Below are positions 1-64,000 of a stretch of 64,000 bases of DNA, one piece after another. The stretch comes from Morinoia aosen. Lineage: Eukaryota > Arthropoda > Malacostraca > Amphipoda > Talitridae. Position 1 is the first letter of the stretch; every line of letters starts with the position of its first letter. A program made the translations under genes and the position numbers. Location of the stretch: positions 53,862,020 to 53,926,019 of the forward strand of contig CM059567.1 of the NCBI GenBank assembly GCA_030386875.1. Reading direction: 5' to 3'. The notes beneath the pieces were generated by a model. That model was not told where the DNA came from. It was given only the letters and a program-made list of their open reading frames with translations, and did no database searches.

Positions 1-57
1 GTCTTCCTCACCATTTTCTGCGCCTTCTGCATCATATTTCCTGGAGTCAGAAAAGAG
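1..57 (+). CDS. DUOXA: DUOXA exon (first visible, cut by window start)
   Basis: The sequence reads VFLTIFCAFCIIFPGVRKE, the end of the first transmembrane helix and the PG-R-K turn typical of DUOXA. It ends in phase 0 at GAG|GTACGT. The exon start is outside the window. Confidence 0.88.
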
Positions 58-3000
58 GTACGTTCACGATCAAAGGCAGTGGTTTTTGATCATTGGTTTT
101 GTAAGTTTGGAGCGTTTGAAACGTTCTTTGCCATTTTTCTTCAAGTTGTCGGTGACTCCGAAAATAATATTGCTGAAGTACGTATGAGTTAAAACAGACA
201 TCTCAAAAACATGCGAGTTTTTTCAAAGTAAGTTGTGTGATGCAAAAGAGCCTTATGCACAGCGTCAAGTTAACGCGTAGATAAGAGGCCACGATTGGCT
301 TTGTACAATACCAAAAGACATCACAAAAACGAATAAGTACTCTTGAAAGCAAATCGTATGATGTAAAAGAGTGATACATAGCGTTAAGTTAATGCAATGG
401 TAAGAGGCCACGTTTGGCTTTGTGCAATTCCATTGGGGGTGCCAACTTTGTTGAGGAGGCGACGGGCGAGCGAGGCGTCACACAGCCTGAGTACACAATG
501 AAGCCTGACGACCTCAGATGCTCCCGTGACTCTTGACGACGCCGACGACGACGACGACGACCCTAACCTTGTTGAGATGCGGCGTCATCGCATATGGGTC
601 ACCTGGGAACATTTCATGACTTCCCTGTGTCGTCTCTGTGTGTAAAGCAAGTGCAAATTTAAGCGACAAAAGAAGCTTTTGGGAGATAATCACGCTGATT
701 TTGGTGTCGAGCGAACTTTCAATTTTGACGCTGTCGCATAAGAAATAGATGATTATGATCGTTAGCGTGAATTTTTAGACGATTCTGGGTTTTACAAGCT
801 TTTGTAGTTATGCATTCCTGTGGTTGGTTACTTCGCTGTCCATTTGAAGGTAAAGGTCAAGGTGTGCGTTAGGGCAAAGTTGCTCTCGGGAGCCTAGTTC
901 CTTGTTGACTTACGAGTAGTTCTGGGTCGTGTGACCGCGAATTATCAAATGACTTTGTGCACACTGCGTTTGACAATTTGCTCTCGTAAATAAAGCTATA
1001 GACGGACGACAATGTTTGTACTTATTCAGAATGAGTTTGTAGGAGACAAATAGATCAGCTTGATTCGTTTGAATAAATGGTTCATTTTGTTCGACGAATG
1101 ACATGGGTTCCTTATTCTTTGCATTCCGAGTTAATACAACTATTCATAAGCAAATATGTTCAACATTGAGAAATTAATTAACTCTTTCTGATTCACGCCT
1201 TCATGTTGTCAGATTGTTCAGAAGAAATCGCAATATTTCAGTTATACGAGTTTATTCAAGGGAGAATTACCGGATGGATTTTTTATGATCCGAAAAGTTT
1301 GTTTTTTATCATGATTTTCTTAGCTACGTTGGTTTTTCTTTTTATCCTAGAATTACCGAGGTCCTGCAGTCAATACTCGAATAAAACTAAGAACATTTGT
1401 TTTGTGATCTTTTTACGTTGATTCTGGTTAATTTAATTGTTATAAATATTGAAAAGAACCATAAAGAAATGATTCAAACACTTCTCAGTGAAAAGTTTGA
1501 AGTTGTTAATATAAACATAAATTTGAGTGATATTGATTGCTGTTTTTCCCCTTCGGGGTTAGCAATAAACTAACTTTAATTATCTTGAATCATCAGGGGT
1601 TTTGAGAAAAGAGTCAAATTATCTATGAAGTCGACATCTTAGCGAACATCGCATCTCTTGCTATTCAGTGAAGATGGAACGAACGTAGCCAAGATGTAAT
1701 ATATCTCTCCCATTATATCATACGTCTTCCTCCAAAATCCATCTATAAGTTCAGTAATAATAATAGATAATACAGTATTTTGGACTCAAATATCAGGTAT
1801 AATTACAGATAAATTACAGTATTTCTACCCCGATAAAAACATTCAATAATAATGATAAAACAGTACTTCTGTTCTTATTCATTTATAATTACTGAGAAAA
1901 AATCATTGTTTCTGACCCTGAACTTTGAGTATTAAGGATACAAAAGTACAGCACCTTAGCCCGGAATGTTCGGTACTGGTGATGCAAAATACGGTACTTC
2001 TGCTTCCTAAACAGCCAAAAATATCGAATCAAACTACGGAATGTTTATTCCTAATGTAGAGCACTATTGATACAAAACAGTATTTCTACTCACTAAATAT
2101 CCGGGACATAGTGGTTCAAAACAAAGAACATTTCCCACAAACGTACACTACTAGTGGAACAAAACACAAAGCTTCTAGTCTTAGTGTGTACCGGACGTGG
2201 CCCCCTCAGGGGGATACAATTATTGTATCTATGGGAACTAGCGCTCCCAGGGGGACAATGTGAGGGCCCGAGCTGAAGGTTAGGTAGGCTTTCTTTTGTT
2301 GAAATAGAATAGGTTTTGTTGTGTTACGGACCATCTTTTTTTCGGTTCCCTGCTGTCCTGTTTTTCACCGCCTACCACTTTCTTCTTCAACTTTTTCTTG
2401 TTTCGTGAACTTCTTTCTTAGCTTTCTGTTTCTGTGCCCTTTCTGCATAGATTCCACGTTCCCTTAACTCCATACTAAATGGTGCCTTCTTCCTTCCTCT
2501 CTTTACATCTCATTGTTGAGGATAGGGAGGCTTAAACTAACTAATAAACTAAAACCGGACGTGGCGCAAATAAATGTCGAGTGTGATTGTTGGAATATTT
2601 CAGTCGCCTAGAATTAATTCAAGAGAGAAAATTTCCCGCTCACTTATGTTTGAGGGGAGAATACCAAACTCAGCAGCACAGCACGCCCTTCATGGTAGTT
2701 AAAATTTTCCGCTTCATGAAATTCTTAAAATTTTCCGTGGACCACGAAGTGCGCAATACTTTACTTATGGTGCAAATGGGCATCGCATATTGTTGATGAG
2801 TCGTTCATAGATTATTCAATTGAAAAATTTGACGTATAAAATGCAAGACGATGCCCCTCAGGGGGATACAACTACTGTATCTATGGGAATTAGCGGTTGT
2901 TTGAGATCCCGAGCTAAAGGTTAGGTAGGCCTTCTTTTTGTTGAAGTATAATAATTTTTTCTTTTGTTTCGGACCATCTTTTTTAAGTTCACTGCTCTCC

Positions 3001-6000
3001 TGTTTTTCAGCACCTACTACTTTCTTCTTCAACTTTTATTATACTTCATGAACTTCTTTCTTGGCTTACTGTTTTTATGCACCTTGTGCGTAGAGCGGCT
3101 CATGTCGGCTCTAATCAACGTCGGCGGTCAACGTAAGAGATTGATTATAATCTGCTACGCTGATCGTAAGACGAGCAGAAGTGGAAGTGTTGAAAACAAA
3201 CGCTGGTCCATGGGTCGTTGTTGCTGTTGTGACTCGTCGCTAGCCCTCGTCGTGCCTGGCGACCATTAACTACGGGTTACTTATGAGACAAGATCAAACC
3301 AGCTCATTCTTACTGCAGATAAATTACTACTTATCTGCTACTTATCTTGCTACTTATCTATTGCTACAATCTGCCACAAAGACGCAATACATTTTTTCGA
3401 GAAAAAGCACAAATCCCTTCGAGTCGTTTTCTAAGACAGCTAAAAATGAAAACAAAAAAAAATAAAAATTCCAATAAAAAGGCTTGGTTCTAATTTCATG
3501 GCTTGAAAATTTCTCTCAGTGGTAGAGAGAATGAAGTTGAGGCAGCGGAACAGGGGTCGGTTGAGAGGAGGTGCAGCGAAGCATTGCCGCCAATATCCGC
3601 GAAGCCTTGACTGATGAGAGCGTTCGCTGCTGCCGCTCGATCGTCTCTTGGTCGGGATGGGTGATCGTGGCAGGCGCTAGCCTCACTGAATGACTTTCTA
3701 ATTTTGTTAATTAGTTTGCATTTTGAGGCTTACTTTGCTTGGATGCCTCATTGTTTTTTATGTATTTTGAGTGCTTTCCTTAAATCCCGTACTTCATTTA
3801 CATTTGTTAATCCGTTTTCGTTTCGTGGCTAATTTCATATTTTATTTTTTATTTACATGGACTTGTCATTGTTTTTTATGTATTTTGTAAGTTATTGTTA
3901 AGATGCCATCGTTCATTTACATTTTTTAATCCTTAAGTGGCTAGTAACTTATTTAGCGTGGACTTCACGTTGTTTTCTTCGTACTTCGTGAGTATTTTCT
4001 TATGGTCTCTACGTTCATTTACTTTTGTTAATCTATTTTCACATTCCTGCTTATTTTGTGGGCTTTAACCCTTTAACGTCCGAATTTTTGTACTCATATT
4101 ATCGTTAACACAACCACCGTCACTAAACTGGCGCTGGCATCTGGCAGTCACCGATATCAGGATGGGATAAGAACTGCCACTCGGCAGAGAACTTCAAAGA
4201 ACACATTAGGGAACTAATTGAATAAGAAATAAAATATATTGAAGGGGAATTTTGAAAGAGGACACTGGTGTCCTCTGGGGCGTTAAAGGGTTAAATTGTG
4301 TTTTTTATGATATTTTGTCTGAGTGCTTCCCAAAAATCCCAGCGCTCATTGGTCGATTGATCATGAGGGTTTTGAATGTCTATATAATTTTATTATTTTA
4401 TCATATACTGACATAGCGATAGCTTATATGTTTTTACCGAGTGCCAATTCTCATCACTTTACCCTGTAAAAATGGCTCTCCTAAAGTAAGTTTTATTTCA
4501 TTTCTTTGCAGAGAATATCAACTTTTGCCACAGTGTCACTGAGCCTCGCTACCGGACTTATTATTACCAGTGAGTACCTTTAATTAATCACTGCTATTGC
4601 CAGTGAGTACCTCTTATTACTGCTATTGCTAATGAGTACCTCTTATTACTGCTATTGCTAATGAGTACCTGTTTACTACTGCTATTGATAGTGAGTGTCC
4701 TAATTATATCTTTTTATTTTATTACGTGAAATCTATCAAGATTATTTAAATATTACCATATTTGTACCAACGCTCATACCTCCCTGCCTGCCTGCTTATC
4801 TTTTATTTGAAATCCGTTGCGATTTATTGTCAGTATTACCAGTGTGCATAAGAATCAACGCTCCCAAGGGAAAGACGTAAGGTCCCTAGCTGAAGGTAGG
4901 GCAGGCTTCTTCTGTTAAAATAGGAAAGTTCTTTCTTTTCTTTTGCTGCGGACCATATTTTCTGTTCACTATTGCCCTTTTTTGTACATATGTTACTTTT
5001 TCTCAATTACCGTTTTGTGTCATTAACTTTTTCGATGTCGCTTTTCTATTCGTTAGCTGTGGGACAAAATCTTGCGTACAAATGCCCCATTCTTTTAATT
5101 CCATACTAAATGAATGGTACCATCTACCTTCCTCTCTTGAGAATGCCATCGTTGTAGTCAGGGAGGCTTAAACCAACTTGTAAAAAGAATTTCACGTGCA
5201 TTAATTCTGCGTTTTTATTCGCGTGCCAATTTCTCGAAGTGAGTAACTCGTAGCTTGCTATTCATGTGACTCCTCTGTAATTGTTGCTTACTCTCGGCTT
5301 GAGCGCAGACTTCTATGCTAGTTTTACCCTTGGTAGCACTGAAATTATGTGGAACACATTAAGAAAAAACGTAAGTTTTTTTAATATGCGGGTAACTTAA
5401 GGCAAAATCTCGCAATCGTGCTTCTATTCGTTGAGACAGATTTATTATTTTCAAATGTTGGCAATTGTCATGCAAATGAAAGCCCACAATGTGCGCTTGT
5501 GAAAGTTATATTTGAATTACGAGTGCATTCGTACGGCACGCATCTTGTTTTCAATTATATTTTATTGGCAAGTTATTTCTTTTGATCAGTGTCAAATGTA
5601 GGTGACCTTACTGTATTGCGCCCAAGGTAATTCTCACGAGCTCTGTCCAGTGCCTGTGTTCACGCGAATGGAATACAATGCGCATTCCAAGCAGCGTATG
5701 TTGTGATTTTTACATTTTTTGTCACCACCCTCGTGTCACGGCGATTGCTTTCTAAATATGAAGAACTTGCACACGTTTCAGATTTTGTAACCCTGCATGA
5801 CTGATGTTATTCGAAGATATGGTTAAGCAAATTCATGTTTGTTTCTTGATTTCTTTGTGTTAGGAATTGAAAACAGCCTAAAATACAAGGGGCTCTTGAG
5901 TTGACAATTTTTTTGTTTTTTTGAACACTGGTGAAAATATTTGCTACCGTGTTTTGGCTACTGTTGATAAGGTTCCGGACGAACATTTTGGCCAATTTTA

Positions 6001-9000
6001 AGAGAGGAATCAACAGTTCTTCAAGCTCAGAATGACAGAACAGGTGAAAAGTGGCCGCGCTGCTGACAACTGCTCGCTGAATTTAATTAGTTTCACTATG
6101 AACTGTAACTTAATGGCTTTGTTTAGGAGTGAGCGTTGCGATATCAAGCTGTTTACTCAACCTCGAGTCGAGTCCAGCGTACTATGTCTGAACCAGACCC
6201 ATTGTGAGGCAGGGTGCTCTGGCCGTGGTGTAACTTGGTTCATGTCGCCTCTGAAAAACGCTCGTTTGACTTGAATTTTATCTCATATTTTGGGTCATCG
6301 ACGAAATTTAGTGAATTAATGTATTTCCAAAGACAGCGAAGTCAGCAATTGTTCTTCTTTATCTGATAGAAATTCCAGGGGGAAGATGTGAGGTCATGTC
6401 ATAAATTTCATTGCATTTGTTTGAGATATTTGTTTCTATGCACCTTCTGCATAGATTACTCATTCCCTCAACTCCATAATAATTGGTGCCTTGCTTCTTT
6501 TTCTCTTTGGATCATCTTTGTCGGGATCGCGGATGTTTAAATATGTAATTCAATCATCAGACAAAAGTTCAGCTCTCCTGTCGATAGTGTCGTTATTTTA
6601 TCATAATTCGTGTAAACATGTTTCTAAGGGCGTATGTGTTTCGTCTTTTTATTTTTGGCGAAGTAGAAGCAGAAGTTTCCGTTCTGCATGACAGATGTTA
6701 CCTTGTCGTTAAGACTTCTTCCTCCTTTAGTGCCAACCATATTTCTTTTCTACATCCAGTCCAGTAGGTCTTCCAAATATGCGTGAACTATCCTTCATTA
6801 TTTGGTGCTTAAATGATTCTTCAGGGGCGTGATGAAGCGTGTAAATTTAAGGCGTATCATGCAACATGCTGCTGTAACTGCAGTACCCATGCTGGAGTTT
6901 CATGGTCCTGTTTATTCGACACGGCCGCCCAGGTCTCTGCCTGGCTTCATTAACACGTTTCCTGCGATGGGTTAAACTGGAGTTCAATATTCATCTCAAA
7001 TTTGAAATTAAACATAGCAGGCAATTTTGAAAATGGCAATCAGTTAGTGGATCGTGCTTTTTTTAGATTGCATTAGGTATTTATAAAAATTGAGTTAGTG
7101 ACTGGAGGTCGGTCATTATTAAAATCCCTTCAGTGACCACAGTTGGGTAGGAAATGTGTTAACATTTGGCTATCTGCCTCGAGTGTCCTTCTGTCTGCAT
7201 TGATGGACGACACTTCAGGAGAAACTTTCAAGGAAGGGCAGCAACAACTATTTATGCAGACACTGCAGCTGCTATATTCTCCGTGAGGTGAAAACAGCTA
7301 TGGCATATGGTGCTGCTATCCAGCGCTACTGCAGCATGAATACTGTCAGATGTGTGTTGTATCTAGTTATACGCATGACCTTACAAAACATGTTCGTTAG
7401 AGCAATTACTACTTATTAATATTACACTACATTTAGAATACGTTTTCTCAAGGAGAGTGTCCGTAGGGGGAAAATGAATTCGTTCGCTGTTCGTTCATTT
7501 GTAGCCTGATCTGTACTGATTTAACCCTATCAGACCAAAGGCTCTGAACCCAACTGTTTAACTCAAATCATAGTTTGTTCAAACACATGAGGGGGAGACA
7601 TTTGCAATGGCTAACCATGAGGCTTGGCCTCGAACGGTTAAGCATTAAGGATTGTCGACTAATTCTTTGCCTTTTGACTAACTAACTATTCAGTTTTTAA
7701 AACATTCGTCAAATTATTACTTGCCTCGTCTGCCCCCTTAGTATAATACAGTAATGTATTTATAGGAATTAGCGCTCCTAGGGGTAGATATGAAGTCCAG
7801 AGCTGAAGTTCAGGTAGATCTTCCTCATGTTGAAATAGAGAAGTTATTTTGTTTTCTACGGATCATCTTTTTTGATTTATTTCTTTTCTTCTTCTACACT
7901 ATATTACTCTTTTATTAAACTTTCATCTTGTTTCATTAACTTTCAATCTTGCTGCTTCTTTGCGCTGGGTACGGGGACATATCTCGTCCATGAATTCCCC
8001 TTTCACTTAGTTCCAGATCAAATTTTTTTTTATCCTTCCACGCTTGGGAACACTATTGTAGTGTTTAGGGAGGCTTCAATTAATTTATAATATAATCGCC
8101 TAATTTTTTCTGTACTATCATTAATTGTTTGCGACAGCTGCGCAGATATTTTTGCTAGGGGTTGAGGTGGTGCTGGTAGTGCTGCTGGTAGTGGTGCTGG
8201 TAGTGGTGCTGACAGTAATGCTGGCAGTGATGCTGGCAGTGCTGCTGGCAGTGCTGCTGGCAGTGCTGCTGGCAGTGCTGCTGGCAGTGATGCTGGCAGT
8301 GATGCTGGCAGTGATGCTGGCAGTGATGCTGGCAGTGCTGCTGGTGGTGTTGTCAGTGCTGGCAGTGCTGCTGGTGGTGCTAGCAGTGTGGAAGCGCTAC
8401 TGCTGTAGAGACCACCACCCAGAGATCACCACCCAGAAGCCAGCGTGAGGACCTTGGTCGTTACTGGAAAAATACAGCACGTCTCAGGCGCCGCCGCCGC
8501 CGCAGTTGCGGTCTCTCCGGCATTCTTTTCCCAGACTGCAGACTGCGAGAGACAAAAACAGAGGCAGACAGACGGAGAGGGAGAGAAAGGCATGTAGATG
8601 TGGAGCGGGGGTGGGGGTTGGCAGTAGATGCAGGGTCAGTCTTTGGTACCGAACTCATGGAATGTATTGTAAACAATCCACCACGACGTAGCGGTAGGGC
8701 CAGCGATCAAAGTTCTTCTCTTGAATTAGTTTGCTCTACATGCTATTTTTCCGGCTCATGTCAACTTTGAGCCTTTTTCGAAAAACGTGTGGGGATTTTG
8801 TCCAAAAGATAGGTAGGGTTACCACGACGACTGGGGTACTTTCGCTGCCTACTATACCGCTACGACGACGTAAATTATTTGAAAACTTGAGTTGCAGCAA
8901 TGATTATAGTTTTATAGAGCAAGAAGAGTTCCCAGTCAATAATTTTGGAAAAAATCGTTCTGAGAATTACCGCTTCAGCGTTTTTTGTTGTCATGGCATG

Positions 9001-12000
9001 CAAAACTCAAATAATTGATTGTTTTATTTGTATGCTTAATTCACGCTGAATTATAACCTTGCGTGGGGAATTATGTCATTGACTTGTGGGGGAATTGTTC
9101 GGTGACCACCGCGTGGCTATTTTTTGTGAAAATGAAATATGAGCTTTATTTTCATTTGATTCATTCGATTTTGCACGAATTAAGTTATATGGCATTAAAC
9201 ACTCTGTTTTCAATTATCAAATAAACACTGTATCACGTTTTGACCAATGAACAAGGATTACCAAGTATTCGAACAACCAAAAATTAAAACAAACATTTGG
9301 CTAAGGAATAAGGGCGACCAGCATTTGGCAACCAGGCAACCATAACTTATTATGCGCAATCGAACACTCACGAACAGTATTTGGTATGCTGCTTGCGCTT
9401 GTCTACTATAGTAGACAAGCGCAAGCAGCATTTTGATATCAAACAACCACAGCCAGTATTTGGTTGCAAACATGTGCAACTAGAATTTGGACATCAAACA
9501 ATCACAATCAGTTTCTGGTGGTAAACATGTGCAACTAGCATTCCCATATCAAACAACCACAACGAGTATTTGGTAGCAAACGAGCGCGACCAGTGCTTGG
9601 CCTGCGAACAATTACGGCTCAAACAGAAGAATCCAGATGGTGTGAGGTGCGCAGTGACGCAGTCTTTTTGTGAGGGGAAATAGAAAGTCTAGAAAGTAAT
9701 TTATGCTGATTGAAAAAATAGTCGCAGAAGCCGATGCACATTTCATGTTACCAATGAAAATTATGCGGGAGCGCCCATTGGCTGAATTGAGCTTCGCTAT
9801 TCGAATATGTCTTTCGAATGAAGAGTATATCTGTCTCCGAAAATATTTCGAAGCATGATGATTAATAAAAAAATGTGATAAAAACTAACTGAATAGTTAA
9901 TGTTCTGCAATACTTTTCTCGTTAAAATACCTGCACGTGATTCTGCTTCCGTCAGTTCAATTTAATTTTTGAAGTCTGACTTGCTCGGCTCGCATCTCCT
10001 GCGAAGCCATTCATCGAAGCGGCGATGTGGATGCGCTGTTCAAGTAGCTGTTCTTATGTCGGTCTTTTTGGCCATCTTGTGGCTCCAATTTTCTCGTACA
10101 TGTCCTTACTCTCATTAAAGTGTTGTAGGGTTGTTCTTTCTAAGAGCTGTAATGATAGGTATAATTCTTCTATTCAAATAAACTTTTTCAAAATCATTGG
10201 TTTACTGTAAGAATTTTATGAATGCTTAAAGCTCTAAACGTAAGTCAGGTAATAATAGATATAATTATTTTCTTCAAAATTCAAGATACTGGTTCGAATT
10301 TTTCGGTTTAGATTGAGAACTTTATGAATTCTTAGAGATCTAAACGAAAATATTTGAGTTACAGTTACCGCATTCCATTGTGCCCAGCCACGACCAAATT
10401 TTTGCTTTTTGTGCTCAAAAATTTATTCTTACCACTATAGTTTGCTTAGTGCTGCACAAATATTTGATATTGCATTGTGTATTTATTTTAGCAAAAAATA
10501 TATATAATTAGGTATTCGAGACGAATATTAAAATTATAAATGTGCGTTTTGAATTTAGGAGGCCTACAGAGACTCGGCCGTTTACCAAGTCCTGAAAATG
10601 GCCCGTGCAGATGACAGGCTTTGCCGTTTTGCGAGAGTGAACGCCAAAAATATTCACTAGCGATTGAATCTGATCAATTTTTAGAATAGTTTTGTACGCT
10701 AGTTGCTTTATTAGGCTCAAGGTGCGCCGGCTGGTTCAGGTTGCAACTTTACACCGTTCAGTTCATAGGTTGCATCTTTCGGAATAAGATGCATTGCTTG
10801 ACGCAGGTACCACCGCTCTTTCTGGGTTTATTATGTACAAGTTGCACTATCCTTTATAGATTGCGCCGTCCCCTCAGGGGGATACAATTATTGTATCTTT
10901 GGGAATTAGCGCTCCCAGGGGGTCAATGTGAGGGCCCGAGCTAAAGGTTAGGTAGGCTTTCTTTTTGTTGATATAACATAGGTTTTTGTTTTGTTACGGA
11001 CCATCTTTTTTTCGGTTCTCTGCTGTCCTGTTTTTCATCACCTACTACTTTCTTCTTCAACTTTGATCTTGTTTCATGAACTTCTTTCTCATCTTACTGT
11101 TTCTATGCCCTTTCTGCATAGATTCCACGTTCCCTTAACTCCATACTAAATGGTGCCTTCTTCCTTCCTCTCTTTGGATCTCATTTGTTGAGGATAGGGA
11201 GGCTTAAACTAACTAATAATCTAATCTAATCTATAGATTGCGCCGTACGGTACAAGAAGCGCCATAGGACAGAGGTTGCTGAAGTTTGACACGGCAGGTT
11301 CACTAGATGAGGGCGTCAGAATGAACCGCAGCAGCACGTTTGGTGCCGGCTTTGTCTCGTCACGTCCATATTTGGTATCAGAATGTCACTCGCAGTTATG
11401 GTTGCTCCTGGCGCACAGCGACACCGATACTCCGTCTGTTCACATCCAGGTTAATTAGCCTTTGTAGTTGTCGCTGAACTTTGCTCTGTTTTTTTTTATG
11501 CTGTTTTCTTTTTGAGTGAAGAAAGATATATTTTCTGCTGGAATGTTGAAAGTACTAAAGCAGTTTACACATTTGATGGATTTGAGTCGTTGGATATTAA
11601 ATCGGAATTCTAAACAAAAGGTTTTATTAGTTTTAGATTTAAAATACGTAAATGTTTTTTTAAAGACTGAGTTTTTACACATAAATGCCTAAACGATGAC
11701 AATTTTCGGGCGATTCATTTCGTTTTAAAGCCTCATACTTTTAGAAGCCATGCGGAGTTTTGCCCGAACTGTTCTTCTAAATAGTTCTTTTGTCAATGTT
11801 TTTGGCTTCATTTGAACCCGATTGGAAATCAGCGAACGAAATCAGGCACTAGCGTGGCACAAATTCCCGAGTCGCGGAAGGCAAAATTTTTGTCGAATTT
11901 TCTCGATGTCTAATGAGGCATTTGGCTCAAGCGAGCATAGTTACTAAAACAGAGAAACTTCAAACTTCAGATACGGTGTGCCGTCTGTTTCCTTTTGGCG

Positions 12001-15000
12001 TAAAAGTTACCAAATTTCTACTGCTGAAAGTTAGCTGAGATGAAATAATAGTCTTCAATATAAAGATCATTCGAATCCGAAGTACAAAAGATACAACGTT
12101 TTGACCACGTAATGGTTGTTTTTAGCGTCGCTGTTCGTTGCTTGCACTCTTTCAGTTTTTTACCTTAACTGTAGTTGATGTACTTATCAAACTTTTTGAG
12201 TATTTCTCTTATAAGTTAAGCACTTCTCCCCTTAGTTCTGCACTTTCCACCTAAGAGACTTTTCAGCTTGCGCTCTATCTTACTTGGCTCCCAGCTTGCC
12301 CCCTACCTTACTTGGCTCCCAGCTTGCCCCCTACCTTACTTGGCTCCCAGCTTGCCCCCTACCTTACTTGGCTCCCAACTTGCCCCCTACTTTTCTTCGA
12401 TCCTAGCTTGCCCCTACTTTTCTTCGATCCTAGCTTGCCCCTACCTTACTTGGCTCCCAGCGTGCCCCCTACCTTACTTGGCTCCCAGCTTGCCCCCTTC
12501 CTTGCTTGGCTCCCAGCTTGCCCCCTTCCTTGCTTGGCTCCCAGCTTGCGCCCTTCCTTGCTTGGCTCCCAGCTTGCCCTCTTCCTTGCTTGGCTCCCAG
12601 CTTGCCCTCTTCCTTGCTTGGCTCCCAGCTTGCCCTCTTCCTTGCTTGGCTCCCAGCTTTGCTTGCTACGTCAACACAACAGAAAGTAAAAGTGGCCGCA
12701 CTTCCGCACAAGTGCTGAGCGCAGCCGAGGAAACGCGTTGCCTTGCACGCACCGCTGCATGTGTCTTATTTTGCGAGCAGTTGGAATACGTCTTAACGTT
12801 ACTGTTTATTTCTATGAGCGAAGTGGAAAGTACCCGGTTCAGTCCTCTTGTTAAAGTGCACCGAAATATTTAAACATATTGACACATTCCTCGCGTATTG
12901 GTACATACGCGTACCAATAAATGAATTAGATTTGATCTCTTTCGCGACCTCTTTAAAAAACAATTCTTTTCATGCAAGGTGAAATGTTATCATAGAATTG
13001 TATTTTTCAAATTTATTAGGAAGGATAAAAATGTATTCCATCAGTGAAGTCGATTTTACAATTCTGCTCCCCTCAGGGGGAAACAAATATTGTATATGGG
13101 AATTGGCGTTCCCAGGGGGACTATGTGAGGGCCTGAGCTAAAGGTTAGGTAGGCTTCCTTTTGTTGTAATAAAATAGGTTTTTGTTTTGTTACGGACCAT
13201 CTCTTTTTCGGTCCACTGCTGTCCTGTTTTTCAGCACCTACTACTTTCTTCTTCAACTTTTTTCTTGTTTCATGAACTTCTTTCCTAGCTTACTGTTTCT
13301 GTGCACCTTGTGCACAGATTCCGCGTTCCCTCAACTCCATACTAAATGGTGCCTTCCTCTTTCCTCTCTTGGAACATCTTTGTCGTGGTTAAGGGAGGCT
13401 AGAACTTTCTTATATAATAATAATAATAATCCCTTAACTCCATACTAAATGGTGCCTTCATCCTTCCTCCCTTCGATGTAAACCGTAGCGATGGTCAGCA
13501 AAATGTTAGATAGGCATTCCCTTGTTGCAGCACAATAAATTTTTGTTTTGTTACGAACCATCTTTTGCTGTTTCAAGGTTGTCCTGTTTTTCAGCTTCTG
13601 CGACTTCCTCCTTCAACTGTAACCTTTTTTCATAAACTTGTTTCAGTTTTGCTGTTTCTATGGCCAAGATGTTGGAACCCACCTAGTGCACAGATTCCCG
13701 TTGCCTTAACTCAATACTAAATGGTACTTTTTCACCCTCTTTTTCGAATATCTATGTTGTGGTCAGGGAGGCTTAAGCTAACTCATCTAATGTAACAAAA
13801 TCCGTTCCCTTAACTTTAAATAAACTAACTGGTGCTTTCGTTCTTCCTTCATTAGGAAGGCTTTTGTTGTGGTAAGACAGGCTTGCACTAACATCTCTAA
13901 TGGGATCCATAACCATTGGGAGTTGAATGAGCAATTGTCGCAGCAGGATACTGTTGTGGTGCGGCTGTCAGCACTTATCTTTCCTGTTTCTCTTCCTGGA
14001 TCTGTCTTGTTTTGGGGAAGTCGGTGTACCGTGCAACCGACTTTTTACTTGAACCAGCGTTTTTTGTTGTTTCTTTTTTCCGAGTTACTGAGTGACTTTC
14101 ACCTTGAAACGGTAGTTAACCTTGGCGAAGAATTTAATGGTAAAAATCTGAAGGATTTATTAGTTAGCATAGTTTTAGCGAGTTGAAAGAGCATGGACAC
14201 TCATTGTTTCTTAAGATCATTTTGTATTTATACGCAAATGCACGCTGTAGCTTTAAGTACGTACATTGGTATAAAATAGGCGCGCCATTCATATGGATAC
14301 CGGAACAAACATTTAAATCTTCCATGAAATGGATATTAAGTATTCGTTTGTCGTCATGCACTGCAGCTTTTGTATTGATTCAGAATACGGGCGCGAGTGC
14401 AAGCACATGGTTCGCTCTGAGTGAGCCTCATAAGTGGGTTTGCCATTCGCAAACACTAGTACGCTTCGCTGCGCTTCTCGGTAATCTCATGAACAATCGC
14501 ACTGTGACTTCGTGCTAAGATTAATTGCTTGAAATGCTAGAAGCAAGAATGTCAGAACGACATTGAAAGCTGGCGCAGAGCACCAGCTTCCTCCATTGCT
14601 TGAGGTCACACTCCGTCTGCCTTAAAAAATATCTCGCAGACCACGCCTTCTCGACGAGAGCCAGAGTGCAGCCTCGACACACTCAGCTGCGTGTGTTGGG
14701 TAATTGTTTCCTCAGCTGGCCATTTCTGGACTTTGCCTGGGATCTACCGACGGGGATTGATTTAACACTTGGACTCTGTCAGGGATCTACCGGTGGGGAT
14801 TGATTCGACACCTGGACTCTGCCTGGGATCTACCGGCGGGGATTGATTCGACACTTGGACTCTGCCTGGGATCTACCGACGCGGATTGATTTAACACTTG
14901 GACTCTGCCAGGGATCTACCGGTGGGGATTGATTCGACACCTGGACTCTGCCTGGGATCTACCGGCGGGGATTGATTCGACACTTGGACTCTGCCAGGGA

Positions 15001-18000
15001 TCTACCGGTGGGGATTGATTCGACACCTGGACTCTGCCTGGGATCTACCGGCGGGGATTGATTCGACACTTGGACTCTGCCAGGGATCTACCGGCGGGGA
15101 TTGATTCGACACTTGGACTCTGCCAGGGATCTACCGGCGGGGATTGATTCGACACTTGGACTCTGCCAGGGATCTACCGACGGAGATTCATTTAACACTT
15201 TGACTGCGAATAGTTAATCTGAAGTTCAGAAATCAATTAAAATTTAAAGACAATTGTGGTTGTCAACTTTGAGAATTGTAAACATTAACGGAATCGGGCC
15301 TCCATTTAGCTTTCATTAAGAATTAATAAAAAATGAGTTAGTGACTGCAGGTGGGTCAGGAGCACTATGAAAATCACCCAAGTGACCACCGGTGGGTCAC
15401 TTCGCGGGAAATGTGTTAACACTTTGACTCTGCCAGGGATTGATTTAATACTTTGACTAGTCTGGTAAAACTGAAGTTTAATCTTCAACTCAAATTTGAA
15501 GTCAATTGTAGTGAGCAATGTCGAAAATAGCAAATATTACCTGGATCATGCCTTCATTTGGTTTTGATTTAGTATTTAAGAAAATTGAGTTTGTGACTAC
15601 TGGTCGGTCAGTAGCATTATGTGAACTCCCTCAGTGACCACTGGTGGCTCACATCGCAGTCAAAGTGTCAAGTATACCAACTAGCGAAGTTGTTAGCAAT
15701 CTTTTAATTTTGTTAAACTATTCTGCTTTTTTCTATCTAGAATTTAAATTGGAAGATCTGCTAAAACGTAGTTTAATATAGCTGTATTTTACAGCAATTT
15801 ATAAGACCAAGCCCGCTCGCTGAATGCTTCTCTTTTAAAAAAACAATGATGGGGTTTCATCTTCATGTGAAATATCATCTTCATTGGAAATAAACTGTTA
15901 TTCTATCTTTTTCCTATGCATGTGTGTTCTATATAGTTTCTGGTGCGCCTTTCAAACGTACTTTGCTCTCAGCTACGGACGACGTACAGCACCGTCCAAA
16001 TTATAAAGATCTGGGTCTGTTGCGTCGCTTGGACGTGCTCTCTGTTTATTAAATTTAATGCCTCGTTGATACTCACAGTGCTTGCAACTCAGGAAGATGC
16101 TGCTGTTGTATCTATGATAGGAATTACCGCTCTCAGGGGGAAGATGAAACAGACTTTCTTTTTTATGGTTCACAACTGTTTTTTTCCCACAACCTATTAC
16201 ATAATCCTTCAACTTTTATCTCGTTTCATAAACTTCTTTCAATTTTGCTTATTCTAAGCGCACCCACTTTGTACATAGATTTCCCGTTTCCATAATTCCA
16301 TACCGAATGGTGCCTTCCTCTATCGAGACCACCTTTGTTGTAATAAAGAGGCTCAACACATTAACTGCGATTAGTTAAACTGAAGGTCAGTATTTAACTC
16401 AAATTTAAAATCACAAGTTTGGTATTTAAATTCCCAATACCAAACATTAACTGGGTCCATTAAATACCACTCATTATAACAGACTGTTGAAACTTTTTCA
16501 AACGACCCATCGATGGGTCATTTTACAGCAGGGAAAACTTACCCAGTCTAACTTTTTCGCGGCCTGTTTGCATGTTTTTCGCCGCCCAAGTAATTAAATT
16601 GATTGGGCGGCGAAAAATAAGCATGCTCCGGCGAAAAAGTTAGGCTGGGTAGGCACGACACACCGGTGGGTCACATCGCAGGCAATGTACTGAATTAAAT
16701 TATAGGATAATTAATGACACTCGGCGTGCATGAAACGCGACATGTAAATTACGCTGCGCGACTAAACTAATCACATTCCATTTATTTTATTTTAACTTAG
16801 CTTGCGATTAATAGTGCTGGATCTACATCAAAGTTTCTTTAACTGACGCGTGGATAGAGAATTTCAATTTATTGTTCTTCAAATGCTTAAGTTCCCGGCA
16901 ACGCTTTTTAGACGGACATGGATGAGGAATAATATAACAAATCTATAGTTGGGACTTCTCTCCATCATATAATTGAATAATTTGATTTTCCTCCATCCTT
17001 CCTTTATTCCAGCAAATCAAGCTGAAACTGTATTCATACAGTCCGATCCGTAATCCACAGCCAAATGACTCCTTGAAGTCACTACGCCTGTTTTTACCAG
17101 TAGCAAGCCAGTTTAGAGACTGCAAGTGGGTCTTAAGTGTGGCTATTGAGGAGGTCTGTTGATCGTGCATCATGTGAGCTAGTCAAGTTTTTAGATGGGC
17201 TTTTGCGCTGCTGGTTTTTCAGACGGTGAATCAGTTGACTGCCATTTCCGTTCTACTCACGTTGTGCTTAGTGACTTGAAAATGTTTGCAAGGGTTTGTG
17301 AGTATGCCACAGCTTTATTACGCACTGGATGCTCATCGCTATTCACTCAAGAAGTTGGTGATGGTGTTAATGCTGATCAACGTGCCATCTACGGTTATTT
17401 TTATCTTGACCAATACTTTGAATAGGATGCAGGGGTTGAATGTTTTTTATTATTAAAAGGTTAATTTTTACGAAAATTTGGCCGTATATCGATATTGGTA
17501 ATTAATGAGAACTCTTAACATTCCGAGTTTCACAGTCATCGTCTTACATCAACCATTGGTTCTGTCATCGAAACGTTGTTTTTTTCACAGCCTCGAATTT
17601 TATAACACGAGGTTTTAAAAATTAGTGTATTCGGTACAAAGCGAGTGCATTTAACGTGACAGTCCGAGATAGTTTCGAGTGATATACACCACAGTGCTTC
17701 TAGTGATGGCCAAATGTAGCAGCAGAAACCGAAGTTAGAGAAGGTCCGGAGCCTTTGGACAATACACCAGCGGTCGCAGATGTTGCAACCTCTCTTCAGC
17801 CTGTTCTTGAACTGCAACTCGTTTTGTGATGTCTGCTGAAAGGCGCAGAAACTTTTGTTTGAAGTTGGAATTTTTCCTGCGATTGCTTAACGTGCGTGAA
17901 AACTTGCAGCAATTAATTAAAGGAACTCTACACTACTTGAACCCTTTAAACGCACGCATGAGTGATATTTAACTCACCATAGATTTGTTGTACCATCGAT

Positions 18001-21000
18001 GTGTATGGTTTGCGATTTTCAAAGCACATGCACTCGCCTTCGCCAAATCCAAAGAAATTTGCTGGAGGTGACTAAGATTTGAGAGCTTAATTGTTTCAAT
18101 GTAAGGATTTTCAGAAACTTCAAGTTATTTACAGGGAGATTATGTACGAACTTAAGTCAAACCCCTTTGAGGTGTTCGTCGTTGATTGCGCCACGGTTGC
18201 TGCAAAGAGATTGTCATTGAGTCAAAATATGTTAACTTTCTTGAGTCAAGACTTTACTGCTCATTTCCACTCGTTCAAATGGCCTTCGCCTTACACTCCG
18301 CCCACACATTTATAAGGTCTCGCTACGGAGAGCTCTCAAAATTCCCATCCATTTGTACGATGAGAATTTATAGCGGTAAATAAATTGGTGTGAAATGTAT
18401 GTACATGGAACACATTTCGCAAGCGCTGTGTTTAGTTTCTCCTACGTGCTTTGGGGCCTCTCAGTTTGACTAAAATTATTTGTTCGCTTAAATCCTACTC
18501 TTAATTTCTTTGGATGGACTTCTGCATTTCATTTTGATCCCGACCGCAAATTACACATAAAATTTTTTGGCTTTGTTGAAGTATGTCTCCATTTTAACTT
18601 TCTTCAGGATCATTAAGAGAAATAGTTAATTTATTCGATTAGAGAACTTGAAGCTACCAGCTTTTGCCTGTATTGCGACCCTCAAACTCGCGGGATCGAG
18701 CTCAGGCTCTAGCCATGTATATATGTTTATAATTCTGTTACGTCACTCCTTCCTCAATCTTTAAGTTTTTTTGCCCAAAGCCTATTACACTAAAATATTT
18801 GGCTTAACGCCTAGCTTGGTAAAATAATCCGCCAAACCTATAACAAACTAAAATGCTTCATCTATAACCTAGTAAGTTAAAACACCAACAAAAATTTTAA
18901 AACAAGATGGTGAGAACCTTCCTCTTCTGTTTTCTTAAAGTCTTCCTCCTCTCGATCATCACAAAAGTGAAGTTTTTTCGTCTTATTGCACGAGTCCTGA
19001 TCGTTTGTGTGCAGCGAGGCCCGCTGTGGCGAGGTGCTGGTGGCCACAGGCAGTACTGCAGCAGCCCTGCGCCGCGATGACAGGCAACAGATGTTGTATT
19101 TATGGCAACTTTCCCTGGCATTCTCCGCCGCTGGAACATGCCGAGCATGCGAGACGCAGTCTTATCTTTTTCGCCGCCTGCATGCATTTTTTCGCCGCTT
19201 AAGCGATAGAAGCGGTTAAATCGCTTCGGCGGCAAAACAACATGCATGCAGGCGGCGAACAACATGCATACAGGCGGCGAACGACATGCATACAGGCGGC
19301 GAACAACATGCATGCAGGCGGCGAAAAAGTTAGACTGGGGACCGATGTGGAGGTATAGGAGGCAGACGCCTGACAACGCGGCTGTGTGCGCAGTTGGGAC
19401 ATTTATGCTCTTGATCTATTTCTCGCCAAGGTCTAGGTCTCATTGTGCTGCAGGGGGCAGCGTGGATTAGTGTTGTGTGAGCAATTTGTCGGCATAATTT
19501 GAGTCATGCGCATCTAGAGTTTGTGCTGTGGAGCCGCAGGCGCGTCTCTGTGCTGCGTTGACACAGTTACTTCGTGTGGCCTTTGTTTTGCAGGTCTTGG
19601 CTTCCTTTTATGATTAAAAACAGGAGCCTCTTTTTGTGAACTGAATCTTCATGGCACCTAGTATCCTAAAATGGAGAAAACATTTTACCTTCGTGCTGTT
19701 AATTCGAGAAAAATAACAAAAAAAATTGTATAAATTAAAACGAAAAGGAAATGTCTGAATTGCTCGTAGGAAGTCATTATACCATTGGAAAAGGCGCCAG
19801 TATCTTGGGCTTTTACAAGTAATAATGAAGGTGTAAGCTGAGCATTTTATTTCACGGATGTAATATTTACTGCCTTCATCGAGACCCGCCCGTGGAAGTC
19901 CAAATAGGAGAGATCACCTCCAGTAGATCACGTCCCTGCTACTCCACCCAAAACGCCTTCGAACGACTGGCCAACCTTGTAATTAGCAGAGGAGATGCTG
20001 TCTCTCCCCGCCTCACTGCGCTGAGTAGATCAGTTGATGTGGTCATAGATTAATTGTACACCACTCGTGTAGTAAATCTGAACAGAATGCGTGCTAGCCG
20101 CATTTCACTTATCTTAGAATAAATTATTCTCAGACGTTTAGTCCATCTTGAATCGAATATGTATTTTCGTTCTAATCACCCGTCTCTATCGCGTACGTCG
20201 ATATTGCCTTACGCGTCACTTTTGCCTATGTACCACTGTGGCCTACGCACCACTGTTGCATTGCTGTTACACGCGAGGTAATGAGGAATAAAAATAATTC
20301 TGGAAACCTTATATTCCAGGACAACTCTTTTGCTGATAACAGGAGCTTCGTCGAGATTCTACGAGGTATTAGGGACAAAAGCACAGAAAATGGATTCCTA
20401 AGAATAGCTAGTTAAAATACAGGTAGCTTCTATAGGAAAAGCTGCTTCAATTTCACGATGCATCTGCGCACGACTTAGGAAATAAAAAATGTGAACATAA
20501 CGGCTAATATTTTAACAGGCTCGCCTGGTTAGTTCTTCTATGCCAAGCACTGTGATCATAATCAATTCAATTTTATTCAACAAGAGCTAAAGTTTACCGT
20601 TTGTCTCTTATATAACTATAGTGGGGGATATAGAACTATAGAACTGCGTCCATAAAGTATCATTAAATATAAAAGACTGTTGAAACTTATCCAACGACCC
20701 ATCGATGGGTGGTTTCACAGCAGGAAGAACTCAAGCACGAACCATCTATGAGTTGTATCACAAGCAACGTGTTAATAAAATATGGCGCTGAAGATAAAAT
20801 GTGCGCTGGACGAATGCACTGGTATCATTTTGAAGGATGACTCAGGGTCGTCATCTAACGTCATCATGCCGCTGACTCTACTTTGCTTTCACTCGCCGTA
20901 CTGCCTCTGCCCTGCGGCCTGCATACTGGACCAGAGCGGATCGTTCGTACTACGTGCCCAGCTTCTCTACTGATGCTTCTTATCGAGGTCACCAGGACAG

Positions 21001-24000
21001 CGTTGCTCAGTGTGAATGAGGATGTGATTGCGTGTAGTAGGTTAAGGTCAAGCCCAGCGCTAAATGAGACCGTGTGCCAGGATTGCGGCAGTGAAAATAT
21101 CCTCACTGAGAGAAAATGGAATCATCTCTACGGGAGTTATGCTTGTACCTGTCTTCTTTAATAGTTAGGCGTTAATTCCATTATGGTGTTGCGCTAGAAC
21201 TATGTCTCGACGAGCATGTTTTGGTGTGGTATGTGAAGGTCCATTGTTCAAATACTTGGGAAATACGCGAGCAAATTTCACAACTCCTGTTTGAGTTGGG
21301 CACTATGCGTTGCTTTATTCAATGAGGATGTTGATATTAGCGTATAAATCTCTGTGGGTGACCAACACAGCAGAAGCATCTATATCGTGTTGCGTCTTAC
21401 AAGGCATGTTCGCTTCGCTGTCGCTGCAGGGTAACTCATACCTGGCTGAGGTGCTGCAATCGCTTAATGCTGCTAGCGTATTTTTAGTATTTCGAAATTA
21501 TTAGACAGCATTTCCAGAATTTTGCCTGTTTGGTGTAATATGATTAGCGCTAACTAGTATGTGTTTCGAGGGTTACATTCTGGAGTTCTTTTCTTCCGCT
21601 TGCTTTCTAGTCACAGTTGTACAATTTGAATATAATTTAGCGAACGAATAATATCAACGTCTGACTGAACTTCCAACCATCACATTAGGAGCATCTCATT
21701 CAATAAGAAACACAAGCGAAGCTTTGAGCATAAGGATATAATTCTAGCGTGCTCACATTCGGTGCTCTACTATTGAACCTGGTTCTATTACATGACGAAA
21801 TGTTTAAATTTACCGCCCTATCGAATTAAACTTGCTTTGTCCATGTATAATTAATTGTTCTTCTATTTCAGTGGCGAATCATGCGTCGGGGTGGGAGTCC
21901 GCTAGTGGGGAGATCGTGTCCTCGTACCGAGCGTTCTCGAGGGACAAGATCCACGCCAACATGGTGGTCTCCATCGGCCTCGACCACGCCAACGTCTCGC
22001 TCGTCGTCATTCCTCAGCACAACAGGCTAGTGGAGTTGACGTGTGCTTTGTGTCGCCGAATGCAATTATGATGGGCTATAAAAAGCATGAATCAACCTAC
22101 GTGGAATTTTCGTAGAATGTAATTATGCGGGGCCAAGAAAAGCATGAATTGAACTACGTGGAATTATCGTGGAATGCAGTTATGCTGGATTTTGAAAAAT
22201 TTCAACCTTCGTGGAATGTAATTATGCTGGGCCAACCATTAAGCATGAATCAACCAACATAGAATATTTGTGGAATGGGATGATGTTGTGCTAAGAAAAG
22301 TATGAACCAACCTACATGCTTAGAATTTCCGTGGAATGCAATTATGCGAGCTCACAAAGAAGAAGAACCAACTTACGTATGCAAAATAAGTACGATATGC
22401 TGATAGTGTTATAGTTAAGTGAAATGGTGATTGTATTCGCATCCGTGAATATTCCAGGATATAGAAGTCTATGCGCTGTGGGAATTAAAATATCGAGTGT
22501 ACTAGCAATAGTCAACGTAGGTTTTCCGAATATCTTACAAATTGAGATCACTTGGGAATAATTGTAACAAATTTCCGTCAAAGGTTTTTATCGCCATTGC
22601 TTACCTCATCCGTCAATAGTTTGACTGATCACTGAAACTCTTAGGAAAATCCCACTTGAAAGTTGGGTAAAAATACAATATCTTAACAACGTATCAGAAA
22701 GTTTTCCACCCTCGGCGAAATGCTCTGGTTTTAAAATACCAATAATTTAATTTTATTCAATCGCACATCTTATCAATCTATGCTGATTCATTTTAACTTG
22801 CATTCATTACAATCTGTATTTTATTGAATCACACATCTTGTCAATCTATTCTGATTCAATCCAACTGGCATTCATTTTGTCTTTATTATGATAAAATACC
22901 CCTTTCAAAGTCACATCTTTTCGTGGAATAAAACTGTACAGTACTGTACTACTGTATAAAATATGTCTTAAGGGTTTTAGACTGCTATTAACTTTTATCA
23001 GTGGCCTTTGAAGCAATTAATTATTTTTTTTTAAACGGGCTATAATTTCTTCCTTCTGCAATGAGTCGTCACGTTCGATTTCTTAACATTTCTGTGAAGC
23101 ATCATACAAATAAAAAGGGATTTTAGAAAGCCCTAGCTTTTTGAATCTCACGAATATATTAGTCTTTACCTGTCCTGAATATTTCAAGTGTTATTTCAAG
23201 TGTTATTATATGCATTGAATTTTCAGTTTAACTGAGAATACTTCAATGTTAATAATAATACCATGTTTTCACAGATCGTTGGACATCAATTTCAACGAGC
23301 GTTTCTACTGGATCAAACCGAGCGACTTGAAAGAGCATTACCATAAGGCGCTGGCCAAGGGCTTACCGTACCCTCTTTTGACGGTGGCCGAATACCTTTC
23401 TTTGGATAAGGAAGGCTTTTCGTGGGGCCGGAGCTACAGAACGGCCGGGTACTACACCAGCATCATGTTGTGGTCTGCCTTCACCACCTGGCTGCTGAGT
23501 TGCCTACTGCTCGTGACCGTGCCGCGATATGGGGCGTACCTTCTCGCCATCACCGGCACACTCATGGGCTTCGCTTGTCTCGTCTTCTGGCTCCTGAGGC
23601 CCTCGTCGCCTCTCATTCTCAGATTCGAGGAAACAGCCATTACTTTCAATTTGAGTTGGTGCTTCTGGCTTGTTCTTATTTGGGGTGAGTTATGGCAGTT
23701 TTTGTGGTCGATTTATCATTGAACTCAGAATGTGAAACTTGTTTTTCACTGTTTTGAGTACTTGGACGTGTGTGACCGATTCGAGTATTTCGTAATGTGT
23801 GGTCTGTGAAAGGTTATATACATCTAGCTAGTTTTAGAGTTTCTGTGGAAACGTCACGTCATAATTTTTAAAACCGGTTGAGTCTGTTTTGTGCTCTATA
23901 CTGAGTTAGGAATCTCAATACTATTTGTCAATTATCCTAAAGAATTTAGGGGGCTCAGTGTACCTATCTTATGTGGCCAAACTCATTTTAAAAGACTCTA

Positions 24001-25432
24001 GTTTTTTACTTAGGAAGTTTAATTTGTAGTTAAATCGCATATTTTTCCGTTCTCTTAACGTTATTCTCTCACGATATTATTTCCGTTATTCTCTTATGTG
24101 AGATGCAGTTGGATCGTAAAAGAGAACTCATGCTTTATTCTAGTACCCGGGTCTTTTTTATTGTTTTGTGAGTGAGATGACTTTTCTGGGCTTAAGTACA
24201 AGTTTCAGTCGGGAGCCTCGCATGCTATAAAGTAGATGTGATGTTGATGACCAACCCATCTATAATTAAGGATTGAAAATTAATGCGAAATTTCTTTCAT
24301 TTCAGGTTGCATAATCGGCGTTGCAGGCTGCTCCATCGCAACGCTCGACTGGATTTTCCCTCATAGATTTTCTACGATTTTAGACTTGGACTTCGACACT
24401 CCCTACGACAGACACACAATCATCGAAGACTCCCACGACACACGAAGGAAGCGGTTCAAAATCCCGCGACTTGAAGAGCCCATCAACGCAGGTCTTCACG
24501 CGGGCTCACGTCTGCTCAGGAGGTTGTCCAAGCGCAGCACCAAAGAGCCATCCAGCAGCAAATTAGAAAATAATCCTGCGGGAGGCGTTGATAATCCCAC
24601 CTTTAACATGGAGGAGGCGCCTAAATCGTCTTGGAAAACTTCTACGTTCATCCTGCGAACTGACTCCAAAAAGTCCAGCAAATCGGTCAAATCATCTAAA
24701 TCTGTTAGAGTAAGATCAGATTCCCAGCCCCCCAACAATTTCCTCGAGTTGCCACCGCACACACCCGAGGTGGAAGAAAATAAGCCGAATCCTTTCGCTC
24801 GATCCGATTCAGAACAGAGCGAGCATAGTAGATTGTCTATTGGATCTGGAGGCTCAGATCAAAAGAGTGTTAGCTTTGAGGGCGACATTGACGCTAACGA
24901 ACTTCAAAGTGTTTTGGTAGATGAAAGCCATTCTGTACTGAGGCAAGATTCGACAGAATCGAACGCTTCAACCTCCTCTTTTGGTCTTCGAGCTTTATCA
25001 AGAGGGTCCAGCGTCAATAAAGCTCCAGCAGGTGAAGAAAACCTTCACGAGGGAGTCACTCGGTCGAGTTCCGCCAATATTATAGTCTTCCATAGAACTG
25101 ACTCCAGGGGACAGCTGCAAAGGTAAGATCATGTTTAGGAGAGTTGAATGATTTGCTCAGAGAATGACGAGTGGAACAATTTTTGTACTACAACGCAACA
25201 TTTTCAGTGTTTTTAATCATCGTGTTTACTTAATTACTGCGCGTGAGACGTTTGTTTAACGACTCTGTATTTTGGAAATTTGCCTACGTTTTTAGTGTCA
25301 ATAACTAAAAGAAATTTGACATATTCTAAAGGTTAATTTATACTCGAAAAATTCTTACACCGTGTTTTTTTTTTCAGACTCTCTGGCGAGGTCGTGGAGA
25401 TTCAAACAGACGACTCGTATGAGCCATGGTGA
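1..25432 (+). CDS. DUOXA: Dual oxidase maturation factor (DUOXA / moladietz-NIP family), 5'-partial, six exons visible
   Basis: Coding parts are 1-57, 4512-4569, 21872-22025, 23275-23684, 24306-25122 and 25378-25432 (1551 nt: 516 codons plus TGA). Every junction keeps frame. By family knowledge DUOXA is a multipass ER/plasma-membrane partner that lets dual oxidase leave the ER and make H2O2 outside the cell; the fly homologue (mol/NIP) also binds Numb. Seen here: TM1 at residues ~1-15 of the visible part, TM2 ~20-40, an extracellular loop with sequon NVS at residue 79, the family block INFNERF, the block KGLPYPLLTVAEYLSLD, TM3 ~150-172, TM4 ~176-197, TM5 ~215-240, then a ~270-residue Ser-rich cytoplasmic tail with an NPTF motif (24593-24604) of the type bound by PTB domains. 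Vertebrate DUOXA proteins have about 320-340 residues, so this tail is long, as expected for arthropods. The N-terminal exon(s) lie before the window. Confidence 0.93.
185..425. repeat. Two-copy tandem duplication, ~120 bp
   Basis: Both copies share GATGTAAAAGAGNNNTA, AGCGTTAAGTTAA, TAAGAGGCCACG and TTGGCTTTGTGCAAT segments, with about 80% similarity. Confidence 0.7.
1536..1566 (+). other. Small hairpin next to an AATAAA hexamer
   Basis: ATTGCT pairs with AGCAAT, and CCCC pairs with GGGG around a TTC loop. An AATAAA overlaps the 3' arm. It is intronic; the function is unknown and it may be chance. Confidence 0.3.
1735..2160. repeat. Degenerate AT-rich tandem repeat
   Basis: The motif GATACAAAACAGTATTTCTAC recurs about every 70 bp with heavy divergence (five or six copies). 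Confidence 0.45.
2202..2553 (+). mobile_element. Retroposon (SINE/LINE-tail-like), complete copy with 12-bp target duplication
   Basis: The copy starts CCCCTCAGGGGGATACAA, carries the conserved segments GAGGGCCCGAGCTGAAGG, ACGGACCATCTTTTTTTCGG and CTCCATACTAAATGGTGCC, and ends GGGAGGCTTAAACTAACTAA. ACCGGACGTGGC flanks both ends (2190-2201, 2554-2565), as expected for target-primed insertion. It has no coding capacity, and no clear tRNA A/B boxes were recognised. Confidence 0.8.
2854..3093 (+). mobile_element. Retroposon, same family, 3'-truncated
   Basis: It has the same CCCCTCAGGGGG head and follows the family to the TTACTGTTTTTATGCACC segment, then similarity stops near 3093. Confidence 0.7.
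4065..4294. mobile_element. piggyBac-like MITE, family 2, complete
   Basis: It is bounded by TTAA target duplications and terminal inverted repeats CCCTTTAACGTCC / GGGGCGTTAAAGGG. It is 230 bp including the TTAAs. A GGACACTGGTGTCC palindrome lies near the right end. There is no coding sequence. Confidence 0.8.
4512..4569 (+). CDS. DUOXA: DUOXA exon, second transmembrane segment
   Basis: The acceptor is TTTGCAG|AGA and the donor is ACCA|GTGAGTACC. It encodes RISTFATVSLSLATGLIIT and the first base of the next codon (phase 1), joining to the next exon as A|TG = Met. The 58-nt exon is followed directly by a tandem array that repeats its donor (see 4563-4700). Confidence 0.9.
4563..4700 (+). repeat. 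Tandem array of the DUOXA 5' splice site, ~33 bp x 5
   Basis: The junction ACCAGTGAGTACC of exon 4512-4569 recurs as GCCAGTGAGTACC (4603), twice as CTAATGAGTACC, and as GATAGTGAGTGTCC (4691), joined by CTGCTATTG linkers. Three of the five copies keep GTGAGT. Confidence 0.8.
4850..5182 (+). mobile_element. Retroposon, same family, diverged copy
   Basis: It matches from the CGCTCCCAAGGG segment through CTCCATACTAAATG to GGGAGGCTTAAACCAAC. The head is missing or decayed. It lies ~280 bp after DUOXA exon 4512-4569. Confidence 0.65.
6371..6545 (+). mobile_element. Retroposon fragment, same family
   Basis: Pieces of the CCAGGGGGAAGATGTGAGG segment and the tail segment CTCAACTCCATAATAATTGG remain; internal sequence is missing. 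Confidence 0.5.
6950..7162. mobile_element. piggyBac-like MITE, family 1
   Basis: TTAA at both ends, with termini TTAACACGTTTCCTGCGATG and GGAAATGTGTTAA. The inner sequence has the ACTCAAATTTGAAATTAAAC and AATTGAGTTAGTGACTGG segments shared by the other copies. Confidence 0.75.
7732..8095 (+). mobile_element. Retroposon, same family, old full-length copy
   Basis: It is diverged throughout but collinear: GCCCCCTTAG head, TTAGCGCTCCTAGGGG, GTCCAGAGCTGAAG, TACGGATCATCTTTTTTG, and a GGGAGGCTTCAATTAAT tail. Confidence 0.6.
8163..8390. repeat. Minisatellite, CTGCTGGCAGTG-type, 9-12 bp units
   Basis: About 20 copies of CTGGCAGTG with CTG/ATG spacers. It creates a 107-codon hydrophobic Leu-Ala-Val open frame that is not a gene. 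Confidence 0.85.
9240..9610. repeat. Degenerate ~64-bp tandem repeat containing a 46-bp perfect palindrome
   Basis: The units carry TATTTGGTAGCAAAC, ATGTGCAACTAGCATTTGG and ATATCAAACAACCACAA. One unit is replaced or interrupted by the palindrome at 9386-9431. Confidence 0.7.
10870..11231 (+). mobile_element. Retroposon, same family, youngest-looking copy with 15-bp target duplication
   Basis: It is nearly identical to the copy at 2202. It is flanked by TATAGATTGCGCCGT at 10855-10869 and 11232-11246. The 3' end is a short CTAAT repeat tail, typical of TPRT retroposons. Confidence 0.85.
12270..12660. repeat. Minisatellite, 28 bp, about 14 copies
   Basis: The unit is built on TTGGCTCCCAGCTTGCCCCC plus an 8-bp CTACCTTA / TTCCTTGC variant end. 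Open frames in several frames over it (201, 125 and 80 codons) are artefacts of the period. Confidence 0.88.
13069..13905 (+). mobile_element. Retroposon cluster: one near-complete copy plus two or three tail pieces in tandem
   Basis: A copy with the CCCCTCAGGGGG head runs to a TAATAATAAT tail near 13430. A second tail segment (CCCTTAACTCCATACTAAAT) follows directly, then a diverged partial copy to ~13790, and a third tail fragment near 13805-13905. Nested or serial insertion at 3' tails is likely. Confidence 0.65.
14730..15190. repeat. Minisatellite, 43 bp, about 11 copies, derived from a MITE end
   Basis: The unit is GGACTCTGCCTGGGATCTAC, CGGCGGGGATTGATTCGACACTT. Some units read GATTTAACACTTGGACTC, close to the terminus TTAACACTTTGACTGCG of the adjacent MITE. 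Confidence 0.85.
15192..15419. mobile_element. piggyBac-like MITE, family 1, inside a 43-bp minisatellite
   Basis: The left terminus is TTAACACTTTGACTGCGA and the right end is CGGGAAATGTGTTAA. The 43-bp array lies on its left and a unit of the same array follows on its right. Confidence 0.78.
15445..15671. mobile_element. piggyBac-like MITE, family 1, second adjacent copy
   Basis: It starts TTAATACTTTGACTAG and ends ATCGCAGTCAAAGTGTCAA, giving clear inverted termini. It is separated from the previous copy by a single ~25-bp minisatellite remnant. Confidence 0.75.
16097..16356 (+). mobile_element. Retroposon, same family, shortened copy
   Basis: It matches TTGTATCTATGATAGGAATT, CGCTCTCAGGGGG and CATAATTCCATACCGAATGG, and ends AAAGAGGCTCAA, directly abutting the MITE at 16361. 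Confidence 0.6.
16361..16698. mobile_element. piggyBac-like MITE, family 1, interrupted by a second element
   Basis: It starts TTAACTGCGATTAGTTAAAC. It contains the family's CGACCCATCGATGGGTC palindrome and ends GTGGGTCACATCGCAGGCAATG...TTAA. The element at 16542-16649 is inserted in it; the copy at 20650 shows the uninterrupted site. Confidence 0.72.
16542..16649. mobile_element. Palindromic MITE (family 3) with TA target, nested in a MITE
   Basis: The 108-bp inverted-repeat element runs from CCCAGTCTAACTTTTTCGC to GGCGAAAAAGTTAGGCTGGG, with inner GCATG...TTTTTCGCCGCCC arms. TA flanks both sides (16540-16541, 16650-16651). A Tc1/mariner-type target is suggested. Confidence 0.75.
19154..19339. 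mobile_element. Palindromic MITE (family 3), copy with an expanded arm
   Basis: The ends match the 16542 element (CAGTCTTATCTTTTTCGCC / GGCGGCGAAAAAGTTAGACT). The right arm contains four tandem copies of a ~22-bp piece (AACATGCATGCAGGCGGCGA and variants) where the left arm has one or two. The open frames crossing it are repeat artefacts. Confidence 0.7.
19835..20051 (+). other. GC-richer open stretch in the large DUOXA intron
   Basis: A ~70-codon frame without ATG reads RDPPVEVQIGEITSSRSRP, then CYSTQNAFERLANLVISRGD and AVSPRLTALSRSVDVVID before TAA. It is richer in G+C than the surroundings. It may be a remnant of a mobile element or gene; not recognised. Confidence 0.2.
20650..20775. mobile_element. 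piggyBac-like MITE, family 1, right part only
   Basis: It shares GACTGTTGAAACTT and GACCCATCGATGGGTGG with 16361-16698 and ends CAACGTGTTAA. The left half is missing. Confidence 0.65.
21872..22025 (+). CDS. DUOXA: DUOXA exon, extracellular loop; ends at a GC donor
   Basis: The acceptor is TCTATTTCAG|TGG. It encodes the loop with GWESASGEIVSSYRAFS and the NVS glycosylation sequon. For the frame to fit the next exon (which starts with the third base of a codon) the exon must end at AACAG|GCTAGT, a GC-AG intron. The nearest GT (22031) leaves the wrong phase. Confidence 0.87.
22026..23274 (+). other. DUOXA GC-AG intron
   Basis: The donor is GCTAGT and the acceptor is TTTTCACAG. The 5' third is a ~65-bp minisatellite (22045-22370) and the rest is AT-rich with no recognised feature. 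Confidence 0.75.
22045..22370. repeat. Tandem repeat, ~65-70 bp, five copies, after DUOXA exon 21872-22025
   Basis: The units carry GAATGCAATTATG, AAAAGCATGAATCAACC and TACGTGGAATTTTCGTGG. The array starts ~20 bp after the GC donor but does not include it. Confidence 0.75.
23275..23684 (+). CDS. DUOXA: DUOXA exon, conserved core with TM3-TM5
   Basis: The acceptor is TTTTCACAG|ATCG and the donor is TTGGG|GTGAGT. This 410-nt exon holds the most conserved part of the family: INFNERFYW, KGLPYPLLTVAEYL, the GRSYRTAGYYTSIMLW block, PRYGAYLLAITG, and the start of the last membrane helix. Confidence 0.95.
24306..25122 (+). CDS. DUOXA: DUOXA exon, last helix and cytoplasmic tail
   Basis: The acceptor is TTTCATTTCAG|GTTGC and the donor is CAAAG|GTAAGAT. 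It finishes the last transmembrane helix (CIIGVAGCSIATLDWIFPHR) and then runs into a polar, Ser-rich, probably disordered tail. That tail has basic stretches (RRLSKRSTK, KKSSKSVKSSKSVRVR) and the NPTF motif at 24593-24604, a candidate Numb-type PTB ligand. Confidence 0.93.
25378..25432 (+). CDS. DUOXA: DUOXA terminal exon and stop
   Basis: A T-rich tract (TTTTTTTTTTCAG) precedes the exon. AG|A gives Arg, then LSGEVVEIQTDDSYEPW and TGA at 25430-25432. The phase fits exactly. The Tyr-Glu-Pro-Trp end is an acidic tail tip. Confidence 0.88.
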
Positions 25433-25852
25433 TCAGGTCTCTTCGCTAACTTCCCTCCAGGTCCCTATTTATCTTTCTGTAGTATTTAGCGAACCATGAC
25501 GTAATTGAGACTAACTCAACGTTGTTCATCAATAATGAATACAGTATTGTTAGAGAAGCCGCCAAATGCTAAGACATGTTCATTACTACTGACGCTGATG
25601 CTGGTCCAACTTTCTTTAGGAGTCGTTATTTCAAGAGTCGAGAGCCGTGAATGCACGCAGTTTTGCTTCGACTTACATGTTAGTGAGCTACCTTTTTTGG
25701 CGATGCTCAACCATTAGAGACATCATGATTTATTTAGAATACGTGAGAGACTTGGCATTAACTTAGACCATTCAGATACAGGAGTATACAGTAATTCAGC
25801 TCATCACGCTCTTAAAGGTCTGACCATAACCCTAGGCATTTCAAGTATTGTA

Positions 25853-25888
25853 AATAAATAACTCCACGCCGGTATTGTAAATACCGGC
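25853..25888 (+). terminator. Candidate DUOXA poly(A) signal followed by a hairpin
   Basis: An AATAAA-type hexamer occurs about 420 bp after the stop. It is followed at 25868-25888 by a perfect 9-bp stem with a 3-base loop (GCCGGTATT / AATACCGGC). The hexamer fits a 3'UTR end; the role of the hairpin is unknown. Confidence 0.35.
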
Positions 25889-26867
25889 ATTGAAGATCTG
25901 TATACCGATTTCCGTCGCCCACATACTACGTTACTGCAGTATGTTACCGTGTTACGACATGCCTACCGAAGGTTTGACCAGCTTTTGCATTAAGGTTGGC
26001 CGATGATGTTGAGTGAGGCGATGAAATGCATCTGTGATGAAAATGTTGTTCAACAACATATGCATTATTAGTAGATTTAAGATTCTAATTTGTAGTTGAA
26101 TCTCATTTAATTCTATATCTCTTTTCAATGTGCATAATGAGTATTTATATGCGTCACTGGGCGAAGCTTTTTGAATATACATATACTGTAATCATACTTT
26201 CGATGTCTCAGCATGGAGCTGACTGCTTCCTTCAGTACTTCACTACTTCTTTAATTGTTCAGTTCCGATATTGGTACACTGAGTTTCAAGATGTCATGTG
26301 TAAATACTGATCACAATTCTGATGAAACTCTCCATTTTAACAAGATCTATTTAAATATGATATTTGGAATCTGAATTTTAATGAGTTTTAAGCATGTTTT
26401 TACTCCAAGAAAGTACTTCGCTGGCCTGAAAAAAGGAATCGTATGAAGTTCATTGCCTGCTGAAAAGCTCATCAAATTTTCTAGGAGTAGCTGTGTAGGT
26501 ACGTATACGTTTTACGTCTGACGTCCGGAAATTTTTAGGACTAAGCTGTTTACATTCTGCAGTTGTAGACGCTCTAGTGCTATGCTTCATCATTTCATGA
26601 TGAAAATATATTCATTTATTTGTGTGTATTCTCTGTCCACGTGTCTGAGAGCCTGAGATTGTTTTTATTAAATTTGAAAGGTATAACTTCTGAGTTTATT
26701 TCCTTCACATAACTTTTTTTACATTTTTGAAAAAAAATCACCAACGCGTTTCGAGCGAGCGACATTCTGCTTTACAGAGAACTTTTCAGAGCTCGGAAGC
26801 AGGTTGGTGTGTTTATGTAGAACTCGAAAAAAAAAATATTTGCCCACCGCAATCTTCTAGCCTCTTC

Positions 26868-27095
26868 TTACCACCTCGGTCGCGGCGTGAGCCGCCAGTG
26901 TTCACAGAGGGAATTTCCATAATGCTTTCGACCGACCAGTGGTCACCAACTCAATTTTTATAAATACTTAATCAAAGCTAAATGAAGGCACGATCTAGTG
27001 AATATTTGGTGATCTAAAAATTGTTTTCTACAATTGATTTTAAATCTGAATTTAATTTTGAACTTCAATTTAACCGATCGTGGTCAAAGTGTTGA
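26868..27095 (-). mobile_element. piggyBac-like MITE, family 1, reverse orientation
   Basis: In reverse it begins TTTCAACACTTTGACCACG and carries the ACCGACCAGTGGTCACC block seen in the other copies. Its far end is degraded. Confidence 0.6.
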
Positions 27096-30000
27096 AATTT
27101 TTTTGCTGGGTGAGGATTCTGATGCAATTTTCATGTATGCGATCATAAAGCTCGCAGTCGGGAAGAATTGCTGCCTGATGTACCGCTATGATCACTTAAT
27201 TAAACTGATTGAAAATTGGGTAAGCACCAAACCATCGGAGACCTTGCTCTTCGCAGATCTTTCCCGAATTGTCATTAGTTTCCAGTTATGTTCGTCAAAT
27301 TTGCTACAGCGCTTTTAAATTGGTATTGTTCTATTTTTATGAAAAGTGCTGGATATCGCGATAATTTTCGAGATGGAATTATCGAATTCTCTGTGGAACC
27401 GCGTTACCACAGTGAGTGACATTAGTGACTGGATGCACTAAAAGGACTCGCTCCAAACGGAAGTATGGATAGAAATCGGACAACTTTTGTCTTCGTGGAT
27501 CAGTAAGTTTTATTGGTCTCTTCAAATCCAACAAATATCAAATACCTGCTGATAAAACGATTTGGAACTAAAAAATGAGCACAGTTTTTATTTTGAGCTT
27601 CTTCTAATGTAAATCAAAAAGTACAGCGCACACACTCTCATCATGCAGATGTACCATAAATGTGGGCGAGATTCGAATGCGAATTTTGGCCACCGTTTAA
27701 CAAGTTCCTCAGTCAAACGACAGATTATCGGTAACTGATTTCAAAGTATTTTGACCATTATTGACCGTGTTCATTAGGCCACCGGTTTTGCCATGGGACG
27801 TAGTAGATCCCAAGACTTAGTTGGATGAATTAATTTTATTCCAAGGCATTGGATAGATCTATTGAAACCTGGGTACTGTTGTTGAAAGCGAATTGAAGTA
27901 TTATAAGATCTGCAATACATTAACAAGCAAATGAAACTTGAATGTAAGCCACCATTACGCAGATATTTGCTTCTGAGTCATGAATTATTTGCCTTTAATG
28001 GCTAAGAATAACAACTTAAAACTCAGGTGGTGAGTGTGCTGTTGTAGCGATTGACGGGGTGAAATTTCAATTAAAATTTGTTATTGGAATATTGCGGTCA
28101 AATAAGAGAGCAAACTCCTTTGCTCCGTACAATAGCGTTGCTCCCTTCGATAAACTGTGTAGATGAGGAACGCGAGCTGAGAGTGAACTGATGAGCAGTA
28201 CCATGGAGATCACCTTCGCACTTACGAGCCATTTGATTGGATAAGGGGAATCAGCTTTACGTTGGCGACGTTCCCCACCCAACAAATAATCAACTCTTCT
28301 ACAGTTAAAATTTTGGTTTCCTTCCAAAAAGAATTTAATGAATTACATTTTTACATGTAATTTGAATTTACATGTAATTTTAATGAATTACAGTACATTA
28401 TAGATTTTTAGCAAATCTGTAACGGTCATGTCACTTCATAGCGTAGTTTACAACGCGCTATCGTGCAAAATGTCTATTTTTCCCCGTTTATGCATTCGTA
28501 ATGGTTCAGGTCTAAGATTTAAGTATTATTATGCTTTCGAGTGCGTTGAAGAAGTTAGCCACACACTAATACGGCTTACTCGATCTTTTTCTGAAATGAA
28601 CTCACCAGTTCATGTTAAATTACTAAAGCATACACTGTGTTTCCAAAACCAGCCTTCCATCATCATCATCAACAGCCTTACTCGAAAGATTTTGATGTAT
28701 TTCAAGACCACTTTTTGACGTAGAATATTTAAACTAGGACAGTGAACAATAGAATAAATTACTTAGATGATCCCGGTTTTTATTTTTAGCATCCCCGATG
28801 GATGTCTTTCTGGCAACACTTTGAACGAAGGAAAAGTAGATTAAAAATACCTCCCGTGGGTAGTGAAAATCAGGCGTTATGAAGTTAGCAATCGTATTTG
28901 TCAATTGTGTACACTCAACACTGACCGTGTTTTGTCGTTGAATGAAATTGTGAAAATTAACGAGGGTCTGTCAGTTAGCGGATTGCCTTTTAAATTCAAT
29001 GTAAATTTCATTAAATTACCGGGTTGTCTTTCTAATTTAACTTAAATTGCATTGAATTAACGTTTTTTTTAATGTATTGAAAATTGCATTAAATTTACTG
29101 GTTAACTTCTGGGATAAATTTAAATTGCATTAAATAAACGGGCTGCTTCTATGACGTGAAGAGGAGTTTAAAACAAAATTAAAGTCATGAAAGTCTCGCA
29201 TATAAACAGCGTCGCAGAAAGTACTCCATGTTATCAGGGGCGATAATGATGAACTATTATTCTCAGAGCAGACCTAATTCATTTATTTCATATGAAAAAA
29301 ATAGAATTTCATGCCTCAGCTTACCTAGGTGGAGTGATTTTATTTGCCTCAATAACTAAAAATAAAAGCAAACTCAGGTGGTGAATGCGCTGTTGAAGCG
29401 ATTGATACGCTTTTTCAACTTCGTATCATGCCTTGTTATTATTGAATTTCATAATACAGTAGAGTAATTACGGTGATTACGGTATTTATGTTCGATGCCA
29501 TCGTTGTTTTCGCGTCTGATGTGTGAGCTGTACGGAGTGCTTGGCTGCCGTAGCAACCGAAGCTCAATCGAAACGGTTTTTTTAAATTAATGAAAAAGTG
29601 CTCTAGTTCAATAAAAAAATTGGACTTGTGTGCTCGTGCTATGATTGAAAACAATGCCGCTGAAGCGATTAAACTCACTCAAGTTGTATAATATTTCATG
29701 ATCTTCAGCACACCCAATTGTAGGATTAATTCCGACGAGAAAAGGGAGTTACTAAATTATTATTAAGGATCAGTTTTAGCTCTCCTCTGTCTAGGCTTAT
29801 GATACAATATTGTCATTCGTAATAATATTAAATAAAGCATTATCGAATATAAAAATATAATAGCATTCGAAACATAATTATAGGTTCTACTATACCGACA
29901 ATGCCAAATTTCTTTACATTTCGTATCACAATTTCGTTCTATTTTCGTTCTCTCTTCAAAGTTTGTTGCAGTTAAGAGAAAAATGTTTGACTTATGCCAC

Positions 30001-31105
30001 GTATATACCAGGGAGTGGTTGGCTCACAAAACGTTGTACATTTCATATTATCTATAAAGAACAAAGATCCTCTCATAAAATTACACTGACCAATATCAAA
30101 CTATATCAAACATGCTCTTGTCGCACCGGCGAAAAGCTCTTAACTAAAAACTTCGAGTGCTAGCGAATATTCCAAGTGAACGTTCACGATATTTAAATTC
30201 AAAATGCACTCTTTTGAAACATATAAAGCTGAGGGACAAATGTAAGGCATGCCAATCACAACAGCTAGCTAGATTTGCTGACTTCATATAATGTGAGATT
30301 GAAAAATTTAAAACAGTTGAATCCATGCACAGATAATTTAATCACTTTTCAGTTCCTATCACACTGAACAAGGCTCAATTGTCAAGGCACACAATCAAGT
30401 TTGTCTGATTATGATGAAATCTTTATTGCTTCCAACAGTGCGGGCAAAACAAAATTTCCATTTTTAACAGTTTTTCTTGTTATCGTTTTTTACACAATGA
30501 GCGAAATGCTTTTAGCTTTGTTTGTTAACTTAACAACGACTTGTGTTTTACTGCTCCATTTAAGCCATTCCTCTCTCTTATCAGCGCCCATTTATGGTCT
30601 TTTAAATAATTTCATAAACTTCAACAATTACGTAGGCGCTTTAGCTTACCTTCACGAAAAACGCTTAAAATAGGTCCTTATTGAACAAGATAAATGCATC
30701 ACTTGCTAGGTAAACAATAAATTCTACAAAAGTGTCCATGATTCTAGTATAGGAGTTATCATTAAACTGATTTCACGTTTACTATATCGAACAAATCCTA
30801 CGACACTGGAAAGGATCTCTACCTATGATATGAACATAACGGTATACAAAAATATTGTCAGGATTTGGAGGGTAAAATACTTTTTTATCTATTCTACGAG
30901 TACAACTATAACTGAAGTAACAACTCTACGCTAAAACATGACACACACAGTTCACGAAGAAAGACTGTGAACCAAAACGAGTCGCGAAGTGCAGGAATGT
31001 TGAAAAGTTGGAATTACCGCTAAACGAGCTTTTTTCACCCAGTTATAATAGATGAAAAAACAGGTTGGTTTATGTCCGCGCAGAAGTTTGCTGAAGCTAC
31101 AAGTT

Positions 31106-31365
31106 AGACCCATTTCCCACAGAGCTAGCAAAGCAGCATCTAGCAAGCTCGCATGAGCTATCCGCCAGATGGTCTGCGAGACTGGTAGGTAGGAATAGCA
31201 TTTTCACCTCGCATGCTGGATGCTGGATAAAACGTGCGAGTTCAGTGTGAAGGCAAAGGCTCGTAATAGTGCTATTCCTCCCTACCAGTCTTGCAGACAA
31301 ACTGCTAGATAGCTCATGGGAGCTTGCTAGATGCTGATTTGCTAGCTCAGTGTAAAATGGACCTA
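31106..31365. mobile_element. Long foldback (inverted-repeat) element, 260 bp
   Basis: The left arm GACCCATTTCCCACAGAGCT and the right arm (reverse complement GGTCCATTTTACACTGAGCT) pair over about 100 bp, with conserved GCTAGCAAA, CATCTAGCAAGCTC, CATGAGCTATC and GACTGGTAGG segments. TA abuts each end. No coding capacity; a MITE of unassigned superfamily. Confidence 0.72.
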
Positions 31366-32274
31366 AGGAACCAAGAGAAGATGATTATTTGATGATGTAT
31401 AAGTTTACAAGAATGATAGCCGATTCTCGAGGTATGCGATATCACCATATTGTACCCTTAAGTTAAGGGGATTAAAGTAGTCCTGGTTATTTCTAGTTCT
31501 TCTTTAGTTCTATTGAGTTTCGTAATAATTTTTCCCTATTTTCATTCGAACAAGTTGAGGTTTGCGTACGACATACGAGTACATACCTCGAGGATGGGCT
31601 GTTTGGTTTGGATTAAGCAACAAGCTCAGGCGAGTAAGAGTTCAGAAGGAAGTTAAGCCCAATGATGGAAAGATTAATTTTTTAAAATATCACACATATG
31701 TTAGAATTGATAGTTGTAAAATATTTCTTGCGATTGCTTTACACCTAGTAGTTTCGTAACTTTACATATGCTTGATATTTCAATATTATTGGCAGTTTAT
31801 CCTAACATAGGACGCAATTAAAATTTTTCTCTCTTTTAATAAAAGAAAACGTCTTATTTTATGATAGTTTTGGACTCATACTTTTGTATCACGACTTGGC
31901 AGCAGCCAAGATCTTCTTAATTATATTCTTGCAGATGACGATTACACTGAAATGTTTTAAAACTTATTACTATCGCTTCTTGAATGACAGAACAGCAAAA
32001 GAACTTAAAAATTTCATTACCTTTCACATATAATTTAGTTAGTGATACCTTTTAGTTATCATGATAAGGAGAATCAGAAAATTATTTAAAATACGGAAAG
32101 ATGAGGTTTTCATAAAATAGGATCAGAAAGACGACTGGGGAAATTTGTATAGAGGTTTAATACGATGCAGTGTTTCCATCGGCGATGGCTTTTATTCGTG
32201 CTCAAACGTTTAGTTTGATTCCCTACCGAGGGCGTGAGTTCAGGCAAGAGGACGCAAAGTTAGGTCGGGAACGT

Positions 32275-32475
32275 CTCAGGCTGCTGCTTCATGCGGAGGT
32301 ATTAGAAAATTTAACTTTACGTTTCAAGTATTGGGTCGGGTGCGTCTCAGTTTACTGCGTTCATGCTAAAGTATTTGAAAATTTAACTTTTTGTCTTCAG
32401 TATTTGGTCAGGTGCGTCTCAGTTTAATGATTTCATGCAGAAGTATTTGAAAATTTAATTTTATCACTTAAGTAT
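32275..32475. repeat. Tandem repeat, ~75 bp, three copies
   Basis: The units share TTCATGCNGAAGTATTTGAA, AATTTAACTTT, AAGTATTTGGTC and GGTGCGTCTCAGTTTA. Confidence 0.75.
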
Positions 32476-33844
32476 TTATAACATACCTCATGCGTATTGA
32501 CGTATTACAAGATGTATTATTAGTCAGTCAATTTCTAGGAAATCTCACCCTTACGAAGAAAATGAGAACCATTGCACAAATAAATATTTTAATGTCATAC
32601 GTTTTGGAATTATAATAATTCCCCTTGCAAGGCAGTTATACTAGGCAAAATAAACTACAAAAATTCTTGTTGAAGGACTGATACTTTTTCATCAGATGTG
32701 AAAAGCACGATGCAGCATCGATAAGTCGGACAGTGTTGAAATTTTGAAGCTGAAGCGACTTCTCAATAACTTGGCTTGTTGAGGGTGGTGAAATCGAGGA
32801 TTTAGCTCTTTCATGCGCTTATTTTGGGGTGACACATATAGCACGAAAATAAACTTATAGTGTAGCCAAAAAAAAATTTAAAAAATAAGAAGCAAAACAA
32901 ACTTACTCTAAAGTTTTGTAATCAAAAACTTCTAAGTGAATGCGCCTTGATTGTGTAACAACACGACGTACGTAAACTTCCCAGGCAGCGAACATAGGGA
33001 GCGTGCGTTCGCAGCTGCAATGGGTCTCAAAAGTCTTGACAAGACAGTTTATTTTCAAGTCGGGCTTGCAAATAGCTAAAAACTGGCTGCGTTAGGAATA
33101 TTCAATGAATTACAAATGCAATTCAAACAAATTATAGCAAGCTTAAGAACCGAGAACTGTAACGTAAATCTTGATGTGCTTATGTTAATATGTTGATTTC
33201 TTTAAATTGAAGCGCCTTTGAAAAAAATTCTACTTCAGTACTTCAGTTAATAAAAAACGGTTGATGAAACAAGCATTACCACTAAAAACATCTTCTACTG
33301 GCTCTAACGACGGTTATGAAAAGGCTGGATGTAATTCGATCTAATATGAACGATATCAAGTGGCTGGAAAAGGCTGGATGCAATTCGATCTAATAATTAT
33401 GATATAAAACGATCAAGTCATGCGTATCGACAGGTTACTACAGAAGGCTTGGATGCTAACGCAGTTGGTCAGAAAATACAATAATTGATTTTAAAAGGGC
33501 TTCAACGTCTGCAGGATTGAACAATATTCCAAATGAGAAAAGACATTTAGTAAAATAGGCTTCATGCAACAATAGGAAGCAAAATCTTCCTCGATTACCG
33601 TACAAAAGCCATTTATGCATTGGCACTGCGTGTCTTTCAACTTCGATTAGGATGTGTTTAACAATCTATATCTTTCTCTTAATTTAGAATAGACTAAACA
33701 CTTTTAACAATACCATTATTGCACAGTCTAAGCATTTCAAAACTAGTTTTTCTGTATCTAATAATAGTAGTCTCAGTTATCTCTTGATTTGAGAATAATT
33801 TATATCAACTTTGCTAGGTAAGTTTAAGTTTATACACAATGAAT

Positions 33845-34100
33845 GAGGAACACACGAAACGCCTCTTGTTCCTTCCAGCCACTAACGCGCTGTCTCTGAA
33901 GGCTTCAATTGCCGTTGCCGTCTCAGCAGATCGTTTTGTACACAGCTACAAAGATATGTGAATCTAACACACTGTCTCTGAAGACTTCAGTCTGCATTAC
34001 CGTCTCAGCAAACACTTTGTACACGTCTACAAAGATATGAGATATGTCTTCAGCTTGCATTTCTCTCTCAGTTGATCGTTTTATACACACCAACAATGAT
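33845..34100. repeat. Three ~75-bp copies of the stop-codon region of the - strand gene
   Basis: The end of the coding sequence (+ strand CTCAGTTGATCGTTTTATAC, holding the codons of YKTIN and the stop) recurs as GTCTCAGCAAACACTTTGTAC and GTCTCAGCAGATCGTTTTGTA, with ACAAAGATATG and CTCTGAAGNCTTCA linkers. Confidence 0.7.
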
Positions 34101-34462
34101 AAGCACGGTAACCATGGTGAGCACTAGCACCGTGATGAGTTTAGCAGCCCGGTTCATGCCGTTATTCTCCTCACTGAACGGGTCCCGCGGCCTCGGCCGG
34201 TCCAGGGAGTTCTGCACGAGGTTGGGGAAAGCGAGGCGTTGGGTGAGGGTGAGACGAGGAGTGGCCTCGGGGATGAGGCCCGTCATCCCTGCAGAGTAGC
34301 TGCCCCTGTGGTATGGGGAAGCCGCGTGGCCGTAGTACTGCCAGCCGACCGTGTACTCGTTTTCATACTCCGGGTCGTACTCCATGCTGATGTAAGGGAT
34401 GGGGGAGCGCGTCAGGGAGCGGAGACTTAGGAGTGAAGGACGTCTCGATTTATTCGACTCAC
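34068..34462 (-). CDS. Terminal exon of the tail-anchored gene: Tyr/Glu cluster and transmembrane anchor
   Basis: The acceptor is TTCTCTGCAG|GTGAGTCG. It encodes ESNKSRRPSLLSLRSLTRS, EYDPEYENEYTVGWQYYG, a linker with RPRPRDPFSEENN, then the hydrophobic KLITVLVLTMVTVLIIVGVY, and stops TGA at 34068-34070 after KTIN. The exon's first bases also match a donor consensus (GTGAGT). The stop region has been duplicated in tandem into the 3'UTR. Confidence 0.82.
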
Positions 34463-37400
34463 CTGCAGAGAATTAAATGAATTACAACTACTGTTTTCTG
34501 TAGTATTTAGTTTGTATTTAGTTTTGTAAGCTGCGGTTAAAATCACTGTTGAATGGGGTAAAGGTGTTTTTTCTCAGCCAAAGAAATACGAGGAGTAAAA
34601 AGTTGATCCCGGTAATTTCATAATTGGAACACAATAGTAACACAGAAATGTGAGCAGTTATTTTTCTAAAACTAACACTGCTTAATTAAAGTACACTAAA
34701 GAATAAAAATATTGAATTAAATACGCAAAATAATTCTGGTACCTTTGAAATATTAGCACACCACACTCTGATGACAAACTTCTGAACGACAGGTAAAAAT
34801 TTCATTTCTTGCGTGTTTATTAATTAATTCCCTATCACATTTCAAATGCAGGAACATCAGCCCTCTTACCAGGCACGGTGAGCCTGGCCTGACTGCCAGC
34901 TTTCTCGGTGGTCGAGTTGGAGCGCGCATGCCGGAAGATGCAGAGCGACCGGCTGGTCTGGACGGGGGAGTGCCGTGACGCTGGCTCGCTCGACTTGAGT
35001 GTGACGGACGTGTCTTGTCTCTGTAGGATGGAGTCTCGGCGGGACTGGTACGTGTCTTGACGGTACAGGGAATGGTTTGATGAGATCCAAGACGGCGCTG
35101 GTGTGAGAGGGGCTTCGTTCAGAGAGAACACCGACTGCGAGGCTCCTTCGTCGTCCAGGTCACTGATCATGCTGTCTGATCTCCATGAGTACTGGAAACG
35201 TTTCGAAGTAAATCAATAAAAGCACGTTACAGAACTTATATCCATAGCATACAGCACCCGCAAATTAGTGGCTGAGTATGTTGCCAAATAGCCATTAGCT
35301 CTTTTTAGGAATATAGATCCTGAAATTTTTGCATTCCCCTAGCTTACCTCAGAAATATCGCTCTTGCCGTGTATGTTGCTAAATAGCAACTAGTTAACTA
35401 GTATATTCCTTCGATAGCGGCTAGCTCTATGTAGGAATATAGATCCTGAAACTATTGCATCCCCCTTGCTCACCTCAGAAATATCGCTCTTGTCGTCAGA
35501 CGTGGACCGCATGGCTGGGTCGAAGCTTCCCTTCCTCCGCACCGGCCTGCTTCCGACCCCCAGACTGTGTGAAGGGCGCAGGAGGCGCGGGTGAGGGGAG
35601 TTGGCAGATAAGATGCTGTTGGGGGAGAGGGTGTTCCCCACGCTGGGGGAGGGGGTCGAGGTGTCTGCACTTCCCCAGCTCGACTGCCAGTCCACACGGC
35701 CCTTCTCCTCCTTCTGTTCCCCGAGTGAAACGAGGGTTTGGTGTGGTACTCATTCGTGAATGAATATGACAGTCTTTGATATTATATTCAGACGAGTGTA
35801 AGTACGACTAGTCTTTGGCTTCCATGGTTTGGTAAGTCTTTGATGTTATATTCATCCGAGTGTAAATATGACAAGTCTTTGGTTTCCAATGCTTGACACG
35901 TCTTTGATTTGATTTTTAGTCAAGTATAAATATGACAAATTTTTGTTTCCTAGGCTGGACAAGTTTTTATCTCGATGTTCATTAGAGTATATATGTAACT
36001 TTTATGTGATGCGTTTAACAAGTTAGACAAGTCTCTAATGTTACATTCATCTGAGTGTAAATAAGACGATCCTTCTTATTTCAGAGTTTAAGAAGTCTTT
36101 GATGGGAATTTTAGTCAAGTATCAATATGACAGACATTTTTTGTTTCCTAGGCGGGTCAAATCTTTCTTCCAATATTCATTCAAGAATAAATGTGCCTTT
36201 TTTCCCAGGTCTGACAAGTCGTCGATGAGATATTCATTCATGTAAAAAGTGTTTTCGCCTTTCTGTTTCTAAAGAAAGAATAGTTTTTGATGCTACATAA
36301 GTCGTGCAAAAATGTAAGAAGCCTTTCTGTTCTACTCATAAGAAAATTCATTTAGATAACATTCATCAGCGTGAAAAATTATCAAAACTTGTAACTGTTT
36401 TTTTGGTGGGAGGAGGGGGGAGGGGGGAAGGGGGGGAGGGGGGGATGTTCGTAGGTTTAGTAGGTTTTTAGGGTTTAGGTTTAGTAGGTTTTTCGTAACC
36501 GTTTATAAATTTTGCATTATTTCTCCATCCTTCAAACTGAATTCTGAATGAGAGTACACAATTGATAATGTGCAGAAACTACTCTGCATTCTTTCAGTTC
36601 GTTTTAATTTTAAATATTGTTGAATTTTGGTTAAATATTAATTCATGTAATCCCTTTTTTATTAATATCTCAGTTTTATAAATACTCTCTCATGGAGAAA
36701 TTAATGTCTTGTAAAACACCATCTTTCTCTTTAATTGTATGAGGTAATATCATGCTGAACAACATCTTTTTCTATAATTGTAGGAAGTAATATCGTGATA
36801 AACCAGATCTTTTTCTCTAATTAAAGGAAGTAACATCGTGCTAAACAATATATTTCTCTCGATTGCCGCTAATTTAAATAAAATATAACCTCATATGGAA
36901 TCCCCCACTGTACTTCCCAAGCCCAGAACCCCCAACAAGAAGGTATAAGTCAGGGCAAACAATTTTCTTACATCACATCTGACAATTGGTGGAACTCCGT
37001 AAGGATGGGAGAGCAACGATGTTTATGGTGTTCTTTATGTGCAACATGGCTGGTGGTAAAACTTCAATAAGGTTTCTGAGAAATTCATCACTGTTTGTAA
37101 TTCTTGCTTGCTCGCTATATTTTCTACCTCAAAAGCGACGCAGAAAGAAGGCGACAAAGCAATACGTCACCAACGACGAAAAGAAATGTATCGTTGGTTC
37201 GATTGTCGATGAGTTATCGGAAATCGGGAAGTTGTGGTCATGAATGCTTGTATAATTTTCGCTTTTAACTAGAGGAGCATTTCTTTAAATTCTAAAATTT
37301 CCTGTTATGCGTTACCAAAATAAGACAAAAAACTCACCTTAGAGACAGTAGAGGGTTTTATTTCAGTACTTTCTTGATGCGCATATAAGTTAGTCAAAAG

Positions 37401-40400
37401 AAATAAATAATCAATGTGTTTGAAATTTTTTACAGTTGTGATTGGTATCAACCAAATTTAACGAATTTCTGAAACATTCTAAGGGGACACTGAGTTACGA
37501 CAGAATTCGATAGTAGTAGACTAATTGATCAAATAAATTAAATTAACTAGATCATCACAAAATTTGCTGGGAATTTCAAAGTCCACAAAAAATTTTTAGT
37601 GTCTTGCACCAATATATGAAATATTTAAGGACATTGGCTACTCTACGTTCGTAAAGCGTAAACAAAAAAATTCTCAAGCGATAAAACTAAAACAACAGTT
37701 ATTGTACAAACTCCAAAACAAGTCATGGTAAGGTTGAGCAATCGTTTATAGTGGGTTGAAGAAAAATATTATCCAAAGTGCATACTCTAAAACATATCGT
37801 GGCAGAGTTGAGCTATTGCTTATAGCGTACTTAAGGAAAACATAAGGAAACCAATGCGCAAACCTCAAGACATATCGCACAAACCAAAGCACTAACTTCG
37901 AAACATAGCGTTGCCGAGTTGAGCTATCGCTTATATTGTTAGGGAAAAAGAAAGGGAACCAATGCACATACTTTAAACATCGTTGAGCTATCGCTTATGT
38001 CGTTGGGACCAATGCACAAACTTTAAACATCGTTGAGCTATCGCTTATGTCGTTGGGACCAATGCACAAACTTTAACACATCGTTGGGCTATCGCTTATA
38101 TCGTTGGAACCAATGCACAAACTTTAACACATCGTTGGGTTATCGCTTATATCGTTGGAACCAATGCACAAACTTTAACATATCGTTGGGCTATCGCTTA
38201 TATCGTTAGAACCAATGCACAAAGTTTAACACATCGTTGGACTATCGCTTATATCGTTGGAACCAATGTACAAACTTCAACACATCGTTGGACTATCGCT
38301 TATATCGTTGGAACCAATGTACAAACTTCAACACATCGTTGGGCTCTCGCTTATATCGTTGGAACCAATGTACAAACTTCAACACATCGTTGGGCTCTCG
38401 CTTATATCGTTGGAACCAATGTACAAACTTCAACACATCGTTGGGCTCTCGCTTATATCGTTGGAACCAATGCACAAACTTCAACACATCGTTGGGCTCT
38501 CGCTTATATCGTTGGAACCAATGTACAAACTTCAACACATCGTTGGGCTCTCGCTTATATCGTTGGAACCAATGCACAAACTTCAACACATCGTTGGGCT
38601 CTCGCTTATATCGTTGGAACCAATGTACAAACTTCAACACATCGTTGGGCTCTCGCTTATATCGTTGGAACCAATGTACAAACTTCAACACATCGTTGGG
38701 CTCTCGCTTATATCGTTGGAACCAATGTACAAACTTCAACACATCGTTGGGCTCTCGCTTATATCGTTGGAACCAATGCACAAACTTCAACACATCGTTG
38801 GGTTATCGCTTATATCGTTGGAACCAATGCACAAACTTCAAAACCTATCGTGGCTGATCTGGGCTATCGCTTTTATCGTATTTCCACTTGAGACAAAATC
38901 CTCAATTTGAGCAGCTTGCAGACCGACGACGCGAGGGGATGGAAAGAAAACAAGCTCCCTCGCTTACCTTGGCGGCATGCTCTGCTGAGGCTTCAGCGTC
39001 GTCCATGACCGCATCCTGCCTGCCCAGCTCAGCTCTTCTGCTGCCCTGCAACACCGACTTCTCAGCTCTTACACTACTCGATTTAACAAGAAATGAATCG
39101 CTAATTGTTCTCAGGGCTAAGGGTTTTTACAAACTCAAGGCAAAGTTATTTTTAAAAACGAGGGAATCATTTATGTGATCAATGTCGGGGGATTTTTAGA
39201 ATCAAGGCTAAGAGGTTTTAGAGTCAAGGTTTAAGTGATTTTCATAAATATGAGGCGTTTGCCAAATTTTGTTTAGTGTTTGATGTGATTACACTACGTG
39301 CGAAAAGTGCCTAATTTTGCCTTTGAATTGGTCTCGTTGGTTGAAATTTACATGCCATTTTCAATAATCAAATTGGAAGCTAGATCGTTCGTGCTCAGAA
39401 ATTATTTTTTTACACAATTTATTTTACATATTTTTTTGTTTGCATTCGATTACAAATTTTGTACGCGTGGGTACTGCTCGTTACACAACAGTAGTACATA
39501 ACACAGGCGTTAAAGTTTGCGAAGCTTTGAAGATAATTGTTTGTCTTCCAATGTGCGGTGCTCAGATAATTTTTGTCTTCCAATGTGCGGTGCTCAGATA
39601 ATTTTTGTCTTCCAATATGCGGTGTTCAGCTAATTTTTTTGTTTGTCTTCCAATGTACGGTGCTCTGACAATTTTTGTCTTCCAATATGCGGTGTTCAGC
39701 TAATTTTTTTTGTTTGTCTTCCAGTATGCGGTGCTCAGATAATTTTTGTCTTCCAATATGCGGTGTTCAGTTAATTTTTTGTTGGTCTTCCAATGTGCGG
39801 TGCTCAGATAATTTTTTGTCTTCCAATATGCGGTGTTCAGATAATTTTTTCCTATATTCGGTCTTCAGATAATTTTTGTCTTCCAACATGCGGTGTTCAG
39901 CTAAAGCTTTAAAAGGTAAAAATCAATGACATATGTCCTAAGGCAGTACAAGCAATGTTGGAAAGATTCTATCAAAAGTCTTTGGATAATAGAATTAAAT
40001 AGAATGGACAACGCACCAAAATAACTGAAAAACGATTCCGGATCAAGAATTACGGTTTCATTAAATGAATAAGAATGTAAGACTGTTGCTATCAAAGTCA
40101 AGTTTAGTGTTACAGACTGAAATGCTTCCTATGAAGCTTGGCATTTGAGTTTCTTTTCATAAGTTCATTCCTACAAAATTGCACACTGTCACGAAATTTC
40201 ATTTCATATCAAATTTTATGAAAATTCCAAAAATTCATTCAAGCATCTTGTGTTATCAACGAAAAATGAACGCGAGGGAGCGTAAGGCAGCAGATTTCCC
40301 CTGGAACAATTTAAAAAAATTAGGAAATACAAAATAGAATAACATATTTATGTAAAAAAGGTATCATGAACCGCTGAATTATCATTGTATCTATGATGTA

Positions 40401-43400
40401 AGCTCAAGGATGAAGTGTATTTAAAAGTTGTGAATTCTCTCTAAAATATACAGTGTATTTTAACAGTTCTGAATTCTCTGTAAAATATACAGTGTATTCA
40501 ACAGTTGTGAATTCTGTGTAAAATATATAGTGTATTTTAACAGTTGTGAATTCTCTGTAAAATATACAGTGTATTTAACAGTTGCGAATTCTCTCTAAAA
40601 TATACAGTGTATATAACAGTTGTGAATTCTCCGTAAAATATACAGTGTATACAACAGTTGTGAATTCTCTCTAAAATATACAGTGTATATAACAGTTGTG
40701 AATTCTCTGTAAAATATACAGTGTATACAACAGTTGTGAATTCTCTGTAAAATATACAGTGTATATAACAGTTGTGAATTCTCCGTGAAATATACAGTGT
40801 ATATAACAGTTGCGAATTCTCTGTAAAATATACAGTGTATATAACAGTCGTGAATTCTCGGTAAAATATACAGTGTATTTAACAGTTGCGAATTCTCTCT
40901 AAAATATACAGAAACTTACTTGTGCCCGCGTTTATTTGACAAGGGTTGAGCCAGCGGCAACATGAGTAATTAGTTCATTTACACGTAGACTTAATTAATT
41001 CCTGCTTTGTGAGCCTGCTCAGCTTATTGGAGGCCCTGGGTAGCTGGCTCGTTTTGTAGGATATCAAGGACGTTTGTTTGTTTACGAAGTAAACTAGAGA
41101 TATGGGGATAGCCTCATCTAAATTACGTCCTATTTAAGACACCAGAGGATGCAATTTGCCAGCAATGATCAATGGCTCGTACTTTTCCTTTGCACTCACT
41201 TTCAACCAGCTCTTAATTTCGGAATTCACTGAAAGTAACTGAACTACCCAACCTATTTTTCTAAGGCTTAAAACCATATGAAAGCTATTGCCTATAACGT
41301 AGCTCACAGAACACCCAGCCTGGATGTACGCGTACGTTTCCTAAGGCTGTGAAGGCCGTTCAGAAGATGTCACAACACATGGGGGCATAAGTACGCTCCA
41401 CCGAGGGCTCTTATTAGAATATAATGCCAGGAAATGAGGCAGGTTTTAGCGGCTCACAAACTATTATCTTTGCCGAGTTGTAAAGAATTCTAATTAGAAT
41501 TGGAATTCTTTGTCGATTATAATCGATAAAATGACTCTCGAACGCACGATACAGCACGTTTCAGTTAAAAATTTCCTTCCTCATCGGGAGTTTTTCGCTG
41601 TCAGAAATACGATGAAATGATCGAAGAGTTGGATAAATTTCTAAGAAAGCACAAGCAAACCTCGTGCTACCTCAAAACATTCAAGGGTGAAGCTTCTTGA
41701 TGCCCTCGGCCGTACAGTTACGAGAAAAGCGCTCTGCTACTAAAAGGATTTATTCACTACGTACGGAGCGAATATACTGATTTACGATTTATTAATTTGA
41801 ATCATACGGAGCTAGTTTCTGATTTATTAACGACTAATGTGCCGCTGATAAAGCTCGCCGTAGCTCCGTGGCAGAATGACAAGACAGCGTAGCACCGCAT
41901 TTGTCAGTTTGCCGAGTTTTTTTTCCTTTTTCGTTCGATGTCAATAAGCAATGCATCATTAGCCGTTTTGATAGGGAAGTACAGTAGCCAAAGATGGTAT
42001 TTTCGAGCTTATCGTTCTCATTAGTATATCCAAACATGAGATCCATAATCTTCATCTCCCTATTGCTCATATACAAGTTTTTTAGCTCGCACGAGGAATT
42101 GATTCTTCAAGAGAGAATCCGTCGCCAAGTTAACATTCTCCTCTTAACTGGATAAATTTAGTTCAAAAGGATAATCTGTCTGAATGTACTAGCGTAAAAA
42201 ATGACATTGGGCTAAAGCAGCGTACTTCTACCCTATAAGAGGATATGCTTTCAGACAAGCTTTGGAACTTATCATAGCGTAGCACAACATTTTCCGTACA
42301 AACAGTCTCGATAGCTAACTCCAAAACTGACAGAACCTCAGGATAAATTAATAGGGCGCGGGAAAAAATGCTAAAATATACATATATGTGGTAATAAATT
42401 AGTTCATGTTTCGGGCAGAGTCCCATAACCGCCTTCGCACGTCCTTGAGAAAAACTTACATAACTTCAAAAGAAACGCAAGAAGTTCGAGCCAACTTATC
42501 GAGTACCACGTTCCTCAAAGCCTTTTTTCGAAATTATTTTTTCTTGAGATTTTGTATGCGATGCAAATTCTGCCGTGGTCCGTTAAGCAAAAACCCTTAA
42601 AGAAGCACGATTATTTATTTTAGCTACTAGATTTTAGCGAGCTCGCATTTTCGCGATTTTTACGCCCGTGTGGCCTTACAACATTGTCTTCATGCTGGCA
42701 CTTGGAAAGTAAGAGCAAATTATTGTTAGCCGATGAAAATCTGAGTTTTACAACGAACAGAAATACATTTTTAAAAACATCCTTGTTCTGTATCTCGCAA
42801 GACCACGAAAAAATATAATGCATTGTGATTCAGTAACTTCTGTGGGACCACGATTCTTTCCCAAATATTAAGTTCTGACTTTAGTAGCTCTTAGGAACAG
42901 GATCTTTCGGTGAATTTATTTCATTTAAATGAATTCAAACCTACTGAACAAATTCACCACCGTCAAATTGAGACAGGAAATAAGTTCTTTATCCCATTGC
43001 ATCATGATATAACTTTCAACACGAATGGGATTGCATTGGCCAACTTATCGGGTCTGTCCCCATCGTTTTACTGCAAATCGAGAGAACTGCCAATAAGGCT
43101 ATCGGCTTCTGGATGTATCACGCAGTGTACGAGCGACTTATTATTCCTCTCGGTCACTAGTGGTAGCTGATGATATATAGTGAAGCTTCATCCCTGCTGC
43201 TGATTGGACACTTCACTCTTAAGTTACAGTGGCAGATGGTAGAGTTGCACGCGGTAAAGTAGCAGAGGGTAAAATGCTGGCAGCCAATAAAGTGTCTGAC
43301 TGTAAAATGGCACGGTGGTCGACAGGAAAGTGCGGACGGTTGAACAGCTGTAGTCTGTGAAGTGGCCATCGGTAATGCGGCGGATGGTTTATTGCCAGAC

Positions 43401-46400
43401 GGTTTAGTGGCAGGTAGATAATTAGGGACATGCGTATAAGGAAAATACCCTTGATAAACCAATTTCACAAATATTTTAGGGTACTGATTTCTACCCTTAA
43501 AGTCCCTAACAAAAATCTGTACACAAAATGGTATAATGAGAAAGGAACAACGAGAAGTTGTAAACGTTTTTCAATATTTTAACTTCAGCCTGTTTGACTA
43601 GCAATCATATTATTTAATTATTAAAATAAGATTGTGCAGTATCGTACAATCAAGCCACATGTAACTACCGCCTGGAAATGAGTAACACATTTTCATTGCT
43701 GGAAGTGAAAGAAAGATAAACTCAGCACATGGCCTGTTTTGTGAGAAAATACACTCATCTCGACCCGAGTAAGGATGCAGCATCTCGAGCAACTCTCCAA
43801 TGCCGTGCAATTAGCTCACCTTTATGCCCATTGTTCCGACCTGTACATTGTGCTCATGCTTTTTGTTCCGACCTGTACATTGTGCTCATGCTTTTTGTTC
43901 CGACCTGTACATTGTGCTTATGCTCTTTGTTCTGACCTGTACATTGTGTTCATGCTTTTTGTTCTGACCTGTACATTGGGCTCATGCTCTTTGTTGTGAC
44001 CTGTTCATTGAGCTCATGCTTTTTGTTTTTACCTGTACGTTGTATTCATGCTCATTGTTAGGACCTAACGTTGAAGTCATGCTTTTGTCCTGACCTGTAA
44101 ATTGTAGTTATATCCTTTGTTCTAACTTGAATATTGTAGTTATATCCTTTGTTCCAACCTTTAGGTTATGGTTATGTCCGCTGTTCTGACCTGCACATTA
44201 AGGCGGTCCTGGTGGGTGAGCTTTGGGCGGGGGCTGAGCAGGTGGTTGTAGGACAGCGGCCAGGTGGGCTGCTTCCCCACAGGGCTTTTGACGCCTTCTG
44301 AACCTCCTGGAACATCCACCAGCTCAACATTCTATGTTATGGTTGCGACTTGTACATACAGAACAACCTTGATCATCCTACAATTCAACACTTTGCGTTA
44401 CAGTGGCGACTTGCATCTTCAGGACCACCTGAAACATCCGCCAACTCAACACTTTGCGTTACAGCTGTGACTCATATCTTCAGAACCGCCTGGAACGTCC
44501 TGCAAACATCATGCAACTCGACACTTTGCGTTATGGTTGTGACTTGTATTTCCTCCACCACCTGAATTATCTTACAACTCAACATTTTGCGTTACAGTTG
44601 CGACTCGTATATCTTGACCCTTCAAAGTCAGCATTTTTGTACTCGTTTTACCGTCATTATAACCACCGTCATTTGACTGGCGCTGGCATCAGCTAGGGGT
44701 CTCTGACATCAAAGGGAGGAAAGAAATGCCACTCGGCAGTGAGCTTCAAAGAAGATTTGAAGGAAGAAAATGGAGAAAAATACAGTGCATTATGGCTATT
44801 TTTAAAAACGAACCGTTAGGTCCTCTGCGGTGTTAAAATGTTAACCGGCGGATAGTGAGTAAAAATTTACACCCGAAACACTGTTGAACTTAAAAATAAG
44901 ATTGTAAGTTAGTTTAAGCTTTCCTAATCATAACAGAGATGTTCCAAAGAGAGGAACGTTAAACTTAAAACAATGCCGTCATGGTTTCGACGCGAACCTT
45001 ATATTTTAATTCATATGATGTAAATTTTAATGAATTATAAGTGGATGAAAATGATGTAAGGATTGCTTGGCAAGTTGAAGCCTTCATTGATGTTGTTTTG
45101 CAATAGTTACATTAAGCCGGACGCGATTTATTCAAGTATTTGAAATCTTAATTTTAAATATATTTTATCTCTTAGTACTAAATAGAAGTCAAGGGACTTT
45201 TAAATGACTGCACTATATTAGAAAAGTCTCCTAAAAATTTCTATTTAAGCTCTCGTCCGCGGAATAGAGCACCACTAAATTTTTAGTAACCTAAAACATC
45301 AAGAAGATTTGTACACATGACGTTCAAGGTTTATAAAAGGTGCTTTAGTGCCCTCTTACGTCACAATTTTTATATTCCGAAACTCTCACGAGTTTTTAAA
45401 ATTAAGTAAAGAATAAATTTTTATATCTTTAACTTGATTATCCAGTAACCTCACTTTTAAAATTACATGATCACTCAGGATTTTAGCGAAAAATTCAAGC
45501 TGAAATTTTCACGATTCATGTCAACTTCGATGCTAGGCAGAGTCGAATATTTTGTCATGAATTTGAAGGAACTGTATCGTAAAAGAGTTCATTAAGCCAT
45601 GACTTGAATTAATTAGTAGCTGGCAAGAAGCAAAACATGAAAGAGTTAGGAAACGATTTAAGTCTAAATTGAAGTACATACCAACTTAACTCATCGCATC
45701 AGTCTTGCAAGGACAGTGATTGGCATGGTGAATATTCATCTTGCATTAATACAGGATTATATTTCACGTAAATAGTTCACATGGAGAACAAAAAATACTA
45801 TCAACAGGTAAGCACTGAGTTTCGAAAAGTTAGAAAGATGTTACAGAAAATAAATATTGTGAATTCAACATGCATGTGAGAAAACTCGTTGAAACGAATT
45901 TAGATTTCAGCTCCTGTATGATGCTGATAACTTAATTACCAACATACATATCATTGAAAAAAACGAACTAACAGAACTGGAACAGAAGAATTCAGGTTTT
46001 ACACCTGGTTTACAAACTCTGAGCCTATGAACAAAGCTTGATCGATGTAGGCCAACCTCATTTTGATATTGGTGCTTTACTGAAGGCAAAAATCAGTTAA
46101 CCTGAAAAAAATCAGCACTAACTTTATCAAGAGATCGTGATATTCTTTGGATTACTCAAGATTTCCTGCCAAAAATCACTCTAAAAGAGAATTTCCAACT
46201 GCACAGAAATTTCCACGGTCTTCATTTTATTCCCTTTTTAATATTGCCTTTTTTTAATTATTTCAATCTAGAGTTAATGCGATATTTGGATCAGGAAACG
46301 CTCAACCCCTCCTCATACGAAAAATTTGCTTCTTGATTAAGCTTTATGATTAAAGCTCACGAGAGACGCAGGCAACTTAACTGCAGTAACTTTGCAAACA

Positions 46401-49400
46401 TTTTCAAGTCATCAAGTAAGCAACAAAATTAAATGGAAACTCTACTGCAGTAATTTTGCAAACCTTCTCAAGTCATCAAGTAAGCAACAAAATTAAATGG
46501 AAACTCTACTGCAGTAATTTTGCAAACCTTTCCAAGTCATCAAGTAAGCAACAAAATTAAATGGAAACTCTGGAAATCAAAACTTCCTTGCACAGTTGAA
46601 GTGCAATCAGTCTGCTTTCATAACTAATTTGAAAGGAAGAGAGAGAATCAATGAAAATAGTGTGCATTATTTCCTGTTTCTCATAATTTTTTTCATTCTT
46701 GAATGTACAGTGCATACATTCATGCGCGTGTGTTTCCGGGTTTATGTTTTCAAGGAAGGATGTGAGAAGTCAAGTATGTGTGTATATATAGGCGTTGATA
46801 TTCTTTTGTTTCTACTCTCATATGCTCTCAAACACAAAATCGCTTTAATTAAACAGCAAAGGTAATCACATGTATATGTATTATATAGTTAATGGCTATT
46901 TTTTGGCTCTGAATTAATCAATTTGTCCAAATTCGGAGCAAACATTCATCAGCGCTTTTCGACAGATTATTCCCAGACGTATTTAGTATTTGTCTAAATG
47001 AATAGACCATTGTACAAATTGCATTAAGAGTAAGCAACCTTATAAAATTTATCTTTTCCAGCTCGCTCTAAGGACAGTATAAAATTCGCATAATATTCTC
47101 TTTTATTGCAATTGAGTGAACGGACAACCAACGAGCGGGAACGAAGAAATTGACTTCCAAGCCTCACATCACTCTCTCCCAGGTCAAGTTCCCAACAGCT
47201 CTCGCGTCGCTGCCGTCGAGCAAAACTGTACACCTGAGTGGAAACCATGGAAATATTATCTCGTAAGCCGCACTTCATGTTGGTATGCTTAATTAATTCG
47301 AACTTACGTAAGCAGTTGCAGCTTGTAAGATCTCGAGAGCAAGTCGCTTCCACAATGCGCTACGGAAATAGACGTCAAGTCGAATTCACCGAGGCCTTGT
47401 TCTGGGCCGACGATGGAAACAAAGGAGTGCTATCAGGGTACGCCGACACCGAGAGGCCTCTGTCAGCTTGATAAGACTGACGAAAATTGAAGAGCGAGAT
47501 GGGCTGTTCCCCTAACTTTTCCTTCACCAAGTTTAAATGATATTTGAACCCGTTGATGCTGCGTACTGTGCTTTTCTGTTTTTATTTTTAGTCACGCACG
47601 TGCATTTTGTAGCACTTATAAAACTGTCATACATCTTTATGATCAGTGCTAAAAATGTTCTTATTTAGCGGAATAACTTCCATATTTAAATTTGTTCTCT
47701 GTTGAAGTCACACATTAAAGTTTTAAATTAAAATTGTACCCGATTTAGAAACATCATTACCAAGATAAGCAGGAGAATTGAGCAGACATTACGAAATTCA
47801 ACTTAATTTAATATTTTTTTAGAACCTCGGTGTTTTGGTGAGACTCTAAATAAAGGTCAAACATACAGCACAGGAACTTGTACTTGCAAATGAAGGTATA
47901 TTAGAAATATACAAATATACCAATATTGATCAATATATCATGAAAAGAAGTAGATACTCGCCGTTTACGTTATTTTTACGATGAAATCGAAATATCCAAC
48001 AATACCTCCATGTCTGCGGAGTTCGATATGAATTTAAACTCGTACAAGACTAGTTTTATGTTTTCCTCTAAGTTTTCTTCCTCTAAAAAAATAATAGCTC
48101 TAACTAAAGGCCATTCCTCGAGAGGAAAAAGCATCCCAAAAGTTCACGGCTATTTCAACTAATGAAAACTAATTAGAGAGACACTATTTGTCTTAAGCAC
48201 ACTTTTCAAATCGTGAAAATGACCCTGGGGAGACATAATTTCTGAAGTCTAGATACTTTGCTTCTAAACTTCATTCGTTAATTTAAGAGATTTCTTCCGC
48301 AAAGTTAGAGCTTCGTTACACACCAGACATTCTTTTTTGTTCGTTGTTTATGTCCATTTGATGATGTATCTATTGAGAGATTGTTTGCCAATTTTATTGT
48401 TTAAGTTTTCTTATGCACGTGCAGTACGCCAAAGGCGTACATTGTTGAAATCATGGAGTTCTCGAGTCAATTTTCAAATTGCTCCAAATAAGGAACTCAT
48501 GAAATTTCTAAAATCAATGCAAGAACGTGAGAAAGACTTTTGCTTCGATTTGGAGACGCTTTTTCAATACCAATTTGAGGCGATGATTGAATACCGTCTC
48601 ATCGATATCTCCCAAATTCCATCGTTCAGCCAACGAGTTTTCCAAACTCGTGCTGCCATCGTCCAGCGAGAACATCGGATGAGGCACTGAGGTATTTTTC
48701 ATTAAGTATTTCTCATGAGGCATTTCTTATGAAGTATTTCTCATGAGGCATTTCTCATGAGGCGTTTCTCATGAGGCGTTTCTCATGAGGCGTTTCTCAT
48801 GAGGCGTTTCTCATGAGGCATTTCTCATGAGGCATTTCTTATGAGGTATTTCTCATGAGGCATTTCTCATGAGGCGTTTCTCATGAGGCGTTTCTCATGA
48901 GGCGTTTCTCATGAGGCGTTTCTCATGAGGCATTTCTCATGAGGCGTTTCTCATGAGGCGTTTCTCATGAGGCATTTCTCATGAGGCATTTCTCATGAAG
49001 CATTTCTCATGCGGCATTTCTCATGAGGCATTTCTCATGAGGCGTTTCTCATGAGGCGTTTCTCATGAGGCATTTCTCATGAGGCATTTCTCATGAGGCA
49101 TTTCTTATGAGGTATTTCTCATGAGGCATTTCTCATGAGGCGTTTCTCATGAGGCGTTTCTCATGAGGCGTTTCTCATGAGGCGTTTCTCATGAGGCATT
49201 TCTCATGAGGCGTTTCTCATGAGGCGTTTCTCATGAGGCATTTCTCATGAGGCATTTCTCATGAAGCATTTCTCATGCGGCATTTCTCATGAGGCATTTC
49301 TCATGAGAAATGCCTCATGAGGGGCACATGTTAACTGAGGAGCAGTGCCTTTTTATCACTACACTGCCCATCTGCTATCTATTTCTTTCCAGAGGTAAAC

Positions 49401-52400
49401 TTTATTACATAAGTTTCCTTTAACATGCATACACACGTGCAGGAATAGCTGCTCTTTTTACTGATAATTGAATGCAAATGTAATGCTAATCATGCGTTTT
49501 AGAAAACTGTCAGATAATTTATTAAACAGTCAGGAAGGTTTCCAGAATGGATTTACTAACAGTAATTACAAGGACTTTTGAAAATTTGAATTAACATGAA
49601 CGTTTTAGCTTTGAATTAACATTGTTCAAGGTATTGTCATCACAATGTTCAGGTTATTAATAAAGTAAATTAGTTCCTTTTCTGAATATAATTCTGTCAA
49701 TATAAATGAATCATTCTTTTTCGAGTCACGCCATTCATCACCTGTTGAAAGTCTGATCTGATAACTAATACGGCTTAAAAACTCAAAATTTGAATACCTC
49801 AACATCTGAACTTATTCTAATTTACTAAATTCCAAAATCATTTACTACAGTTCTGTAACTATTCCTCCAAAAACTAATAAAAAAATTAACCTATTACTCT
49901 CCCACCATTTCAAGACATATTCAAAAAGTCATGTTTGACCTAAAAATGCTGTTCCAGAAACTTTTCAACCCAGCAAGCGATTTGTTTATATCTGCTCGCT
50001 AGCGAACTCCGTGAAATACGTCGGTGCAACTGTAATTATTAGTTCGAATTGTATTAATGCAAGAGGTAGAGGGGTATTTTTACCTCATGTAGAGCATTTC
50101 AATAGAAGCGGTTCGGGGTTATTTTTAATGTAGAGAATTAATGTAGAGAATTTCATTGCAAGCGGTTGGGGATAATTTTAATGTATTTAGAGCATTTCAA
50201 TACAGGCGGTTGAGGATAATTTGTATTGCATGTAGAGAATTTCACTGCAAGCGGTTGGAGGTTATTTTTTAAAGCATGTAGAGTATTTCCATGGATTATT
50301 TTTAAAGCATGCAGGGCATACATGCTTTGGAGCTGACTGGAAGCATGCACGAGTGGAGGTGAGCTGAAGCGACCGAGTGCATGTCTACGGACCTGTGCCG
50401 GGCACAACAGACGGGAGAGGTTCAGCCTTACGATGCACGCCGGCCGTACCGCAGCCCTCTGAAGGAGCCTTCCACCTGTTGCCCTCACTAGCGCTCCTGT
50501 AGATCACTCGCGACTGGTCCAGCTGAATCCTGGTTGGGGGAGACAAATGTTGCTTTTAGTTGATTAAGTTGGGTAAGTTAATATTCCTAGCTGCAACCAA
50601 GTCGTCAGGTACGAGACTGGTCCAGCTGGATCCTGGTTGGGGGAGACGAATGTTGCTTTTAGATCATTAAATTGGGTAAATTAATATTCCTAGCTGCCAC
50701 CAAGTCGTCAGGTACGAGACTAGTCCAGCTGGATCCTGGGTGGGGGAGACGAATGTTGCTTTTAGATCATTAAATTAGGTAAGTTAATCTCCCTAGCTGC
50801 AACCAAGTCGTCAGGTTATAGTGAGAAGTTGACTGGAGTCGTCCTAACTACAATTAAGTCATCAGATTAAATTGAATAAGGTAATTTGAGTCTTTTTAAC
50901 TGCAATTAAGTTGTCAGGTACGTGGAATAAGAGAGTTTAAGCCTCCCTAGCTGCAACAAAGGTGTTTCAAAGAGAGAAAAGTTGAGGGCAACATTTATTG
51001 AGGAGATGAGAGAACACGAAATATATTCATAAGGTGTGTTCCCACACAAGATCCCCTACGCTTAGAACAGCAAGTTTACGCACATGTCCGTACAACGTTG
51101 GTAGATATTTTCAGACTTACATGCAGGCACAAAAGAAGTCACCGACTGTAAGTTACACTGCTTTTTACAGAAAATAATTTCAGATACTTTCAATAACTTT
51201 CAATTTTTAATGATAGTTTAAATAGACATATTTCAAATTCAGAAAATAATTTGACCCAGTACTTGCTTGTCTTCAGCTCACCTGAGGCAGTTGACTGCAT
51301 CAAAAGTTGAAGATAAACGAAGGAATTTTGTTTATGACTAACGCTGTTGAAGATTATTGATATTGCAATATTTTTTTCGCGTTGAAATCTCTGCCTGCTA
51401 TCTTCTTACGCTGCTGACAGAATTCCAAAGTACTCCAATATGAAAAAATTCACATACTTACACTTCTCTCAATTCGAGCATGAGATGACCGTAATTTCCA
51501 TGAGCAAATCACGGAGTTTCAATCCTGGTTTGGAATGCAAATTGAGTTCAGGAGCGATGTGCTGTAGGTTGTGTATATTGGAGTGCTTTTTCGGCTGGAA
51601 ATACGTTGAGCATTCGCTGAATTTTCGTGTTGAGAAATTTATTTTTCTGCTTTCGGAGAAAAATGCACCACAGAATCCTATTTTTTTAAGAAAATTGCTA
51701 GAATTGCTAAAATTGCTCTACTACTCAGCCTACTGTTTTGAAAAATGTTTCATTGTCTATGTTCTTTGTTGTAAAATATACCACAGTAACAGTTATAAAA
51801 GTGCTGTTAAAGATTGAACAAGTAAAAGGAGGACAGAAGAAAATGAAATCTTTTGATAAGTTAGTTCTAAGCTTAATGCTCCTATAAATGAGCTATGATA
51901 AAAAAAATAAAACTTTGAGGCGTTGCAGAGGAATGCCTAGTAAAAAGATATGACATTCAGTAAAATTGGCACACCTTCTTTCAGAATTAAAACATACAAA
52001 ACGAAGTAGTAGTTTAACGAGTGAATGTGTAATAATTGGGTGTACGAGTCACACACTTCAAATGTCCGGGAATTTGAAACTGAGCTCGTGTACACATACG
52101 AATATAGAACAATAAGCGAGTAGTAATCAGGAAAACTTATTTATAACATGATTTTTCAAAAAATAACCTACTCCAGCATAGAAATACATGTAAGAAAGAA
52201 TTTAGGCGTACTAAAAAAAATGTCGAACACCCTAACGAATACATTGTTCCGCAAGCGCTACTGCAAATCAAAAACAAATCAGCAAAAATTTACGCTAACC
52301 CAAATTCTTTAACTCTCGCGTAACTCATTGTACAAGAATGGGTCCAGTAAATGATTCTGAATTCCTTGATCCAAGAATTCGCCAGTTTTGGAAAAAGGAA

Positions 52401-53146
52401 TGAAGAATTCCAAAATACAGAGCACTCTGTTTGCGTTGCATTTTTTTTAATGAAAAAGCTCATATTCTAAAGTTACATAGCATACAGAGACATTTTGTTA
52501 GATTTTTTGGTTGTATACTGATTGTTGACGACCTAATGCTTACTGGTCGTTCACGACCATGTAACTGCAATCGTTAAAACAAACAATTCCTATATCCTCA
52601 ACTGAACTTCTTTTCATTTCACAACTTTGGTGACTGCTCGTGTACAGGAGTGACAAATTTCACACGACCAAAACCAGAAACACAAATGATTCATGTGTTA
52701 CAAGAAAACACCAGAGCCTTATATAGAAATTTTCAACATCTGTACGAGGTTGATTTTATTTTCTAGGTATGCTAAATGCTAAAATATTTCCCAGTAGAAT
52801 GCAAGGCACTATCAAGTATCGTTTTTCAACGAATTTTCATGAACGAAATCTGCGCACAATTAGAGTAGTACATCGTGCCTTCCCTTGGTGTTTACGGATT
52901 AATGTGAAGAGCAATGAGAGCAGGCATTCTTAGCATCAGATGTCAAGAACATGGCACGTATGGATATTTTTAATATAAATTACATGTAGCACGTCTAGTA
53001 ATCTTAGTTTTAAATGAATTTTGATGAGCTTACCTCGAGAGTTTATAATTGAATTCCAATGTAAAATGCGTGCCGCGGCCTCCATTGAAGGAACACTGAT
53101 CGTCATTATTTCGCCCCTCGAAATAAAGCACTTCAGAATTACAGAG
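34068..53146 (-). CDS. Unrecognised Ser/Arg-rich protein with C-terminal transmembrane anchor, at least seven exons, 5'-partial
   Basis: Exons in transcript order are 53034-53146 (upstream edge unsure), 50432-50529, 44191-44306, 38968-39045, 35474-35713, 34870-35191 and 34068-34462. Junction phases (2,1,0,0,0,1) all match, and from 50529 to the stop there are 415 residues without an in-frame stop. I do not recognise the family. Seen: a Gly/Asn-rich start (CSFNGGRGTHFTLEFNYKLS), a short charged stretch rich in Ala/Glu (MDDAEASAEHAAKKEEKGR), a long Ser/Pro/Arg region with basophilic-kinase-like sites (RRKGSF, SRRDSILQRQDT), a Tyr/Glu cluster (EYDPEYENEYTVGWQYYG), and one C-terminal hydrophobic segment followed by YKTIN. 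This layout suggests a tail-anchored membrane protein facing the cytosol. It is convergent with DUOXA. Confidence 0.72.
34870..35191 (-). CDS. Exon of the tail-anchored gene, Ser/Arg-rich
   Basis: The acceptor is CGTTTCCAG|TACTCATGG and the donor is GTGCCTG|GTAAGAG. It encodes YSWRSDSMISDLDDEGASQS followed by a Ser-rich segment with SRRDSILQRQDTS and TSRSLCIFRHARSNS. It leaves one base that makes Gly with the last exon. Confidence 0.8.
35316..35500 (-). repeat. Duplicated 5' splice site of exon 35474-35713, 126-bp period
   Basis: On the - strand AAGAGCGATATTTCTGAG|GTGAGC at the exon end is followed 126 bp later by AAGAGCGATATTTCTGAG|GTAAGC (35345-35365). The linker GGATCTATATTCCTA is shared too. 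The copy has the stronger donor. Confidence 0.85.
35474..35713 (-). CDS. Exon of the tail-anchored gene, Ser/Pro-rich
   Basis: The acceptor is GGGGAACAG|AAGGAG (weak pyrimidine tract) and the donor is TCTGAG|GTGAGC. It encodes 80 residues starting KEEKGRVDWQSSWGSAD, then a Ser/Pro-rich run and RRKGSFDPAMRSTSDDKSD. Both phases are 0. Its last ~18 bases plus donor are repeated 126 bp downstream at ~35330-35365. Confidence 0.78.
35755..36330. repeat. Degenerate ~73-bp tandem repeat
   Basis: TATGACAAGTCTTTGATG, TTATATTCATCCGAGTGTAA and GGTTTCCAAGGCTTGAC-type segments recur seven or eight times with strong divergence. Confidence 0.6.
36405..36500 (+). repeat. G-run (quadruplex-capable) followed by TTAGG-like telomere-type motifs
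   Basis: The segment 36405-36444 is almost pure G in runs of 3-7. It is followed by GTAGGTTTAGTAGGTTTTTA and GGGTTTAGGTTTAG. It lies within an intron of the - strand gene, with the G-rich strand as the template strand. Confidence 0.7.
36695..36865. repeat. Tandem repeat, ~57 bp, three to four copies
   Basis: The motif CATCTTTTTCTCTAATTG, AGGAAGTAATATCGTGCTAA recurs. Confidence 0.55.
37725..38880. repeat. Minisatellite graded from old ~75-bp units to 17 near-identical 51-bp units
   Basis: From 37975 on, the unit is ACCAATGCACAAACTTCAAC, ACATCGTTGGGCTCTCGC, TTATATCGTTGGA (51 bp; junctions at 38000, 38053, 38104 ... 38817). Units before 37975 are longer and more diverged. As 51 is divisible by three, + and - open frames of 166-217 codons appear here and are artefacts. 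Confidence 0.88.
38968..39045 (-). CDS. Exon of the tail-anchored gene (78 nt)
   Basis: The acceptor is GGTGTTGCAG|GGC and the donor is GCCAAG|GTAAGC, with both phases 0. It encodes SRRAELGRQDAVMDDAEA and SAEHAAK, a short helical-looking charged stretch. It lies 90 bp from the end of the 51-bp minisatellite. Confidence 0.7.
39535..39905. repeat. Minisatellite, ~31-37 bp, about 11 copies
   Basis: The unit is GTCTTCCAATGTGCGGTGCT, CAGATAATTTTT, with two alternating variants (GTGCTCAGAT and GTGTTCAGCT) and a variable T run. Confidence 0.82.
40420..40915. repeat. Minisatellite, ~38 bp, about 13 copies
   Basis: The unit is ACAGTTGTGAATTCTCTGTA, AAATATACAGTGTATATA. Confidence 0.85.
43225..43425. 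repeat. Degenerate short-unit repeat, ~10-12 bp
   Basis: Variants of GGTAAAGTGGCA recur through this stretch; the open frames on the - strand come from it. Confidence 0.5.
43820..44195 (-). repeat. Tandem array of the 5' splice site of exon 44191-44306, ~33 bp x 12
   Basis: On the - strand the exon end AATGTGCAG|GTCAGAAC recurs as AATGTACAG|GTCGGAAC and variants about every 33 bp. At least eight copies keep ACAG|GT. Divergence is greatest next to the exon and lowest at the far (43835-43967) end. Confidence 0.85.
44191..44306 (-). CDS. Exon of the tail-anchored gene, flanked by decoy splice-site arrays
   Basis: The acceptor is GATGTTCCAG|GAGG and the donor is AATGTGCAG|GTCAGA. It encodes GSEGVKSPVGKQPTWPLSYN then HLLSPRPKLTHQDRLNVQ, phase 2-in and 0-out. 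It is a GC-rich island (about 60%) between two AT-rich minisatellites that contain copies of its own splice sites. Confidence 0.7.
44290..44615 (-). repeat. Tandem array of the 3' splice site of exon 44191-44306, ~75 bp x 4-5
   Basis: The - strand acceptor GGATGTTCCAG|GAGGTTC recurs as GGATGTTTCAG|GTGG, GGACGTTCCAG|GCGG and AGATAATTCAG|GTGG, with GTAACGCAAAGTGTTGA in each unit. Confidence 0.8.
44614..44844. mobile_element. piggyBac-like MITE, family 2, older copy
   Basis: It is collinear with 4065-4294 (shared GACTGGCGCTGGCATC, GCCACTCGGCAG and TTTTTGTACTCG segments). Its ends are TTGA and TTAA. It sits at the outer edge of the decoy-acceptor array of exon 44191-44306. Confidence 0.75.
44908..44957 (-). 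mobile_element. Retroposon tail fragment, same family
   Basis: On the - strand it reads the family's last ~50 bp (TTCCTCTCTTTGGAACATC to AGCTTAAACTAAC). Such 5'-truncated pieces fit LINE-style reverse transcription. Confidence 0.55.
46375..46575. repeat. Tandem repeat, 64 bp, three copies
   Basis: CTGCAGTAA starts at 46381, 46445 and 46509 and is followed by TTTTGCAAACCTT, CAAGTCATCAAGTAAGCAAC and AAATTAAATGGAAACTCT. The copies are over 95% identical. Confidence 0.88.
48337..48690 (+). CDS. Unrecognised 117-codon open frame
   Basis: The C-terminal half reads amphipathic and charged (KELMKFLKSMQEREKDFCFD, RVFQTRAAIVQREHRMRH) and stops at TGA just where the 14-bp minisatellite begins. There is no promoter, splice or family evidence. 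It could be a fragment of a gene or mobile element, or chance. Confidence 0.2.
   Translation: MFVVYVHLMMYLLRDCLPILLFKFSYARAVRQRRTLLKSWSSRVNFQIAPNKELMKFLKSMQEREKDFCFDLETLFQYQFEAMIEYRLIDISQIPSFSQRVFQTRAAIVQREHRMRH
48688..49321. repeat. Minisatellite, 14 bp, about 45 copies, with a 266-bp higher-order repeat and a palindromic end
   Basis: The unit is TTTCTCATGAGGCA/G. A distinctive block (ATGAAGCATTTCTCATGCGG) occurs at ~48993 and ~49261, 266 bp (19 units) apart, and the variant order between them is repeated. The last unit inverts to form a perfect 36-bp palindrome at 49286-49321. Confidence 0.9.
50090..50310. repeat. Degenerate ~58-bp tandem repeat
   Basis: GTAGAGCATTTCAATACAAG, CGGTTGGGGATAATTTT recurs four or five times beside exon 50432-50529. 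Confidence 0.65.
50432..50529 (-). CDS. Exon of the tail-anchored gene
   Basis: The acceptor is CCCCCAACCAG|GATTCAG and the donor is GTGCATC|GTAAGG. It encodes IQLDQSRVIYRSASEGNRWK followed by APSEGCGTAGVH, with one base left over that makes Arg (C|GA) with the next exon. Upstream, the acceptor and first ~17 exon bases are repeated twice more at a 103-bp period. Confidence 0.65.
50510..50935 (-). repeat. Tandem array of the 3' splice site of exon 50432-50529, 103 bp x 3 plus degenerate units
   Basis: CTCCCCCAACCAG|GATTCAGCTGG at the exon recurs as CAACCAG|GATCCAGCTGG (boundary 50632) and CACCCAG|GATCCAGCTGG (50735). Two or more diverged units follow up to 50935. Confidence 0.85.
50936..50984 (-). 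mobile_element. Retroposon tail fragment, same family
   Basis: The - strand reads CTCTCTTTGAAACACC, then GGGAGGCTTAAACTC. It abuts the 103-bp array at 50515-50935, whose unit contains a CTAGCTGCAAC segment also found in this tail. Confidence 0.5.
53034..53146 (-). CDS. Exon of the tail-anchored gene (5'-most one found)
   Basis: The donor CTCGAG|GTAAGC is clear at 53034. The frame that fits the next exon (AG|G = Arg) is open from 53161 down and reads protein-like: NSEVLYFEGRNNDD, then CSFNGGRGTHFTLEFNYKLS. The acceptor is uncertain; AG candidates put the exon start at 53146, 53130 or 53116. An in-frame TAA at 53162-53164 excludes a longer exon. Confidence 0.55.
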
Positions 53147-53353
53147 CTCAAGTGCTTTGTATTAACGATGACTCGACGCCTAATGATCACTTGAACTTAC
53201 GACGTACTGCGTTCTGAGTTAATAAAAACGAATTAATGGTGTTTATCTTCTTCATTGGCGTCAATTTTCTGTCACTTTAATCAATACCCTTATTTGTATC
53301 GTGCTTTTTAATACTACTTAAATAGAATTTGCATTTAAGCTTTACTATTAGTT

Positions 53354-53668
53354 ATATGAATAAATTTATGAAATCAGCTAAGGTGTCCCTCGAAGAAGAT
53401 TCCATCGGTGAGACGAATCGTATCATCGAAGCAGAGAATAGAAAAATGAAGGCCAGAAATTTGAAATTGGAAGATCTGGAGAAGTAAGTCAGTGGCACGA
53501 AATGACAGCCAACGAGAGGATACGAAAAGAAGGAAACAAGAGGTTCAATCTTAAAACTAAGCCCACAACAGACTCCTGCAACATGTGTTGCTGATCTGCG
53601 CGATATGGCCTCTGATGATCAAGGGATAAGCCTATACGTGAAAGACATATATGACAGTTCTAGTTACT
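53354..53668 (+). pseudogene. Possible decayed coding copy (unrecognised, coiled-coil-like)
   Basis: Three adjacent + strand stretches read protein-like but lie in different frames or are split by stops: KVSLEEDSIGETNRIIEAEN and RKMKARNLKLEDLEK (53356-53487), then WHEMTANERIRKEGNKR, then VADLRDMASDDQGISLYVKD ending at a stop near 53668. GC content is higher than in the flanks. I do not recognise the source. The first part could instead be a real exon (AATCAG|CTAAGG ... GAGAA|GTAAGT). Chance cannot be excluded. Confidence 0.3.
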
Positions 53669-53789
53669 GATTAATGCATTTAAGCTCCATGATCGCATTA
53701 ACTAACTCGAGTGTCTTGGACAGTCTTTGCATGTCTCGTAAGCAAAATAATAATTAACGACAAACAATTTTGCTGTCGCTGCCAAAAAC

Positions 53790-53975
53790 AAGTTGAGAGA
53801 TACATCATTTTTCTGGCAAAATACATAACGCATTGAGGGAAGAATCATTTCTCTGGCAAATGCAAAACGCGTTGACGGAAGCCTCATTTCTCTGGTGAAA
53901 TGCATAACCCGTTGAGGGAAGCATAATTTCTCTGGCAAATGTAAAACGCGTTGAGAGAAGGATCATTTCTCTGGC
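53790..53975. repeat. Tandem repeat, ~45 bp, four copies
   Basis: TCATTTCTCTGGCAAATGC, AAAACGCGTTGAGGGAAG recurs. Confidence 0.8.
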
Positions 53976-54699
53976 AAATCATTCGAAAACAGGTTCAAAC
54001 GGTACAGCATGAGACTGAAGAGCTCAGGTCTTGACTGACGTCTAAAAAAAGTGCTTTGGCTTCAAGGCACGAGTTCAAAGTTTCTGCTCTGAAGTATGTT
54101 CAATTTTGACGGGCCTGCGGCGCGTAAAATGCGTACGCGATATCGTTGGTATGAGGTGAGGTGGTGGGCTTTTACGAGGAAACGCACTCGTAAAAACAAA
54201 CATAAAGCATGAGTCATAAATGTATGAAATTGGCTATTTTGCCTCTAACACACATACATTTGACTTAGTAGTACACTACCTTAAGAAATAAATAGGTGAG
54301 TTAACTGTTGCTTAAATCGTTGAAAAAGAGAACACGATGAAAAATTTATCACGAAAAGCTGTTTTCAGAATCGCAATTCTGTTGTATAGTTTTTTAAATC
54401 AACCCACGTATGTTAATTAAATATTAATTGTGCACAAGAACAGCATGCATGCAAAGTTCAAATGGAACAGAACGAAGTGAAGTACGAGGACAACGGAACA
54501 GTGATGCAGAGCCAAAACTTTGCAGTCAACCTCGGATAATTGCAGGACAGTATTAGTATTAATTATTATAAAAATGATTAGTTATTATCGTTGGTATAAT
54601 TTTTTATAATAAGTAATCATTATTTTAATAATTAATAAGTATTTGTTTAATTTATATTTATTATTTTTTTGTTATTAGTAGCAATTGTTTTTTTTATCT

Positions 54700-54935
54700 A
54701 AGTGAAGTAAGTATGCATCTCTAAGTGAAGTATACGCTTTTCTAAGTGAAGTATTTGTTTTTCTAAGTGAAGCAGGTATACTTTTCTTAGTGAAGCAGGT
54801 ACACTTTTATAAGTGAAGCAGATATACTTTTCTAAGTGAAGCAGATATACTATTCTAAGTGAAGCAGATATACTATTCTAAGTGAAGCAAATGTACTGTT
54901 CTAAGTGAAGCAGATATGTTAAGTGAAGTAGGTTC
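54700..54935. repeat. Minisatellite, ~23 bp, about 11 copies
   Basis: TTCTAAGTGAAGCAGATATACTT and variants. Confidence 0.82.
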
Positions 54936-57859
54936 ATTTCCACGAATGAAACAGATGAAAACTGAAGCCACACTCTTTGAAAAGCTGTAGTGCATAAGAA
55001 GACTTCCTAGATGAAAAATTACGTCCATGTTGAAATAGTTCTTACAAGTCATTGACCATTTTCAGGAAACTGGAAGATAAATACATATGTAATAAAAATT
55101 AAGAAAATATCTGTATTGCCTTGCTGTAAACTGCTAAGTGAGCACAGAAAATGAGTCGAGTCAGTCATTACAGTTTTCCATCGGTCTCTCCGTACCGATT
55201 TCCGTTTGAACACAAATGTCCGATCTAACTTCATTATCTCACGACCAAAATACTGGCCGAAAACTAATGGGACGGAATCAACGACCTCGATTTCTTTTGA
55301 GGCAATTATCTGCCGGCAGTAAGAAAGTTTATTCGTGAAAATGAGGAGAAAATTTTGCACAAGGAGTTCAGAATGCCGTGCATTCTCTATCTGGCTCGTC
55401 CTTCGAACATTTATGGTAAAATACGACTTTTTCTTCCATTCAGGAGAGGGAACTCTGAGATACATATTTTCAGCGACGGAATGAGAAACGCTTCGGGTTT
55501 TTTCTAGCCACATTCTAATGTTATTCTCTCGAGAGGCAAGTTCTACACTCTTTTGCGAGTGACTCTGATTGACGAACTAGTGTACACGGTCCGTCAAAAA
55601 TGACGGGATTCGATATTTTCCTTATATAAATCTTGCAAGATGGGGATGACAAACAAGTATATCCATCCTTATAGTACCAGCGATTCATATATCCTTGCAC
55701 TTGTGCACTGGTGAAACTCATACCACAGATACGGTCATTAAGCATCCTTGTGAGTGTCACAGACTCATGCACCAACCAAGCAAGCAAGCAAGCAACAACA
55801 ACAACCGTGTACTTCTCAAATGTTGGATCGTTCACCCGGTGCATGGAATGGAACCCGGCGTTCACGCAAGTCGACTGCTCAGCCAGCGTCTTGCACCTCA
55901 TCCTTGTCACAAGAGGGGCGAAAAAATGTACTGGATATGTGAAAATTTTATCTACTTTCAACGCAGTCATAAACGATAAATTCATTCTCTTATTAATGAT
56001 ATGAAAAAGAACGCGCTTGGAGCCAATGAATGTGATCATAAACAAAGCGCAATGAAGTCCATGCAAATTACAAAATTAGAGAAACTTACGCATTGAAGTC
56101 TAAAGGACGCAAATTAGAAAACCGTGGGAAAAGAGAGGGAAAACATTGCGTGACCAGCACTTGAACTTTCATTGAACTTCAATAAATATTCCTTTGCAAT
56201 TTAACACAGTTATACTATGACGAATATCCTTTCTTTCAAACTCCCACGATTATTTTATACCTGTCACCAAAAGAATTAAAGGACCAAATAGTCATTATTT
56301 ACAACGCTTCATTGTAGCGGGTGTAAATGTGTGCCAACATCTTCTTCGCTGTGTAATTGTTTAGGTCGATGTGAAATCGTCTCAATTTCTAGGGTTGAAA
56401 AAAAAATTAATGTAGCTTTAAAATGTCATGAAAGAATTTTCCTTTTATCCTATGGGTTAAATATTCTTGAATTAGCCTATTTCATCTCTTTTCATTTCAT
56501 TTCCACCTTGTTAATTTCTGAGCCTTCAGTTTTAATTTTCAGCGTCCAGGTTCAGTACGCAGCTTGAGAGAAGTAATCATGAAAATAATTTCCAAAAAAT
56601 GAAACCGAAGCGATACACTGAGCTTGACTCGTCATATTGAATTCATGTTCATGTCATACTCGTACTTCAAGTTTCTCTCAAAAAATGCCATTGAATTTAT
56701 CAGCAAATTTTTATACGAATAGTTTTTACATTCATCACAAAAAAATCCCAAAAACCTGAAATACTCAAATACCTTAACTGTATTTGAAATCTCAGTAGTT
56801 CCTCATTATTTCTTGATGTTTTCAAATGCGATCATGGGGGTTCTATCTACTTTTAACTCTCGTGCAATACAATCGTAAACAATTCCGTACCTGCCACCAC
56901 TCTGACAGACAAACATTGAACACTGAGATCCAAACTTAATTGAAACTGTGATGTTATTGGCTAGGAGTTCACACAATCACAAGACGAGAAGTCTATGCAA
57001 GCCATTGCGTAAATGGCAGTAGCAATAGGTAATAAGTTACCTAGGCCATCACTCTCAGAGTTCTTAGTTAAAGTCGTACGTGTAAACTTTTTAGTGTGAC
57101 GATATGTGAGAATAGTTTCATGCTATTTTTATTTTATTTTCATTAATAATGAATATTTTTCTTTTCCTTTTTCTCACATTAGAGCAGGTAGATCCCTGTT
57201 ATCAAATCCAAACTCAACCCCTCGCCACCTTTCTCCCTGCCACGCAGCCTCTGTTAATAAATGAAACAATTTGAAAGACTTGAAGAACCTCCACTCGTCT
57301 CTGATGATCTCGACTGTAATGGTGACGTTAATTTATTAATTATTCATGGAAATCAAATTCAAGACTCGGCAGAGGCGACGCAGGGATCTCCTTAAACTTC
57401 AAAGTTCGTTAATTTAACAGAGCTCTTCCCTGTTCTCCCCTATCTTCACCCATTTATATTAATGGGGAGCGCTGGGCGAATGAAACTGAGTGTCATCATA
57501 GTTTTTTTAAGTTGGTTGGATGAGCTATCGTATCTGTATAAAAACGAACGTCGGTAAAAAAGTAATAGCTTTAAAAATAACTCACTACCACTAGCGAATA
57601 ATATTGGTAATGACTTAATAGTTCAATGGAGTTGACCAGCACGCACTTGCCGTCTTGCATGATAGCGAAATTATCGCACCATCACATTCATGCAGTCGTA
57701 CTTTATTCATTGTTTTTATTTTTTCATCTCTCATGTTTTACTTTGATTTTCTCAAATTAGTTTTCATTACACGAGCACCATCTTTTGCGTCATTTCTCCA
57801 GCCGTTGCTGTTTCGTAACGATGCAATATCTGCACTCGGTCACATAGATTGGTCACTTG

Positions 57860-58030
57860 TTTCTCTTTGTGATTTCCTCGTGGCCCTTCCTCGTAACTTT
57901 TCCTTTCTCATAACGCAAAGGGAATTACATCATGAAAAATACAAAGGAAAATCTGTGTTTCACTCGTGGCCCTTCCTTTCTCATTGAGCAGAGGGAAAGG
58001 CGTCATGAAAAAAACGAAAGAAATGCGTGG
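57860..58030. repeat. Two-copy tandem duplication, ~70-75 bp
   Basis: CTCGTGGCCCTTCC, TTTCTCAT, GGGAA and CATCATGAAAAA segments recur in order. Confidence 0.6.
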
Positions 58031-58840
58031 AAATACCAATGGGGAAGTAGTATATAAGGTTGATTGCGCTTCTTGAGTTGCAGTAGTTTTGAAGCAGGTG
58101 CATTTATGCAAGAACTTAAATGAATGCGATTAAAATTGTGTAATTACACATAAATCTAATCCCTTTTGGTTTACTAATTGGTATCAAGTTAAAATTTTGT
58201 AAACAAAAATCAATTCCACGTTTCATTTCATTTCGCTGCCGCAGCAGAAAAATTAGAACTCGACTTCTTTTCCTAAATATTTTGTCTGGTAGTTCATTTT
58301 AATAATTTTTATATCGCTGGAAACACGTCATAATTTTGCATTGATGAGCATGGATTTCGTCAGCTTTTATGATCTTGCGTTTGAATTTGCACTAATTAAA
58401 CTCGTGATGTGCTCTGCAGGACGTGAGTATTTCTCAACAGCTTGAACATGTTGCTCCCATAAACAGTAATAAAAAATGTAATCAGGCAGTTTGATAAATC
58501 TTGCCACTTAGTTCTAAAACATCACACATGCCCTGCGTTGCAATAATCCTGGCAATGATAACCTGTGCAATGTACAAATATCTGTGACCTGTCATATGCA
58601 AGTTATCTTAATTTGAAGTGAAAGAATTTCCTTGGACGGCACGTATAGCTCTACAGCTAAGTCAGCTTGCTAGCTGCTACGTTTTTTCAGCTAATCATGA
58701 TTCGTTCAGAGTTTACGAAAGTTTTGATAGTTTGAGAAAAAATTTCTAAATTAAAGTCTTTAACTCAATGCCTTGATATTGCTGTAATACTGGTTGTTTT
58801 AAATCCTCGTTCCACCAAGTTTTAACATGTAAACATTCAA

Positions 58841-58894
58841 TAGGCCGTGTCTGACCAATGAGCCGTGTCGATGAGAGCCGTGTCTGACCAATGA
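58841..58894. repeat. Short duplication, GCCGTGTCTGACCAATGA
   Basis: GCCGTGTCTGACCAATGA occurs twice, with one shorter GCCGTGTCGATGA between. Confidence 0.7.
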
Positions 58895-59331
58895 TTTATG
58901 GGCAGCATTGGTCCATCACACGTGGAAAACATCAAAAGACCAAAGCATCTATTGCTGCATCACTAGCGGTAAAGGAATTGTTTTCATTGTTTAAAGATTA
59001 TATCCGTAGCACAGATACACGATTCCATTTCTTCTTACTCAAGCGCAGGTGTGCTAGCACACGTGATTCCAGAGACGTTTCCTATTGTAAGAATATTTTA
59101 CAGCATTTTATGCTCGTGAAATGTACTTTTGACCTCAACTCTCGTAACCATGATATTGAAATTCACTCAAAATATAAAGAAATGAAACTTCGGTCGGCTA
59201 ATGAGGTAACAATTTCTAGAGCATTGCTTTTGTATACAAAAATAATTCAATCTCCATCAGAATTCTTTCATCCGAAGCCGAAAGAAATGACAGATATCTG
59301 TAAACAATTTTCAACACTAACTCCTAAATGA
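58891..59331 (+). CDS. Unrecognised 146-codon open frame
   Basis: The frame runs from MIYGQHWSITRGKHQKTK to EMTDICKQFSTLTPK and is lysine-rich and soluble-looking. No motif, splice sites or homology were recognised. In AT-rich DNA this length can arise by chance. Confidence 0.15.
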   Translation: MIYGQHWSITRGKHQKTKASIAASLAVKELFSLFKDYIRSTDTRFHFFLLKRRCASTRDSRDVSYCKNILQHFMLVKCTFDLNSRNHDIEIHSKYKEMKLRSANEVTISRALLLYTKIIQSPSEFFHPKPKEMTDICKQFSTLTPK

Positions 59332-59980
59332 CAACAACAATTTTCATATGACCCGTATGAACACATGTATTTTAAAACAAACTTAACTTACTTGCAGGCG
59401 ACCCGACGTTGTATTCATAACATTGTCCATTACAAATCATTATATCGACGAAATTTTGAGAAAATGACTGGGTTATTCTAAAATAATGTAAAAAATCATT
59501 ATAAAACAGAAAACCGTCGTACATTTTTATATTTTTTCACATACGACATATAAATGAGAATTCTGCTAACGAAAGTCAGTTCCAGATTTCATTTCGTTCA
59601 TCCAGCGCGGCAGACAAATTAGCCTGATGAGAGAATACCACTGGACGCTATCACTTCCCACTAATATGAAACACAACTTTAAAAAATGTATTTGTCCTGC
59701 TGCCTAACCCCTATAAAATAGACAAAATCAAAGCGACGGCTAAATCCCGACAAAATCTTAATGAATATGCATGCCATGAGTCCCTTTGCTCTACTTACTT
59801 TAGAAATTAGTCAGAAATTTATATGAGCTCATTTTCAATTCTTAAATAAGTTTCCTGTGTAAAAAATCCTGCAAATTTCAGTTGAAAAAAAATCTTTGTC
59901 AATATACAAACTGTAAAATTTAAGGCTATATTGCCATGCTGTTATCAAATTTTCATACCATTTAATCAATTAGTTTTCAG

Positions 59981-60028
59981 CACTTGACAGCTCCCCATGC
60001 CGTGTCTTGCTTATGCCGCCCTAATGAA
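59981..60028 (+). other. Possible 48-nt + strand exon
   Basis: A good acceptor (TTAGTTTTCAG) and donor (AA|GTAAGT) bound an open 16-codon frame HLTAPHAVSCLCRPNE. No partner exon was found, so this is weak. Confidence 0.15.
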
Positions 60029-60638
60029 GTAAGTTGGGACAGAGCGTAGCACGGATACGAGGGTTCACGCCGTAAATATAATCTCGTTTTTGACGTTTTG
60101 AGCGCGGATTCATTAGTCTGTGCCGATGTGCGACAGTCGAGTTATGGAGCTTCTCTGGCAAGAGCAGTTGTGAGTTGTGACGAAACTTTTCCCTTGAAAA
60201 CGCTCAGCAGTTGTTGATGGCGTTGTTGCGTGAATGAGAGACTTGGTTGAGTTTGGAAGAAAGACTGGGCTAACTTTCATTAATCATGAAAAGTTCATCG
60301 GAGACACATATCGTTTTCCTGTACCAAAATTAGATGGAATTATGAAAATAATGACCAACTATTAAAGCCCTTCCTGGGGGATATATTATTTTAATGAGTT
60401 TCTTTAATAGGATCAGATGTTCTGTGCTCACATGAATTAAATGATAGGCGATGGAAGCCCAAATAATGCAAAGTTTAATGTGTTTAATTTTAGAAATCAG
60501 GGATTATTTTCTACTTCTTTTTGTTTGAGTTGAGGCTCATTCAGTTTTTGTCTCATTTTTTCTCGCTCTCAAAACCTCTAAACTAAATATTACTGAACCC
60601 ATCGCGCAATTCAATTGAAATTTTAAACGCTTGAGCCC

Positions 60639-63574
60639 CCCACACCAATCAAAGCTCACCACACCAATCAAAGCTCACCACACCAATCAAAGCTCACCAC
60701 ACCAATCAAAGCTCACCACACCAATCAAAGCTCACCACACCAACCAAAGCTCACCACACCAATCAAAGCTCACCACACCAATCAAAGCTCACCACACCAA
60801 TCAAAGCTCACCACACCAATCAAAGCTCACCACACCAATCAAAGCTCACCACACCAATCAAAGCTCACCACACCAATCAAAGCTCACCACACCAATCAAA
60901 GCTCACCACACCAATCAAAGCTCACCACACCAATCAAAGCTCACCACACCAATCAAAGCTCACCACACCAATCAAAGCTCACCACACCAATCAAAGCTCA
61001 CCACACCAATCAAAGCTCACCACACCAATCAAAGCTCACCACACCAACCAAAGCTCACCACACCAACCAAAGCTCGCCACACCAATCAAAGCTCACCACA
61101 CCAATCAAAGCTCACCACACCAATCAAAGCTCACCACACCAACCAAAGCTCACCACACCAACCAAAGCTCGCCACACCAATCAAAGCTCACCACACCAAC
61201 CAAAGCTCACCACACCAACCAAAGCTCGCCACACCAATCAAAGCTCACCACACCAATCAAAGCTCACCACACCAATCAAAGCTCACCACACCAACCAAAG
61301 CTCACCACACCAACCAAAGCTCGCCACACCAATCAAAGCTCACCACACCAATCAAAGCTCACCACACCAATCAAAGCTCACCACACCAATCAAAGCTCAC
61401 CACACCAACCAAAGCTCACCACACCAACCAAAGCTCACCACACCAATCAAAGCTCGCCACACCAATCAAAGCTCGCCACACCAATCAAAGCTCGCCACAC
61501 CAATCAAAGCTCGCCACACCAATCAAAGCTCGCCACACCAATCAAAGCTCACCACACCAATCAAAGCTCACCACACCAACCAAAGCTCACCACACCAATC
61601 AAAGCTCACCACACCAACCAAAGCTCACCACACCAATCAAAGCTCACCACACCAATCAAAGCTCGCCACACCAATCAAAGCTCACCACACCAATCAAAGC
61701 TCACCACACCAACCAAAGCTCACCACACCAATCAAAGCTCACCACACCAATCAAAGCTCACCACACCAATCAAAGCTCACCACACCAATCAAAGCTCACC
61801 ACACCAATCAAAGCTCACCACACCAACCAAAGCTCACCACACCAACCAAAGCTCACCACACCAACCAAAGCTCACCACACCAACCAAAGCTCACCACACC
61901 AATCAAAGCTCACCACACCAACCAAAGCTCACCACACCAACCAAAGCTCACCACACCAACCAAAGCTCACCACACCAACCAAAGCTCGCCACACCAATCA
62001 AAGCTCACCACACCAATCAAAGCTCACCACACCAACCAAAGCTCACCACACCAATCAAAGCTCACCACACCAATCAAAGCTCACCACACCAATCAAAGCT
62101 CACCACACCAATCAAAGCTCACCACACCAATCAAAGCTCACCACACCAACCAAAGCTCACCACACCAACCAAAGCTCACCACACCAATCAAAGCTCGCCA
62201 CACCAATCAAAGCTCACCACACCAATCAAAGCTCACCACACCAATCAAAGCTCACCACACCAACCAAAGCTCACCACACCAATCAAAGCTCACCACACCA
62301 ATCAAAGCTCACCACACCAATCAAAGCTCACCACACCAATCAAAGCTCACCACACCAACCAAAGCTCACCACACCAACCAAAGCTCACCACACCAATCAA
62401 AGCTCGCCACACCAATCAAAGCTCACCACACCAATCAAAGCTCACCACACCAATCAAAGCTCACCACACCAACCAAAGCTCACCACACCAATCAAAGCTC
62501 ACCACACCAATCAAAGCTCACCACACCAATCAAAGCTCACCACACCAATCAAAGCTCACCACACCAATCAAAGCTCACCACACCAACCAAAGCTCACCAC
62601 ACCAACCAAAGCTCACCACACCAATCAAAGCTCACCACACCAATCAAAGCTCGCCACACCAATCAAAGCTCACCACACCAATCAAAGCTCACCACACCAA
62701 CCAAAGCTCACCACACCAATCAAAACTCACCACACCAATCAAAGCTCACCACACCAATCAAAGCTCGCCACACCAATCAAAGCTCACCACACCAATCAAA
62801 GCTCACCACACCAACCAAAGCTCACCACACCAATCAAAGCTCGCCACACCAATCAAAGCTCACCACACCAATCAAAGCTCACCACACCAATCAAAGCTCG
62901 CCACACCAATCAAAGCTCGCCACACCAATCAAAGCTCACCACACCAATCAAAGCTCACCACACCAATCAAAGCTCACCACACCAACCAAAGCTCACCACA
63001 CCAATCAAAGCTCACCACACCAATCAAAGCTCACCACACCAATCAAAGCTCACCACACCAATCAAAGCTCGCCACACCAATCAAAGCTCACCACACCAAC
63101 CAAAGCTCACCACACCAATCAAAGCTCGCCACACCAATCAAAGCTCGCCACACCAATCAAAGCTCACCACACCAATCAAAGCTCGCCACACCAATCAAAG
63201 CTCACCACACCAATCAAAGCTCACCACACCAACCAAAGCTCACCACACCAATCAAAGCTCGCCACACCAATCAAAGCTCACCACACCAATCAAAGCTCAC
63301 CACACCAACCAAAGCTCACCACACCAATCAAAGCTCGCCACACCAATCAAAGCTCACCGCACCAATCAAAGCTCACCACACCAATCAAAGCTCACCACAC
63401 CAATCAAAGCTCACCACACCAAGCAAAGCTCACCACACCAACCAAAGCTCACCACACCAATCAAAGCTCACCACACCAATCAAAGCTCACCACACCAACC
63501 AAAGCTCACCACACCAATCAAAGCTCACCACACCAACCAAAGCTCACCACACAAATCAAAGCTCACCACACCAA
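60639..63574. repeat. Minisatellite, 19 bp, 154 in-phase copies
   Basis: The unit is ACACCAATCAAAGCTCACC. The same point of the unit is at 60642 and 63568, exactly 154 x 19 bp apart, so there is no net insertion or deletion in 2.9 kb. Variation is almost only at two positions (CAAT/CAAC and CTCACC/CTCGCC). Because 19 is not a multiple of three, the 999-codon open frame here cycles through all three frames and is not a gene. Confidence 0.95.
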
Positions 63575-64000
63575 CGCCACCCGTATATACCGTAGTATAT
63601 TTATTCTCTTCAGTAAAGACTAAAAAATAAATAAAAGACGAACCGACGGATTACTTGCCAGTAATATTCAGGTTTTTATGATGGAGCACAAGTTTACATA
63701 GAAAATATATATATCACTCAGATACGGTCAATTGTTCAAACGAAGAAAACGAAAAATGAATTGGAGAAATTCGCTCATCGGTGAATTTGTTAAAAGTTTC
63801 TAACAAACGAAAGAAAGCGAACGAGCGACACAAACAAATTCATGTGTTTTTTTATTATCGAAGCAGGCGTTGTTGTGATGAGCAAGCAAAACTTTCATTG
63901 GCTGCAGATGCTGCCTGGCTGGGCTTCCAAAAAGGTATAAATTTACTCAAAAAGTAAGAAAATCCCATTTAAAAGATTTAAAGATGAGATCGTTTTGATT

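Follow-up and report, generated by a model that had tools for sequence, protein, structure and literature searches.

Minisatellites that repeat an exon/intron boundary are known as mirages, a subject for which Canestro 2002 is said to be the founding paper. In amphioxus, the passages that treat them place such boundary minisatellites at Adh3, at the globin genes BflGb6 and BflGb9, and at TnC (PMC3087553), and further lancelet cases are given in the corresponding section of a paper on PGBD5 (PMC3902484). The same amphioxus passages report regular splicing for Adh3 and the globins and describe the origin of the mirages as unclear (PMC3087553); for the Adh3 mirage, somatic instability has been reported. 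According to the portions concerned, human genes in segmental duplications carry variable internal tandem repeats across exon-intron boundaries, with units averaging about 30 bp (PMC2812944), and a potato RdRp gene gained an intron by tandem duplication over an intron-exon boundary (PMC4974935). Minisatellites also occur in the introns of earthworm metallothionein genes, and copies of the boundary go unmentioned in the passages of that paper on them (PMC12783039). Our literature search, with most subscription journals outside its coverage, found mirages only for lancelets and for no other group.

The 64,000-nucleotide stretch of the amphipod Morinoia aosen analysed here (the window, C12:53862020-53926019, in an assembly of 1.99 Gb in 29 contigs) contains comparable structures. 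The original prediction held that the phenomenon could not be named, but it matches the mirages of amphioxus as the passages of PMC3087553 describe them: the units span the exon/intron boundary, lie on both the 5' and 3' sides, and vary in length by gene. The amphioxus mirages, in the literature searched so far a curiosity of single cephalochordate genes, differ in extent from this arthropod case, in which about one-quarter of the sampled donor edges lay within 60 bp of an array end and about one-sixth had a junction-spanning copy. The present data go beyond those passages by measuring how far array ends are enriched and by showing a difference between donors and acceptors, both known from genome sequence rather than RNA. 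The human repeats are likewise minisatellites across exon-intron boundaries, but in the portions concerned they lengthen exons or make introns in recent paralogues, whereas here the exon is open and the copies are intronic (PMC2812944). As in the part of the potato study that describes the duplication, tandem duplication crosses the boundary; there a single duplication produced a new intron (PMC4974935), whereas the exons of the window, as placed, join in frame. The kind of structure is therefore already known; what is new, as far as we searched, is how widely it occurs in an arthropod genome and how array ends concentrate at its exon borders.

Exon placement and junction copies in the window

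The window is AT-rich and laden with minisatellites, with 44 TRF rows, which manual merging reduced to 35 arrays with a combined length of 9,644 bases (15%). A satellite at 60640-63574 has a 19-bp unit in about 154 copies with 96% matches; all three of its plus-strand frames are open for nearly 1000 codons, which by itself does not indicate a gene.

Seventeen exon edges (eight donors and nine acceptors) were placed from splice signals, using matrices of approximate metazoan frequencies not fitted to Morinoia aosen; the acceptor at 21872 was taken from the sequence itself. Profile-search matches at approximately 1-63, 21856-22020, and 23279-23692 identified a plus-strand DuoxA gene. Its exon a ends at 57 and joins in frame to exon b (4512..4569, 58 bp), which is also in frame with exon c and has DuoxA profile matches on either side. 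Exon c (21872..22040) was placed by splice signals, a profile match, and an in-frame join, exon d (23275..23684) has a match to PF10204 (E=3e-51), and the last exon (24306..25126) was placed by an acceptor signal and an open frame to the stop. A translation check showed that these five exons form a single stop-free frame of 505 codons. A second DuoxA-like locus was seen at C17:56407415-56412252, with internal stop codons in two of three matches.

The minus-strand gene was left without a name, as its five placed exons, queried singly against Pfam, gave 0 matches. Exons e1 (50432..50529), e2 (44191..44306), e3 (35474..35713), and e4 (34870..35191) were placed by splice signals and in-frame joins, as was e5 (34068..34462), the last exon, which has an open frame and a hydrophobic tail at its end. 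The e1 donor is at 50432 or 50450, either of which keeps the frame, and the five exons form a single stop-free frame of 384 or 390 codons up to the stop. Further exons of both genes lie beyond the placed set.

Each junction was represented by a 40-nt probe (20 exon and 20 intron nucleotides), and the best copy was sought within 260 bp. At 5 of the 17 edges (donors 4569, 35474, and 44191 and acceptors 44306 and 50529), the junction together with some exon bases was copied intronward, with best scores spanning 24 to 37 of 40. The remaining 12 edges gave best scores of only 18 to 21 of 40, a low similarity; among those without copies were both edges of DuoxA exon d (18/40 and 20/40), the acceptor of the last DuoxA exon (19/40), and the edges of e4. 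The prediction that the junctions of four exons had been duplicated into their introns was confirmed by these copies, and the observation of junction-anchored copies in the window stands.

The weakest case by junction probe is DuoxA exon b (24/40 at +33), the donor edge of which is repeated downstream in a plus-strand 29-bp array (4570..4696; 3.7 TRF copies, TRF score 163) that adjoins donor 4569. GTGAGT is intact in two of its four copies, and in the other two the G of GT is missing. The e3 donor edge at 35474 was duplicated once (35/40 at +126), the copy lying in the minus-strand intron stretch 35340..35473, as read from the sequence and found by the probe; this is a two-copy, 126-bp duplication rather than a TRF array, with units 90.8% identical across 65 bp. 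Both edges of e2 are repeated into the flanking introns. From donor 44191, a minus-strand 32-bp array (43822..44200; 8.7 copies in the main TRF row) carries eight CAGGT copies in addition to the real site and scored 27/40, or 29-30/40 with fewer exon bases; from acceptor 44306, a minus-strand 61-bp array found by TRF and probe (44306..44500; 2.3-2.6 copies, 74-77% matches) scored 28-31/40 at -122, a distance of two 61 units. The acceptor edge of e1 is repeated in a minus-strand 103-bp array (50512..50816; 3 copies, TRF score 526) with 18 exon bases per unit, a probe score of 37/40 at -103, and the AG kept in both further units of acceptor 50529. Splice signals are thus kept in many copies. The periods had been given as 33, 126, 33, about 75, and 103 bp; those of 126 and 103 bp stood, and the others were corrected to 29 bp (with a first offset of 33), 32 bp, and 61 bp. 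That the arrays arose as independent events, as had been proposed, is supported by the differences in period and sequence among them.

A fifth case had been noted where the final minus-strand exon has its stop codon. A repeat search found real repeats around this codon (33882..34106, minus strand; spacings of 64-145, 70-89% alike), but these are degenerate and include no TRF-scored array. Two further arrays lie close to an exon and exclude the junction. The first is a plus-strand 57-bp TRF array that begins 18 bp past the exon c donor 22040 (22058..22188), and the second a minus-strand 64-bp TRF array that lies upstream of the e3 acceptor 35713 and ends 54 bp from it (35767..35991). At a TRF score of 50, an array end lay within 60 bp of 6 of the 17 window edges, a count that includes 22040 and 35713 and excludes 35474.

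The entire region occurs a second time on the same contig, 1.55 Mb away, and the two copies are 88-99.5% identical by block. In the alignment of C12:52288000-52407999 with C12:53832020-53976019, identity was 99.5% over 27 kb and then about 95% near window position 42.4 kb. All five junction cases were found in the second copy. The 32-bp donor array has 8.7 copies in the window and 13.7 in the second copy, and the 103-bp acceptor array has 3 and 5, respectively; the 29-bp array (3.7 copies) and the 126-bp duplication are of equal length, the 61-bp stretch differs by 2 bp, and the stop-codon repeat lies within a stretch that is 100% identical. The presence of all five cases, two of them with changed copy numbers, argues against assembly error and for the gain and loss of units. 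Amphioxus mirages differ in length between haplotypes, and here two of the five window cases differ between copies that are either haplotypes or paralogues. In the kinesin and COesterase profile tables, pairs on the same contig with equal or near-equal scores were frequent, so that the assembly may contain many unpurged haplotypes or large duplications.

Array ends at exon edges elsewhere in the genome

Exons were sampled from profile tables of myosin heads (79 matches), COesterases (84), and kinesins (126), from which 47, 39, and 24 exons, respectively, were picked by hand. Most came from the top of the tables, and most near-identical pairs and stop-bearing matches were avoided, although a TGA-bearing myosin match was retained. 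The 110 exons were taken with flanks of about 300 bp at either end; once limits on splice score and distance had been applied, 95 donors and 85 acceptors remained. Eight multi-exon loci were excluded from the deep-intron points (used in the junction-copy comparison, the cover, and the binned array ends) and from the 256-bp tiles but were retained in the GC and hexamer tests and in the summed array-end and gene-cluster counts; five of them were excluded from the myosin-only controls. Within the myosin table, six minus-strand matches at C1:35644596-35648320 cover one stretch of the myosin head (profile positions of about 376-452), one with a TGA at the match edge. This looks like a mutually exclusive exon cluster, clustered copies of one myosin exon being a feature of arthropod muscle myosin genes.

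Of the 95 donors, 15 had junction-spanning copies (probe score of at least 28/40), as did 2 of the 85 acceptors, a significant difference (p=0.002). As in amphioxus mirages, the units span the exon/intron boundary and include exon bases, and both 5' and 3' boundaries are affected. Copies centred on the junction were nevertheless rarer (17/180) than copies of intron points in the same loci (338/1585; odds ratio of 0.38), and at random points of a 144-kb region (region A) probe copies were found at 11%. A first test on myosin alone had given 2 of 83 junctions versus 94 of 716 intron points. That result was dropped as a refutation when the wider sample altered the donor picture, although the overall junction rate remained under that of intron points. 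The cover by arrays likewise climbed steadily in the intron direction without peaking at the junction. On the donor side it was 1% in the exon 40 bp before the edge, 14% at the edge itself, and about 29% once 100 bp into the intron; on the acceptor side it was 2% at the junction and 19-23% at 70-120 bp. Since an array cannot extend into a coding exon, cover is a poor measure of where arrays are founded and array starts are a better one.

The measure of array ends was adopted only after the cover profile was known. Exon-side array ends in the interval [-60,+60) were present at 24 of 95 donors (p=4e-12) and 13 of 85 acceptors (p=8e-5) versus 169 of 4000 random points of region A with a large satellite removed, so that within these hand-picked exons of three families, array ends were enriched about 6-fold at donors and 3.6-fold at acceptors. 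The p values assume independent edges, an assumption that exons belonging to a single gene violate; at least one donor-edge array was present in 18 of 38 gene clusters. At 120-240 bp the counts (5/95 donors and 4/80 acceptors versus 4.3%) were at background. In bins of -60..-8, -8..0, and 0..60, donors gave 10, 4, and 10 of 95 (null of 2.1%, 0.3%, and 2.3%), and in bins of 60..120, 120..180, and 180..240 they gave 5, 3, and 1 (null of 2.5%, 2.7%, and 1.7%), the null being 6000 random region A points more than 400 bp from known edges. Acceptors gave 2, 3, 8, 1, 2, and 1 of 85 in the same six bins. The excess persisted across TRF thresholds of 40, 50, 70, and 100. By family, array ends were found at 14 of 32 donors and 6 of 27 acceptors for COesterase and at 6 of 22 and 3 of 16 for kinesin; myosin edges alone (4 of 41 donors and 4 of 42 acceptors) showed no significant excess (p of about 0.1).

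These counts bear on whether chance suffices, that is, whether some arrays in a minisatellite-packed genome cross exon edges and happened to be noticed. Arrays cover about 10% of the 144-kb region, in addition to the 15% of the window, and the junction-centred copies do not exceed those of intron points, both as chance would have it. It would not readily yield the excess of ends within 60 bp that falls to background at 120-240 bp, nor the arrays in the first 256 bp after donors (29/79 versus 87 of 562 region A tiles; p=3e-5), and we consider it quite unlikely to be the explanation. The comparison of donor flanks with 20 control stretches about 2 kb away (29/79 versus 3/20) was not significant (p=0.11), and the last 256 bp before acceptors (15/69) differed neither from region A (p=0.22) nor from distal stretches. 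The null is that single 144-kb region, in which array density ranges from 2 to 33% per 12-kb bin.

Among COesterase donors at profile positions 144-151, 7 of 10 paralogous introns had an array end within 60 bp (L081, L083, L085, L086, L090, L093, and L096), with differing periods and sequences. When these ten donors were removed, an array end remained at 17 of 85 donors (p=1.6e-7). A single inherited array was rejected for these paralogues, the intron sides compared, which did not include L083, having only 20-32 bp pieces in common, as found across 17 loci. The seven arrays are either of separate origin, at a recurrent hot spot, or inherited with complete turnover.

The original prediction had located the seed of these arrays in the splice junction itself. 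This was not supported: apart from the excess of copies at intron points over junctions, donor arrays beginning in the first 60 bp of the intron were 4.6-fold enriched, about as much as those that include 8-60 exon bases (4.9-fold). This points to the vicinity of the exon edge, and not to the splice signal itself, as what matters for the enrichment. A bias of arrays towards exon edges is real in our sample when edges are compared with random points, and the data support preferential founding of arrays close to these edges; a mutational bias, one of the meanings offered originally, is a candidate cause.

Composition could produce such a bias if GC-rich exon ends and first intron bases bred minisatellites irrespective of the junction. 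Null points with a GC content of at least 0.5 did reach 7.4-8.5% edge-type ends versus 2-5% otherwise, and among donors grouped by the GC content of the first 60 intron bases, arrays were present at 15 of 28 GC-rich sites versus 4 of 45 with a GC content under 0.42. Even the GC-rich null, however, remained below the 25% of donors and 15% of acceptors, and acceptors showed no link with GC (7/46, 2/19, and 4/20 from low to high). The exon copies themselves also raise intron GC, which may thus be partly a result. Composition as the account of the excess is unlikely, although it has more in its favour than chance.

Splice signals and the fate of the copies

At donors with spanning copies, the unit carries the exon end together with the 5' splice site. 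Periods at donor edges ranged from 10 to 117, in keeping with the gene-to-gene variation of unit length in mirages. The exon part of the copied units was about 6-65 bp, a spread that, judged by eye, fits random breakpoints in units of such length; L028 was left out, its match being a neighbouring alternative exon.

Extra splice-site copies might be favoured by selection for securing exon recognition. GT was intact in 44 of 48 copies, among copies chosen for being at least 27/40 alike, with a mean identity of 0.95 at GT versus 0.85 nearby, and in many copies the donor hexamer was identical to that of the real site. An apparently better-kept hexamer was discarded as a finding once copies were picked independently of it, since the difference from neighbouring bases (8 of 13 loci) was then not significant (p=0.27). 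The periods had no preference for multiples of three (11, 14, and 13 by remainder), and the donor arrays that lack the junction were about as enriched as those that span it. Such a role is accordingly very improbable, and the suggestions that the arrays serve intron growth or buffer splicing were not supported. With frame-blind periods and a hexamer not significantly better kept, the decoy splice sites look like passengers.

Alternatively, arrays may arise evenly and persist beside exons because indels that would erase them are selected against there. The restriction of the excess to the exon-adjacent zone is what such preservation predicts. Many donor-edge copies, however, are 35-40/40 alike and, judged on their own, do not look old, and preservation is improbable, slightly more so than chance. 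All of these alternatives are compatible with one another and with the reading that we prefer.

That reading, which we regard as probable, is that the arrays are mirages, minisatellites founded at exon edges, about 5 times commoner within 60 bp of an edge, tolerated on the intron side, and more strongly weeded out where they copy acceptors. Founding would occur by short tandem duplications, with units of about 10-130 bp and breakpoints around the exon edge, so that the exon end and splice site would often be copied into the intron. The roughly 5-fold excess at edges may reflect an edge-linked error of replication or repair and, in part, GC content. Arrays afterwards gain and lose whole units, as the two copies of the region show. 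With the extra copies placed in the intron, the site next to the exon would remain usable and most arrays would be tolerated. Duplicate 3' splice sites upstream of an exon may be removed more strongly, as a decoy acceptor might be chosen first, and this stronger weeding would account for the observed difference between donors and acceptors. Against strong removal, two of the nine acceptors in the window have spanning copies.

A broader proposal is that exon edges are inherent hot spots of minisatellite birth (about 5-fold within 60 bp of splice sites, on both sides of exons), that about one-sixth of introns open with rows of decoy donors, and that the process had a separate origin in cephalochordates. 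We hold this to be possible, at somewhat less than even chances. If it were true, duplication would have a general source, perhaps coupled to splicing or transcription, that steadily supplied raw material for new introns and exons. With an array end near one in four sampled donor edges of an arthropod genome, the question of a boundary-linked source of tandem duplication becomes testable across annotated genomes, with a bearing on intron gain by tandem duplication, on the choice of the spliceosome among near-identical adjacent sites, and on mis-annotated exon ends.

Two further profile searches of the genome were made. A search with the insect odorant receptor profile, which had no positive control, gave no match. 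Hemocyanin_N domains, an arthropod trait, gave 15 matches in two clusters.
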